From NCBI RefSeq assembly GCF_026210795.1, contig NC_089451.1:1348001-1412000 (forward strand): a stretch of 64,000 nt of DNA. Direction: 5' to 3'. Positions 1-64,000 of the stretch are shown here, in pieces. Each line of letters opens with the position of its first letter. Positions within the stretch are counted from its first letter, which is position 1. Position numbers and translations under genes: made by a program. This stretch comes from Rhizophagus irregularis. Its lineage: Eukaryota; Glomeromycota; Glomeromycetes; Glomerales; Glomeraceae. The notes beneath the pieces are model-generated. The model had not been told where the DNA came from. It searched no databases and worked only from the letters and a program-made list of their open reading frames with translations.

Positions 1-302
1 GGATGTCTCTGTCTCAAAATCAGATAAAGTCTTGGGTTTAAATGGATACTTGCAAAATGGTACAAAGTCACCATAGATTTCTATCCCATCTTTTTGTATG
101 TCAATTTTTGCTTCACGTAGCCATAGCCATGGTAAACCTAATATGAGTTCAGTTTTTGGCTTTTTAACAATCTCAAAATCATTTAAAATTTTGTCCACCA
201 GATACTAATCTATCTTTTCCCTTATATTGGAAAGATAAATTAGGCATCCTATAGTACCTAACAAGTTTTTTACTCTTTGTTTTTATTATGCTTACCATAT
301 TT
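1..302 (-). pseudogene. Retropepsin-like polyprotein fragment (partial, frameshifted)
   Basis: Reading the minus strand from about 302 down to 1 gives two overlapping open stretches. The first (about 302-205) has the sequence MPNLSFQYKGKDRLVSG. The second (about 200-1) contains ELILGLPWLWLREAKIDI followed by IEIYGDFVPF and runs off the window edge. The pattern ILG.PWL after a beta strand is typical of the C-terminal half of retropepsin-like aspartic proteases of LTR-type elements. The two stretches are in different frames and stops lie between them, so this is probably a decayed copy. The catalytic D-[ST]-G motif is not in the visible part. Family assignment rests on the short ILGLPWL motif and is moderate. 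Confidence 0.5.
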
Positions 303-954
303 TTTTCCAAGCTTATTGGCTAAGCTTTTCCTAATTTTATTTATACTGAAAGATGTCAATTAATGCCTTGACTGCATAGTGTCAGTACCCATCTTTCATT
401 GCTTTCCAACATGCTTCTTGGTGTCTTATTTTATTAGAAAAGGCCAAATTTTGCATTTTACATATGTCATTTTTATGGTGTTTTCTATAACTATATATTT
501 TTTCACACTAGAAAAAAACAAATAAGCAACTGTATATCTGATGTTTCACATGGCTAAATAGAAAGTTAATAGTTTTGTCACTCCTGCTCATTTCATTAAA
601 TTTAAACTTTATTTTTGGGTATAAGTTTTGAAAATCATTTAATCCCTAATTACTATCATTTCCAAACTATATCAGGAGATTATATGAGGTGAATATTAAT
701 ATATAGTGTCAAATATGTATTATACCTGGAAATTTATACTCCGTAAAAATCTATAAATATACAATTTTGCATAATTTACACTTAAAACAGGGTATATCTT
801 TAAAAGTGGCATATAATATTCAAATTTGTTTTGTAAAAAATTTTTCAAGTTTAACTTGTGATATAATTGAAACAGAGCTTATAATATTATTTTTATACAT
901 ATAAAGTATGATATCTTCAGTTGTATTATATATATTTTGAAATTTTGTTCAATT
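303..954. other. Intergenic, AT-rich, no gene seen
   Basis: No coding stretch or structured element is recognised here. Stops are frequent in all frames. The part from about 840 onwards resembles the 3' flanks of kinase genes B and C. Confidence 0.5.
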
Positions 955-1030
955 ACAAACCAATTTATTATGTAAAAAAATTACATATTACTCTATAATC
1001 GGTGTTGAACAAACTATTTATCATGAAGTA
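955..1030 (-). repeat. Conserved 3'-flank block of kinase gene A
   Basis: On the minus strand this block lies 120-195 nt past the stop of gene A and contains AGTTTGTTCAACACC followed by GATTATAGAGTA and a TGTAA..TTACATAATAAATTGG stretch. The same block occurs past gene B (9484-9545) and gene C (42823-42885). It is probably shared 3'-UTR/terminator DNA copied with the genes; a function is not shown. Confidence 0.6.
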
Positions 1031-1149
1031 TACAAATGTTATAATTTCAAATATAATATAGGAAATAAATACCATTTAAGCAATAAACTAATGTAAGATA
1101 ATTTAAAATTTAAATAATTTGATAAATGAAAAAAAAAATAGACCAAAAT

Positions 1150-4100
1150 TTAACTAAAATCAGTAATTTCTACTGAATTATTATACATATTATCATCACA
1201 TTTTACCAAACTATCATCACCTACACCTTTATCATCTTCTGGAAGATCTCCTGTAAAAGGATTAAGCAATCGAGATGTATAAATAGCTTGTGGATGTGTA
1301 GTTTTAATTAATAAGGGGTTTGCTTTTCTATATTCATCTGCTTCTTTAAATTGCTTTTCAATTTCATAGTGTTGTTGTTCTTTTTTAACTTTCATGTTAA
1401 GTTTAAATTCTGATGCATCTAGCATATATGAGTAACGAAATAAGCAAATTAATTCTTCTATTTTAGTAGCATCTGGTCTATTCTTTGGATTTGAATTCCA
1501 ACAACTTTTCATTAAGTCAATGTAGCATTTTGGTGCTTTTGACTTATCTATTTCAGGTCTAATTCCATTACATATATTTAATGCTAAAAGATTATCATGA
1601 GCATGATCAGCAAAAGGTTGTCTTCCAGTTGCTATAAAATACATAATCATTGCAAAGCTATATATATCTGCTGCTTGAGTATAATTTTTACCTTTTAACA
1701 CCTCAGGAGCTACATAAGGCATAACTCCATAAATTTTTGTTTCATCAATATTACCAACCTCTCCACATAGTCCCATATCAGATATATATGTATCATTATA
1801 TTTAATATATTTGAATAATATATTTCCTATATGAAAATCACGATGAACCATCCGCTTTTGATGAATTTCTTTAAGACCTCTAATAATATCAATTAATATT
1901 TGAAGTCTATTTAACCAATTAAATTTTTTGTAATTTCTGTATAAATAATCATTAAAATTTCCACCTTCTGCATATTCAAGAACTATAACATAATTTTCTG
2001 TATCTTTCTGAGATATTCCATATAATTTAAGAATATTGCTACTAAAATCTTGGTTTGAATATGCTGAATATGCACTAACCTATAAAAGAAATTTATTTGT
2101 AAAATTTATTTTCAAAAAATATTTAAATTATAAATTTCATACCTCATTTAGAAACTCATCAATAAGATTATGTGAATTAATATGTAAACACTTTAAAGCA
2201 ACTTTCTTATTATTCCACATTGCTGAATATACTGTGGCAAATCCACCTTTGCCAATTTTTTCAACATTCTTGAACTGACTGTATAAAATCCATTTCAATT
2301 TAGAATTATCAATAAAATTAAAAATTTTTGCATTTTTATCATTTGATAGACATGGTTTACACAATTTGTACAAGTCATTTGCATATTTTTCACCACATTT
2401 TTCGCAGTACATTTCATTAACAACCAGTATATAATCTTTTGTATCTGGATTTTGAGATATTCCGTAACTATTATCTTCTGATTCGACCTATTTTGTCATA
2501 AAAATTATATAATTATAAAATATTAAGATACTTTAAACCACAAATGCAAAAAAAACTATGTATACCTTGTTTAATAATTCATCAATGTTATTTAGCTTGC
2601 CTTCTAAATATTTTAAAGTAACATTTTTATTTACCAAATTTCTTTCATATTTATTTGAATGTGAATTATAGTATAATGGGCCATCCTTCCATATTGCTAT
2701 AGTATCAATATTTCCTATTTCTTTAATATTACTAAACTGATTATATGGTATCCATTCAAATATTATATCCTGTGGGCTACTAATTTGTAATCGCTTTTCT
2801 TGAATTAAACGATCAATTTGACTATCTCCACTGGTCCAAATTGTAAAATTATTTTCTATATAAGCAATTTGACATAGATTACACCATTTATATTTTTTAT
2901 TGGTATATTCTTTATAACATGCTTCACAATACTTTTCAATATATTCATGAAAAACAAGAACAAAATCTTTTGTATTTAGATTTTGAGAAATTCCGTAACA
3001 AATATCTTTTGATTTAACCTGCAATATTAATTAAATACACATCAAAAAAGGATCTTTAAAATTCAGATTCATAAAAAACTTTCGTCATACCTTATTAAAA
3101 TAATCATCAAATGATAAAATATTTTGTGAGTTACAAAGATATTTTATAACAACATTTTTATTCGATTTTCTTATCAATTTTCTTTCACTAAAATTATAAT
3201 ATGATGGGCCATTCTCCCATATTGCTGTGGATCTACCATATCCTATTTCTTTAATATCATTGAGCTGATCATATGGTATCCATTCAAATATATTCCATGG
3301 TTTTTCAATTTGTAATTGCTCCTTTTGAATAAAATCATCAATTTGCTTATTTCCACTGGTCCAATTTGTAAAATTATTCTTTAGATAATTAATTTGACAT
3401 GATTTACACCATATATATTGTTTATAATAGGTGTATTCTATGTTACAGCATTTGCAACAATATTTTTCAAAATATTCTTCATGAAAAATTAAAATATAAT
3501 TCATTACAGCTGGATTTTTAGTTATTCCATAACACATGTCTTCTGATTTAACCTATATTATTATAAAATATATTTATTTGTATTCAATATAGTTTAAATT
3601 TATAAAGTAACTTCATACCTTACTTAAAAATTCATCAGAAATATATTGTAAATTATACAAATATCTTAATGCAACTCTTCCATTTGATCTTTTCCATTTC
3701 ACGAGTGAATTACATGTTTTTGATTTATTATATGCCATATTATATTTTAATAAACATATTGCTGTAGCACCAGTATTACCTACTTTTTCAATATTACTAA
3801 ATTGATTATATGGTATCCATTCAAATTGCTTTTCTTGAATAATAAATTTAATTTGCTTAAATCTGTCATTCCAGTTTGTAAAATTACTTTTCAAAAAATC
3901 AAACTGACATGATTCACACCACTTATATATTTTATCTGTATACTTTTCATCACATTTTAAACAATATTTTTCAAAATATTCTTTATGAGAAACCAAAATA
4001 TAATCTTTTGTATCTGGATTTTGTGACATTCCATAACAAATGATGTCTTTTGATTTAATCTATAATCATATAACATATATTATATTAATAAAAATACTTT

Positions 4101-7100
4101 AAATTCGAGATTATAAATAAATTTCATACCTTGTCTAAATCTTTATTAAGAATATCTGGTATCTTATGTAAATATTTTAAAGTAACATTTTTATTTACCA
4201 AAATTCTTTCATATTTATTTGAATGTGAATTATAGTATAATGGGCCATCCTTCCACATTGCTATAGTATCAATATTTTCTATTTTTTCAATGCCAGTAAA
4301 CTGATTGTATGGTATCCATTCAAATATTATATCCCATGAGCTTTCAATTTGCAATTGCTCCTTTTGAATAAAATCATCAATTTGTCTATTTCCACTGGTC
4401 CAATTTGTAAAATTATTTTTCAAAAAATCAATTTGACATGATTTACACCATTTACATTGTTTATTTGCATATCTTTTATTACAGTTTTTACAATATTTTT
4501 CAAAATATTTTTCATGAAAAACAAAGATATAATTCTTTGTATCCGGATTTTGAGATATTCCATAACTAATGTCTTTTGATTCAACCTAAATATGATTACA
4601 ATATATACCAATATTAAAAAAGAATGTTTAAACTTCTAATTTACAGAAAAAAAACTGAATTTCATACCTTATTTAGGAGTTCATTAGATAGTGAAATATT
4701 TTGTGAGTTATATAAATACTTTAAAGAAACTTTTTTATTAAAATTTCTTATATATTTATTTAAATTAACATTATAAATTAATGGACCATCCTTCCATATT
4801 GCTATAGCACCAATATTCCCCATTTCATTAATCTCATTAAACTGATCATATGGTATCCATTCAAATATTATATCCCGTGGGCCTTCAATTTGTAATTGCT
4901 TTTTTTGAATAAAATCATCAATTAGATTATTTTCACTGGTCCAATTTGTAAAATCACTCTTTAAATAATTAATTTGGCATGTTTTACACCATTTATATCT
5001 TATATATTTTTTACCACATTTTTCACAATACTTAGAATTTTCTTCAAAATATTTTTCATGAAAAACAATGATGTAATTCATTGTATCTGGATTTTGAGAT
5101 ATTCCATAACTAATGCTAACCTATAATAATAATATGATTAAAATACATACTATACATTAGAAAATAATGCTTAAACTTCAAATTTACAAAAAACTGAATT
5201 TATACCTTATTTAGAAATTGTGGAATATTTTGTGAGTCATATAAATATTTTAAAGCAACTTTTTTATTAAAATTTCTTTCATATTTATTTGATTTTGCAT
5301 TATAAATTAATGGACCATCCTTCCATATTGATATGGCACCAATATTTTCTATTTTTTCAATACTAATAAACTGACTGTATGGTATCCATTCAAATATTAT
5401 ATTCCATGGTTTTTCAATTTGCAATTGCTCTTTTTGAATAAAATCATCAATTTGCTTATTTTCACTGGTCCAATTTGTAAAATTTCTTTTCAAATAATTT
5501 ATTTGACACGGTTTACACCATTTATTTGTCGTGTATTTTTCATCACATTTTTCACAATACCTTTCAAGATATATTTTATGAAAAATAAAACTATAATCTT
5601 TTATTTCTGATTTAACCTATAATATCCAAATATATTATAAAAAAGAATATTAGATATACTGTACATATATGTATCAAATATAATTATATTATTAGGACAT
5701 TCATATAATATATGGTATATTCTTAAAAAATATATTTTAAACTAATAAAGTTTTAAACAAAATTTCATACCTTATTTAAAAATTCATTAGGATCACTTGT
5801 ATATAAAGCATATAATTTTGCCTATTTAAACACAAATACAATATATAAATATATAAGTACATTAAAAACAAAAATACTTTAACCAAAAAATAAATTAAAA
5901 CTCGATACCTTGGTTAAAACTTCATCAAAAGTATTTTGAAAGTTATGATAAAATTTTGAAGCAATTTTTTCATTCAAATTTCTTTCATATTTATTTGAAC
6001 TTGCATTACACTTCAATGGACCATTCTTACATATTTCCGTAGTACTAATGTTTTCTATATCTTTAGCACTTTTAAACTGCTCTTCTTGATTGAAAGCATC
6101 AATTCGTTTACTTTCACAGGTCCTGTTCATGAAATTACTACCTGAACGACGTTGACTATGCCATTTATATTGTTCATTTGTATATTTTTTACCATGATTT
6201 TCACGATATTTTTTTGAAATCTTTTCAAAGTATTTTTCATGAAAAACCAAAATATAATATTTTGTATCTGGATTTTGAGACATTCCATAACAAAAATTTT
6301 TTGATATAACCTATAATAAAATAATGTATTATATATACATTCAAGAAGAATGATTTAAACTCAAACGAATAAATATAAATAAATTTCATACCTTTGAAAA
6401 TTTATCAATTGATAGAATATATTGCAAATTGTATAAATATTTTAAGGCAACTTTTTTATTTATTAAATTTCTTTCATATTTTTTTGAATCTTCATTAAAC
6501 TTTAATGGACCACCCTTCCATATTGCTGTAGTATTACCATTTCCTATTTCTTCAATGCCATAAAATTGGTTATAAGGTATCCATTCAAATACTATTTTCC
6601 ATGGACTATCAATTTGTGATTGTTTTTCTTGAATAAAAGCATCAATTTGTTTATCTCCACTGGTCCAGTCTGTAAAATTACTTTTTAGATATTCAATTTG
6701 ACATGATTTACACCATTTATTTTGCTCATTGATAAATTTTTTACCACATTTTTTACAATATATTTCAAAATATTCTTCACGAAAAACAATGACGTAATCT
6801 TTTGTATCCGGATTTTGAGATATTCCATAAATAATACCTTTTGGTATAACCTATTATATCACAAAACATATATATTAAAAAGAATTTTTTAAAATTCAAA
6901 CAAATAGTAAATTTCATACCTTGTCTAAATAATCAAAAAATTGATCAGACAATGAAACATTACATAAACATTTTAAAAAAACTTCTTTATTTGACTTCCT
7001 TATCCAAATCCCACAATATAATGGACCATCCTCCCATACTGCTGTAGCAACTCCATTTCCTATTTCTTTAATATCATTAAATTGACCATATGGTATCCAT

Positions 7101-7237
7101 TCAAAAACTATGTCATCAGGCATAGTAAGTAATTGCTTTTCCCCAATGAAATAATCAATTTGTTTATTTCCGCTGGTCCAATTTTTGAAATTATCTATTA
7201 AATAATCAAATATTTTTTCACTATCTATTTCCTCCAT
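1150..7237 (-). CDS. Kinase gene A: tandem N-lobe/zinc-ribbon modules ending in a TKL-like kinase
   Basis: Proposed exons in transcript order: 7237-6920, 6850-6392, 6310-5909, 5821-5771, 5616-5206, 5120-4668, 4585-4130, 4059-3619, 3552-3091, 3018-2566, 2487-2143, 2079-1150 (about 1726 aa, all junctions phase 0, exons end AAG or GAG before GTAT and start after AG with GTT or ATT). Most internal exons encode YGISQNPDTKDYILVFHE (kinase beta4-beta5), a CxxC...WCxxC ribbon, NFTNWTSGNKQIDDFIQ, then FEWIPYNQF and a beta1-beta3/alphaC segment. Most glycine loops are degraded. Exon 2487-2143 has an intact loop (GKGGFATVYSA) and VALK lysine, and the last exon supplies HRDFHIGN (about residue 1496), DMG, APE and the HPQAIYTSRLL tail typical of these fungal kinases. 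Exon 6850-6392 has no Met but is fully open. Start: ATG at 7237 is the first in the open first exon. Catalysis by the last domain is likely; the earlier lobes are probably non-catalytic scaffolds. Confidence 0.8.
5771..5821 (-). other. 17-codon mini-exon in gene A (deleted module remnant)
   Basis: Between AG at 5823-5822 and GT at 5770-5769 lies a 51-nt open segment reading AKLYALYTSDPNEFLNK. Its start resembles the start of a long module exon in gene C (VNLYLTTSGSSP) and its end is the usual module end (EFLNK). It looks like a module exon that lost its whole interior while keeping both splice sites and phase 0. Confidence 0.6.
5909..6310 (-). other. Degenerate module exon in gene A
   Basis: The exon is open over 134 codons and begins VISKNFCYGMSQNPDTK, but the ribbon cysteines are lost (YKWHSQRRSGS replaces the usual YKWCKSCQID) and the FEWIPYNQF strand is missing. 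Only the tail with NKYERN and the LTK end remains similar. It keeps phase and splice sites, so it may still be included in the protein as a non-folding or altered linker. Confidence 0.6.
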
Positions 7238-8079
7238 TGGAAAATTTCAATAAAATAAAAAAATAAAATAAAATTGTGGGTGTGACAAAAAAAAGTGTAC
7301 TATTTTTACGTTTATATTGTATTAAATTAGATTTATATCAAAATTCTTACAATACTAATATGGGAAAAAAAAGGGTACAACGACAATTGCGTTTGTGCGA
7401 CCATATTTGTAATTTTTCGCATCACAGTATTACCAGCAGATCATCAACAAAAAAAAACAAAATCATTGGCACATGATCGATTTTGCTGATCATGTTTAAA
7501 AATGGGTTGATTAATTTATTGAACCTTCCAAAAATAGGTTAACGAGAAAATTTTTTGTTTTTATTTTTTCTGCGAGTTTACTTAAGGAGAAAAACATGGA
7601 TTTTGAATGCCAATTTTTGCTATGGTTAACTTTAACAAAATTAAATATAAAAAAGCAAAAAATGGTATACAACCCTTTCTTTTAACCCAATCAAACTTGT
7701 AGAGAAGGTATTTGTTCCTATAGAAATTATGATTATGAAAGCTGAATTACTGTAGGTTTTATTCAAAAAAAAACAGGTTACGAAAGCGAAATCAAAAAAA
7801 AAACAAAAACAAAAAAAGCTCGGGCACGTGATCTATAGTGTGGCGCCTAAATTTTTATTGGTTGATATTGTGTAACATTTAACTTGGAAGTAAAAATAAA
7901 AACATCGCGGTTATTTTTAAATTCTAAAATACGCCTATAAGGCTCAATTTTCAAAGGGACACAAAATATTGGTATTTATTATTTATTAATAATATATGTG
8001 ATAAAAATACTGGAATAAATAAATAGGGAGTAAAGAAAAGACAATATTTATATATGTTTCCATAAATAAAATATAAAAA
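7238..8079. other. Intergenic upstream of gene A, no gene seen
   Basis: AT-rich with long A and T runs. No open frame with recognisable content and no clear promoter element can be named. The stretch at 7275-7476 is open but has no recognisable domain. Confidence 0.4.
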
Positions 8080-8700
8080 TAATCATGGATCATGTGCACG
8101 AGCTTTTTTTTCTGTTTTCATTTCATCATCGTTAAATTTTTCCCAAGTAATGAGAATTCGTGTTACCATGTGCATAGATTTTAAGGCTAAAATCATAAAC
8201 ACAATAAAAGAAATGTCTTGACAAATAAAACCCGCAGGAATTTTAAAACTTTGACGCAACAATATTAAATAATATATAATTAATATTAATAACATCTAAC
8301 ATAAACAAATTTATGATTCTAATAAAATAATATGAAAAAATATTTACAGTATGAGCACTAATTTAGTAATACTGATTATTTATTAGAAATTTTTCGTTAA
8401 ATTTTTTATTTAGCCTGAATTTTGAATTTAAATCATTCTGAACTTAATGATAAACATTATAATTTATGAACAAATAAAAATTCGGTTATCGAAAACCAAA
8501 TATGATATTAGTAAATTTATGAATATTAATAATTAATAATTAATTTTTTTTTTTTAACTTGAAGCCACTTCAGAGAGAATTGATTGTGATAGTAGAGCGG
8601 GAACAATCTTTAGGACGGGATCAGTTTGGTGTTTTAATCGGATTAGTTGTATTTAATATAAGAATTTTTGTACAATCATCTTAAACTAGCTAATTATCCC
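8080..8700. repeat. Dispersed repeat, copy 1
   Basis: This segment aligns by eye with 53780-55130 and, in its first part, with 38150-38420. Shared landmarks are GTTACCATGTGCATAG followed by TTTTAAGG, CATAAACACA.TAAAAG, a run of alternating AT, TGATAAACATTATAAT.TATGAACAAA, ACTTGAAG, CTTCAGAGA and GGGAACAAT.TTTAG. It is non-coding as far as I can see; the short open frame at 8083-8295 (-) lies in repeated DNA and is not supported as a gene. Confidence 0.55.
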
Positions 8701-9480
8701 AAATTCAAAAATTCAAATAATAGACAAAGAATTATTGTAAAAAATTCTACTATCGAAACTTCATTGTTTATTGCACGTGATTTAAATTGTAATGAACGAA
8801 TTTATATTTCACATGGTATGGTTACCCAGCCAACCCACTAATGGTTATACGCCGTTATCGTAAGGTAAGGTCAGTTGCCCTCAAGGAATATGTTATTAGC
8901 AGTTAGCAAGAAATATTAGAAGCATAAAAGTAAGCTTCCCATGATGATTTGGGAAGGTTTCACTCGAGGAAGTTTGATAATACATTTTCTCAATTACCTT
9001 TGGACCTCGGCTATCTTTATGGTGTTTCTATTACCCTAATTAACTATTAATTTAGTGATCATTTTCGCTAATAAACTCTTTAAACCTTCTATGATTTCTA
9101 TATAGTGTATCATTTTTTGGTATTTAGACTATTTAGTCTTCTTTTTTTTTATACTTATTATTATTACCCTTCTTTGAATTCTCCTCTCCGTTTTCCTTTA
9201 AAACTTCATCTTTCATTTCTTTGTGGTCTCCTTTTTTTTCAGTTTCCAAGATACGAGATATGCAATTAAAAAAGTATGTATTAGTTATAATATCTGTCTT
9301 GATTACATTCCTGGATTATGGAACTTAAGTTAAATTTTGGTACACCTAAATTGAAAACTACAATTTTTTTATTTAATTTCTTAACTGAAGGTTAATTTGT
9401 GATATAATAGAGTTTGGGTTATAACAGTTTTTTATATATATATGAATCATTGACACATTTGAAAAATTTGCTCAATTACA
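8701..9480. other. Intergenic between gene B 3' side and repeat, no gene seen
   Basis: No gene is recognised. Two blocks (8770-8830 with TTATATTTCACATG, and 9190-9260 with TTTAAAACTTCATCTTTCAT) resemble 57464-57530 and 57690-57775 in the same order, which extends the homology of the dispersed repeat described at 8080-8700. Confidence 0.45.
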
Positions 9481-9483
9481 TAC

Positions 9484-9545
9484 CAATTTATTATGTAAAA
9501 AAGATTACATACTACTCTATAATCGGTGTTGAACAAACTATATAT
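9484..9545 (-). repeat. Conserved 3'-flank block of kinase gene B
   Basis: Same block as at 955-1030, here 50-110 nt past the gene B stop, with TTGTTCAACACC on the minus strand. Confidence 0.6.
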
Positions 9546-9593
9546 CAAGAAGAATATAATTTAAATATAAAATAGTAAATAAAATATAATTTG

Positions 9594-11485
9594 CTAAATA
9601 AAATAAATAAAAAAAAAATCAATAATTTTTATTGAATTATTATTCATATTATCATCATATTTAAGCAAACTACTGTCCATATTTTTGTCACATTGTGGAA
9701 GATCTTTTGTAAAGGAATTAAGTAACCGAGATGTATAAATAGCCTGAGGATGTGTAGCAGATTGAATATGTTTAATAGATAAAGGATTTGCCTTTCTATA
9801 TTCATCTGATTCTTTAAATTGCTTTTCAATCTTATAATGCCGTCGTTTTTTTTCAAATTTCATATTAAGTTTAACTTCTGATGCATCTAACATGTATGAA
9901 TAACGAAATGACCAAATTAATTCTTCTATTTTAAAAGCATTTGGCCTATTACTTGGATTTGGATCCCAACACTTCTTCATTAAATCAATATAACATTTTG
10001 GTGCTTTTGGTTCATTTATTTCAGGTCTAATTCCATTGCATATATTTAATGCTAATAGTTCATCATGAGCACAGTCAGAAAAGGGTTGCCTTCCAGTTGC
10101 TATAAAATACATGATCATTCCAAAACTGTATATATCTGCTGCTTGAGTATAAGGATTTCCTCTTAATATTTCGGGAGCTACGTAAGGCATAACTCCATAA
10201 ATTTTCGTTTCATCGATATTACCAATTTCTCCACATAATCCCATGTCAGAAATACATGTATTGTTATATTTAGTATGCTTAAATAATATATTTCCTATAT
10301 GGAAATCACGATGGACCATCTGCTTTTGATGAATTTCTTTAAGCCCTTTAATAATGTCAATTAATATTTGTATTTTATTTAACCAATTAAATATTTTGTA
10401 ATTTCTATATAAATAATCATTAAAATTTCCACCTTCTGCATATTCAAGAACTATAATATACTCTTCTGTATCTGGGTTCTGAGATATTCCATACAATTTA
10501 AGAATACTACTAAAATCTTGGTTTGAATATGCTGAATATGCATTAATCTATATAGAGAATATTTGTTTGTAAAAATTATTATTAATAAGTATTTAAATTA
10601 TTAGTAAATTTCATACCTCATTCAGAAACTCATCAACAAAATTCCGAGAGTTATGTAAACATTTCAGAGCAACTTTTTTTTGATCCCATGTTGCTGAATA
10701 TACTGTGGCAAAACCACCTTTGCCAATTTCTTTAACATCACTGAACTGATTGTATATTATCCATTTCAATTTAGAATAATTAATAAAGTCAAAAAGTTTT
10801 ATATTTCTATTATTTACTAAACATTGTTTACATAAATTATATAAGTCATTTGTATATTTTTCGCCACATTTTTCACAACATATTTCATTAATGACCAAAA
10901 TATAATCTTTTGTATCCAGATTTTGAGATATTCCATAACTAATTCCTTCTGGTTTTACCTAGTATTACAAGTGTATATATATAGTATATTTATATTAAAT
11001 GATATTTTAAATCTCATATATATAGTTATAATAAAGCTTCATACCTTGTTTAAATATTCATACATGAAATTTTTTTCAACATTTAAATATTTTATAGTAA
11101 CCTTTTTACCTGATTTTCTCATCCATTTTCTTTCAATAAAATTATAATATAATGGGCCATCTTTCCATGTTACTGTTGCACTATCATATCCCATTTCTTT
11201 AATGTTATTAAATTGATTGTATGGTATCCATTCAAATATCATCTCCCACAAGTTATAAATTTGTAATTGCTTTTCTTGGATATAATCATCGATTTGTTTA
11301 CTTCCACTAGTCCAATTTTCAAAATTAGCTTTTAAATAATTAATTTGACATGGATTACACCATTCATATTGTTTGTTTGAATATTCTTCACCACAAATAT
11401 TACAATAATTTTCGAAATATTTCTCATAGAAAACAAGAAAATAATTTTTTGTAACTGGATTTTGAGAAATTCCATAATTAATATC
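9594..11485 (-). CDS. Kinase gene B: one degenerate N-lobe module plus complete TKL-like kinase
   Basis: Proposed exons: 11485-11045, 10958-10617, 10547-9594 (phase 0 throughout, 578 codons before the stop). The first exon is a ribbon/N-lobe module (CNICGEEYS...WCNPC, NFENWTSGSKQIDDYIQ, FEWIPYNQF). The second gives CEKCGEKYTN, the loop GKGGFATVYSA and VALKCLH. The last has HRDFHIGN, ISDMGLCGE, MPYVAPEILRG and HPQAIYTSRLL. The ancestral acceptor at 11497 would now put the first exon out of frame; using AG eleven bases further in restores the frame from DINYGISQNP. No Met opens this exon near its edge, so translation may start at the ATG at 11251 (about 500 aa), or further upstream exons were lost. 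The kinase residues needed for catalysis are present. Confidence 0.65.
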
Positions 11486-11512
11486 CTTGAATCAACCTAT
11501 CATATTCCATGC

Positions 11513-11946
11513 CTTATTTAAAATTTTATCATCAGATGATGAAATACTTTGTAAAGTACCTTTTTCATTTGAATTCCTTTCATATTTATTTAAATCTACA
11601 TTATATTTTAATGGACCATTTTTCCATACCGCTCTAGCACCAATACTCTCTATTTCTTCAATGTCATTAAATTGATCATATGGTATCCATTCAACTATTA
11701 TATTGTCTGATGCATTTAATTGCTTTTCTCGAATATAATCATCATCCTCACTAGTCCAATTTGTAAAAATAAAAATAATCAATTCGACATGATACACACC
11801 ATTTATATTGTTTATAATAAGTGTATTCCTTACTACAATATTTGCAGTAATATTTTTCAAAATATTCTTCATGATAAACCAAAATATTATTTATCGTACC
11901 TGGATTTTGAGTCATTCCATAACTAATATATCAAACTAGCGGTAAC
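11513..11946 (-). pseudogene. Dead module exon upstream of gene B
   Basis: The module is recognisable in pieces: YGMTQNPGT and CKYCSKEYTYYKQYKWC in one frame, then NWTSEDDDYIREKQL, EWIPYDQFNDIEEI and NKYERNSNEK in another, with the frame change near 11770. The entry AG is followed by an in-frame TAG. At the 3' side the donor has become GC and only 16 nt separate it from the next old acceptor, too short for an intron, so reading through hits TGA at once. This exon is therefore broken at both ends and inside. Confidence 0.65.
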
Positions 11947-12689
11947 CTATTTGCATAGTAGTACCAAGAAGCATGTATTTGGCGTAATTTATACTTATTT
12001 ATATTTATCATATCTGATATTAAATTTATTTATTCCATTAAGAATAGAAAATAAAAAAAAAATATTATTAATAATTATAATTAAATGCTTAATAGATATA
12101 ACTTATTATATTGTAAACTTACATTTTCCTTAACTAAAAAGATTTAAAAATTGAAATATTATATAAAGTAATCCCAAAAGTAAATAATATTATAATATCA
12201 TACCTTTAAAAAATTTTTTAATAATTCTCTATTTCTTATATTTATGTAAAAAAATTCTAGATTCCTTTTTAAAATCTTTTTTATATTTTTTTTATTTCAA
12301 TTTCTTATATTTTAATATTTAGTGATGATCTATAATATACTATTGTGGATGTTTAATTCTACAAAATTTTTTTTTGCAATTAGCTCCATACCAACACATT
12401 CGATCATCGGAAATTGGTAATTTTTTAATCATATCTTTATTACGTCTCTCTTTAAAAATGGGTTATGAAAATTTTTCTACTAGCAAATCTTCGTTAATAT
12501 ATTTGCTGTTGTCAGTAAAGGTTTCGCTTTATCTTTTCTTTAACTTGTGAAAATCTATACTTGACCTGTTCATTATGTTTGGGAGAATGAATTTTATATT
12601 GACAAATATTTTTCATCAAATTAAATTATTTAATTGATTTCTTGCAACATTATTTCTATTTCGAATGGGGATTTTCTTTTTTCTTGTTA
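11947..12689. other. Intergenic, no gene seen
   Basis: AT-rich, no domain or structured repeat recognised. The open stretch 11951-12133 (+) has no recognisable content. Confidence 0.45.
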
Positions 12690-12848
12690 ACATAAATTTT
12701 AATTTGTGCAGGATTTGTTTTTGTATCAATATATTAAAATATGGGTACCAGTTTTTTCGGAAATAGGTTTTAGGTCCCGACCAATTAATTTACCTATCCC
12801 AATATTTTGAGGGATCGAAATTGATAATTTTTGAATTTGTTTTTCCAT
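12690..12848 (-). pseudogene. KH-domain pseudogene
   Basis: Starting at the ATG at 12848 the minus strand reads MEKQIQKLSISIPQ, then IGIGKLIGR directly followed by DLKPISEKTGTHI and a stop. Aligned with the intact KH protein at 14652-15107 (IEIGKLIGRKGRNLKPIAEK), four residues are missing exactly at the GxxG nucleic-acid-binding loop. Downstream, similarity to the intact gene fades within about 40 nt. This is a truncated, internally deleted duplicate. Confidence 0.6.
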
Positions 12849-12862
12849 TTTGTAAAAAAAGT

Positions 12863-14651
12863 GATAAAGTAACGAAGAGGATACACTCATATCTTTAATA
12901 AAAGCAAATATGTTATTATTTAATTTTGTATTTGTTTAATTTTCAATTACGTATTAATGTTATTGTACTATTAAAGATATTCAAATAAATCGGATATCAT
13001 TTTCTGAAAGAATGACGCGGGGACGTTAATGAATTACTTGAAATTCCATAAAACGATCTTCGAATTCTGTTTTGTGCAACATTGACAATTTACGAATATT
13101 TTTTTTTTTTTAAAAAAAAAGTGATAATTTATCAGGACCCCGAGTTATGGTCAGGGAAGATCGGCAACACATTTACTATTAGCTCTTCGCATTTCTTCAG
13201 GGTTGGCACTATGTAATGCTGGTAGGCATTATCCACGAATGGAAACGATCTACATGATTTGGCTCATTAATAAGTTCTATGTATAGCTCGGGGTCTTAAT
13301 TTATCTCTAAAATAGCAAGGAATTATATTTCGAAATTTAATAATATTATTGCTATGATAAAATACAAAATACAATGTTGAATATTATTTGACGTATTTCT
13401 AAAGGGTTAAATATTTAAAATAAAAAAAGTAATTACCGTAACACTTAACAGTTAAAGGATCATCTAGAAGCTAATTCTTTCAGAAGATCATTGCTACTAC
13501 GCTACTACGCCTTCAGAAATTAATTTTTCCGGAATCTAAATGTTAGTACCAGACGCTTAAAGAATAATCTAGTAACTTCATGTACTTAATAATTTTACTT
13601 ACTTGTAAAATAACGTTTCAGAACAGAAACCTGGTAATGAATCGGAACCACAATAATTAGAATATAAAAAAAGAAAGCTCAGCGCAGGAATAATCATAAA
13701 GAATATATGTCATACTTAGTAATTTTCGCATTTAGTTACACTGTATTAGTATACCCCTCGCCAGATTATGCAAGGGATCACAGCCATTCACAGGAAAAAA
13801 TTTTGCAGTGATTTGAACGTCAACACAAAAAAAAAACTTGATGAAATTAATCAGATAATGCAAAGCCATTACTACCATCTCCGCTATACCCAATTACTGT
13901 ATAACACATACATCCTAGTGATTTGAGTGTTAAGTTTTCAAAAAGATTTTGCTTCCACTTAATATATTTTAATATCAAATAATTACATGATCCCAACTAA
14001 GTTTTCTCTCGCCAATTATGTGGCCAGCAGACCAACATTTGATATACGTATGTTTTATCTCTTAAAATATAGGTATTAAGTTCGATATATTACTAGATAA
14101 TGAAACAATTTTTTTTAACGTAAAAAAATATTTGAGACTCACGAAACGAAAAAATTAATATGATATTATATAGTTTTTTAAGGAGCTTTAACTACCTAAT
14201 GACGAAATTGAATTTCGTTATGATGAAACATTTTTCTCAATGAATACTAGAAGGGAGTGACTATTTGATTTTTGATTTTTGAATACTAACCTATTTTGGT
14301 TAGGAATTCTTTTATTTATTATTTTTTTTTTAAAAAAAAGGTTATATAAGGATATTTTCTATAACTAAAAAAAAATGAATAAATAATAAAGACTAAAAAT
14401 AAATGATAAAAAATAAATGTTTAATTGAGAGATAATAAAATGAAAAAACTACATAATTGATAATTGACAATAAAAAATTAAAAGACAAAAAAAAAAGATT
14501 TAATTGGATTGATTGTGATTCATGTGGTTTACAGGAACGTTTCTTTTAACATTTTCCTTATTTCGTGACTAAATATTTATCGGAGGAGATGAAGAATATT
14601 TTATATTAATAAAAAAATCATCAAATAAAATGTTAACAAATTCATAAATTT
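12863..14651. other. Intergenic, no gene seen
   Basis: Contains a few less AT-rich patches (13130-13300, 13740-13800, 13980-14040) that may be old transposon DNA, but no open frame or domain can be named. Confidence 0.4.
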
Positions 14652-15107
14652 TTAAAAATATCTTGCTTGTCGTGTTTTGGTCGTATGCGGCATTTTTCGT
14701 TTAAACTTTTTTCTTTTTTCCTTCATATCGTTATCTTTATGATTTCTTGGTGTTGCTTTTTGATGGTTACTATTATCTGAAATTCTAACATTTTTTTCCA
14801 CTTTTTCTATATTTTTTCTTTGATTTCTTGTTTCGATATCTTTTAGTAACTTGTCTACTTGAAATTTTGTTTCGTCGATCCTCTTCCCAGGAGAACTATT
14901 TCCAACCCTACCTTTAATTATTTTAATTTCAATCTGTGCTGGATTTGTATTGTCAATCACGTGTATATGTGTACCAGTCTTTTCAGCAATTGGTTTTAGG
15001 TTACGTCCTTTACGACCAATTAATTTACCAATTTCAATATGTTTAGAAATTTCAATAGTGGTCGAAACGACTGAATATCTGATGGAATTTTGCATTTGGT
15101 TTTCCAT
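14652..15107 (-). CDS. Small KH-domain protein
   Basis: A single open frame of 151 aa without evident intron. Residues about 16-60 form a KH type I fold signature: TTIEISKHIEIGKLIGRKG, with the GxxG loop GRKG at residues 31-34, then NLKPIAEKTGTHIHVID and a beta strand (AQIEIKIIKG). The rest is basic and low in complexity (KERKK..KRKMPHT), which suggests RNA binding. KH domains bind single-stranded RNA or DNA through the GxxG loop; the target here is unknown. The ATG at 15107 is chosen because it opens just before the first KH strand and a duplicate at 12848 begins at the same place. Nothing suggests co-transcription with neighbours. Confidence 0.7.
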   Translation of the reverse strand: MENQMQNSIRYSVVSTTIEISKHIEIGKLIGRKGRNLKPIAEKTGTHIHVIDNTNPAQIEIKIIKGRVGNSSPGKRIDETKFQVDKLLKDIETRNQRKNIEKVEKNVRISDNSNHQKATPRNHKDNDMKEKRKKFKRKMPHTTKTRQARYF

Positions 15108-17506
15108 TTTGTGAAGAATTGATTATTCTTTTTTTATTATTATTAGAAAGAGGAAAATAAATATATAATTTTTTGTTTTTTGAAAAATGTGAATTTATAA
15201 GAGGGGAATATTTATAATTTAGCAGTTATCTCTGCAAGCAAAAACATTTTATTGACACAAAACCAACAAAAGTTTTATTACTATTTTTTTTCTTCAACAA
15301 AACCATCGTTTTTTTTATTAACAAAAAACTAAATGATTTGCACAATAAACGGGCAAAAATATTTTAAATAAATTTTGTTAAAGCCGAGATTTTATTATGA
15401 AAGACAATTATTCTCTTTTGAGCATGAAAAAAAAAATTGGTTATTTGTTATTTGAAGGATTTTCATGTGATGATAAGCGACTATCACAAAAAGGGCATGG
15501 CCGGATACTTTTGTCTGAATCATCGGCTCTTGCGCATTATAATATTAAATTACCTCATTAATTATCAATTACCCTATTTCTTACTGCGTATATTAAATCT
15601 TTAGTTTAAAGATTTCAGTTAGTTAAAGTAATTAGTCATAGTCTAAGTAGTCTATTTCGCAGAAAAGTTGTTTTTTCACACCTTTTTTTCTTGATTTTTG
15701 TTTTCTTTTCTTTCCAAATATCTTATAAAATTTTCTTGTCTTTATTTAAATTTTCTTTAAATTAGAAAGTAACTTGCATTGATTTTGTACTGGACTCGTA
15801 CTGGATTCCGTACTTGATGTTACTATAATTCTCTCGGCAATGACACTTTAGAATTGAAATAATAATGAATTCCTATTTTTTTCTTTTTGAAATGACTAAT
15901 ACCAATTTCTTGAAATGATACCTTTATTCAAAGAAATTTAGCGAACTAAAATTGGTTCGTATTTCACTAAAATTATTTGCTTTTATGTAGTGAATATTTT
16001 GTACTAGACAATGAAATAGCGACGCTCTTTATTATCAAAAATTTTTAATTATCGTGAAGTAATAATATGATACTTATTATATTTAACACTACAACCTCAA
16101 TACAATACACACAAGATACAATAAACGTTCAAATTACTGTTTTATTTCTTTTTGAAGCTAAACTTCAACGTGTTATATAATATTTAAAGGTCGCAAATGC
16201 TTATCTTATTTATCCAATCTCCCAAGGGAAACTGCAATAGTTTAGACTTAAGATATCTTCTAAACTTTTTATTAGTAATATACTATGTAACGTTTTTATT
16301 TGTCATGTGATCTTTATAAATAAAGTCAATTATTTGTAGAATAAATATTTATCGACCTTTTAATTATTTTTAAGAATTTTGGAATATTTGAAAGTTTAAA
16401 CATAATTACAAATATTTTAATTAAATATTAAAGAAACAATCGATAAAAATCTGATTGATTGTTATGTGTTTTTAATCCTTGATAAATAATAATTTACAAT
16501 TATATATTAGTAAAAGAAACTTTTAATTTAACTAGTATGATCTCTCGGTTCGTACAATACAAATCGGGATTTATGTGCCAATGATTAATATAAATATTAT
16601 TAAAAATGCATCAATAAAAATAAATGTACACTTTAGTTATTTTTATATAATGGTATAACTCTTTCAAATATTACAAATCCTCAAGCAGTTTACTTAAATA
16701 GACTTTTAGATTAAAAATATTTTAGCAGAACCAATTCATTTGAAGAATATTCACGTAATTATTATCTTAATTTATATTATGAACTTAATCGAAATATTTT
16801 TGAGCGTAAAATTTATAAAAATTATTTAGTTAAAAAATTTTGAAAACCATCTTTTTTGTTAATTTATTTCTTTAGTGCTTCCAAAATAAATACCAGTATT
16901 CAAACATTTAAACTCTTTCAAATTTTTGATTAATGATTTAAAAGTTCATAATATTAAAAATAATGATATTAAGATAAACAGGAAATTTTAATTTCAGTTA
17001 TTTTATTTTATTTATTTTTTTATAATAATAATAATTATTAGTAATCGAATTTTTCTTTCATAAACATAAATGACTATATTATAACTGAACTGAATTCATT
17101 TTTTTACCTAATAATAACTAAATAATTTTTTTTTTTATTATTGAATCTTGAAATATATATATAAAACTAATCATAAAAATTATCATTATCAATAGTAACA
17201 TGCATTAAAAAATTTATATTAAAAATTTTTGTACAATATATTCAAATCTAAATCTACGTGCTGTATCTGTCACAAATAATACCAAAATAGTAATTTATTT
17301 ATTTTTTTTTTCGTGAAATCCGTACTACGAAGTACTATATTTTCTATCAGAGTTTATAAAAAGAAATTTCTTGATGAAACTCTTTTGTGATCATCAGCTG
17401 ATTTTTGAACGCCCATCGCTGCTGTGCGACTGTAATACACGTTGATTAAAAAAAGTGTATTTTAGACGAAAATATTAAGCCGAAAATAGTAGATGTTTGA
17501 ATATTC
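15108..17506. other. Intergenic, no gene seen
   Basis: About 2.4 kb without recognisable coding content. Long A/T runs and several short palindromes (for example near 17325, CGTACTACGAAGTACTA) but no feature that I can name. Confidence 0.45.
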
Positions 17507-18243
17507 GTGTAGTTAACCGAAATATCCAACCGGGAGCGCAAGAAACGCCAATATATAATTTTCCAGGAGACTAAAAAGACAAGGAGGCAACATCAAAATG
17601 TGATGATTTTATATATAATTAATTTATTTATTAACTTAAAATTAACATTTCTTTTAAAATTTATTAAATTTACATACTAATAATAAAATATATAAAAATT
17701 TTATAATCATTTATACTTTATTAAATGTTCAAACAAAATTTATTTTAATTATACTATTATTCAATTTAATTATACTACAAATGCCTTACTTTTGTTTCTC
17801 AATCCAATAATTTAATAGCATTCTCGTCAATGCATTAACAGGTAATTCAAATCTTTTAATAATTTTAGAAACAGCTAATTCAAATCAATCAAAAATAAAA
17901 ACTGTCATTTAATTTTTAAAAAGAATTAAAAATTATTTACAAGCAAATATTAAAATTCTTAAACAATTTTACACCAATCAATACCATTCAATAATTGTTA
18001 ATTTATCAAAGAAAAGTATATAATTATTGTATTACGCTAGTATAGATTACATAATGTTTACCATAATAATGGTAAACATTGTAATATGCACAATCAGGAT
18101 TTTCATTATATTAAAATATCTAGCCGTAAATAGTAGTAGTTGAATGAAGAAATTATTCAAGATCGACATGGATTTTTTTCGGCTGGGTGTTGTTTATCCG
18201 AAAATTTACTGCGTCTTCGGCTAAATTTTTCGGCTAACTACAC
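17507..18243. mobile_element. Candidate MITE with short TIRs
   Basis: The left end GTGTAGTTAACCGAAA and the right end TTTTCGGCTAACTACAC are inverted copies (one mismatch over 16 nt), 737 bp apart. The interior has no open frame. A direct repeat of AGCCG.AAATAGTAG lies just outside the left end (17478) and inside the right end (18121). No clear target-site duplication is seen, so the call is tentative. Confidence 0.35.
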
Positions 18244-18639
18244 CATTATATTGCCACGTACCAGGACCAATGAACTTAGTTCAAATCAATATCATAATTA
18301 AATTTGTATACTAAAAGAAAATTCTGATTTATATTTAGAAAAATCAGGTATTATGTAATACTAATTATAATTTTTGTTGAGTTTATTATACAGTAGTTAA
18401 TAATTAGTTAAATAAGTAATAGTTATTTCACAGATACAGTATCAATGATTTTCACGTTATCCGTACCATAAAGCCCTTTAATATACTAATTAATGATAGA
18501 CTTTTTATTAATGTTTATAGACTTTTTACCCATCTTTTTAAATTAACACCACCCGTGAGAATATCAAGAAAAAAATCACAAATTTCAACTAGGAACCGTG
18601 GGGTAATAATAACTATAATATAAAAAAATATTCCAATAA

Positions 18640-19085
18640 ATTTTCCAATAAATTTTTAAGCCGAAATTCTCAATACCCTTATTAAAAAATTATTTTCAAT
18701 AAAATTTTCTATTAAACCCATCTATAAAAACTTTTCAACCAACAAAAACTCTGGTAAAAAAACTCCCTTTTAAAGAAAAATTATTTAATGAAATTCTCTA
18801 TCAAAAAAAAGCTTCCTATTAAAAAAATTCACTAACAAAATTTTCTACTAAAAAATGTTTTCATCTATTAAAAATTTCTCAAAAGAAATTCTTTATCAAT
18901 AAAAATTCCCTTCTACTAAAAAATTTCTTTAATGAAGCTCTATCAAAAAAAAAAAGATCTCTCCTGTTAAAAAATTTTCTAACGAAATACTCTATCAAAA
19001 AAAATCTCCCTTGTTAAAAAAAATTTTCAAATAAAATTATCAATCAAAAAAACTATTGTTATTAAAAAAAAAATCCCCAATAAAT
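18640..19085. repeat. Degenerate minisatellite, period 48-50 nt
   Basis: The phrase GAAATTCTCTATC recurs with small changes at 18790, 18885, 18934, 18984 and about 19033, that is at spacings of 95, 49, 50 and 49 nt. Each unit also holds a TTAAAAAA.TTTTCTAA stretch. Similar but weaker phrases extend back to about 18640. Non-coding. Confidence 0.55.
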
Positions 19086-19197
19086 TTTATTATATCGATC
19101 TATTATTATTACAAAATTATTTTTTTTATCGATAAAAAATCTCGTTAAACGAATAATAAATCTTATTGACTATCTATTACTTATAAAGTTAATAATT

Positions 19198-19329
19198 CCC
19201 TATAAAAAGAATGAACCTTTCACGGATCCATTCACGGAAAATGTAAATAATTCGATAAATTTGGAAATATGCCTTTTACGGAAGAAAGATGGAATAAAAA
19301 AAGATCGGAACAACTTTTTTTTTACAAGG
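19198..19329. mobile_element. Small MITE of the CCCTATAAA family, copy 1
   Basis: Begins CCCTATAAAAAGAATG and ends CTTTTTTTTACAAGG, with an interior (CCATTCACGGAAAATGTAAA, AATTCGATAAATT, CCTTTTACGGAA.AAAGATGG) nearly identical to the element at 60246-60429. The flanking ATT on both sides could be a 3-bp target duplication. Confidence 0.45.
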
Positions 19330-19602
19330 ATTGTTTTTTTAGTAAGTAACACTACACTAATACTAATAAGTAAAATAAATAATCAACATCGGTATCTGTC
19401 GATCCAAATTTCAAATTATAAAATCACGGAACTGATAGATCATCTATACGGGCTGAACATAGCGGCTACATAACCTATTTTGTAGTAATTTCTACTTTTG
19501 GTTTAAATATACCTTTTTAGCGATATCTTAAGAAAAAAAATTTTTTTTTGTTCAAATCTTGTCAAAAAAAAAATTTTTTTCTACAAATTTCTAAAATAAC
19601 TG

Positions 19603-22600
19603 ATGGGAACTGAATTTAGTAAAACAAATATCCCAGATAGGGATACTGATACAATAAACACCAAAAATTGTTTGTATTGTAATAAACCTTTTGAAGAATT
19701 ATGGTGTAAAAAATGTATTAATTCCTTTGAAAAATCAACAGAAAATGGTGATCAAGAAGCAATGTTTAATTTAGCCAACTGTTATAAGAATGGAAAAGGG
19801 ACAGAAAAGAATTTAATAAAAGCCCTTCATTGGTTTGAAAAAGCAGCAGAAAAAGATCATATTGATGCAATGTTTAATTCAGCTGTATGCTATAGAAATG
19901 GAGAAGGAACGGAAAAGAATTTTGAAAAAGCCTTTCATTGGTATCATAAAGCAGCATAAAAAGTTCATATTGATGCGATGTTTAATTTAGCTGTGTGTTA
20001 TAAAAATGGAGAAGGAACAGAAAAGAATTTTAAAAATACCTTTCATTGGTATCAAGAAGCAGCAGAAAAAGACCATATTGACGCAATGTTTAATTTAGCT
20101 GTATGTTATAAAAATGGAGAAGGAACAGAAAAGAATTTTGAAAAAGCCTTTCATTGGTTTCAAAAAGCAGCAGAAAATGATCATATTGATGCAATGTTTT
20201 ATTTGGCCAATAGTTATTATAATGAAGTAGGAATGGAAAGAAATTTTGAAAAAGCCTTTCATTGGTTTCAAAAAGCAGCAGAAAAAAACCATACCGATGC
20301 AATGTTTAATTTAGCTGTATGTTATAAAAATGGAGAAGGAACAGAAATGAATTTTGAAAAAGCCTTTTATTGGTATCAAAAAGCAGTAGAAACGAATCAT
20401 ATTGATACAATGTTTTATTTGGCCTATAGTTATTATAATGAAGTAGAATCAGAAAAGAATATTGAAAACCCCTTTCATTGGTTTCAAAAAGCAGTAGAAA
20501 AAGAAATGCTACATTTGACCAATAGCTATTATAATGGAGTAGGAACAGAAAAGAATTTTGAAAAAGCTTTTCATTGGTTTCAAAAAGCAGCAGAAAAAAA
20601 CCATACTGATGCAATGTTTAATTTAGCTGTATTTTATAAAAATGGAGAAGGAACAGAAAAGAATTCTAAAAATTCCTTTCATTCGTATCAAGAAGAAGCA
20701 GAAAAAGATAATATTGATGCAATATTTAATTTAGCTGTATGTTATAAAAATGGAGTAGGAACAGAAAAGAATTTTGAAAAAGCCTTTCATTGGTTTCAAA
20801 AAGCAGCAGAAAAAGATCATATTGATGCAATGTTTTATTTGGCCAGCTATTATAATGAAGTAGGAATAGAAAAGAATTTTGAAAAAGCCTTTCATTGGTT
20901 TCAAAAAGCAGCAGAAAAAAACCATACTAATGCAATGTTTAATTTAGCTGTATGTTATAGAAATGGAGAAGGAACAGAAAAGAATCTTGAAAAAGCCTTT
21001 CATTGGTATCAAAAAGCAGCAGTAAAGGATTTTATTGATACAATGTTTTATTTGGCCTATAGTTATTATAATGAAGTAGGAACAGAAAAGAATTTTGAAA
21101 AAGCCTTTCATTGGTTTCAAAAAGCAGCAGAAAAAGATAATACTGGTGCAATGTTTAATTTGATCAATAGCTATTATAATGGAGAAGAAACAGAAAAGAA
21201 TTTTGAAAATACCTTTCATTGGTATCAAGAAGCAGCAGAAAAAGATAATATTAATGCAATGTTTAATTTAGGTGTAGGTTATAAAAATGGAGAAGGAACA
21301 GAAAAGAATTTTGAAAAAGCCTTTCATTGGTTTCAAAAATCAGCAGAAAAAAACGATACTATTGCAATGTTTGTTTTAGCTGAATGTTATAAAAATGGAG
21401 AAGGAATAGAAAAGAATTTTGAAAAAGCCTTTCATTGGTATCAAAAAGCAGTAGAAAAGGTTCATATTGATGCAATGTTTTATTTGGCCCATAGTTATTA
21501 TAAAGAAATAGGAACAGAAAAGAATTTTGAAAAAGCCTTTCATTGGTTTCAAAAAGCAGCAGAAAAAGATCATATTAAAGCAATGTCTAGTTTAGCTATA
21601 TGTTATAAAAATGGAGAAGGAACAGAAAAGAATTGTGAAAAAGCCTTTCATTGGTATCAAAAAGCAGCAGAAAAAGATCATATCAATGCAATGTTTTATT
21701 TGGCCAATATTTATTATAATGGAGAAGGAACAGAAAAGAATTTTGAAAAAACCTTTTATTGGTTTCAAAAAGCAGCAGAAAAAGATCATATTGATGCAAT
21801 GTTTTATTTGGCTATTAGCTACTATAATGAAGTAGGAATAGAAAGAAATTTTGAAAAAGCCTTTTATTGGTCTCAAAAGGCAGCAGAAAAAGATCATATT
21901 GATGCAATGTTTTATTTGGCCAATATTTATTATATTGGAGAAGGAATAGAAAAGAATTTTGAAAAAGTCTTTTATTGGTGTCAAAAAGCAGCAAAAAAAA
22001 ACCATACTAATGCAATGTTTTATTTGGCCAATAGCTATTATATTGGAGAAGGAACAGAAAAGAATATTGAAAAAGCTTTTCATTGGTTTCAAAAAGCAGC
22101 AGAAAAAGATCATATTAAAGCAATGTCTAGTTTAGCTATATGTTATAAAAATGGAGAAGGAACAGAAAAGAATTTTGAAAAAGCCTTTCATTGGCATCAA
22201 AAAGCAGCAGAAAAAGATCATATTGCATCAATGATTAATTTAGTTGTATGTTATAAAAATGGAGAAGGAACAGAAAAGAATTTTGAAAAAGCCTTTCATT
22301 GGATTAAAAAAGCAGCGGAAAAAGATCATATTGATGCAATGTTTAATTTAGCTGTATGTTATAAACATGGAGAAGGAACTGAAAAGAATTTTGAGAAAGC
22401 CTTCCATTGGTATCACAAAGCAGCTGAAAAAAACCATACTGACGCAATGTTTATTTTAGCTGTATGTTATAAAAATGGAATAGGAATAGAAAAGAATTTT
22501 AAAAAAGCCTTTCATTGGTATCAAAAAGCAGCGGAAAAAGATCATATTAATGCAATGTTTTATTTGGCCAATATTTATAAAATTGGAGAAGGAATAGAGA

Positions 22601-25600
22601 AGAATTTTGAAAAAGCCTTTTATTGGTTTCAAAAAGCAGCAGAAAAAAACCATACTGATGCAATGTTTAATTTAGCTGTATGTTATGAAATTAGAAAAGA
22701 AACAGAAAATAATTTTAAAAAAGCCTTTTATTGGTATCAAAAAGCAGCAGAAAAAGATCATATTAATGCAATGTTTTATTTGGCCAATATTTATTATATT
22801 GGAGAAGGAACAGAAAAAAATTTTGAAAAAGCCTTTTATTGGTTTCAAAAAGCAGCAGAAAAAGATCATATTGATGCAATGATTTATTTGGCTGATAGCT
22901 ATTATAATGGAGAAGGAACAGAAAAGAATTTTGAAAAAGCCCTTTATTGGTTTCAAAAAGCAGCAAAAAAAGATCATATTGATGCAATGTTTTATTTGGC
23001 CAATATTTATAAAATTGGAAAAGGAATAGAAAAGAATTTTGAAAAAGCCCTTTATTGGTTTCAAAAAGCAGCAAAAAAAGATCATATTAATGCAATGTTT
23101 TATTTGGCCAATATTTATTATATTGGAGAAGGAACAGAAAAAAATTTTGAAAAAGCCTTTCATTGGTTTCAAAAAGCAGCAAAAAAAGTTCATACTGATG
23201 CAATGTTTAGTTTAGCTGTATGTTATAAAAATGGAGATGGAACAGAAAAGAATTTTGAAAAAGCCTTTTATTGGTTTCAGAAAGCAGCAAAAAAAGATCA
23301 TATTGATGCAATGTTTAATTTAGCTGTATGTTATAGAAATGGACAAGGAACAGAAAAGAATTTTAAAAAAGCCTTTCATTGGTTTCAAAAAGCAGCAAAA
23401 AAAGATCATATTGATGCAATGTTTTATTTGGCCAGTAGCTATTATATTGGAGAAGGAACAGAAAAAAAATTTGAAAAAGCCTTTAATTGGTTTCAAAAAG
23501 CAGCAGAAAAAAACCATACTAATGCAATGTCTAATTTAGCTGTATGTTATATAAATGGAGAAGGAACAGAAAAGAATTTTGAAAAAGCAGCAGATAAAGA
23601 TCATATTAATGCAATGTTTTATTTGGCTGATAGCTATTATATTGGAGAAGGAACAGAAAAGAATTTTGAAAAAGCCATTCATTGGTATCAAAAAGCAGCA
23701 GAAAAAGATCATATTAATGCAATGTTCTATTTGGCCAATATTTATTATACTGGAAAAGAAACAGAAAAGAATTTTGAAAAAGCCTTTCATTGGTTTCAAA
23801 AAGCAGCAAAAAAAGATCATATTGATGCAATGTTTTATTTGGCTGATATTTATTATAATAAAGAAGGAACAGAAAAGAATTTTGAAAAAGCCATTCATTG
23901 GTTCCAAAAAGCAGCAGAAAAAGATCATATTGATTCAATGTTTTATTTGGCCAATATTTATTATAATGGAGAAGGAATAGAAAAGAATTTTGAAAAAGCC
24001 TTTTATTGGTATCAAAAAGCAGCAGAAAAATACCATACTAATCAAACTAATGCAATGTTTAATTTAGCTGTATGCTATAGAAATGGAGAAGGGACAGAAA
24101 AGAATTTTGTAAAAGCCTCTTATTGGTTACAAAAAGCAGCAGAAAAAAATAATATTTATGCAATGTTTAATTTAGCTGTATGTTATAAACATGGAGAAGG
24201 AACGGAAAAGAATCTTGAAAAAGCTTTTTATTGGTATCAAAAAGCAGCAGAAAAAGATCATATTGATGCAATGTTTTCTTTGGCTAATATCTATAAAATT
24301 GGTGAAGGAACAGAAAAGAATTTTGAAAAAGCCTTTTATTGGTTTCAAAAAGCAGCAGGAAGAAACAATACTAATGCAATGTTTAATTTAGCTGTATTTT
24401 ATAAAAATGGAGAAGGAACAGAAAAGAATCTTGAAAAAGCCTTTTATTGGTATCAAAAAACGGCGGAAAAAGATCATATTGATGCAATGTTTAATTTAGC
24501 TGTATGTTATAAAAATGGAGAAGGAACAGAAAAGAATTTTGAAAAATCTTTTCATTGGTTTCAAAAAGCAGCAAAAAAAGATCATATTAATGCAATGTTT
24601 AATTTAGCTGTATGTTATAGAAATGGAGAAGGAACAGAAAAGAATTTTGAAAAAGCCTTTGATTGGTATCAAAAAGCAGCAGAAAAAGATCATATTAATG
24701 CGATGTTTTGTTTGGCCAACATTTATTATATTGGAGAAGAAATAGAAAAGAATTTTGAAAAAGCCTTTCATTGGTATCAAAAAGCAGCAAAAAAAAACCA
24801 TACTAATGCAATGCTTATTTTAGCTGAATGTTATAAAAATGGAGATGGAACAGAAAAGAATTTTGAAAAAGCCTTTCATTGGTATCAAAAAGCAGCAGGA
24901 AAAAACTCTACTGATGCAATGTTTAAATTAGCTAATTGCTATAGAATTGGAGAAGGAACAGAAAAGAATTCTGAAAAAGCCTTTTATTGGTTTCAAAAAG
25001 CAGCAGAAAAAGATCATATCTATGCAATGTATAATTTAGCTACATGTTATTGTAATGAAGAAGGAACAGAAAAGAATTTTGAAAAAGCCTTTGATTGGTA
25101 TCAAAAAGCAGCAGAAAAAGATCATATTGAAGCAATGTTGTTGTTGGCCAATAGCTATTATACTGGAAAAGGGACAGAAAAGAATTTTGAAAAAGCTTTT
25201 CATTGGTGTCAAAAAGCAGCAGAAAAAGATCATATCAATGCATTGTTATTTTTAGCTGAATGTTATAAAAATGGAGTAGGAATAGAAAAGAATTTTGAAA
25301 AAGCTTTTCATTGGTATCAAAAAGCAGCAGAAAAAGATAATAACAATCATGCAATGTTTAATTTAGCTACATGTTATAAAAATGGAGTAGGAATAGAAAT
25401 GAATTTAGAAAAAGCCTTTTATTGGAATCGTAAAGCAGCGGAAAATGGTTATACTGAAGCAATGATTAATTTATCCATATATTATAGAAATGGAGAAGGA
25501 ACAGAAAAGAATTTAGAAAAGGCTTTTTATTGGCATCAAAAAGTAGCTGAAAGTAGTAAAGTGAAATCTGAAAATAAGGCTGAATTATGTAATAAGTGCA

Positions 25601-26924
25601 AACAACCATATTCTGATTATCAATGGTGCCAACAATGTAATACTAGACAATTTCAACAAGATTTTTCAAAGTGGACTAGTAAAAATGAATTTATTGATAA
25701 ATTTATTCAAGAAGCACAACTAAATGCTAAAAATAGTTATGAAATTTTAGAGTGGATACCTCATAATAAATTATTAAATATTAATTATTATGACAAAGGA
25801 GGATTTGGTGAAATTCATAAAGCTACCTGGTCAGATGGTCCTATTTTTACTTGGAATTTTGACAAACAACAATGGAATAGACAAACAAGTTATGAGGTTA
25901 TTCTTAAAACACTTAATAATTCATCAAGTTTAGATAGTAAATTTCTGAATGAGGTATAGTATTTATATTTAATTATTATAAATTTTATTTTCCTTTGCAA
26001 TAATTAAATAATTTTTTATCGCTTATGTAGTGGAAATATCATTATAATTGTCAGAAAAAATCATTTTCAAAATTTATTCAATTCTTTGGAATTACTCAGG
26101 ATCCAAGAAATTCAAATTATATAATAGTAATGAGTTATGCAAAAAAAGGAAGTTTGAGAAACTGTTTATCTGATATAATCAAATTTAAGTGGCAAGAAAA
26201 GCTACAATTATTGAAAAAAATTATATTAGCACTTAAAGTGATCCATGAATCAAATTTAACTCATGGTGATTTTCATGATGGTAATATTTTAATGTCAGAT
26301 AATTATAATGAAATATTTATCATTGATTTAGGGTTATGTAAACCTATAAACAATTCACAAGATTCTGGTAATAATGATAATGAAATTTATGGAGTTTTGC
26401 CTTATATGGCACCTGAAATTTTAAGAAAAAAACCCTATACTCTAGCAAGTGATATTTATAGTTTTTCGATGATAATGTGGGAATTTACATCCGGAATTCA
26501 GCCATTTAAAAATAAAGCACATGACCTTGAACTAAGCTTGAGTATTTGTGAAGGAGAACGTCCTGAAATTATAGAAAGTGCTCCAAAATGTTATATAGAA
26601 TTAATGAAAAAGTGTTGGGATCCAGATCCTTTTAATAGACCAACTATAACAACACTTGAAAATATTATATCTGAATGGATTGAATGTATCAATAAATTTT
26701 ATATAATAAATAGGGATGGAAATTATAGATATGAAGTAATTAATGTTGATAATCAATTAAAAAATATTATGTTTGAATTTGTAGAAGCAAATAAAGCAAG
26801 TACTCCTACTAGTATTATCCAACGTCATCCACAAGCATATTATACAAGTCGCAAACTTACTGAAATTTTAGTCAAAGATAATTCTGAGTGTTTTGAATGT
26901 ATAATTGAAATAATTGAAGATTAA
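19603..26924 (+). CDS. Giant Sel1-repeat protein fused to a TKL-like kinase (in-frame stop near start)
   Basis: Exons 19603-25953 and 26031-26924, phase 0, 77-nt intron. The start MGTEFSKTN is followed by a ribbon (CLYCNKPFEELWCKKC), about 54 Sel1-like repeats of 36 aa (residues about 50-1985), a second ribbon (CNKCKQPYSDYQWCQQC), the linker WTSKNEFIDKFIQEAQ, then the kinase N-lobe (EWIPHNKL, loop KGGFGEIHKATW, VILK lysine) and, in exon 2, FGITQDPRNSNYIIVMSYA, HGDFHDGN, IDLGLCK and MAPEIL. Sel1 repeats form alpha-solenoids that bind partner proteins; kinase fusions of this kind are frequent in this fungal group. A GAA-to-TAA change at 19957 stops the frame after 118 aa; the next Met in frame, at 19978, gives 2289 aa and loses the first ribbon and two repeats. 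HRD is changed to HGD, with the Asp kept. Confidence 0.75.
19750..25557 (+). repeat. Sel1 tandem array, 108-nt unit, about 54 copies
   Basis: Units read (A/I)DAMFNLAVCYKNGEGTEK then NFEKAFHWYQKAAEKDH. Two classes are mixed: one with LAVCYKNG (TTAGCTGTATG) and FNL, the other with LAN.YYNE or LANIYYIG (TTGGCCAAT) and FYL. Identity is very high at DNA level, including synonymous sites. Irregular units: a shortened one near 20500 (EKEMLHLTNSYYNG), one lacking about 10 residues near 23570 (NFEKAADKDHINAMFYLAD), and one with three extra residues near 24035 (YHTNQTNAMFNL). Confidence 0.85.
19957..19959 (+). other. In-frame TAA in the Sel1 gene
   Basis: Between FHWYHKAA and KVHIDAMFNLAV every other unit has GAA (Glu) here; one G-to-T change gives TAA. 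The frame is otherwise unbroken on both sides. Confidence 0.85.
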
Positions 26925-27276
26925 TAATTCTCTTATTTATTTTTTATTTGTCGTATATTTATCAGTTATATAGAAAATAATTAAATTGTATGAAGTTATT
27001 ACAATAAATGAAAAGATTAAATATTATTATTATTAATACAAGTATAGTGACATAATATTTATTTATATTTTATTTGCAGTTTCTTTAGCAAATTTAAGTT
27101 TAATATTTAAATCTATACTTTAAAATTTACTAGTATTATTTCCTTAGAATAATATAACAATCATTATTTATTATAAATTATAATAGCAATTAAATACCTA
27201 AAATTTTTTTACTAGAAATTCTTTAAAAACGATCAATCAGATGGTTGGTCAGATAGGACCCAGAAATATATATATA
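26925..27276. other. Intergenic after the Sel1-kinase gene
   Basis: AT-rich. The last part (27247-27276, GGTCAGATAGGACCCAG then AAATATATATATA) is an inverted relative of 29825-29855, so it may belong to an older element surrounding the one at 27277-29184. Confidence 0.35.
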
Positions 27277-27443
27277 AGGCCGGGCAAAATTAATTTTTAG
27301 ATTCTCGTGACCCGGCCGTGTCAGTTTTACAAAAATTCGGGAATTTTTTTTTTTATAGTAAAATTTTTTATCACGTGACTTAACATAATAAAATGGTATA
27401 TACTTTATTATATAAAAATTCAATAAGCGGGTTACATATTATT

Positions 27444-28980
27444 TTGTGACCTTTTTTTACTTGAAATTTGATTCTTCTTATTTGAAACTGTTGTATAACA
27501 CTCATCACAATAGTGGTAATATATTTCATTCATGCTAATTTTTTCAGATTCATTGAATTCATCTTCTGTTACTTTCCACACTGAAAGCAAATGTCTTCAA
27601 ATACACCACTTGGAACTTCCATTGGATTACTACACATTAATTTATGAATTTTTCCAACTATCACCGGGGTGATGATCACACAATTATGATGATCACCAGC
27701 ATTAAAAAATATAGTGCCGGTAAAAATTGATAATTCTGGCCAACGGGTATGATCACCCCAGTAAAAAGCTTAATTGCTAATACGGTTAAGATCAGCAGTG
27801 TCCTACTATGTAAAATTGGGGAAATTGGTGCAAATAATAAAAATAATTATCATATGATCTAATAATCCAATTTTGATGAACTTTTTTTTGTTCTGTAAGT
27901 CTGGATTACCTTTATAAAATAAAAATAATTTCATTGAAATTGGACCATTAGGTTGTGAGATAATCACAAAAACATATTTTACTGACAACGATCAGATTCC
28001 ATTAATAACAAAGCAGACAATTATCTCCTGATTCAGTGATCCAATTTCGATAAACTTTTTTTTGTTATTTAGATCTCAATAATCTCTACATAATAAAAAA
28101 ATTTTGTCAAAATTGGGCCTCTAGATCGTGAGATAATTGTGAAAACATATTTTGCCAGACGATTTTTAGATTCATGATATGGCAAAATATATCTTTGTGA
28201 TTATCTTCCGATCTAGCAGTCCAATATTGACAAACTTTTTTTTATTATGAAGAAGAGGTTAAGACCTAAAAGACAAAAAAAAATTATTGAAATTGGATCA
28301 CTGAATTAGGAATCAATTCTTTTTTTATGATTTACTAAAATTTAGTCATAATAATAATATGAAATACTTTTTCACGATTTTCTTATAATTTAGTATTTCA
28401 ATTTCAATAAATTTTTTATTTTATTGAGGAAATCAAGATCTATAAAACAAAAAAAAGTTCATTGAAATTGGATCATTGGATCAAGAGATAATTATTTTCT
28501 TTTTTTGCCCCGATTTTGCATAGTAAGACACTGCCGATCTTAACCGAATTAGCAATTAATTTTATTATCAACTTTTACATTTTCAAAAATATTCCTATAT
28601 CATCACTTTCACTATTTTCATAACCAACATTTTCCATTTCTATGCTTAAGTTTGCTAAAGCTTCAAAAGAATCACCACATGTATATTGAATTGTATCTAA
28701 ATACCTTTCCAAAGTTGCTATTTTAAAGGAAGACAACTTACTTTTACTATATAATACACGCCATTTGTTGCATTCGCAACATTCAATTTCCCATGCATTA
28801 CATTTCAGTCCTATTTTTTCCATTTCACCCGTTTTTGTAGGACTAAAATATGCAGTACAATATTTACATTGAAAAAATCTTCTATATTCATATCCTCTTC
28901 AACAGGAAGCCATTTCCACTCAAATACTGTTTTAGAACAAAGAAAAACACGTACAATTATTATTGGTTTATCAGATTTTA
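27444..28980 (-). pseudogene. Zinc-binding protein pseudogene (CW-like / repeat-family gene)
   Basis: Read on the minus strand in pieces: FEWKWLPVEE; then after a frame change GYEYRRFFQCKYCTAYFSPT, KTGEMEKIGLKCNAWEIECC, ECNKWRVLYSKSK and YTCGDSF; then, after the MITE, KIHKLMCSNPMEVPSG, VFEDICFQCGK, another one-base frame change, and YYHYCDECYTTVS up to a stop near 27444. CxxC pairs and the C.ECNKWR signature resemble CW-type or related zinc modules. At least two frameshifts and a 782-bp insertion make it dead. The pieces flanking the MITE are in logical order, so they were one gene. Confidence 0.5.
27774..28555. mobile_element. TTAA-flanked MITE with 48-bp TIRs and internal hairpins
   Basis: Both ends start TTGCTAAT(A/T)CGGTTAAGATC and match over 48 bp with 5 differences. 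TTAA occurs on each side (27770-27773 and 28556-28559), as expected for a TTAA-targeting transposase (piggyBac-like insertion preference; inference). The 782-bp interior has no gene but holds several hairpin units in which CCAATTT..AT.AACTTTTTTT is mirrored by AAAAAAAGTTCAT.GAAATTGG. Confidence 0.65.
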
Positions 28981-29220
28981 TTTAAAAAAAAAAGTGTTGG
29001 AAAGATAGATTTAACAGTTTATTCTTGTTTGTGTAATACAAGATATATTTGTGTAATACAAAATATAATACAAAATACATATAAAAAAATTTACATATGA
29101 GAAAAAGAAAAAAAAAAACTGGGTGACCGTGTCAATTTTAAAATTTTATGTCACGAGAATCTAAAAATTAACTTTGCCCGGCCTAAAGGTCAGGTGACGA
29201 AAAATTTTTTATTATGAGCT

Positions 29221-29365
29221 GTACATTGCAGAAACTTAATTTCCTTAATATGCAGTAACTGCATATTCACATTTCCACTATGCGCACTATGTAGATACTG
29301 TATGACTATGATGCAGTTACAATACAGTTACTGCATATTAGGGAAAACCGGTTTTCGCAATGTAC
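29221..29365. mobile_element. 145-bp foldback MITE
   Basis: Left GTACATTGCAGAAAC and TAATATGCAGTAACTG are mirrored at the right (CAGTTACTGCATATTA ... GCAATGTAC), giving imperfect TIRs of about 42 bp. GCT on both sides could be a 3-bp target duplication. Confidence 0.5.
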
Positions 29366-32144
29366 GCTGAGACTTTTTATATGAGTAGTACGCATAATTG
29401 ACATCTGATATTGAAAATCCTGCAAAAATACGCAAATAAAATTTCAGACATTAAGTTATAAATTATTTTATCATGACTTCTATATTATTTATAAAATCAA
29501 ATACTAATGTGAAAAAATAGAATTTATTCTTATTTACCATTTTTTCAATAATATTTTTCTAAAATTTCACTTTTAACCCTTAAAATTTTCTTTCAATTAA
29601 AATAAATGTGTATTACAATGCAGGTAACGTACTGTAAATATATTACTATATATATATAAGATTAGCCCAAAAATACGCAAACTAATTTTTTACATATAAT
29701 AATTTTGATAAAAAATATGCAATCTTTATGACCTAACTATGGATGAAAAATTCTTAAATTGTACGCAAATCAAAATTTACTCCATCTAATTCCACTATGA
29801 TGGCGACGCATCTGTGTACCCTGTATGTATATTTCTGGGTCCTGGTCAGATCAGAAGCTTTTGACTGGCTGATATCAGACATGGTCATGACTGGCCAATC
29901 TGGCCATGGCTTGTTAATGATCATGACCATTGATATGACACTTAGTGCAAATGATCCTTTTTAGGGACCACAAATCATGTTTATTTATTTAAGATTTGGT
30001 TTGCCAGTATGATTAGTTAAACATCAAAGGAAAAAAAAGCATACATTTTTAAGACAAATATTGACGAAATTTTGGAACTTGAATAGTATGAGCTCAGAGT
30101 TCAAATAATATTTTAAGAACAATTTAATGTGAAGTATAGACTTAGTGCTTCCCTATAAAAAAATAAATATGTTTTTAATACTGAAAAATGCACAATTCCA
30201 TATCTCAAATATTCGTTTTTTAGTATAATTTTATATGAAGAACGTACTATTCATAAAATTGTGCATTTTTCTTATTTCTCTATATTAAAAACATGTTTTT
30301 CGATATTAAAGACATATCTCTAAGTATTAAAAACGTATCTATTCTTTATAGAGTTTATTAAACATGAAATTTGATTTATTATTACCATCACAAGAACTTC
30401 AGTTCAAACAGTTTATTTATCTTGGTTATACTACTTTCTTATTGATATTTGTTAACTGGAATTGTTATAAAATGATGCCTCATTAAACACAATCTAGAAT
30501 ATATACTGTACTATAAGTACAAAATATTTTTTAAGTATCACAAATTTAAGATATGTATTTTAATAAATTGGTTATGAACTACTAATTAAAAAAGAAAAGC
30601 TTCTTTGTTAAACTTATTTAATAAGAAATTGGCAAAGAAACCAACTTGATTTTTTATTTAATGACCTTTATATTTGATAAGGTCTGACGGTCTGGCATAT
30701 ATTGGCTCATAAAAAATTTTGTTTATAGAATAAAAGTAAATTAATTAATAAAAAAAGGTGTTTACTAGTATGGAAGACTTATTGTCCCTATAAAAATTTA
30801 TTCCGTGTTTTTTAATTCATATTATTTCCGCAAATGTGCTATATTCACGTAGTTTGTTCTATGGCCTTTTAAAAATAAAATTCTGAAAGTGTCAATTAGT
30901 ACTACACTATGCAGACCCAGAGTGATTTTAAAAAATTACATTGCGCCGAAATTAGTCTATATTTTTCAAATTAACTTTATCTTCTCCCTTGTTTAATTTA
31001 TTAAGACAATAATTAATGTAAATATGCAATCTTCATATGGGTACAGTCACAATTTATTTGTTATTATTTTTCGAGGTGAGTATAAATGAAATTTGTCCAA
31101 AAGTAGTAAATTGATTTATTAATCAACCTTACAATCAATATTCAATCGTCATGTTATGATGATTTTAACATTACTAGATTGTTCCAGCTAAGCTATTGTT
31201 ATATTAAGTTAATATTAAAAATTAATTTATAATAAAAATTTACTTAGCTTAAATATTTTATTGTTGCTTTATAACAACATTTAATAATATAGGGAAAAAT
31301 AAAAAGAGAAAAAATAATTATGATAAACAATAAACAAATAAATAATGTGGCTGAAACATGATGAATCAATCAAATTTGTCTACAGCACCGACAGCACGTG
31401 ACCGATGTGGCTGTGGCAATCAGTATAAATATTTTTTTCTCTTTTGTCAAAATTTTTGAAAAATGGCAATAAATGAATATTATTATAATCTTTGACTATC
31501 ATATAACACTATAAGAAAAAGTCATATAAGAAGAGAAATAAGTATTTTTTTTTTATTTTTTGATAAATTTTGATCGTTATGACAACATTATTAAAGTAAC
31601 TATATGCTGACCATATTATGACATTTGGATTACCAATTTTATTTAAATAAGAATAATTTATATCTTTTCTGGTTCAGTTAAATTGGAGCAATAAAAATAA
31701 TATAATAAAAATGATTTTAGTTTTACTTAATTTAGGAAGTTAATATTATATTAAATAGCTTTTGCATAATGGCTATTTCCAAATTTGATCATATAACAAA
31801 CACATGATCTATGCTTTTTTTATACAGTAATATATTACGATTTTCTATCAGTTTTAGATTACTAATTTTGTTTTAAAAAAGAAATTCATATCTTTTTTTT
31901 GGTTCAAACGTTCAATTAAATTGAAATAATAAAAACATATCAATAAAAAAAAATAATAATTAATATATAATTAATATTACTACTAAAATCCATGCGAAGT
32001 AAAATTGTATTTTGATAAAAAAAATTTTCTGATCATTTTCGGCATAATAGATGATCATTTTTAGCTTAACTTCTGATGAAAAAAAAAACTTAGATAATCG
32101 TAATTATTCTTTTATCAGATCTGGCATAGATTAAAAGATCGAGA
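29366..32144. other. Intergenic, no gene seen
   Basis: About 2.8 kb with no open frame of interest. An end similar to the CCCTATAAA MITE family occurs near 30790 (CCCTATAAAAATTTATTCCG). The patch 29825-29960 (TCTGGGTCCTGGTCAGATC, GCCAATCTGGCCATGGC) is less AT-rich and probably transposon-derived. Confidence 0.4.
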
Positions 32145-32623
32145 TAGTTTTGAATTATATAAATATTTTAAAACAACTTTTTTATTCTTTCTCAACCTTT
32201 TTCTTTGACCGAAATATAATATAGTTTCATGTTGCTGTAGCAAAACCGTTTTTTATTTTTTCAATGTCATTAAATCGATTATATGGTATTCATTTAATAC
32301 TTCTTCCCATGGGTTATCAATTTTTAATTGCTTTTTTTGAGTCCAATTTGGAATTTAATTATTTTCTTTCCTAATTGAATATTAAATACTTAATAACGAA
32401 GAAAAAACAAAATTTAATTAAACTAACTTAAACCTCACGTAATTTTGAAATGTTAAATTGTTATTATTTAAAGTTTAATTAAAAACAACGAAAGTCTTAA
32501 AAATTCTTAAATTGAAATTTACTAAGATTTTCAAAAAACAAAAAGTTTTCCTCGTGTAGCATCACTCAAAGAATTTTTATTTGACATAGTAACATAAATA
32601 AAAATAAAAATAATAACGAGGTA
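32145..32623 (-). pseudogene. Relic of a kinase module exon, uninterrupted copy
   Basis: On the minus strand, 32355-32145 still shows the module order: a trace of FEWIPY..., a degraded N-lobe and a K..LKYL end (AAATATTTTAAAACAAC on the plus strand matches the donor-side codons of live modules). The following 32356-32623 is upstream DNA. The whole block is duplicated at 38433-38646 plus 42210-42351, where a transposon splits it. Confidence 0.55.
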
Positions 32624-33539
32624 TTTTTCTTATTAAACTTGCAAAACTTTGCTACAATCTACTTTTTTGAATTAAGTTTATTATAATCTTCTTTAAATTA
32701 AAAATAATTTATTAGAAATAAATTTTTATTTTGTGAATCGTGAATTTACTATGCATTTTGCCGATTCTTATGCGATTCACAAATTAAAAAAAAATCGCAC
32801 TTTAGAATAAAAAGTATACCAAATAACGCCTTTTACTAGTAAATACGTTCTGTGATCATTTCCTATTTTGCAATATTTCTTTTAATATAAACATGACTTA
32901 TTACATAATCAGTTCTTTCTGTTTAAAAATTAGCTTGTTTGATCGAATTTAAAAATTAATTTTGGTTTGCAAGCCGGTAATCAAAAAACTGAATATAATA
33001 TTTAACCATAAAAAAAGATTTACGAACGAAGCGTTATTTTCGATTGAACACCAAACGGTAATATTATTGCAAAAGAGGTTACATTTATTGCTCCCTTTTT
33101 ATTTGAGCTACTGCGCTTTGCATCACGTGAGGAGTGGCTATACCCGCAGTATAGGCACAGTAATTACGTCATTTATTTCAGGGTAGTTATTTTTTTTATT
33201 TTCTTTAATTAAATAATTTTCCTTTTTACCACACTAACTCGCTAAGCAATATTGGAAAGGTAAAATGAAATATCTTGGAGGTTGAAAAGAGAAAGAATTT
33301 CGTTAAAAACTTCATTATTTTATTTCTTAAACATCAAAAGTAATATTATTTCATAGAAGAAGTAAAAATAACAATCTTAATTTGCCGGTTTTATTATAAT
33401 AATATGTACCAGCGGTTAAAATTTTCTTTTTTCCTTTCATAAAGCATAACTATTTTCAATAATTATTTTATTTAAAAGTTTTTGGTTTAACAATTATCGT
33501 AATTAATATTACTGTAATAAATGAATTCTTATTATCCGA
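32624..33539. other. Intergenic, no gene seen
   Basis: No feature recognised. The open stretch 32962-33186 (+) has no domain signature. Confidence 0.4.
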
Positions 33540-33758
33540 TTGCTATTAGTTATTACGTTTGCGTTTCGGCTGAATAAAAAAAGTTTGGTCAAGGGTATAT
33601 CATCGGTTACGAATAAGTTTGATATAGAGTTTGATTGGAATGAAATATTAACAAAGTCATCGCTAATTGGTTTATTCAAATATTATTATCATTATGGAAC
33701 ATTATTTCAATTGGATAATTTAAATTTATTTGATAAATATCAATCAGAAGATAGTTAA
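33540..33758 (+). CDS. Possible small hypothetical ORF or exon
   Basis: An open frame of 72 codons, rich in aromatic residues near its end (FKYYYHYGTLFQLDNL). I do not recognise it. It could be the last exon of a decayed gene, since it starts without a clear initiation context and nothing upstream continues it. It lies about 470 nt before kinase gene E and shows no link to it. Low confidence that it is expressed. Confidence 0.2.
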   Translation: MLLVITFAFRLNKKSLVKGISSVTNKFDIEFDWNEILTKSSLIGLFKYYYHYGTLFQLDNLNLFDKYQSEDS

Positions 33759-34230
33759 AAAAAATATAAACATTGTATGGTAATATCATACTTATGATGA
33801 TCATCATAATGGTACGAAGTAAAATTATAATTTTCTTTTATAGTAACTTTAGATAATTTATCATTAGTTTTTTTTTATAGCTAAAAAAAGTTTATTTTTT
33901 AGATGAAATTTAAAAATGCAGCAATGTTTTCTGATGTAAATTTAATAAAAAAGAAACAAAATTATATTTTATTTATTATAACTGCTCAAGTAATTTGAGG
34001 GTTTCACAAGTATCACAAGTTGTACTAAACAACGTGATAAAGAAATTATCATGTGATGATGTGAAAATAATTTTTGTGAAATAATTTTTTGTAACACTAC
34101 TTTCCATTTAAATATACTGTCGGCTAAATATTGACTGAAAAAAAGGTTTTTTAATATTTACTTCATAACCTCATTTCTCTTTCCCACATTTTATAATTTA
34201 AAATCATTCATAGTTTAGAAAAAGATCTCA
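33759..34230. other. Upstream region of gene E, no gene seen
   Basis: AT-rich. A short palindrome (TATGATGATCATCATA, about 33793-33808) is visible. No promoter motif can be named with confidence. Confidence 0.35.
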
Positions 34231-36680
34231 ATGAATAAAAAAAAGTCATTTTTTAATGAAGAATGTGAAATATGTAAAGAAACATGCAATTCAATACGAT
34301 TTAAGCAAAATTTTCAAAATTGGACTAGTGGTAATTATAATATTGATAAATTTATTCAAAATACTCAATTATGAGCTCATAAATACTATATACATCACAA
34401 AGTAATGGAATGGATACCTTATGATAGATTTCATGATATTAAATATATTGCAGTAGACAAATTTGATAAAGTGTATAAAGCAAAGTGGATTGATGGATAT
34501 ATAATTACATGGGATTATGAAAATGATAATTGGAAGAGAAAAAATCAAAATATATCTGTGTTTCTGAAAATTTCAAATAATCCAACAAAAATCATATCAG
34601 AATTTACAAATGAGGTATAGTATAGTAGATTTATTATTAAATAATATTTCGAAATCTTTGATTTTTTTATATTTAATTAGTTTATTATATTTGTAGACAG
34701 TACTTAATAAAGTTTGTGGAATAACTCAAAATCCCGAAACTAAGGATTATATAGTGGTTTGGAGTGAGTTATGCGGAAAATGCAAATATGTATGTAATGC
34801 AAAACATTTCCAACAAAATTTTAAAAATTGGACCAGTGGTAATGATAATATTGATAAATTTATTCAAGATACTCAGCTATCAAAACATTCTAATTGGGAT
34901 GTATCAAAAGTATTAGAATGGATACCTTATGATAGATTTCATGATATTAAATATATTGCAGTAGACAAATTTGATAAAGTGTATAAAGCAAAGTGGATTG
35001 ATGGATATATAGTTACATGGGATTATAAAAATGATAATTGGAAGAGAAATAATCAAAATATATCTGTGTTTCTGAAAATTTCAAATAATCCAACAAAAAC
35101 CATATCAGAACTTACAAAAGAGGTATAGTATAGTAGATTTATTATTAAATGATATTTCGAAATTTTTGATTTTTTTTATATTTAATTAGTTTATTATATT
35201 TGTAGACAGTACCTAATAAAGTTTGTGGAATAACTCAAAATCCAGAAACTAAGAATTATATAGTGGTTTGGAATGAGATATGCGGAAAATGCAAACATGT
35301 ATGTAATGCAAAACATTTCCAACAAAATTTTGAAAATTGGACCAGTGGTAATGATAATATTGATAAATTTATTCAAAATACTCAGCTATCAAAACATTCT
35401 AATTGGGATGTATCAAAAGTATTAGAATGGATACCTTATAATAGATTTAATGATATTGAATATATTGCAAAGGGTGGGTTTGGTAAAGTGTATAGAGCTA
35501 ATTGGATTGATGGACCTATAAAAGAATGGAATTATGAAAATGATAATTGGAAGAGAAATCAAGATGAAATTGTAGCTCTAAAAAGTTTAAATAATTCAGA
35601 AAATGTTTCATTAGAATTTATGAATGAGGTACTATTAATTTGTAATTTTTATATAATTTTAATATTTTATACTAATACATTTTGTTTTATTAAATGTAGA
35701 TTATATCACATCATACAATACAATGGAATTTATATATTATTAGACTTTATGGAATGACACAAGATCCAGAACAAAAAATTGTATGATGGTTTTCAAATAT
35801 GCAAGTGCTGGAAGTTTACGTAATTATTTAGACGAAAATTATAATAAATTAAGTTGGTCTGATAAACTTAATTGTTTATGTGAAATTGCGGATGGACTCA
35901 ACTTTATTCATGATTATAAAATAATCCATCGAGATTTACATGTTAGTAATATATTACATGATTATACTAATGCTAGTATAACTGATATGGGATTATGTAT
36001 ACCTGCAGATTACAATGCATCGGAGGATACAAAAAACAAAATATATGGCGTTTTACCTTATATAGCTCCTGAAATATTAAGAGGACAAAATTATACCAAA
36101 GCTTCTGATATATATAGTTTTGGTATAATTATGTATGAAGTAATCTCTGGATTACCTCCATATCATGATGTAAGCCATAATAAAAATTTAGCAATAAAAA
36201 TCTGCCAAGGGCTAAGACCAAGGTTTAATATTAAAGTGCCCCAACTAATTGTCCATCTAATTAAAAGATGCTTAGATGCAAGACCATTAAATCGACCATC
36301 TTCAGAAGAACTTAATGAAATTTTATACCTGTGGAAAAGTTTAGGTAACCGATCAGAATTGCAAGAACAAATTAGAAAAGTAAATGAAGCCAATGAGAAT
36401 GTATCAATTAGCAGTATGCCTTTAATTAGTTTAGGAATATCATATAAAACACATTCAGAAGCGATTTATACTAGTAGATTACTTGACTTTAATAATCTCC
36501 CTGAACCGAAAAATTCTGATGATTATTACGAATGTTATGATAATATAACATCCATGGAATATTCAGGTATTTTTGTAATACTAACATATAATATTATATT
36601 AAATACTAATAAATTTATTTAATTTTAAAGAATCTCAGCAAATTGATGTTTCTCAATTAAAAATTAATGAAGAATGGTAA
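34231..36680 (+). pseudogene. Kinase gene E with nonsense codon and 1-bp deletion
   Basis: Exons 34231-34614, 34697-35122, 35206-35628, 35700-36566, 36631-36680. The gene has the same design as A, C and D: exon 1 CEICKETCN..., exons 2 and 3 start TV.NKVCGITQNPET, then ribbon, NWTSGNDNIDKFIQ, EWIPYDRF and N-lobe. The first two lobes have lost the glycine loop (AVDKFDKVYKAKW); the third is intact (KGGFGKVYRANW, VALKSL). Exon 4 has HRDLHVSN, TDMGLCIP, IAPEILRG and SEAIYTSRLL; the last short exon gives the ESQQIDVSQLKINEEW end. TGA at 34372 breaks exon 1, and one A is missing after DPE at about 35773, shifting exon 4. A downstream AG at 35743 would restore frame but drop the LYGMTQDPE strand. Translation could begin at ATG 34405. 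Sequencing error is an alternative to decay. Confidence 0.65.
34405..35122 (+). repeat. Tandem duplication of a module exon plus intron
   Basis: 34405-34690 and about 34913-35200 are nearly identical over exon end, donor and intron (offset about 508 nt); 34697-34941 and 35206-35450 also match at the same offset. This is a recent tandem copy of one exon with its intron. Confidence 0.75.
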
Positions 36681-38048
36681 ATTTTTATATAACCTGCTAT
36701 TTTATTAAACTTAAGACATTGTTTAATTTAAAATTTCTAATTTTTTAAGATCAAAATAATGAATCTAAAGGTGTAAGCAAATTCCAGAACAAAATCATGA
36801 TAAGTAAATTTTATTGGTCTGAACTGAGCTGTATTACTTTTAAATTATATTTTTTAATTGATTATTTAAAAATTTTCACTCATTATATAATTAATCTTAA
36901 ATATGTTTTTTTTTCTTTTTATTAAATAGTCAAATAGTCATTTATTATGTATTATATATCATGATCTATTAAATAAACTAACTCATTATTTATTTTATTT
37001 CTGTATACACAATTTGAAACAGTAGTCAGCAATTCTCATACACTAACATAAATGAACATTTGAATAAAATAGCAAGCCTTTAAAGTATCAAATAAAATTT
37101 TGTATGCATTACTTGAACAATAAAAGCAAATATATACTGTATATGTATATAAATTAACTTTTCAAATTTTTATTTCTAACTATCTTTGTCTTAAGATACT
37201 ATATCAAAGTATTACAATCTTTTCATAAGATAAATCTTTGACAAATTAGAATAACATCCAGGTAATTCAGTTGAAATTTAAATCTACCAGTATTATTGTC
37301 AACTTTAATAGTAAATGAAAGTTGTCTATAGATTTTTATCCTTTTTATCCTTTCACTTCAACTCGACGATATAGAAGCAATAAGAATGTTAATGCAACAA
37401 TTTTTTTAATTTATTGATATATAGCAAAAATGTATAATAACAAATTTTGTGACTTTTATACATTTAGGAATCATAAACTTCGTAGCCTCGCTCAATTAAG
37501 GCAATGTATTACTAGACCTACACTAAAGATGACTTTAGTAAGGCTTTCTTTATGAATTAAAAGAAATTTCATACACTTTGCCAGCTGGTGGGATAGCTTA
37601 TGACCTCTAACCTCAAGTCTATTTATACTAATAAATCCAAATGTTTTGCATCGTTAATAAAAGTATAGTACTAAGAACTCTATAACTGGTAAAAATTTTA
37701 GACCAGAAAAAAAAACTTTGGAGGATTTTACCGTAGAGTTTTTCAATATTTTGATGTAGATATGTTTTTTAATGAAAGTTCATAAGTAAAATATGGTATT
37801 TTCTTTAAATAAAAAAAAAATAAAATAACAAAACATTAATGATCGTTTCGTTATTTTTTTCAAAAAATATTAATACCCTCCCCTCAAAATCCAAAGAATT
37901 GATCACCTACAAAATAAAAAAGAAAAGAACTATTAGTAAAGTTCGTTAAAATTAATAAAAAAATTAAAATAAAAAAAAATCAAGTCTTTATACCAAAATG
38001 GCGAGTCTAAGGCAGAATGTCACGTCTAAAGAGACTGAAGAACACCTA
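36681..38048. other. Intergenic, no gene seen
   Basis: About 1.4 kb of AT-rich DNA after gene E without recognisable coding or repeat content. Confidence 0.45.
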
Positions 38049-38146
38049 GAAAAAAGGAAAGGGAGAAAGAGAGAAAGAGCAAAGAGAAAGGAAGACGAGA
38101 AAGAGAGGGATATGTGAAAAAAAGGAAAGAAAGGGAAGGGAAAAAA
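38049..38146 (+). other. Polypurine tract
   Basis: About 98 nt made almost only of A and G (GGAAAGGGAGAAAGAGAG and similar) on the plus strand, with a handful of pyrimidines. Such tracts can form triplexes; no function is shown here. Confidence 0.7.
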
Positions 38147-38149
38147 TTA

Positions 38150-38420
38150 ATCTTCGTTTAAAATTACGAATAGTTATAACGATCTTCATAAAGAAAATTT
38201 TTCCTTTGTTATCCAAAAATAATGAAATTAAATAGAGAAATCGTGTTACCATGTGCATAGGTTTTTAAGGTGATCGATAAAAAAAATTTTTAAAGACTTT
38301 CTTAATACTTTGATGCAATAATATTATCATAAATAATATTTAAAAATATCATTTAATATAAATAAAATAAAAACAGATGACTTAACAAGATGATATAAAT
38401 CATATAACATATCATAAATA
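38150..38420. repeat. Dispersed repeat, copy 2 (partial)
   Basis: Shares GTTACCATGTGCATAGG, TTTTTAAGGTGA and an AT-rich tail ending ATAACATATCATAAATAAA with 53790-54000 and with 8160-8300. Confidence 0.55.
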
Positions 38421-38648
38421 AACGATTAAATAATACAAATTATATAAATATTTTAAAACAACCTTTTTATTCTCTTTCAACCTTTTTCTTTGACCGAAAA
38501 CGAAAATATAGTATTGTGGACATCCTTTCATGCTGCTGTGGTAAAACCGTTTTTCATTTCTCCCATGGGTTAGAATTTAATATTTCTCCATTATTTCTTT
38601 TTTAACTAAATATTAAATACTCAACAAAAATTTAATTAAACTAATTTA

Positions 38649-38673
38649 TCGCCGTTTTCGAATTACTGTGATC
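38649..38673 (+). repeat. Left TIR of the transposon
   Basis: 25 bp, exact inverted copy of 42183-42207; preceded by the TA target duplication. Confidence 0.85.
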
Positions 38674-38957
38674 GGCAATTTTTTAATTTTAATAAAAAAA
38701 ATTGATTTCCAGAATTTCAAAAAAAAATTGATCACGTTATACATATAAAATTGTGTAAATTTGATCTACGTAGTGTTAAGCCATTATTGTATCACATTCG
38801 TTGTATTTTTTTGCTATTCGCTTCGTGTTTTTACAAGTAACTTAGAGACCGATTTTAACTGATTCCTAACCGGCTCCAACCCTTCTATCCGATTTCAAAA
38901 TATTTACAGACAAAAACCATAATAAATATATTTTTTTTTTGCTAAAAGGCCTCAAAC

Positions 38958-40050
38958 ATGCCTCAAGAATTTAGCGAAGATTTATGCTGGCGTATTATTT
39001 ATCTTCACATTGATAGATTTTCTACTGCAGATATTGCTAATACATTATACATGAGTAAGGGTTTTGTAAATAAGATAATAAGGAGATATAACCGTTGGGC
39101 ATGTGTTAAAAATCCTTTCAAAGGTATTCCTGGTTGTAGAAAACTATTTAGTAGAGCAGATATGGCTGTACTTAGAAATCTTGTAGCAGAAAAAGCAGAC
39201 TGGTATTTGGACGAATTAGTATATGAAATGGAGTGTCTAACTGGAAAAAGAGCATCTATTGCAGCTCTTTGGCATTCACTTCAATACATGGGAATTACTC
39301 GAAAAAAAGTAAGTAATTTATTTATATTATGAATTTTTGAAATAAATATTTATTTTTTATTCAATACAGTTACATAAGGCAGCACTGGAAAGAAATGATA
39401 TTATACGTGCACATTATTTAGGTGTTATTGGTGAACATTACACCCCAAACCAGTTGATTTTCCTTGATGAAAGTGCTAAAGATGAGAGGAGTCTATCAAG
39501 ATTATATGGATATTCTCCTCGCAATATACGCGCACATAAAAAAGTTGTGTTTGTACGAGGAAAAAGATATACAATTTTACCTGCTCTTACATTAGAAGGA
39601 TTTGTTGCTGTTGATATATTTGAAGGAGCATGTGATAGAAAAAGATTTGTTGATTTTGTTCTTGATCAAGTGGTAAATAATAATTATACAAGTTTATTTA
39701 TTTATTTATTTATTTTATATTCTAATTGATAAATTTATCTTTAGGTACCAATAATGAACCCATATCCAGATAATAATAGTGTAATTATTATGGATAATGC
39801 AAAAATACACCATGATGATGAATTAATAGCACTATTAAGAGGATTAGGATGCCATGTTGTTTTTCTTCCACCATATTCACCCGATTTCAATCCTATCGAA
39901 ACTGCATTTTCAACTATCAAATCATGGATCAGGCGTAATCGTGATTTTATGGAAGCTTATAATGATCCTATACATGCATTATTAGTTGCATGTAGTCAAA
40001 TAACGTCTCAAATGGCACAAGCATTTTTTGAAGCATCAATTTATATTTGA
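38958..40050 (+). CDS. Tc1/mariner-type DDE transposase
   Basis: Exons 38958-39308, 39370-39672 and 39745-40050, all phase 0, with introns of 61 and 72 nt; 319 aa. The N-terminal part (MPQEFSEDLCWRIIYLHID, STADIANTLYMSKGFVNKII) is a helix-turn-helix of the transposase type, followed by a second DNA-binding segment up to LHKAALERN. The catalytic core has the expected acidic triad: D in IFLDES (exon 2), D in IIMDNAKIH and E in FNPIETAFSTIKSWIR (exon 3), with the LPPYSPDFNP motif before the last Glu, as in the DDE_3 group of the IS630/Tc1/mariner superfamily. It cuts and rejoins the element ends at TA sites. ATG 38958 opens the HTH in the natural place. All catalytic residues are present, so the enzyme may be active. 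Confidence 0.85.
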
Positions 40051-40177
40051 TAATCAATTAGAATAAAAAAAAATAGAAATATAACCAATTTAGAATAATA
40101 AAATAAAAAACTGGAACAAGAATTTATATTTGAAATACTATCTTTATTATATTATATGATAATCAAAATACATTAAG

Positions 40178-41948
40178 TCAATATTGTTGCGCTGCTTGTT
40201 TAATATTTTTTTGCCATCCAATTTTCACCACGCCTAACTTTTGCAATTGCTCATCTGTTAAATCTTTTATAGCATTAACTGTAATTTCTTCTTCAAGAAA
40301 TGCATCTTCAAATTTAGCATATATATTATTACAATTATATTTCAGGTCTAAGTTATTAAGAAACTCACCAATTGATGGTAATTTGCTTGATGAAGGTAAT
40401 TCCAAATGAGTATTTGTCAGATTTTGATAAACTTGACTTGGTAATTGAATAAAAATAGGAGTAGGCGTATTGGATGTTTGACTATTTTGCATTTGCGTTG
40501 CAGAATTATTTTTATTGATAAATACACTTGATTTCATATCAAATACTGGATAAGATGGAGGAATATCATAGGTTGTTCCTTTGTTTATCTAAACAAAATT
40601 AATAATTAGTAGGTATCATTTTTCATTTGAATTTATAAAAAAGCATACTTTACATACAATTTCACGAGCCCAAAGTTGTAATCTAGAAGGATTAAGCTGC
40701 AAATGCCGACCATCTTGAATAAAACATGGAGTAGAATGTAAATCACATTTATACATTTCAACCAAATCAGCAATGACTTCGGATCTTCTTTTCTCCTCTT
40801 TTGATAAATCATCTTCTCTTAGTGAACGAGATTTCTTTTTCTTTTTGGTTTGTATTTCAATTTCTTCAGAAGATGATCTAATATTATCATCAGAATGCTA
40901 AAAAATTATAAATGTTAAATATTTTTGCCTATTATCTCGCATTATACATAAAATACTTTACCTTTTTATGTTTCCTATTTTTTTTTTCTGTCACGTTATT
41001 CTTCACAATTACTACCACTATCACTGACATTTTTTTCCCAGTTAATGTTACCTTTTGATATTCACTAATAAATTCCTGAAAATCCAATTTATCTTCAAGT
41101 GTATTTGATGGTCTACATGCATTTACAGCTTTATACGAAATAGTATAACTGTATTTTGATTTTGTTTCTTTTTCTAGAATTTTTTTAGTTGCTAAATTTA
41201 TTTTTTCTGTAAAATTTTTATAACTAGCAGGCCGAATAGTTAGAGTTTTTGCTGTAGGGATTTTTATATTATTATTTTTTACAACTAATTGTATTTTTAT
41301 TTCCTCAATAATATCAACTTCTTCATATTTTTTATTGTCATTATCACTTTCTTCATCATAATCTCCATTATCATCGTCTTCTTCATAGTTTTCATCATTA
41401 ACATCACTATCTTTGTCATAATAATCATCATCTTTATTATTAAAATCTTTATCATCGTCTCCTTCATCTTCTATTTCATTATCATTGTCTTTTTCGTTTT
41501 CTTTCTTATTATTATAACTTCCCACTTTTCTTTTACTATTTTCTGTTGGCAAATCATCTATTGAAATGATTTCTTCATTGTTTATCTGAGCTCTCCTATT
41601 GCTTTTTTTGTTACTTTTTAGTTGAGATTTTTTATCACTAGTTTTTAATCGTTGAAGTTTACTATTACAAGCACTGCAAGTAGTATAGGAAAAGTTTTTT
41701 TCAAAATTATTATTGTAACCAAATTTAGTATTTATATCTAGTAAAAAATTATTGAGTTTTGGAAAAATTTGGTTTGTAGTATAAGCACGTTGATATATTT
41801 GTTGTCCATGCAGTGGTTTTTTAACTCTTGATATTTTATCTTTCTGACACTTGCACGGATTTTCTTGTGGAAGTTTGAAACAACGCAAACACTTTTGACA
41901 TATATAACAAATACCGGGAAGGTAATTGCAAGTTAAATTTTCCGCCAT
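40178..41948 (-). CDS. Cargo gene of the transposon: Cys-rich / acidic / SAM-domain protein
   Basis: Exons 41948-40962, 40897-40649 and 40588-40178, phase 0, introns 64 and 60 nt; 548 aa. The N-terminus is cysteine-rich (CNYLPGICYICQKCLRCFKL then CKCQKDK, and later CSACNSKL), which suggests zinc binding. Residues about 140-220 are a long acidic stretch of D, E and N. A basic patch follows in exon 2 (TKKKKKSRSLREDD), then MYKCDLHSTPCFIQ and LNPSRLQLWAREIV. The last about 70 residues (PSIGEFLNNLDLKY ... EEEITVNAIKDLTDEQLQ, LGVVKIGWQKNI) fit a SAM domain, an interaction module that often polymerises. I do not know its function; as it lies between the TIRs it travels with the transposase and could help integration or regulation, or be a captured host gene. 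Confidence 0.75.
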
Positions 41949-42182
41949 TTAAATAACTCTAAACGCGAAAAATTACTTCAACTTCTTTTTCGCGTAAGTA
42001 TTATATAATCTACTTACTAATTACTATATTAAGTAAATGACCAGTTTTATAAAAAATTGACCAATAATTATTTAGAAAATTTTACAAGGAATATTTGCAT
42101 GTGTTTTGGCTTATTTTTAGGTTGTTTTCGGTTATTTTCAGTGTTTTCAGTATTTTTTAATTATAAATGATCGACATCACCT

Positions 42183-42207
42183 GATCACAGTAATTCGAAA
42201 ACGGCGA
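42183..42207 (-). repeat. Right TIR of the transposon
   Basis: 25 bp, exact inverted copy of 38649-38673; followed by TA. Confidence 0.85.
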
Positions 42208-42351
42208 TAAACCTCACGTAATTTGAAATGGTAATTAAAGTTTAATTAAAATAACGAAATTCTAAAATTCTTGAGATTTCCAAAAAAGTTTTCCTTGTGT
42301 AGAATTTTTATTCGATGTAACGTAAATAAAAATAAAAATAATAACGAGGTA

Positions 42352-42822
42352 AAAAAAAAATATTTTTTTTTTGATTAAACTATCGGATAACAGATTTGTA
42401 AATACAGCCTTGTAAAATCAGAATTATTGGGATAATATTTATATATTAATGATTATCAATTTATCATTAAGAATGTACTTCATTTGTATTCAACTTTAAA
42501 AAACTTTGATATATTTACCTTTAGATTTAATCCTGCAGAGTCTCTAGACGTTTAAAAGAAAGTTCTATCACGTACTCGGCTAGTGCCATTTCCAAGGCAC
42601 CAGATGTTTCAAAAATAGCTATACTACAAGCCACCGCCGTTTCTTAACGCTGGTTAATATCTGTGATGTAATTGCTAAAAACATAATACCTAAGTTGAAA
42701 GTTCTTTTTTTAACTATTGAGTTTTGTTACAACAGAGTTAATATATTAACTTTATACACTATACATATGAAGCATAATATATTGTACTATATATATTTAA
42801 AATCCTGTTCAATTACAGACCA
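42352..42822. other. Intergenic, no gene seen
   Basis: AT-rich. The short less AT-rich patch 42540-42660 has no recognisable content. From about 42715 the sequence resembles the 3' flank of gene A. Confidence 0.4.
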
Positions 42823-42885
42823 ATTTATTATGTAAAATTACATACTACTCTATAATTGGTGTTGAACAAACTATTTATTGCGAAG
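42823..42885 (-). repeat. Conserved 3'-flank block of kinase gene C
   Basis: Same block as at 955-1030 and 9484-9545 (TTGTTCAACACC on the minus strand, one base changed after it), here 370-430 nt past the gene C stop. Confidence 0.6.
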
Positions 42886-43256
42886 AATATAACTGCTATA
42901 ACTTCAAATTTAAAATAAGAAATAAAATACCATTTACTAAAATAAGATGGTATAGTAAATAATAAATATAACATAATAAATAATATACGAAATCAAAAAG
43001 AAATATTTCCAAATAAATTTTAATTTAAATTTTAAAAAAAAAATAAAAGACGAACTAAATAAAATCCTTAGTTCTAGTCCTAATAGACACATAACAATCA
43101 AAATTACAAACTATACCAGGTACAAGTATATTTTCTTACATTGCTCCTCTACGTAGGTTCGGCCAATATTTGTGCGTAATCAATACCGTGTACGTTAATA
43201 TCAATAACTTTTAATAAACTATGTATAAAAATTATTTAACCTAGCTTTATGAGTCA

Positions 43257-46200
43257 TTAGATTTCGCAATCTAAACACTCTGAAAGAAGATCTTTTGTAA
43301 AGTGATTAAGTAATCGAGATGTATAAATAGCTTGTGGATGTGTGGTTGATTGGATATCTTTAATAAATAGGGGATTATCTTTACTATATTCTTCTGCTTC
43401 TTTAAATTGTTTTTCAATCTCATAATGCTGTTGTTCTTTTTCAATTTTCATAAAAAATTTAAACTCTGATGCGCTTAATGTAAGTGAATAATGAAATAAC
43501 CAAATAAACTCTTCTATCTTAACAGCATTTGGTCTATTATTTGGATTTGAATCCCAACACTTTTTCATTAAGTCAATATAGCAATTTGGTGCTCTTTGTT
43601 CATTTATTTCAGGTCTAATTTCATTACAAATATCTAAAGCTAAAAGTTTATCGTGCGCACGATCAGCAAAAGGTTGTCTTCCAATTGCTATGAAATACAT
43701 AATCATTCCAAAACTATATATATCTGCTGCTTGAGTATAAGGTTTTCCTCTTAATACTTCAGGAGCTACATAAGGCATAACTCCATAAATTTTTGTTTCA
43801 TCAATATTACCAACTTCTCTACATAATCCCATATCAGAAATACATATATTGATATATTCTATATGCTTAAACAATATATTCTTCGTGTGAAAGTCACAAT
43901 GGACCATCTGTTTTTGATGAATTTCTTTAAGACCTCTAATAATATTCATTAATATTTGTATTTTATTTGACCAATTAAAAGTTTTGTAATTTCTATATAA
44001 ATAATCATTAAAGTTTCCACCTTCTGCATATTCAAGAACTATAATAAATTCTTCTGTATCTGAATTTTGAGATATTCCATATATTTTAAGAATATTACTA
44101 AATTTCTGATTTGTATATGCTAAATAAGCTTCGACCTATTAAATAAGTAGTATACGTAAATTATCACATTTAAAATAATCAGATTATATAATATATTTAT
44201 ATTCATACCTCATTTAAAAATTCATAAATGAAATTTTGAGAATTATGTAAACATTTTAAAGCAACTTTCCTATTATTCCATATCGCTGAATATACTGTAG
44301 CAAAACCACCTTTTCCTATTTCTTTGATATCACTGAATTGATTATATGATATCCACTTAATTTTAGAACTATTTTTAATTATACCAATGATTCTTAAATT
44401 CTTACAATTTATTATACATGATTTACACCATTTATATACTTCATTTGTATGTTCTTTGCCACATTTTACACAGCATTTTTTGAAATGTTCTTCCAAACAA
44501 TTTTCTAATTCATCTAAATATACAAAAGAATTTTCAAACATTTTTTCATGAAAAACCAAAATATAATCTTTTGTATCTGAATTTTGAGATATTCCATAAC
44601 TAATATCTTCCATTAAATATGAGTTCACCTATTATAGTAATTATACCACAACGTTAATATATTTAATAAGCAAATTAAATTTGAAAACATTTATATACCT
44701 TGTTTAAAAATTCATCGGTAATATATTGAAAGCCATATAGGTATTTTAAAGCAATATTTCTGTTTGAATTCCTTACATATTTCTTTGAACATTTATCAAA
44801 TTTCAATGGACCATCCTTCCATAATGCTGCAGCAAACCCATTTTCTCTTTCAATAATTTCACTAAATTGATTGTATGATATCCATTCAAATACTATATCT
44901 AATGGACTATCAATTTGTAATCGCTTTTCTTGAATAAAACAATCAATTTGCTTATCTCCACTGGTCCAAATTGTAAAATTACTTTTTAAACAATCAATTT
45001 GGCATAATTTACACCATTTACATATTTCATCTGTATATTTTTCATCACAATTTTCACAATATTTTTCAAAATATTCCTTATGAGAAATTAAAATATAATC
45101 TTTTGTATCTGGATTTTGAGACATTCCATAACTGAGAGTATCTTTTAATTTAATCTATAACATTATAATATATATCATATTAATAAAAAATTTAAATTCA
45201 AATTATAAAGAAACTTCATACCTTGTCTAAAAATCCATCAAGGATACCTGGTATATTATGTAAATATTTTAAAGTAACATTCTCATTTACTGAATTTCTT
45301 TCATATTTATTTGATTTTGAATTATATTTTAATAGACCATCATTCCATATTGCTATAGCACCAATATTTTTTATTTCTTTAATTCCAGTAAAATGATTGT
45401 ATGGTATCCATTCAAATATTACATTCCATAGGTTATTAATTTGTAATTGCTCTTTTTGAATAAAATCATCAATTTGCTTATTTCCACTAGTCCAATTTGT
45501 AAAATTATTTTTCAAAAAACCAATTTGACATGGTTTACACCATTTATGTGTTTCATCTGAATAATTCTCTCCACAATACTTACAAAATTTTTCAAGATAT
45601 TTTTCATGAAAAACCAAAACATAATCCTTTGTATCCGGATTTTGAGACATTCCATAACCGATAATATCTTTTGATTTAATCTATAATATTATAATATTAT
45701 TGTATTAATACTTTAAACAAGTGATTAATAATGCAATCAATAAAAATATTTTAAATTCAAATTATACTTCATACCTTGTCTAAAAATTCATCAAGGATAT
45801 TTACTAGTATAGTATTATATAAATATTTTAAAATAACATTTTCATTCATTAAATTTCTTTCAAATTTATTTGAATTTGAATTATAATATAATGGACCATT
45901 TTTCCATATTGCTATAGCACCAATATTTTCTATTTCTTGAATGCCAGTAAACTGATTGTATGGTATCCATTCAAATATTATATTCCATGGGTTTTCAATT
46001 TGCAGTTGCTCTTTTTGAATAAAATTATCAATTTGCTTATTTCTACTGGTCCAACTTGTAAAATTACTTTTCAAAAAATCAATTTGACATGATTTACACC
46101 ATTTATTTATTTCATCTGAATAATTCTTACCGCAGCCCTTACAAAATTTTTCAAGATATTTTTCATGAAAAACTAAAATATAATCCTTTGTATCTGGATG

Positions 46201-49200
46201 TTGAGACATTCCATACCTGATAATATCTTTTGATTTCATCTATATATATAATATATATTTATTATATTAATAAAAATGTTTTAAATTCAAATTATAAATA
46301 AAGTTCATACCTTGTCTAAAAATTCATCAAGAATATCTAGTATATTATAATATGGATATTTTAAAGTAACATTTATTAAATATCTTTCATATTTATTTAA
46401 ATTTGAATTATAATATTTCGGACCATTCTTCCATGTTGCTATAGCACCAATATTTTCTATTTCTTTAATATCAGTAAATTGATTGTATGGTATCCATTCA
46501 AATATTATATCCCATGGTTTTTCAATTCGAAATTGCTCTTTTTGAATAAAATCATCAATTTGTTTATTTTCGCTAGTCCAACTTATAAAATTACTTTTCA
46601 AAAAATCAATTTTACATGATTTACACCATTTATTTATTTCATCTAAATAATTCTCGCCACAATCTTTACAAAATTTTTCAAGATAATCTTCATGAAAAAT
46701 CAAAATATAATCTTTTGTTTCTGGATTTTGAGACATTCCATAACTGGTAATATCTTTTGATTTAATCTATAATATAATATATATTTCATTTATTAGTATA
46801 GTATAGTATAAAATGAAATGATTATATAACTTAAATTCATAAATAACTTCATACCATACTTAAAAACTCATCAGATATATATTGCAAATTATACAAATAT
46901 CTTAAAGCAACTGATCTTTGTTGACCTATTAAGAAGCCATATGTTAATGGCCTATTCTTCCATATTGCTGTGGCACCAATATTCCCTATTTCTTTAATAT
47001 CACTAAACTGATCATATGGTATCCATTCGAATTGATCTTCTTGAAGAATATAAATAAAAGCTTCAATTTGTTTAATTTTACTAGTCCAATCTACAAAATT
47101 ACTTTTCAAGTAATCAATTTGACATGGTTTACACCATTTGTATATTTTAGCTGTATAATTCTCACCACAGTTTTTACAACATGTTTCAAGATATTTTTCA
47201 TTAAAAACCAAAATATAATCTTTTGTATCTGAATTTTGAGATATTCCATAACTAATATCTTCCATTAAATACGATTTCACCTATTACAGTAGTGATTATA
47301 CAACATTAATATACATAAAAGAATAATTAAAAATTAAACTTATCAACTTTTAACATACTTTGATTAAAAATTCATCGGTAATATTTTGGGAGCCATACAA
47401 ATATTTTAAAGCAACGTTTCTATTTAAATTTCTCTCATATTTCTTTGAGCATTCATCAAACTTTAATGGTCCATCTTTCCATACTACTGTAGCAAATCCA
47501 TTTTTTCTTTTTTTAATGTTACTAAACTGATTGTATGGTATCCATTCAAACATTAAATCCTGTGGGCTATTAATTTGCAATTGCTTTTTTTGAATGAATT
47601 CATCAATTTTCTTATCTCCACTGGTCCAGTTTGTAAATTTACTTTTCAAATAATTAATTTGACATGACTTACACCATTTATAATTTTCATTAGTATATTT
47701 ATTACAACAACTATCACAATAATTTTCAAAATATTTTTCATAAAATACAAAAATAAAATTTTTTGTATCTGGACTTTGAGAAATTCCTAAACAAATATCT
47801 TCTGATTTAACCTATAATGTTATAATATATATCATCTTTATTAGTATATAATATAAAAGGAAATGTTCATAGAACTTAAATTTAATTAATTCGTACCCTA
47901 CTCAAAAATTCATCAGAAATATATTGTAAATTATGTAAATATTTTAAAGCAACAACTCTTTCATATGATTCAAATAAATCATTTCCATTCATCCATGTTG
48001 CTGTAGTACCAATATTTTCTATTTCTTTAATATAACCTAACTGATTATATGGTATCCATTTAAATTGCTTTTCTTGAATCAAAGCAATAAAAGTTTCAAT
48101 TTGTTTAATTTTACTCGTCCAATCTGTAGAATTACTTTTCAAATAATAAACATGACATGATTTACACCATTTATATATTTCAACTGCATATTTTTCGCCA
48201 CATTTTTTACAATATGTTTTATAATACTTTTCAAAGTATTTTTCATTAGAAACTAAAATATAATCTTTTGTATCTGGATTTTGAGACATTCCATAACTGA
48301 TAATACCTTTTGATTTGATCTATAAGGATATTATAATATAAATATTATATTAATAAAGATATTTTAAATTCAAGTTTATAAATAAACTTCATACCTTGTC
48401 TAAAAATTCATTAGGGATATCTGGTATTTCATTATGCAAATATTTTAAAGTAACATTTTCATTTACCAAATTTCTTTCATACATATTTGAATTTGAGTTA
48501 TAACATAATGGACCACTCTTCCATATTGCTATAGCACCAATATTTTCTATTTCTTTAATGCCAGTAAACTGATTATATGGTATCCATTCAAATATTATAT
48601 TCCACGATCTTTTAATTTGCAACTGTTTTTTTTTAATAAAATCATCAATTTGTTTATTTCCACTGGTCCAATTTATAAAATTATTTTTCAAAAAATCAAT
48701 TTGACATGATTTACACCATTTGTATATTTCAACTGTATATGTTTCGCCACATTTTTTACAATATTCTTTATGATATTTTTCAAGATAATCTTCATTAAAA
48801 ACTAAAATATAATCTTTTGTATATGGATTTTGGGACATTCCATGTCCAATATTATGTGCTAGTTTAAAAGAACTACTCCCTAATAAAAAATTATAAAAAA
48901 ATCTATTTACTTTGTTTAAAAATTCATCAGAAACATTTTGTGAATTATTAAAAGATTTTAAAACAACATTTTTATTTGAATTCCTTCTATATTTTTTTAA
49001 GTCTATATTACTTTCTAATGGACCATCCTTCCATATTGCTGTAGCAATTCTATTTTCTATTTTTTTTATGGCATTAAACTGATTGTATGGTATCCATTCA
49101 AATATTGTATCCCATGGGTTTTTAATTAGTGATTGCTTTCTTTGAATAAAATAATCAATTTGCTTATTTCCACTGGTCCAATTTGTAAAATTACTTTCCA

Positions 49201-50286
49201 AAAAACCAATCTGACATGGATTACACCATTTATATATTCCATCTATTTCAGCTTTATATTTTTCACCACATTTTATACAATATTTCTCAAAATATTCTTT
49301 ATGAAAAACCAAAACATAATCTTTTGTATTTGGGTTTTGAGTTATTCCATAACTAGTAATATTTTTTAATCCATTAGCCTATAATAATATAATATATTTT
49401 ATATTTTAATATGAATATTTGAATTTGAATTTGAATTTACAAATAAAATTCATACCTTATCTAAAAACATATCAGAAATATATTGTAAATTATATAAATA
49501 TTTTAAGGCGACTTTTTCATTTAATCTTCTTTGCAAGTACATATTTGAGTCATATGCTTTAAATGAACCATCTGTATCATCACTTTTCCAATTCAATATT
49601 GCTGTAGCACCAATATTTTCTATTTCTTTAATATAACTTAACTGATCATATGGTATCCATTTAAATTGCTCTTTTTTAATAAAAGCAATAAAAACTTCAA
49701 TTTGTTCAATTCTACTAATCCAGTCAGTAAAATTACTTTTCAAAAAATCAATTTGGCATGGTTTACACCATTTATAGTGTTTATTTGTATATTCTTCACC
49801 ACATTTATCACAATATTTTTCAAAATATTTTTCGTTTAAAACCAAAATGTAATCTTCTGTATTTGGATTTTGAGACATTCCATATTCGATATTATTTGCT
49901 AAAAGTTTAAAAGGACTACTCCCTGATGTTGTTAAATATAAATTTACCTATTAAAACATAAAATACTTTTTAAAAAAAATAATTAAATTTAATGAGTAAA
50001 AGTTAAAAAAATACAAGCCTCATACCTTGTTTAAAAACTCATTAGAAACATCTTGTGAGTTATTAATAAATTTTAAAGCAACTTTTTTATTTGAATCCCT
50101 TTTATATCTTTTTAAACATACATTATAATATAATGGGCCATCCTTCCATATTGCTGTAGCGACTCCATTTCCTATTTTTTTAATGACGTTAAACTGATTA
50201 TATGGTATCCATTCAAATACAACTTTCCTTAAGATATAATTATCTTTCAAATATTTTTTTATATCTTTGTCATTTTTTTCCTCCAT
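43257..50286 (-). CDS. Kinase gene C: tandem N-lobe/zinc-ribbon modules ending in a TKL-like kinase
   Basis: Proposed exons: 50286-50026, 49947-49456, 49378-48395, 48319-47897, 47811-47359, 47280-46855, 46766-46311, 46239-45775, 45680-45222, 45154-44699, 44628-44209, 44135-43257; all phase 0, about 2057 aa. Twelve N-lobes can be counted: one in exon 1 (IGNGVATAIWKDGP), two in the fused exon 49378-48395, one in each other exon, and the last (GKGGFATVYSAIW, VALKCLH) joined to the full C-lobe. Each module repeats YGMSQNPDTKDYILVFHEKY, CxxC...KWCKSC, FTNWTSGNKQIDDFIQ and EWIPYNQF. Three modules in a row (46766-45222) are especially alike, pointing to recent duplication. In the last domain HRD is HCD (Cys for Arg, near residue 1845); Asp, DMG and APE remain, so activity-loop control may differ rather than catalysis being lost. 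Start: ATG 50286, MEEKNDKDIKKYL, comparable to MEEIDSEKIFDYL of gene A. Confidence 0.8.
48395..49378 (-). other. Double-module exon in gene C (intron lost)
   Basis: This exon is open over 328 codons and holds two complete modules. At the point where every other pair is separated by an intron the sequence reads FLNKVNRFFYNFLLGSSSFK. The neighbouring exon begins VNLYLTTSGSSPFKLL directly after its AG, so the joint falls exactly at the old exon border. A residual intron is not plausible (the only GT..AG candidate is 31 nt and would break the frame). Confidence 0.7.
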
Positions 50287-50744
50287 TGATTATATATTTG
50301 ATAACGAACAAAAAAAAAATAACGATAAGAAAGAAGATATGCAAATTGGCGAATTTTTTTTTTATTAGTAACACGTATTCTTTATTGAGTATATAAATAA
50401 ATATGATTAAGGCATTTGTATGTTGTACTGCAAATTTCTTTGCATGCATTTCATGATTCATAAACGGCAAGTCTGTAGTCTGTACACCAGGAGGATAAAA
50501 TAAGCGTAGATCTACAAAATAATACACGTGTGAAAAAACTACGCAAATCTACACCACTCGCGATGATATACGAGTGTGAAAAATTTAGAGAAATTTCAAT
50601 AGTATAAAATAGTGTATTTTTAAAAACGACGTAGTTTTTTAATAGTAAAAAATAATGTAATTAAGATTATCAAATTATCCTCTTAATTTTTTCCTATATA
50701 TTTTCCCGATATTTTTCCACATTTTATTATTATTTTTTTTTTTT
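50287..50744. other. Upstream region of gene C, no gene seen
   Basis: AT-rich. CACGTGTGAAAAA-type motifs and the repeated phrase AGCGTAGATCTAC / ACGCAAATCTACACC (50500-50560) are visible. A regulatory role is not supported. Confidence 0.35.
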
Positions 50745-50815
50745 ACTTACACTAAGAATCGAACTGAATACCTCAAGATAAACTATCAATATATTAAGTC
50801 GACCACTACACTATT
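50745..50815 (-). repeat. tRNA-like / SINE-like fragment
   Basis: On the minus strand TAGTGTAGTGGTCGAC resembles an A box and CAGTTCGATTCTTAG resembles a B box, 40 nt apart, followed by an A-rich tail (AAGTAAAAAAAAAAAATAAT). The arms pair poorly and no clean anticodon stem forms, so this is better read as a tRNA-derived SINE remnant than a working tRNA gene. Confidence 0.35.
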
Positions 50816-50894
50816 TGTTCTTTTTTAATTAGTATTATTTCATATTATTTATCTTAGAATAAAATGCATTTATATAATTTTTTTTTTGTAGATT

Positions 50895-51350
50895 ATAAAA
50901 TACCAATTTGTATAAAATTTTTAGGCATGAAAATATTATTGTGTAAATTTTACTCAACTTTTTTCAGATACAAACTTTTTAAAATATTTTAGCCTGTAAT
51001 TTGATGCGCAGTTTATTTAAATTCATGTATTTATCGAATTTTTAAAGTGTATAATACTGAAGCTACCAATTTATGTAAATTTTACACAATTTTTTTAGAT
51101 ACAAATTTATTAAGCCACATTTTCATGTGTGAGTCATGCAAAATCATGTATTTATGCAAATTTCTAAAGCGTAGATTGCTGAAACTACCTACTTGCGTAG
51201 AATTTATGAAACTTTTATGAAACTTTTTAAGTACGCCTTATCAAATAACCATTTTTTAAGTGTAAATTATGCAAAATTGTATATTTATAGATTTTTATGG
51301 AGTATAAATTTTCAGGGATTACATATTTGACAACTTTACGCCTCATATAA
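50895..51350. repeat. Degenerate tandem repeat, period about 120-130 nt
   Basis: The phrase (A/G)CTGAA(G/A)CTACC..(A/C)TT..GTA.A(A)TTTA recurs near 51058 and 51178, with related phrases near 50896 and 51312. Each unit also contains ATGTATTTAT.(G/C)AA.TT(T/C)TAAAG. About three and a half units. Non-coding. Confidence 0.45.
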
Positions 51351-51611
51351 TCTCCTGATGTAATCGATATACGTCGATAGATAATCAATGCGAAATTGAT
51401 GGATATGATGGCAAATGGCTAAAATATAAACCAGAATGCAACTTTAAATAAAAACTGTGACATTTTTAACATAAGTACTATAATGTGTCGACTTTGAACT
51501 ATAAAGTTTGTTTTACAATTTTAGATCGTCAACATCATGTGACAATAACTTTATTGGATCGTTACTTAGCATCACCACAGAAAAAACTACTATCGCGTGA
51601 CTTTTGGCTGG

Positions 51612-51810
51612 CCCTATAGAAATTTTTATCCGAATATTTCCATTGTTTCTCCGTGTCTTCCGTAAAAATTCTGTGAAAATGATACATTCATGGATATCCG
51701 TGTTAGCGAGATGAAAATTTCCACGATTTAAGGCTATAAATTCCATTAAAATAATACATTCACGGAAAAAACATGAAAAAATAAAAGCACGGATCAGATT
51801 TTTTACAGGG
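51612..51810. mobile_element. MITE of the CCCTATAAA family, copy 2
   Basis: Left end CCCTATAGAAATTTTTATCCG-like and right end CGGATCAGATTTTTTACAGGG are imperfect inverted copies of about 21 bp. TGG on both sides (51609-51611 and 51811-51813) fits a 3-bp target duplication. The interior has two CATTCA(T/C)GGA phrases as in the other copies. The minus-strand open frame across it is not a gene. Confidence 0.5.
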
Positions 51811-51859
51811 TGGAATTGTATTAACAGTGGTATATTGGTGGCGAAGTATGTGGCAAATA

Positions 51860-52096
51860 ATTAACTAGTCCAGTCGCACCGACCAAATTTAGTGATCACG
51901 TGACATATTTTTAATTTATCACATCGTCACACCCTCATCCGAGTTTCACTGTTTATTTATCTGAGGGACTTAGTTTTTTTCGAGTAGTTAAAAACTTATT
52001 CGTCACTGTTTATTTTCACGTGTTCATGTATAATGCTGTAACGCCAGCCCTGCATTAAATTTTTTGTCGGTGCAACTGGGGTAGTTCAAATAATTG
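51860..52096. mobile_element. MITE with 10-bp flanking duplication
   Basis: GTGGCAAATA is found directly on both sides (51850-51859 and 52097-52106). Inside, the ends are imperfect inverted repeats of about 30 bp (left ...CCAGTCGCACCGACC, right GTCGGTGCAACTGG...). A target duplication of 9-10 bp suggests mobilisation by a Mutator-like transposase (family knowledge; inference). Confidence 0.6.
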
Positions 52097-52106
52097 GTGG
52101 CAAATA

Positions 52107-53779
52107 GGATTTCACACACCAAAAAATTTTAAGTCCCAAAGCAGAGGGTGACGTGACTGGCAATTATTTTTCATATGACCCGAATATTTATAATAAAGGT
52201 CATAAGTAAAAGTACATGATAAATCAGTATTGGCCACTTTGGTATTTTTGATTGGAACTAGGAATATAAGTCCAGTCACTGGACCTATATGTCAGTTTTT
52301 ATAAGTCCAAATTAGGTCGCAGTTAAAAAAGTTTACAAATTTTTTTAAGATTATATGTAAATTTTCTAGTAAAAGTGCATATTTTTGGGGGAATATTATA
52401 TATAGTATTACATTAATTTTTAATATAAATAATACATTTTAAATTATTTATTTACTTTATATTATCAATTTTATATTAGACAAATTTACCAGAAATTCAA
52501 CATGTTTTACTCTAAAATTTTAAGACATGTATGGAAGTTGGGCGGTGATATGCTTTTGTTTGACAGGTAAAAGCTTAGATTTGAGCAGAGATATCACAAC
52601 TGCGCTGTACAAGAACGAAGATCAGTAAATTTCGCAAAGGCCGATTTCTTAGAATTTAAATTATGTGTCGTATGCATTCAGTATTTATATTTTTAAACAT
52701 TATTATATATCAATACTAGCACAATCCACCTCCTAATACTCATTCTGTTCAAGCTTATGTTTCAATATGATTAATTTTTTCTATTACTTTTGATTCTCCT
52801 TATAAAACACTTCCTTCATTAGCCAAAATTAATAATGCTGCTGAAAAAATTATAATTTTTTTTTTAATTTCAGTTATAGATAAATTACAATTGATTATTG
52901 CTACAAAGCCAATTAATAATGCTGAATAAATTTAATACGAAATAAAATTCTTTAACCAACTCGTTAATAAAGTAATAAAGAAAATAGTATCGAAGTCATA
53001 TGATAAAAAAGAAGATTTGCACTATATACAAAGTTTATATGATAAAAACGTATATTTTAAATAAGTAAAATAACTAAAATTATGTATATTTCCTTAATTT
53101 TGATTAGTACATTTGTATGGAGACGCTATTGTGGGTATAAATCACGTGAATTTTAATGTTGTAACGTTCAAGCCCATGTTGCCATCTTGAGCGTTAACAA
53201 AATAATGCTTTATTCAATAATAAAATATTAGTATCATATTAAATTCAAATAACAATGCTTGATCTAAAACTATTTTCTAATCCCAAAAATCAAATTGCGA
53301 TAATTTCTCCCTATTAGTACGTCCTATAAACTAATAATATAATTACTAGTCTTTTTCATCATAAGAAAAAGGTTAAAAGAATCGAAAATAAAATAATGGG
53401 TAAAATAGGATAATTCAAATTGCTCCCCACTTGGTCGAATAAGCCTCCTTTTTATAATTAATAATGTTTACCACACTTTCCTATTTTAGTTTCCCACTAT
53501 ACTAACCAAATAATAATAAAAATATAATCCCACATTTGATAAAAAAAAAATTATAAATAAAATAAAATAAATGAACTATGTAATACTAAACATTACATCA
53601 GTTAAATATAAAATTTATACACTAAAACTAAATATACCACAATTATTTTCTTTCATTAGATTTACAATAATTTTATTTTTTGGAATGAACTCAAAAGAAG
53701 AACCAGATTTTCAAAATTCCAAAATTCTTTTTTACGTTTCATCTTCGTTGAAAATTACGATTTACGAATAGTCTTCATA
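52107..53779. other. Intergenic, no gene seen
   Basis: AT-rich with a few less AT-rich patches (52130-52310, 52530-52620). No open frame with recognisable content. Confidence 0.45.
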
Positions 53780-55130
53780 AAAAATTGTTCCCTTGTTATT
53801 TAAAAATTACCATGCGTAGGTTTTTAAGGTGAAGATCATAAACACAGTAAAAGTGATAAAAAAAATTCAAAGATTTACTAAAGCTTTTTATTAAAAACTT
53901 TAACCCAATAATATATAAATAACATTTAATAAAAATAATTCTATAGCTCATATCAAAAAAACAGATAACGTAACAAATAACATAACATGACATAAATAAA
54001 TAAATATTAAATATTAAATATTAAAACAAACAAGTTAAAAAAAAAACTTGCAAAAAAAAGATGAGATTACGGAACTTAACGGAACTTAACGGAAATAAAA
54101 TTTTAAAATTGATATAAATTTTATGTTACATTGTTGCTATGTATGGGCCGTATGGCTAAAAAGAAAAAAATTTTCTTTCTTTTTTTTATATTATATTATT
54201 TATTATTGGAAAATATATTTCATGTGATGATGAATAAATTCGTCAAATGTTTTTCTTGAATTTCAAATCATCCTGAAATTTTGATGATAGACATTAAACA
54301 TTATAATATATGAACAAAGAAACATTCATTTGAATAAGAAAAATTTATTGTTTTTGTTTAATAAAGGAAACTTCTTATAAACAAAAAACGGAAAACAAAA
54401 AAAGAAATACCGAGTTAAAAAAATCAAGTATATACAATCTTTCATAATATGATCTTCATAAGCTCCCATATGGTAAATAATACATCCAATCATTGAAAGG
54501 CACCGTGTAAGTACAAAGGATTTCTTTGTTTTTTTTTCAAACAACATTTTTAAATTAATTTGTCATTTTATACCAAATATTGGTTATTATTAAAACAATG
54601 AAAATATGACATTAGAAATCTAAGACTAGAATTAAGCTTCTTTAAAAAATAAAGATTCATCGGTTATAGCTTAGCTTACAATTGGTTAATTTGATTGATA
54701 AGAAATTTAGTTCATACTGTCATACATTACGTCGTAAAATAACGTAGAAAATATGACAAACATAAGCTTTATATGCGATAAAAGATTTTTGTCGGATTTA
54801 CGCGTCAATAAATGTAATAAACGAATAAAAAAATTATTTTTAAGATGAAAAAAAAATTATTTCTTTAATATAAAATATAAAAATTATTTTTAAGACGAAA
54901 AAAAAAATTAATAATATCTTTTTATTAGTCATAAATTAAAAAATCAAACGTATTAATTTTAAAAGTTAACTTGAAGCTACAGAGTATGGGATATCATATT
55001 GTTGCGAAGCTACTTCAGAGAATATGTAGAATATGATGGTGATGGTAGGGAATGGGAACAATTTTTAGAATCGGTTTAGTTGCATTTGATATAAGATTTT
55101 TGTACAACTACTGTATCTTGATAAACGAAT
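53780..55130. repeat. Dispersed repeat, copy 3 (long)
   Basis: Matches 8080-8700 in order: ACCATGCGTAGGTTTTTAAGG, ATCATAAACACAGTAAAAG, TGATAGACATTAAACATTAT, ACTTGAAGCTAC, CTACTTCAGAGA and GGGAACAATTTTTAGAATCGG. It is longer through extra DNA in the middle (54330-54950). Confidence 0.5.
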
Positions 55131-55867
55131 AAACTACAAATTGCACTACCTTGAAAAAAATAAATTTTACTTGTATTTGTAATGATATATCAAAAAGTAA
55201 AAAGCTTATAATCATTAAAAAAAAAGAATTCAAAAGTTAACATTAAATTTAATGATTTAATAAAAAACTAGTAAATATCTTTGCCAAGTGCCTCCTTAGC
55301 TTATCTTAGTTGAATTTATTAGAAAAGAAAAGTAGCTAAAGCTCAAGAACAATTCTTTGATGCTGATAGATAATATCAAAAAATTACAGTTAACCCTCTT
55401 TATAACGTATTTTCCTAACACGTGACATTTAACCAATCAAATACCCTGTTATAATATTACCATGAGCAATCTTCAAACATAAAATACCAAATCAGTAAAA
55501 TGCTCTCACATATTTTTCTTTTCAAAAAGTGTTACCACGACAAATTCAACAAAAATATTTCGACATGATTAGAAGTAAATTACTGGAACGCGTTTCCATC
55601 ATTAACTCACGAAAAACGTCTCAGTTAAAAAAATAATAGAATATCAAAAACATTTTTTAACTTCACATACAAACGTTACCGACTCACTCCAGACCTCCTT
55701 TACACCTAGTCCTATCATCATGTCACATGACCGACGCGCTTGCGTCCATTATCAAAAAAACCTTTCGCGAACCACGTTTTCAAAAACTTCAAAAAACCAA
55801 ATATATCTATTACGGCTATAATACAAAACAACGACAAAGTATCACACGCTAATCTACTTTGTCAAAG
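55131..55867. other. Intergenic to start of LINE-like remnant
   Basis: No gene seen up to about 55690. From there base composition becomes richer in G and C (CCGACGCGCTTGCGTCC), marking the start of foreign-looking DNA that continues to about 57370. Confidence 0.35.
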
Positions 55868-57002
55868 ATGAGTTACACAACCTGGCAAAAATGTTTACTC
55901 TCGTCGTCTCGGCAATCGGCATTGAATATACGGTCCGTTATCAAGCTAATAACCGTCAATTCTTCATCAATCACGACAAAAGATATATTTATCGAAAACG
56001 GTTTGACAATTTTCGTCAAAAGTATAGTCTAAATAATCGTACCGCAAAGAAACAACATGCTCGTTTCAAACGACGCTGTGATCGCGTCTTCCATTCTACT
56101 CATAAACAAATCACCGATCCGATCCATATGGACATGGAATACAAATTGGCCGTGACCAAAAAACATCGATTTTTATTTTTAAATCACACGTTATTAATTA
56201 ATAAATCGATTAAACATTTAAGATATCACAAATTTGATAAATCCTAACAATTTTTACTCCCTACGACGTTATTTAATCGAACGATGAGACTTAATCCACC
56301 TATAGATATCAATACCCGACCGATGGGAATACCTCGGTCTCGACTTACGATCAAATCCCTCTTCAACATCCGTCTATCACTCCTGTCGGCTGTCGCTACT
56401 ACTCCTCAAGATATAGACATTCCGGATGATTTAAAACCATTTGTACCGAACAGTCCTTTATATACAACGAAGATGCAGAAAGCAAATTCTTTTAGAACCA
56501 GGCAGCAAAAAATGATTCGATGAATTAAAAAGACTCAAACGTTGCTACGATGCAGATGTAAAACACAAACAAGAACTTCTTGAGAAGTCAGAAAAAGATG
56601 AACACGTCGATATGACACGTGACCTCACACAATTCCAAAACTATACCAACAAACTAGTGACTTCGTTTTCCCAACGTCGTACAAAAATAAAAATTCTTCA
56701 AAATCGCCGAACTTGAGTCGGAATTTAATTTTAAAATAGACTACTTCTCAGTTATAGAACCAAACCAAGCACATTACCGTTACAAAGGTATCACCTCGGA
56801 CGACACCAAAACTCTCGAAACGCGTCCATACAAACGAAACGTTAACGACAACTATAACCTGAATTCACACAGGTTCGAACATGCAGAGAAAAAACCCTGT
56901 CCCTCGACCGATCTCTTTGAACATGATGACTCTTCAGATGGGGGATTAGTACTTACCATAGTTGGGAATAATTTTAGAGTCATATTAATTTTACACATGT
57001 AG
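55868..57002 (+). pseudogene. Decayed ORF of unknown, LINE-like element
   Basis: Three consecutive open stretches in different frames: 55891-56247 (RYIYRKRFDNFRQKYSLNN, KKQHARFKRRCDRVF), 56284-56523 (INTRPMGIPRSRLTIKS, DDLKPFVPNSPLYTTKMQ) and about 56720-57002 without Met (FKIDYFSVIEPNQAHYRY, STDLFEHDDSSDGG). Composition differs from all neighbours: basic, richer in GC. I do not recognise a domain. Because a hairpin and an A-rich tail follow at 57300-57367, it may be the truncated body of a non-LTR retrotransposon; this is inference. Confidence 0.35.
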
Positions 57003-57299
57003 TTTATTAATTTTTTTTACTACATCATTCAAAATTTCAAACAATTTAGAATAGTGTGAACCATTCCACTTCTAACAGTATTGACAAGTAGCGGCCTTTG
57101 GCCGAAAGCAAAATACGGATCTTAATAAATTTTTTTTTTTTAGGGTTGTGGTCCCTTTTTTTAGTGCGTTAATTTTCTCAGTAGCGATAGTTTTACTGTT
57201 AAAATAGTTACTATCGAAGGATGAGGTCCTGCCGCTGGGATGAATATCGATTTTCTATCTACATAGAACCTTCTTTGTATTTTTTTTTGTTGCACATAC

Positions 57300-57367
57300 G
57301 GTTATTTTTGGGATTGATCCCGATAACCACTTTTTAAGAAATAAAATAAATAATAAATAAAATAAAT
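57300..57367 (+). repeat. 3' hairpin and AAATAA-type tail of a LINE-like element
   Basis: GGTTAT...ATAACC encloses GGGATTGATCCC (57300-57328), and a tail of AAATAAAATAAATAATAAAT follows. Upstream lie another small hairpin (CGGCCTTTGGCCG near 57092) and GGGTTGTGGTCCC. Hairpin plus simple A-rich tail is the usual 3' end of non-LTR elements. Confidence 0.45.
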
Positions 57368-57370
57368 GAA

Positions 57371-60245
57371 TATTACGAATCAGCCAATTAAATTCTTTAA
57401 GTCCTTCGCTATAATCTTATAGGTGAAACCCGGAGGGTTCGTTGTATCGAGGGTTGACTGTAGTTGTTTATTACGCGTGATATAGATTGCATAAATTTAT
57501 ATTTCACATGATCACGCTGTATGAAGATTTATTTCTTACAGTAATGATAGCTATACTTTTTACATTTATATATATATCTGATATTACTTTTATTTATTTA
57601 CCTCTTTATTAACAGTTAGCATGTATTTAGTTTTCTTTTCTTTATACACCATTACACTTTTTGTACATGCCGACTTCTCTTTCCTTATCCTTTTTTTCCT
57701 TTAAAACTTCATCTTTCATTTATTTGTCGCTGCCTTTTTTCTTCAGTTTCTAAGATATCGAATGGTTAAACCTAATTGTGATCATGACACCATAATATTA
57801 GTTTGTTGATCATCTAAGGCTTCTCGTACTTTATTTATGCAAGTATTACCACAATGTTGACTAAAATGTATTGCACGTCCCTCTAATTAGTAAAAAATTC
57901 ACTATCACAAAATTTTAGTTTTTTTGGAATGAAAACTAAAAAATGATCATTTTTCCCAGAAAATTTTTTATATGACCCACTTAATATTTACTTTTAAAGT
58001 CTCTTGTTTGCATTCTTCAACTAATATTGGTAATTTAACTGGAAGATAATCATTTATGTATCCTATATACAGTGTTTTGCTAATTTTATTTTTAATTTAA
58101 TAATTTATCTCAAGATAAATAGAAGGCTTTATTAGTTTTGATGTGAATAACTTTTTTATAAAAAATATAATACACAAAGTTAATGAAAAAGAAATAAACT
58201 ATTAGAATATTCATGTTATTAATATGAATTTACATAATTTTATAATAAATAATTATTGGATGGGGAAAAGAGATATCAGTCGAAGTCTGATATCTCCATC
58301 CGTCATTAGGAATACTGCGGTGACCAATAGGAATTAATGTTACTGATAACGTTTTCAATATTGGATGTCTCTTAAATCGACTGAACAATAATAAGTACAA
58401 TTATTTTGTAAAAACTTTACACATGTTAATATCCACTTTTGGCTAAACATGTGTTTATAACAGCAATAACTTTATATAGTGTGCAGATAGTGATCAAAAT
58501 TATCTGGCCACTTTTCAAAGTGAAAAAATTTATATATATATAAGGAATATAAAGTTAGTAAAAATTTGGCTCTCATATCAAAATTTGCTTTAATTTGATG
58601 TGGACGCGCGGATTTTAATTTCTAAATAAAAAAATCTTAAGCCAATAAAAATTTGAGAATTGAAATGATATCGTCAAGCAAACCTTTATATAAATTAAAA
58701 AAAGATTGTATTGTGTATTTATTTATATATCAAGTTAATTCGAACAATTTAATAAATATAATATGGGTTTGGCATGAGAATCATTTTTAAATATATAAAT
58801 TATAGAAATGTTTGTCCAAAAAATACTCATTTTTAAACATGAATTTATAAAGCAAACATACATCTTTTAATTCTTGCATGTACTATTATATTATAAATTA
58901 AATGATTATTTGGGTTTCATTTTTGACTGTGCCTCTAATAGAATGAGAAATTTAAAACGCGTCAACATATACTTTCTTCAATTGAACATACCGTTTACAT
59001 ATAAAGATTATTTCTTACTATAGTAGTTGAACGTTTATGCTTGAAAAAGACAGTTTCTTTTAATTTCGTGTTTAGCAACGCAGTATGTATGTTAAACATT
59101 TAAATATAAGTTTATAAATTTAAAATATAGTTTAAATAAATAAAGTTCAAATTTTACGCTGGTACATTCATGTGATTTAAACTCATGTGATTTAAATGTG
59201 AAGCATTTTATTGGTTATCATAAAAAAAAAATTTCGGTTATAATAGACGCGGGCGGGATATGAGAACCAATTTTTAACTTTGTTAATATAGCAATAACAA
59301 AAAATTTAAGCTAAACAAATTCATTATGTCTTTATTAGTTTAAATAAATTTTATATTAATAAATTCTTCTTCATTTGCAATAATTACTATGAGATAACCT
59401 ATTGATAGACTTTTTGACAGAAAGTTTAATAAGGTGCGCAAGGATAAGTTTTATGTAAACGTAGCATTATGTAGTTTTGCGAGTTTACAAAAGTTTCACA
59501 AAATTTAAAATTTAAAATTATATACTAAGGATATTTTGGGTCCGGTGATTGGATTTTTATAATTTTGGATTAAATAAGATTCGTATCATTGAGTGATAAT
59601 AATTTAATTTTATAGGATCGATGTTTATCTTGTGATTGCTCTGTAAAAGTTAAGATATTACTTACGATATTTTTTGATCCAGTGATTAGATTTTCACGAT
59701 TTTAGTTCTCTGAATTCATCTCATTGAGACCGATTCAAATGGTGGTAAGTATATGTCTATTGGATTGATATTGACCAAATTTTAGTATTTTTAATTTTTT
59801 GATTATACAAATTGTAAAATTTATACAATAAGTGGCTTCATATTTAAAAATATGAAGTACTGGAATCTATTTATTGTGAATTAAATTATATTAACATGAT
59901 CCACAAAATTTTTAGTGAACAAAGAAAGTATTTACAAACAATAAATTTATATTTATTAAATAAGATAATAACAAATAAATATATATAATTGATATATAAT
60001 ACAGTATATGTAAATAAATAAAATATAACGAAATAAATAAATCAAAAATTAAAAAAAAATGACGAGACGATATACTGTATAATATTCCTGGAGGAACTTA
60101 ATTTAGATTGTTATAAAATATCTGACTAGTTTTGCCTCTTGTCTTTGATTTCAAATCAAGTATAAGTTATATTGAATATTATACCAGGTACAAGAAATTT
60201 TACATAGGTAAACTAAACATATTATGTAATCAATTCCACATACGT
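57371..60245. other. Intergenic, no gene seen
   Basis: 2.9 kb without a recognisable gene. 57464-57530 and 57690-57775 resemble 8770-8830 and 9190-9260. A perfect hairpin lies at 58270-58296. From about 60170 on (ATACCAGGTACAAG) the sequence resembles the 3' flank of gene C near 43110. Confidence 0.45.
58270..58296. other. Perfect 10-bp stem, 7-nt loop hairpin
   Basis: GAGATATCAG, loop TCGAAGT, CTGATATCTC. It is isolated, in non-coding DNA, without a following T run, so terminator function is not supported. Confidence 0.6.
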
Positions 60246-60429
60246 CCTATAAAAAATTTTATCCGTTATTTCTGTAAAAACTCCGTAAAAATGAGCCTTC
60301 ATGGATCTATTCACGGAAAATATAAATAATTCGATAAATTCCATGATATAAAGTTATTAATTCCGGAAATATGAGCCTTTTACGGAAAAAAGATGGAATA
60401 TAAAAAACGGATCGACTATTTTTACAGGG
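60246..60429. mobile_element. MITE of the CCCTATAAA family, copy 3
   Basis: Left CCTATAAAAAATTTTATCCG and right CGGATCGACTATTTTTACAGGG-type ends are inverted copies. ACGT flanks both ends. The interior (CTATTCACGGAAAATATAAA, AATTCGATAAATT, CCTTTTACGGAAAAAAGATG) matches 19198-19329. It sits 50 nt past the stop of gene D. Confidence 0.55.
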
Positions 60430-60479
60430 ACGTTAATAATATAATAATCAATAATTGCAAAAACTCAAATTAACTTACA

Positions 60480-63400
60480 TCAGATTTCGCAATCTAAACA
60501 CTCTGAAGGAAGATCTTTTGTGAAATGATTAAGTAATCGAGATGTATATATAGCTTGTGGATGTGTAGTTGATTGGATATCTTCAATAAATAGAGGATTT
60601 TCTTTACTATATTCTTCTGCTTCTTTAAATTGTTTTTCAATTTCATAATGTTGCTCTTTTTCAATTTTCATAAAAAATTTAAACTCTGATGCGCTTAATG
60701 TAAGTGAATAATGAAATAACCAAATAAATCTTTCTATCTTAACAGCATTTGGTCTATTATTTGGATTTGAATCCCAACACTTTTTCATTAAGTCGATATA
60801 GCATTTTGGTGCTCTTGGTTCATTTATTTCAGGTCTAATTCCATTACAAATATCTAAAGCTAAAAGTTTATCGTGAGCACGATTGGCAAAAGGTTGACTT
60901 CCAGTTGCTACAAAATACATAATCATTCCAAAACTATATATATCTGCTGCTTGAGTATAAAGTTTTCCTCTTAATACTTCAGGAGCTACAACTCCATAAA
61001 TTTTTGTTTCATCAATATTACCAACTTCTCCACATAATCCCATATCTGAAATACATATATTGATATATTCTATATGCTTAAACAATATATTCTTCGTGTG
61101 AAAGTCACGATGGATCATCTGCTTTTGATGAATTTCTTTAAGACCTTTAATAATATTCATTAATATTTGTAATTTATTTGACCAATTAAAACTTTTGTAA
61201 TTTCTATATAAATAATCATTAAAGTTTCCACCTTCTGCATATTCAAGAACTATAATAAATTCTTCTGTATCTGAATTTTGAGACATCCCATATATTTTAA
61301 GAATATTACTAAATTTCTGATTTGTATATGCTAAATAAACTTCAACCTATTAAAATAAGTATATATAAATTATTACAATGATTAAAAAATAATCAGATCA
61401 TAAAAATATTTTATATTCATACCTCATTTAGAAATTCATAAATGAAATTTTGAGAATTATGTAAACATTTTAAAGCAACTTTCCTATTATTCCATATTGC
61501 TGAATATACTGTAGCAAAACCACCTTTTCCTATTTCTTTGATATCACTTAATTGATTATATGGTATCCACTTAATTTTAGAATTAATTTTAATGACGTTA
61601 ACAATTCTTATATTCTTACAATTTATCATACATAATTTACACCATTTATATACTTCACTTGTATATTCTTTACCACATTTTACACAATATTTTTCAAAAT
61701 GTTCTTCTAAACACTTTTCTAAATATTTATTTAAATATTCATAAGAATTTTCAAACATTTTTTCATGAAAAACCAAAATATAATCTTTTGTATCTGAATT
61801 TTGAGATATTCCATAACTAGTTAAATATGAGTTCACCTATTATAGTAATTATACCATAACGTTAATATATTTAATAAGCAAAATTAAATTTATAAACATT
61901 TATATACCTTGTTTAAAAATTCATCAGTAATATATTGAAAGTCATATAGGTATTTTAAAGCAACATTTCTGTTTAAATTCCTTACATATTTTTTTGAACA
62001 TCTATCAAATTTTAATGGACCATCCTTCCATACCGCTGCAGCAAACCCATTTTCTCTTTCTCTAATATCACTAAACTGATTGTATGATATCCATTCAAAT
62101 ACTATATCTAATGGACTATCAATTTGTGATCGCTTTTCTTGAATAAAACAATCAATTTGCTTATCTCCACTGGTCCAACTTGCAAAATTACATTCCAAAA
62201 AATCAATTTGACATGATTTACACCATTTATTTATTTCATCTGGATAATTCTCCCCGCAATCCTTACAAAATTTTTCAAGATATTTTTCATGAAAAACTAA
62301 AATATAATCTTTTGTATCTGGATTTTGAGACACACCATAACTGGTAATATCTTTTGATTTAATCTATGATATAATATATATTTCATTTATTAGTATATAG
62401 TATAAAAGGAAATGTTTATATAACTTAAATTCATAAATAACTTCATACCATACTTAAAAACTCATCAGATATATATTGCAAATTATACAAATATCTTAAA
62501 GCAACTGATCTTTGTTGGCCTATTAAGAAGTCATATATTAATGGCTTATTTTTCCATATTGCTGTGGCGCCAATATTTCCTATTTCTTTGATATCACTAA
62601 ACTGTTCATATGGTATCCATTTGAATTGCTCTTTTTGAAGAAAATCAATAAAAGCTTCAATTTGTTTAATTTTAGTCCAGTCTATAAAATTACTTTTCAA
62701 GTAATCAATTTGACATGGTCTACACCATTTATATTTCATATTTGTATATTTTTCATCACATTTTAAACAATATTTTTCAAAATATCCTTTATAAGAAACC
62801 AAAATATAATCCTTTGTATCTGGATTTTGAGACATTCCATAACTGACAATATCTTTTGATTTAACCTATAACAATTCAATATATATTATATTAATAAAAA
62901 TGGTTTAAATTAAAGATTATAAATGGACTTCATACCTTATCTAAAACTTCAAGGATATCTAATATATCAGATAAACTAACATTTTCATTTTCCAATTTTC
63001 TTTCATATTTATTTAAATTTGAATTATAATATAATGGACCATTCTTCCATATTGCTATAGTACCAATATTTTCTATTTCTTGAATGCCAGTAAGCTGATT
63101 GTATGGTATCCATTCAAATACCATTTCTGATGGATTATAAATTTGTAATTGCTTTTCTTGAATAAAATTATCGATTTGTTTATTACCACTGGTCCAGTTT
63201 ATAAAATTATTTTTCAAAAAATCAATTTGACATGGTTTACACCATTTATATTTTATATTTATATATTCTTCATCACATTTTAAACAATATATTTCAAAAT
63301 ATTCTTTATGGGAAACCAGGATATAATCCTTTGTATATGGATTTTGAGACATTCCATAACTGGCAATATCTTTTGATTTAACCTATAATAATATAATATA

Positions 63401-63976
63401 TATATATATATTAATAAAATATTTTAAATTCAAGATTATAAATGGACTTCATACCTTATCTAAAAATTCATCAAGGATATCTAATATATTGGATAAATAT
63501 TTTAAACTAACATTTTCATTTATCAATTTTCTTTCATATTTATTTAAATATGGTTTATAATATAATGGACCATTTTTCCATATTGCTATAGCACCAATAT
63601 TTCCTATCTCTTGAATGCTAGTAAACTGATTGTATGGTATCCATTCAAATATTATATTCTATTGGTTTTCAATTTGCAGTTGTTTTTTTTGAATAAAATC
63701 ATCAATTTGCTTATTTCCACTAGTACTAGTCCAATTTGTAAAATTATTTTTCAAAAAACTAATTTGACATGGCTTACACCACTCATATATTACATCTGAG
63801 TAATTCTCACCACAGTTCTTACAACATGTTTCAAGATATTTTTCATGAAAAACTAAAATATAATCTTTTGTATCTGGATTTTGAGACATTCCATAACAAT
63901 AATTATAATTATCATTACCATCATAATATAATGAATTTGTAATAAACTCATCCTCTGTTGTTAAATATGATTTTAC
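60480..63976 (-). CDS. Kinase gene D (partial, 5' end outside window), paralogue of gene C
   Basis: Visible exons: 63976-63455, 63382-62936, 62865-62449, 62363-61908, 61836-61423, 61346-60480; all phase 0, 1041 codons including the stop. The first visible exon begins after AG with VKSYLTTEDEFITNSLYYDG and continues into a standard module, so more exons lie upstream. Modules repeat CGENYSDVIYEWCKPC, NWTS..GNKQIDDFIQ and EWIPYNQ. Exon 61836-61423 has the intact loop GKGGFATVYSAIW and VALKCLH; the last exon has HRDFHTKN, SDMGLCGE and HPQAIYTSRLL. Compared with genes A-C, three residues (MPY) are missing just before APE, in the substrate-binding P+1 region. A TAG at 63659 replaces the Trp codon of the usual NPWNIIFEW. 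Protein identity with gene C is very high in the last two exons. Either a damaged gene or one starting downstream of the stop. Confidence 0.7.
63659..63661 (-). other. In-frame TAG in first visible exon of gene D
   Basis: The codon series ATT GAA AAC CAA TAG AAT ATA aligns with ATT GAA AAC CCA TGG AAT in gene C: one change makes TGG into TAG. The frame is open on both sides up to the splice sites. Confidence 0.8.
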
Positions 63977-64000
63977 CTAAACATATAAACACAAAATATA

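Follow-up and report, generated by a model that had tools for sequence, protein, structure and literature searches.

Tandem kinase N-lobe units precede a single TKL-type C-lobe in genes of Rhizophagus irregularis

The window analysed here is a stretch of 64,000 nucleotides (positions 1348001-1412000 of contig 23) from the 146.7 Mb genome of Rhizophagus irregularis, which comprises 32 contigs and has a GC content of about 25%. Five kinase genes, A to E, were found in it, and their parts are listed in Table 1. Gene A starts with an ATG at 7237 on the minus strand and ends with its C-lobe exon at 1150, and gene C, on the same strand, has its ATG at 50286 and its end at 43257. In both genes, each inner exon encodes in order β4-β5 of one N-lobe, with the motif YGISQNPDT..ILVF at this end, a putative zinc ribbon of four cysteines, a helical linker (NWTSGN..IDxFIQ) and β1-β3-αC of the next N-lobe, while the final exon encodes β4-β5 and the sole C-lobe. 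A sequence-only reading of the window had proposed such half-N-lobe/ribbon/half-N-lobe exons, with about 10 tandem N-lobes in gene A and 12 in gene C. Reading of ORFs and exons bore this out, and 10 front halves were counted over the 11 main exons of gene A and 12 in gene C. All junctions in the two genes are in phase 0, and there is nearly always one N-lobe per exon; the two units at 48395-49378 of gene C share one ORF, since the sequence that separates them stays open in that frame. The ribbon had been expected in every unit. It is present in most units of the window but lost from the third unit of gene A and missing from some arrays, and is thus optional. Terminal units in genes A-D are without the linker stretch.

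Genes B, D and E share the plan of A and C but bear frame breaks or stops. B and E, which had been described as short forms, both carry frame changes, and E also a stop. Gene D follows the plan as well, but the bounds first given for it (60480-63976) proved too narrow: its start lies beyond the window, where the front part of the first exon was matched 45-344 bases past base 64000 (locus L001), and an in-frame TAG and a deletion before APE interrupt the remainder. Arrays B, D and E, together with array L012 elsewhere in the genome, appear to be disabled.

Table 1 Exons and units of genes A to E, in positions of the window
Gene	Feature	Start	End	Strand
A	Exon 1: start codon ATG, then helical linker and front half of N-lobe 1; ribbonless	6920	7237	-
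A	Exon 2: rest of N-lobe 1, then ribbon, linker and beginning of N-lobe 2	6392	6850	-
A	Exon 3: degenerate third unit, ribbon Cys and EWIPY gone, frame open	5909	6310	-
A	Exon 4: unit, ribbon kept, YGISQNP motif absent	5206	5616	-
A	Exon 5: unit	4668	5120	-
A	Exon 6: unit	4130	4585	-
A	Exon 7: unit	3619	4059	-
A	Exon 8: unit	3091	3552	-
A	Exon 9: unit	2566	3018	-
A	Exon 10: terminal unit with VALK, FLNE and an intact glycine loop, GKGGFATVYSA	2143	2487	-
A	Exon 11: β4-β5 and only C-lobe, HRDFHxxN, DMG, APE, TKL-type	1150	2079	-
B	First (upstream) unit, decayed, internal frame changes	11495	11930	-
B	Two N-lobe exons (11045-11491; terminal 10617-10958)	10617	11491	-
B	C-lobe exon	9594	10547	-
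C	Exon 1: ATG followed by linker and front half of N-lobe 1	50026	50286	-
C	Exon 2: unit	49456	49947	-
C	Two units sharing one ORF	48395	49378	-
C	Unit	47897	48319	-
C	Unit	47359	47811	-
C	Unit	46855	47280	-
C	Unit	46311	46766	-
C	Unit	45775	46239	-
C	Unit, query for the genome-wide protein search	45222	45680	-
C	Unit	44699	45154	-
C	Terminal unit, glycine loop intact	44209	44628	-
C	C-lobe exon, HCD replacing HRD	43257	44135	-
D	Unit broken by in-frame TAG at 63659-63661	63455	63976	-
D	Four unit exons (62936-63382; 62449-62865; 61908-62363; terminal 61423-61836)	61423	63382	-
D	C-lobe exon, short deletion in activation segment just before APE	60480	61346	-
E	Three N-lobe pieces, different subfamily, in-frame stop in first, terminal loop AKGGFGKVY	34231	35628	+
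E	C-lobe exon, frame change near start	35744	36619	+

Stop-to-stop ORFs approximate the exons, because stops arise in phase 0 at both the commonest donor (AAG/GTATGA) and the acceptor TAG. An in-phase GT was found no more than seven codons past the unit end in 245 of 246 units, with GTATGA as the commonest form (136), and TAG preceded 110 of the 143 ORF starts tested. A separate gene for each exon is unlikely, as A, C and most other arrays have an ATG-type first exon on the 5' side (judged by eye and uncounted for arrays outside the window) and the inner ORFs start at or near an acceptor. The exons of one array are predicted to be joined in one mRNA. The pattern of one exon per repeat with equal phase has three exceptions, the two-unit ORF of gene C and the arrays L012 and L013. 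Units 1 and 2 of L012 are fused without an intron (..TDELINNVETYLKSDVIFGIS..) where the related L006 has one, and L013 is likewise intronless at that junction with different junction residues. Since both arrays read through the predicted junction, the genome itself displays the conventional N-lobe order.

Similar units recur throughout the genome. With a gene C unit as the query, the best 150 of 4,059 candidates all had E < 1e-36, and many were in runs about 540 bases apart. The DNA pattern WI[PS]Y...W[KN][DN]G was found at 855 exact genome sites versus 0 when read backwards, and is therefore not due to chance. A shorter N-lobe pattern gave 1,232 sites versus 0, the C-lobe pattern KIYGVxPY 187 versus 1 and KIYGVMPYV 63 versus 0, all of these counts being of single motifs and not of genes. 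The sequence-only reading had suggested a search for further N-lobe arrays, and 29 were read outside the window, so that with the five inside it 34 arrays were examined. Fifteen, from loci L002-L015, were picked for dense matches and two for their length, neither set being random, whereas 12 were drawn at random from the 53 previously unread KIYGVMPYV sites, which represent one C-lobe class only. All 12 randomly drawn kinases terminate an array, of 4-15 units (scored counts 9, 15, 7, 12, 7, 12, 5, 4, 7, 9, 7 and 13; arrays L021 and L026 may extend further than scored). The two arrays picked for length reach 21 and 25 units and are ribbonless, which indicates that what stays constant is the N-lobe rather than the ribbon. 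Over the 34 arrays the number of scored units ranges from 2 to 25, and each array ends in a single C-lobe, that of L012 being broken. Prokaryotic and viral relatives were sought in 119 stretches from genome_contigs and 32 from viral_contigs; none was confirmed among them, and a prokaryotic or viral origin was rejected on this ground.

The claim that only the last N-lobe has an intact glycine loop and is joined to a C-lobe held across the 34 arrays. All 32 scored terminal units carry the glycine-loop motif GGF, as against 2 of the 252 upstream units that were scored, with incomplete units omitted and the terminal units of L012 and L015 left unscored; both of the latter read GKGGFSTVY in their ORFs. 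In genes A and C, GKGGFATVY is restricted to the last unit. The way in which upstream units have lost the loop differs by array family, as it is shortened, substituted to GKNG at the usual 22 residues or lengthened, to at most 25. Within the window and loci L001-L015, upstream loops are mostly of 17-19 residues (range 15-20) versus 22 in correctly assigned terminal units, with units 1 and 2 of L014 (22 and 21) and unit 1 of E (22) as exceptions; four readings of 13 were early regex matches, and two units gave no reading. A short loop fails as a hallmark of upstream units, since in other arrays their loops often have 22-25 residues.

The glycine-loop count also bears on a different reading of the exons. 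Because they share phase 0, any number of them could be skipped, and they might be cassettes whose alternative splicing yields kinases with differing array length or with another N-lobe on the sole C-lobe. A kinase with a swapped N-lobe would probably be dead, however, given how rarely GGF occurs upstream, and we regard this reading as quite unlikely, even though gene A is in phase 0 throughout, donors elsewhere are in phase, skipping would also avoid the stop codon of gene D, and alternative splicing is reported for exon-per-repeat arrays in the LRR-ROCO genes of brown algae (PMC11378527).

Other key residues were scored in the window and loci L001-L015. Upstream units retain the β3 Lys in 102 of 111 cases (230 of 252 over all 34 arrays by a loose pattern) and the W of the A-x-W motif in 105 of 111, and the four ribbon cysteines are retained in 97/98, 97/98, 97/98 and 100/102. 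The αC Glu is present in 32 of 80 upstream units, with Lys at this position in the other 48. Terminal units have the β3 Lys in 20/20 and the αC Glu in 16/19, in a group that includes three mis-assigned units (D, L012 and L015). Among 35 C-lobe exons (34 from the arrays plus that of the Sel1 kinase of the window), the catalytic-loop D was found in 34, exact HRD in 26, DxG in 32 and APE in all 35, while 31 exons combine D, DxG and APE; the C-lobe of X2, the 25-unit array, is without a catalytic-loop motif. The C-lobe exon of gene A matched the Pfam family PK_Tyr_Ser-Thr at 2.6e-35, and ROCO4 and RIPK1 are the best solved relatives of the terminal C-lobe by sequence. With its kinase match, catalytic motifs, glycine loop, β3 Lys and αC Glu, the terminal domain is a TKL kinase that is mostly intact.

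Evidence for the fold of the upstream modules came from structure prediction. An AlphaFold2 model of a 267-residue L013 stretch (97 sequences) was of moderate quality (pLDDT 70.6, pTM 0.47) and has β1-β3, a short αC and β4-β5. The 50 matches listed by Foldseek and the 50 listed by VIA, a second look at the Foldseek match list, were all kinases, mostly in the N-lobe. None of the Foldseek matches listed passed E 0.001 (best 1.0e-3, TM about 0.2, top rmsd about 9-11); VIA aligned model residues ~25-159 mostly to N-lobes in conventional order, with middling Z scores of up to 6.8. The upstream units of L013 also share 33% identity with its own terminal unit (E 3e-17 for that comparison). An N-lobe fold of the upstream modules of L013 is thus supported by a moderate model. 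For the two-unit ORF of gene C the AlphaFold2 model was poor (pLDDT 55.8), and so the N-lobe fold of the units with a shortened αC in A, C and D stays putative. In A-D, upstream units have a shorter αC-β4 segment than the terminal kinase, but it is of full length in other arrays, e.g., L002, L005 and L007.

These alignments weigh on the question of where one module ends. Every inner exon holds one full five-strand set in permuted order, and the exon could be the folding unit, its own β4-β5 completing the sheet of its own β1-β3. This arrangement is highly improbable in our view: neither A nor C has β4-β5 in its first exon, the C-lobe exon supplies its own, and both the L013 model and the VIA alignments have the conventional order β1-β3, αC, β4-β5.

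Domain searches gave little for the upstream units. At E ≤ 0.01, none of the 97 upstream sequences matched the Pfam kinase models PF00069 and PF07714, and 13 other Pfam families matched one to three of the 97 each. Terminal N-lobe exons alone gave Pfam values of 1.7e-4 to 7.4e-4, under the curated cut-offs, so the short, half-domain length explains part of the silence of Pfam on upstream units. The ribbon cysteines drew weak, sub-threshold Pfam matches to several ribbon families, with no confident fold. A sequence profile of the unit returned two matches among solved structures (E 0.52 and 0.81), neither of them a kinase.

The coding status of the units was assessed by ω (Nei-Gojobori, reciprocal-best pairs between arrays, dS floor 0.05). 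Median ω between arrays was 0.46 for upstream units (21 pairs), 0.50 for terminal units (7) and 0.30 for C-lobes (7), and within arrays 0.46 for upstream units (21) and 0.31 in the two long arrays (5). Of the 23 upstream pairs that were reciprocal best, three exceeded ω = 1, and two of these three (L002_1/L007_1 and L004_1/L010_1, ω 1.6 and 1.8) were dropped for dS < 0.05. When neutral evolution of such exons was simulated, 14% remained without a stop after 0.05 substitutions per site, and 2% after 0.10. A reading of the units as chance ORFs or decayed copies was rejected on ω, this simulation and the conservation of donor sites. Upstream units are under mild purifying selection, an ω near 0.5 meaning weak constraint. 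Diversifying selection was not found in the β2-β3 loop, the most variable segment: pN/pS was 0.59 versus 0.56 elsewhere in ribbonless arrays (pS < 0.4), and 0.54 versus 0.58 elsewhere in ribbon arrays, with no excess of amino-acid change (a ratio of 2.9 in the small subset of ribbon arrays below pS 0.15 came from a single synonymous change and was set aside). These ratios speak against a fast arms race. Mean identity of units was 0.66 within arrays versus 0.53 between them; concerted evolution is not claimed, as units resemble one another more than those of the best other array in just 12 of 28 arrays.

The weak constraint (ω only about 0.5) would also be expected of a neutral ratchet, in which duplicated in-frame modules are tolerated and kept merely foldable, without specific work. 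The broad range of unit numbers, the variable loop without diversifying selection and the disabled units in several arrays agree with it. Set against these are the near-complete retention of the ribbon cysteines and the A-x-W Trp, the loss of the glycine motif upstream while it is kept in every scored terminal unit, and the recurrence of the arrays in all of the randomly drawn genes, and we consider such a ratchet unlikely.

The architecture, a single C-lobe after a chain of N-lobe units, is well supported. On balance, we think that these are probably single genes encoding a C-terminal TKL kinase after a chain of non-catalytic N-lobes that forms a protein-binding region. A docking or sensing role is proposed for this region. 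The upstream N-lobes have given up the usual nucleotide-binding loop and kept the strands, mostly the β3 Lys, and the ribbon where present. The array may bind partners or other kinases, and so position or regulate the terminal kinase. RIPK and RAF kinases use N-lobe to N-lobe contacts, and the array might act through contacts of the same kind. Because the exons are equal in phase, duplication alters array length with the frame unbroken, and arrays may lengthen and shorten through in-frame tandem exon duplication. More tentatively, the N-lobe could be a free-standing repeat domain, a counterpart of KIND, in which case the genome-wide family of kinases with dead N-lobes would form a modular repertoire for intracellular recognition or the docking of kinases that changes in length by exon duplication. 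If translated, N-lobe modules would be a new repeat type invisible to Pfam kinase models, and the regulation of array kinases becomes a testable question.

The sequence-only reading knew of no described family built in this way, and neither the Pfam kinase searches nor the open-access PubMed Central literature, in the text available among the matches listed, yielded a description of N-lobe arrays. The terminal exon encodes a C-lobe of the type of TKL kinases (ROCO4, RIPK1, TAK1 and MLK), and we know of no TKL family in which repeats of its own N-lobe precede the kinase. Isolated kinase C-lobes are known as binding domains. Plant tandem kinase proteins have complete two-lobe domains and a decoy role. 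Such proteins, e.g., Pm57, combine kinase and pseudokinase parts in one protein; their domains are two-lobed, whereas the upstream modules here are without a C-lobe, and one C-lobe per array in 34 arrays differs from at least two complete kinase or pseudokinase domains. For R. irregularis itself, large kinase expansions are reported (PMC6123716, PMC8647823), and PMC6123716 names PF07714 as the motif found most often in genes that are species-specific and rapidly expanded; the available portions of both accounts make no mention of N-lobe arrays. If translated, the arrays would offer a structural handle on those kinase families that PMC6123716 reports to have expanded most in an arbuscular mycorrhizal fungus. 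Brown algal LRR-ROCO genes are reported to have one repeat per exon, exon shuffling and diversifying selection, and are proposed immune receptors (PMC11378527). The likeness is the exon-per-repeat plan, but the repeats are LRRs there and N-lobes here, and the variable loop examined here showed none of the diversifying selection reported for LRR-ROCO repeats. KIND is a kinase C-lobe alone used as a non-catalytic module (PMC3415841), and very-KIND is reported to carry two KIND domains. The modules of the L013 model align to N-lobes and not to an isolated C-lobe. The two systems are alike in a lone, non-catalytic kinase half, and differ in which half it is, since the arrays here consist of N-lobes, as many as 25 consecutively.

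The first exons of the arrays come in two kinds. At array loci L002, L005, L007, L008 and L014, elsewhere in the genome, the ATG precedes a ribbon (first exons of the MSSQNDIICESC type), and in window genes A and C and at loci L006, L009 and L011 it precedes the helical linker, with no ribbon. The longest of the arrays that we read contained 25 units, and the C-lobe closing it had no catalytic-loop motif, so this array may be part of a pseudokinase. Between exons 3 and 4 of gene A, a short exon-like stretch ended in the usual ..FLNK and donor GTATGA; it may be what is left of a unit that has since disappeared.

Features located in the window and on a second contig (C2) of the same genome
Feature	Position	Strand	Evidence
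25-unit array, L018 + L019	C2:763500-778500		
Short exon-like stretch, gene A	window 5616-5879	-	
KH-domain ORF	window 14652-15122	-	Pfam KH_1 4.8e-07
Sel1-repeat TKL kinase gene	window 19600-26924	+	open frame + Pfam
Transposase-like gene, pieces	window 38946-40050	+	Pfam DDE_3 1.7e-18; HTH_23 weak
SAM domain ORF	window 40178-40588	-	Pfam SAM_1 5.1e-08

An acidic ORF adjoining the SAM domain ORF (40932-41948) matched nothing in Pfam at E 0.01. The Sel1-repeat kinase gene was read as a single open frame of 1,999 residues with 48 Sel1 stretches (Pfam, 1686 bits). This frame closes with a ribbon-linker-N-lobe unit as in the arrays and is followed by a C-lobe exon, which indicates that a related terminal kinase module stands behind either Sel1 or N-lobe repeats.

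Follow-up and report, generated by a model that had tools for sequence, protein, structure and literature searches.

Tc1/mariner elements are usually short and are described as having a single transposase ORF (PMC7325037). The locus described here, at positions 38649-42207 of a 64,000-nt stretch of Rhizophagus irregularis DNA on contig C23 (the window), raises the question of what a second gene is doing inside such an element. A first-pass annotation had regarded this gene as cargo, and had proposed a distinct two-gene transposon family if other copies carry both genes.

The element is a 3,559-bp two-gene transposon of the Tc1/mariner type, delimited by its TIRs, its TA flanks, a paralogous empty site and three more near-identical copies. 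The TIRs on the transposase side (38649-38673, plus strand) and on the side of the second gene, hereafter the companion (42183-42207, minus strand), were identical at 25/25 positions, or over 29 bp when the adjoining TTTA/TAAA is included. TA dinucleotides flank the element on the left (38647-38648) and on the right (42208-42209), with a single TA in the empty site. The perfect 25-bp TIRs and the TA duplications of the first-pass annotation were therefore both found. When the genome (146.7 Mb, 32 contigs) was searched with the TIR pattern allowing up to three mismatches, 73 matches were obtained (37 forward and 36 reverse), while the same pattern read backwards, used as a control, gave none. 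The TIRs, the TA duplication and a DDE_3-type catalytic domain with a DD34E triad are those of Tc1/mariner (IS630-Tc1-mariner) elements. However, with its length and two genes the element departs from the typical Tc1 format of about 1.3 kb and a single ORF.

The transposase gene, on the plus strand, codes for 319 aa in three exons separated by two introns. Exon 1 (38958-39308, with the ATG at 38958) encodes an N-terminal HTH-like region, whose Pfam scores were below the cut-off both for HTH_23 (13.8 bits versus 24.6) and for HTH_SB (12.7 bits versus 43). Exon 2 (39370-39672) contains the catalytic D150, and exon 3 (39745-40050) contains D235, E270 and the stop codon, with 34 residues separating the last two members of the triad (DD34E). 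The apparently intact transposase in three parts that had been claimed is thus an open frame, and its match to Pfam DDE_3 was above the cut-off (E 7.8e-28).

Searching the genome with the joined flanks of the element returned, besides its own locus, one diverged repeat 6 kb upstream within the window (32164-32623, plus strand), in which CTAACTTAAACCTCACG is undisrupted and the junction lies near 32421. At the filled site, the corresponding sequence reads CTAATTTA-element-TAAACCTCACG, and the alignment crosses the junction; identity was 67% over 462 columns, 122 of them gap columns, with close similarity around the junction. The TA duplication is seen when the empty CTAACTTAAACCTC is compared with the filled CTAATTTA-element-TAAACCTC. 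Since the paralogous site is undisrupted, the boundaries are confirmed: the whole TIR-to-TIR unit was inserted at one TA, within TTAA. The two regions, 32164-32623 and 38449-42409, form a local, diverged pair of direct repeats spaced by about 6 kb, the source of the empty site.

Three other full-length copies with 98-99% identity were present in the genome. Aligned over 3,554 bp, two of them, L002 (C28) and L003 (C7), showed no substitutions and two gap columns while their flanks differ, which indicates recent transposition. Both frames are open in the window copy and in L002; using the same splice coordinates, the companion is broken in L003 and L004, and in L004 the transposase is broken too. 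The flanks of the window element (38645-38648 and 42208-42211) make up a TTAA site with the TA alone duplicated, and TTA...TAA likewise flanked each of the 21 elements for which both ends were identified, although TTAA accounts for a fraction of only 0.128 of the TA sites in the window. These results indicate that the target is TTAA with duplication of TA. A preference for TTAA this strict is unusual for an element of the Tc1/mariner type, and piggyBac elements duplicate the four bp of TTAA. A duplication of the piggyBac type was ruled out, because the flanks read TTA...TAA, with TA alone duplicated despite the TTAA sites.

Elsewhere in the window, kinase-like and Sel1-repeat ORFs were recognised by eye, among them a 1,993-aa open frame at 19978-25959 whose Sel1-like repeats lead into the beginning of a kinase-like domain, and further kinase-like ORFs nearby.

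The companion gene runs on the minus strand, convergent with the transposase, from 41948 to 40178. Its three exons comprise 40962-41948 (ATG at 41948; Cys-rich domain, acidic stretch and PB1-fold domain), 40658-40897 (a basic stretch KKKKKSR, a C-x2-H-x3-C core and a conserved WA-E) and 40178-40588 (including the stop). The convergent second gene of the first-pass annotation was thus found, but not its length of 548 aa: in that model, the second donor lies 9 nt downstream of the position that the aligned homologues favour (...WAREI-INKG...), which gives a protein of 545 aa. The Cys-rich start, the acidic middle and the SAM end that had been described were all recovered. The Cys-rich domain covers about residues 1-103 (41640-41948), with cysteines C14, C17, C20, C23, C32, C34, C91 and C94 in the window protein; the cysteines are conserved in homologues, and the block reached a pLDDT of 69-92 in the model of one of them. 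The SAM domain occupies residues 481-544 (484-547 in the 548-aa numbering; 40184-40375), with a match to Pfam SAM_1 (E 3.7e-7, 30.9 bits versus a cut-off of 23) that was scored on the 548-aa model; SAM_1 was also found at E<=1 in 6/8 divergent companions.

Between these domains, residues 215-313 (41010-41306) are predicted to adopt a PB1 fold (ubiquitin-like beta-grasp), as modelled in the homologues P0009 and P0167 and transferred to the window protein by alignment. Conserved acidic and basic positions were present in this region, as a possible OPCA motif. No PB1 sequence profile was among the Pfam matches listed for the companions. Foldseek matches to superantigen-like proteins have the beta-grasp fold in common with the companion model. 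Solved structures searched with the companion profile yielded weak matches only, of which three fell within the SAM region. That no fold was listed for the Cys-rich and core domains is no evidence of novelty.

The distribution of both genes in the genome was determined with transposase queries from two subfamilies and companion queries from two subfamilies plus one distant relative. Scoring the best candidates and clustering the loci by hand gave at least 67 transposase loci, at least 67 companion loci (a set that includes the added L057, L062 and L063) and at least 15 loci of the distant kind. Elements split by insertions may be counted twice in these figures (C19:3146835/3149206 is L040, and C29:703501/706573 is probably one element). 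A companion lay within 6 kb of 53 of the 67 listed clade transposase loci and was convergent in 52 of these 53, the sole non-convergent neighbour being 5.4 kb distant; in 31/53 linked loci, the gap between the genes was 49-152 bp. Listed transposase clusters spanning at least 850 bp were linked to a companion in 33 of 36 cases. The 14/67 listed transposase loci without companion comprise 11 spanning less than 850 bp, C18:2954002 (several stops), C6:477461 (stops) and L042, which is 97.5% identical to L039 over 1,477 bp and ends after the transposase. Conversely, 15/67 companion loci had no listed transposase within 6 kb, and L050 and L051 have no transposase side.

As a control, a DDE_3 family search was performed, in which the best 150 of 365 candidates were scored and 150 of 151 matches could be placed (48 clade loci and 102 others). 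A companion was found within 6 kb of 42/48 clade loci versus 1/102 others, and the stretches within 6 kb of companion loci add up to no more than 0.73% of the genome. The lone non-clade pairing was 3.6 kb from the companion of another element, on the same strand. Many of the 102 non-clade loci are single open frames of about 330-366 aa.

Among 29 family loci read, both genes were present in each of the 21 elements whose two ends were identified (L042, L049, L050, L051, L053, L057, L063 and L064, without two visible ends, were left uncounted), and none of the 29 had both TIRs and a transposase while lacking the companion. Together with the 53/67 paired loci, this bears out the two-gene family that the first-pass annotation had made dependent on other copies. 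Its further question, whether copies with the TIR always contain both genes, receives a divided answer: the 21 two-ended elements examined do, while MITE-like pairs contain neither. Set against the refuting outcome named in that annotation, copies with the same TIRs but no cargo gene, the genome has gene-less copies with related TIRs and the truncated one-gene loci L042, L050 and L051, whereas a two-ended copy with the transposase alone was not encountered in the 29 loci.

Eighteen MITE-like structures were counted, each a pair of TIRs in opposite orientation; at 341-394 bp, they have no room for either gene (e.g., C2:1913708-1914084, C13:4364940-4365290 and C1:4297700-4298091), and 15 of the 18 show the TTGCTGTTTTCTAATTACTGTGATC variant. 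The 4.5-kb L052, which has related TIRs, was considered as another autonomous form and rejected: because its ORFs resemble a hAT transposase by eye, it is read as a nested insertion, with a hAT-like transposase gene apparently inside a MITE-like element (811-5303 of L052; C2:3353310-3357802). At 2040-3625 of L051 (C30:551539-553124), companion frames are open (485 aa by splice model) without a transposase side or recognised TIRs, possibly as a relic or a domesticated copy.

About ten variants of the TIR, of the form TCGC..TTTTC..., exist in the genome and vary by subfamily. The elements were grouped into subfamilies A (L001-L004, to which the window element belongs), B (L039, L040 and L048), C (L041, L043 and L046), D (L044, L045 and L047) and E (L054-L056), and single members (L058-L062). 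A subterminal motif, TCGATCA at about 35 bp, occurs without mismatch at one end or at both in members of A, C and D, except L046; since neither B and E nor the single members have it near their ends, it was dropped as a family feature.

Transposase and companion trees were compared for 21 of 26 loci, leaving out L042, L049, L050, L051 and L053 for low coverage or a missing gene. Patristic distances were strongly correlated (Pearson r 0.957, Spearman 0.825), and none of 9,999 permutations reached this r, the maximum being 0.623; 12 representatives alone gave r 0.931, again with 0/9,999 permutations. The trees had 11/18 splits in common, including A, A+B, C, D, C+D, E, E+L057 and L058-L061. Selection was estimated (Nei-Gojobori) for eight pairs taken from different subfamilies, L001/L039, L001/L041, L001/L044, L041/L044, L039/L041, L059/L061, L054/L057 and L059/L062. 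The dN/dS was 0.16-0.25 in 8/8 pairs for the transposase, and 0.355-0.446 in 7/8 pairs for the companion, with 0.735 in L054/L057, figures that are rough because dS approaches or exceeds 1 in several pairs. Within subfamily B, L039/L040 gave 0.35 for the transposase and 0.38 for the companion, and close copies gave 0.40-1.26 and 0.61-1.29, respectively, the value of 1.29 coming from the pair of L001 with the broken L004. Between subfamilies, the companion evolves under purifying selection, and both genes have stayed paired and co-diversified in this genome.

Named homologues of the companion were found in R. irregularis, R. clarus, R. diaphanus, Glomus cerebriforme and Dentiscutata erythropus (Diversisporales), and none beyond Glomeromycotina among the matches listed, with about 8,000 candidates scored per search. 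The 120 listed transposase homologues, the best of 998, also included Acaulospora, Ambispora, Cetraspora and Gigaspora and, at about 33-43% identity, basidiomycetes, along with single matches named Actinia and Salix. The transposase P0069 and the companion P0021 have consecutive tags, OCT59_020065 and OCT59_020066, which points to one annotated pair. A viral or a prokaryotic origin of the companion was rejected, with no confirmed relative among 40 pattern matches in viral_contigs or 270 in genome_contigs. The distant protein P0046, which has no precomputed Pfam domain, has the companion core in common (hhalign probability 90), and 1/15 listed P0046-like loci lies 390 bp from a clade transposase fragment, in convergent orientation; such proteins may represent another two-gene group, more distantly related. 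P0046-like loci with the core motif are multi-copy (C31:1364743-1370280, C9:58470-59782, C21:1728365-1730178 and others), and the C21 copy alone adjoins a listed transposase.

On balance, we favour the view that the window element is a young, open-framed member of an old Glomeromycotina two-component Tc1/mariner lineage, whose second protein would be an oligomerising accessory or regulatory factor, with an exact role that we infer. The companion is probably a functional component of the transposon and not a captured passenger, since it has travelled and diversified with the transposase across many related elements; "cargo" is a misnomer for what acts as a core gene of the element. We propose a nuclear, self-assembling protein, in which the zinc-binding-like N-terminus and the C..H...C core would contact DNA, transposase or chromatin. 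PB1 and SAM are oligomerisation domains, and the companion, multimerised by them, might then organise complexes of the transposase with the ends, or control expression and silencing of the transposase. Among these roles, a cofactor of transposition or assembly seems the most likely, followed by anti-silencing and then repression. We advance more tentatively, as somewhat improbable, an obligate two-protein system, kept since early Glomeromycotina, in which the companion would self-polymerise on the ends or the transposase as a required subunit or as a scaffold for targeting or anti-silencing. If true, this would be a Tc1/mariner lineage whose transposase alone does not suffice.

A serious, though minority, alternative is that the companion suppresses silencing or host defence and keeps the element expressed, taking no direct part in cleavage or joining. 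Such a VANC-like role has a precedent in VANDAL/Hiun elements (PMC6446971), and R. irregularis is described as having recently expanded TcMar elements, including numerous copies with low CG methylation (PMC8647823). The presence of the companion in every two-ended element examined and its faster evolution, as might be expected of a factor in an arms race, would fit; however, long acidic and low-confidence stretches also account for the faster evolution, the PB1/SAM and zinc-like make-up suits a transposition complex just as much, and no sequence relationship to a known suppressor was found. It is rather improbable that the companion is a repressor or regulator of copy number, with convergent transcripts perhaps adding antisense control of the transposase: the strict convergence with short gaps and the oligomerising domains are compatible with it, but retention in every element would not obviously be needed. 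Passenger cargo without function for the element is very unlikely. Although host signalling proteins often contain SAM and PB1 domains and some companion loci stand apart from any listed transposase, the congruent deep trees, the purifying selection, the constant convergent position and the named homologues among the roughly 8,000 candidates scored per search, all Glomeromycotina proteins resembling the companion family, argue against it. Of the three options in the first-pass annotation, an accessory transposition protein and a silencing suppressor therefore still stand, while recent capture of a host gene is now unlikely given the congruent trees. Finally, two adjacent or nested elements mistaken for one, conceivable in a family with internal insertions (as in L040, L047 and L048, which exceed the other members in length), are refuted at this locus by the empty site of a single insertion, besides the identical layout of all 21 two-ended elements examined and the two substitution-free copies in different flanks.

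The known systems closest to the two-component lineage that we favour include TBE elements of Oxytricha, Tc1/mariner transposons with three ORFs, all reported under purifying selection (PMC4724952). They combine a DDE transposase with extra genes, one in reverse orientation, and their 57kD zinc-finger protein, described there as of unknown function, evolves faster, as the companion does (PMC4724952). The comparison is by description, and TBE differs in its ciliate host, an ANT duplication, telomere-like TIRs and three ORFs, in having a zinc finger and a kinase instead of PB1/SAM, and in that the reversed ORF is another one (22kD) (PMC4724952). Tec elements of Euplotes are also multi-ORF Tc1/mariner transposons, the passage on Tec/TBE giving three ORFs with one in the complement, but belong to a ciliate and have a site-specific recombinase as second ORF (PMC7325037). 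MuDR (mudrA/mudrB) and Mutyl (MutB) are likewise two-gene cut-and-paste elements, mudrB being described as of unknown function yet apparently required for integration, and MutB as DNA-binding, with its orientation given as the same in the text and antisense in the table (PMC6446971). Their transposases belong to the Mutator superfamily with a 9-10 bp duplication, and their second proteins are set beside the companion by description; the same holds for VANDAL/Hiun, also Mutator elements, whose transposon-encoded accessory protein VANC counters silencing (PMC6446971). By analogy with mudrB, MutB, VANC and the TBE 57kD protein, roles in transposition or against silencing are possible for the companion. 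Tc1-like DD34E transposases of basidiomycetes (e.g., P0106, P0107 and P0110) have the same catalytic motifs at 35-41% aligned identity, but no named basidiomycete homologue of the companion was among the matches listed.

Since ciliate TBE and Tec elements have several genes, multi-gene Tc1/mariner elements are already known as a kind; in the literature searched, no description was found of a fungal two-gene lineage with a PB1-SAM companion. The element adds a TTAA-targeting Tc1-like transposon with recent copies in R. irregularis, a fungus for which few genetic tools are available. Multi-copy hypothetical proteins annotated as "SAM domain-containing" in arbuscular mycorrhizal fungi gain a name and a likely context, and could be masked as transposon genes. 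Because this lineage has retained a second, unrelated protein alongside its transposase over deep divergence, it offers a natural experiment on the needs of the enzyme in a given host.
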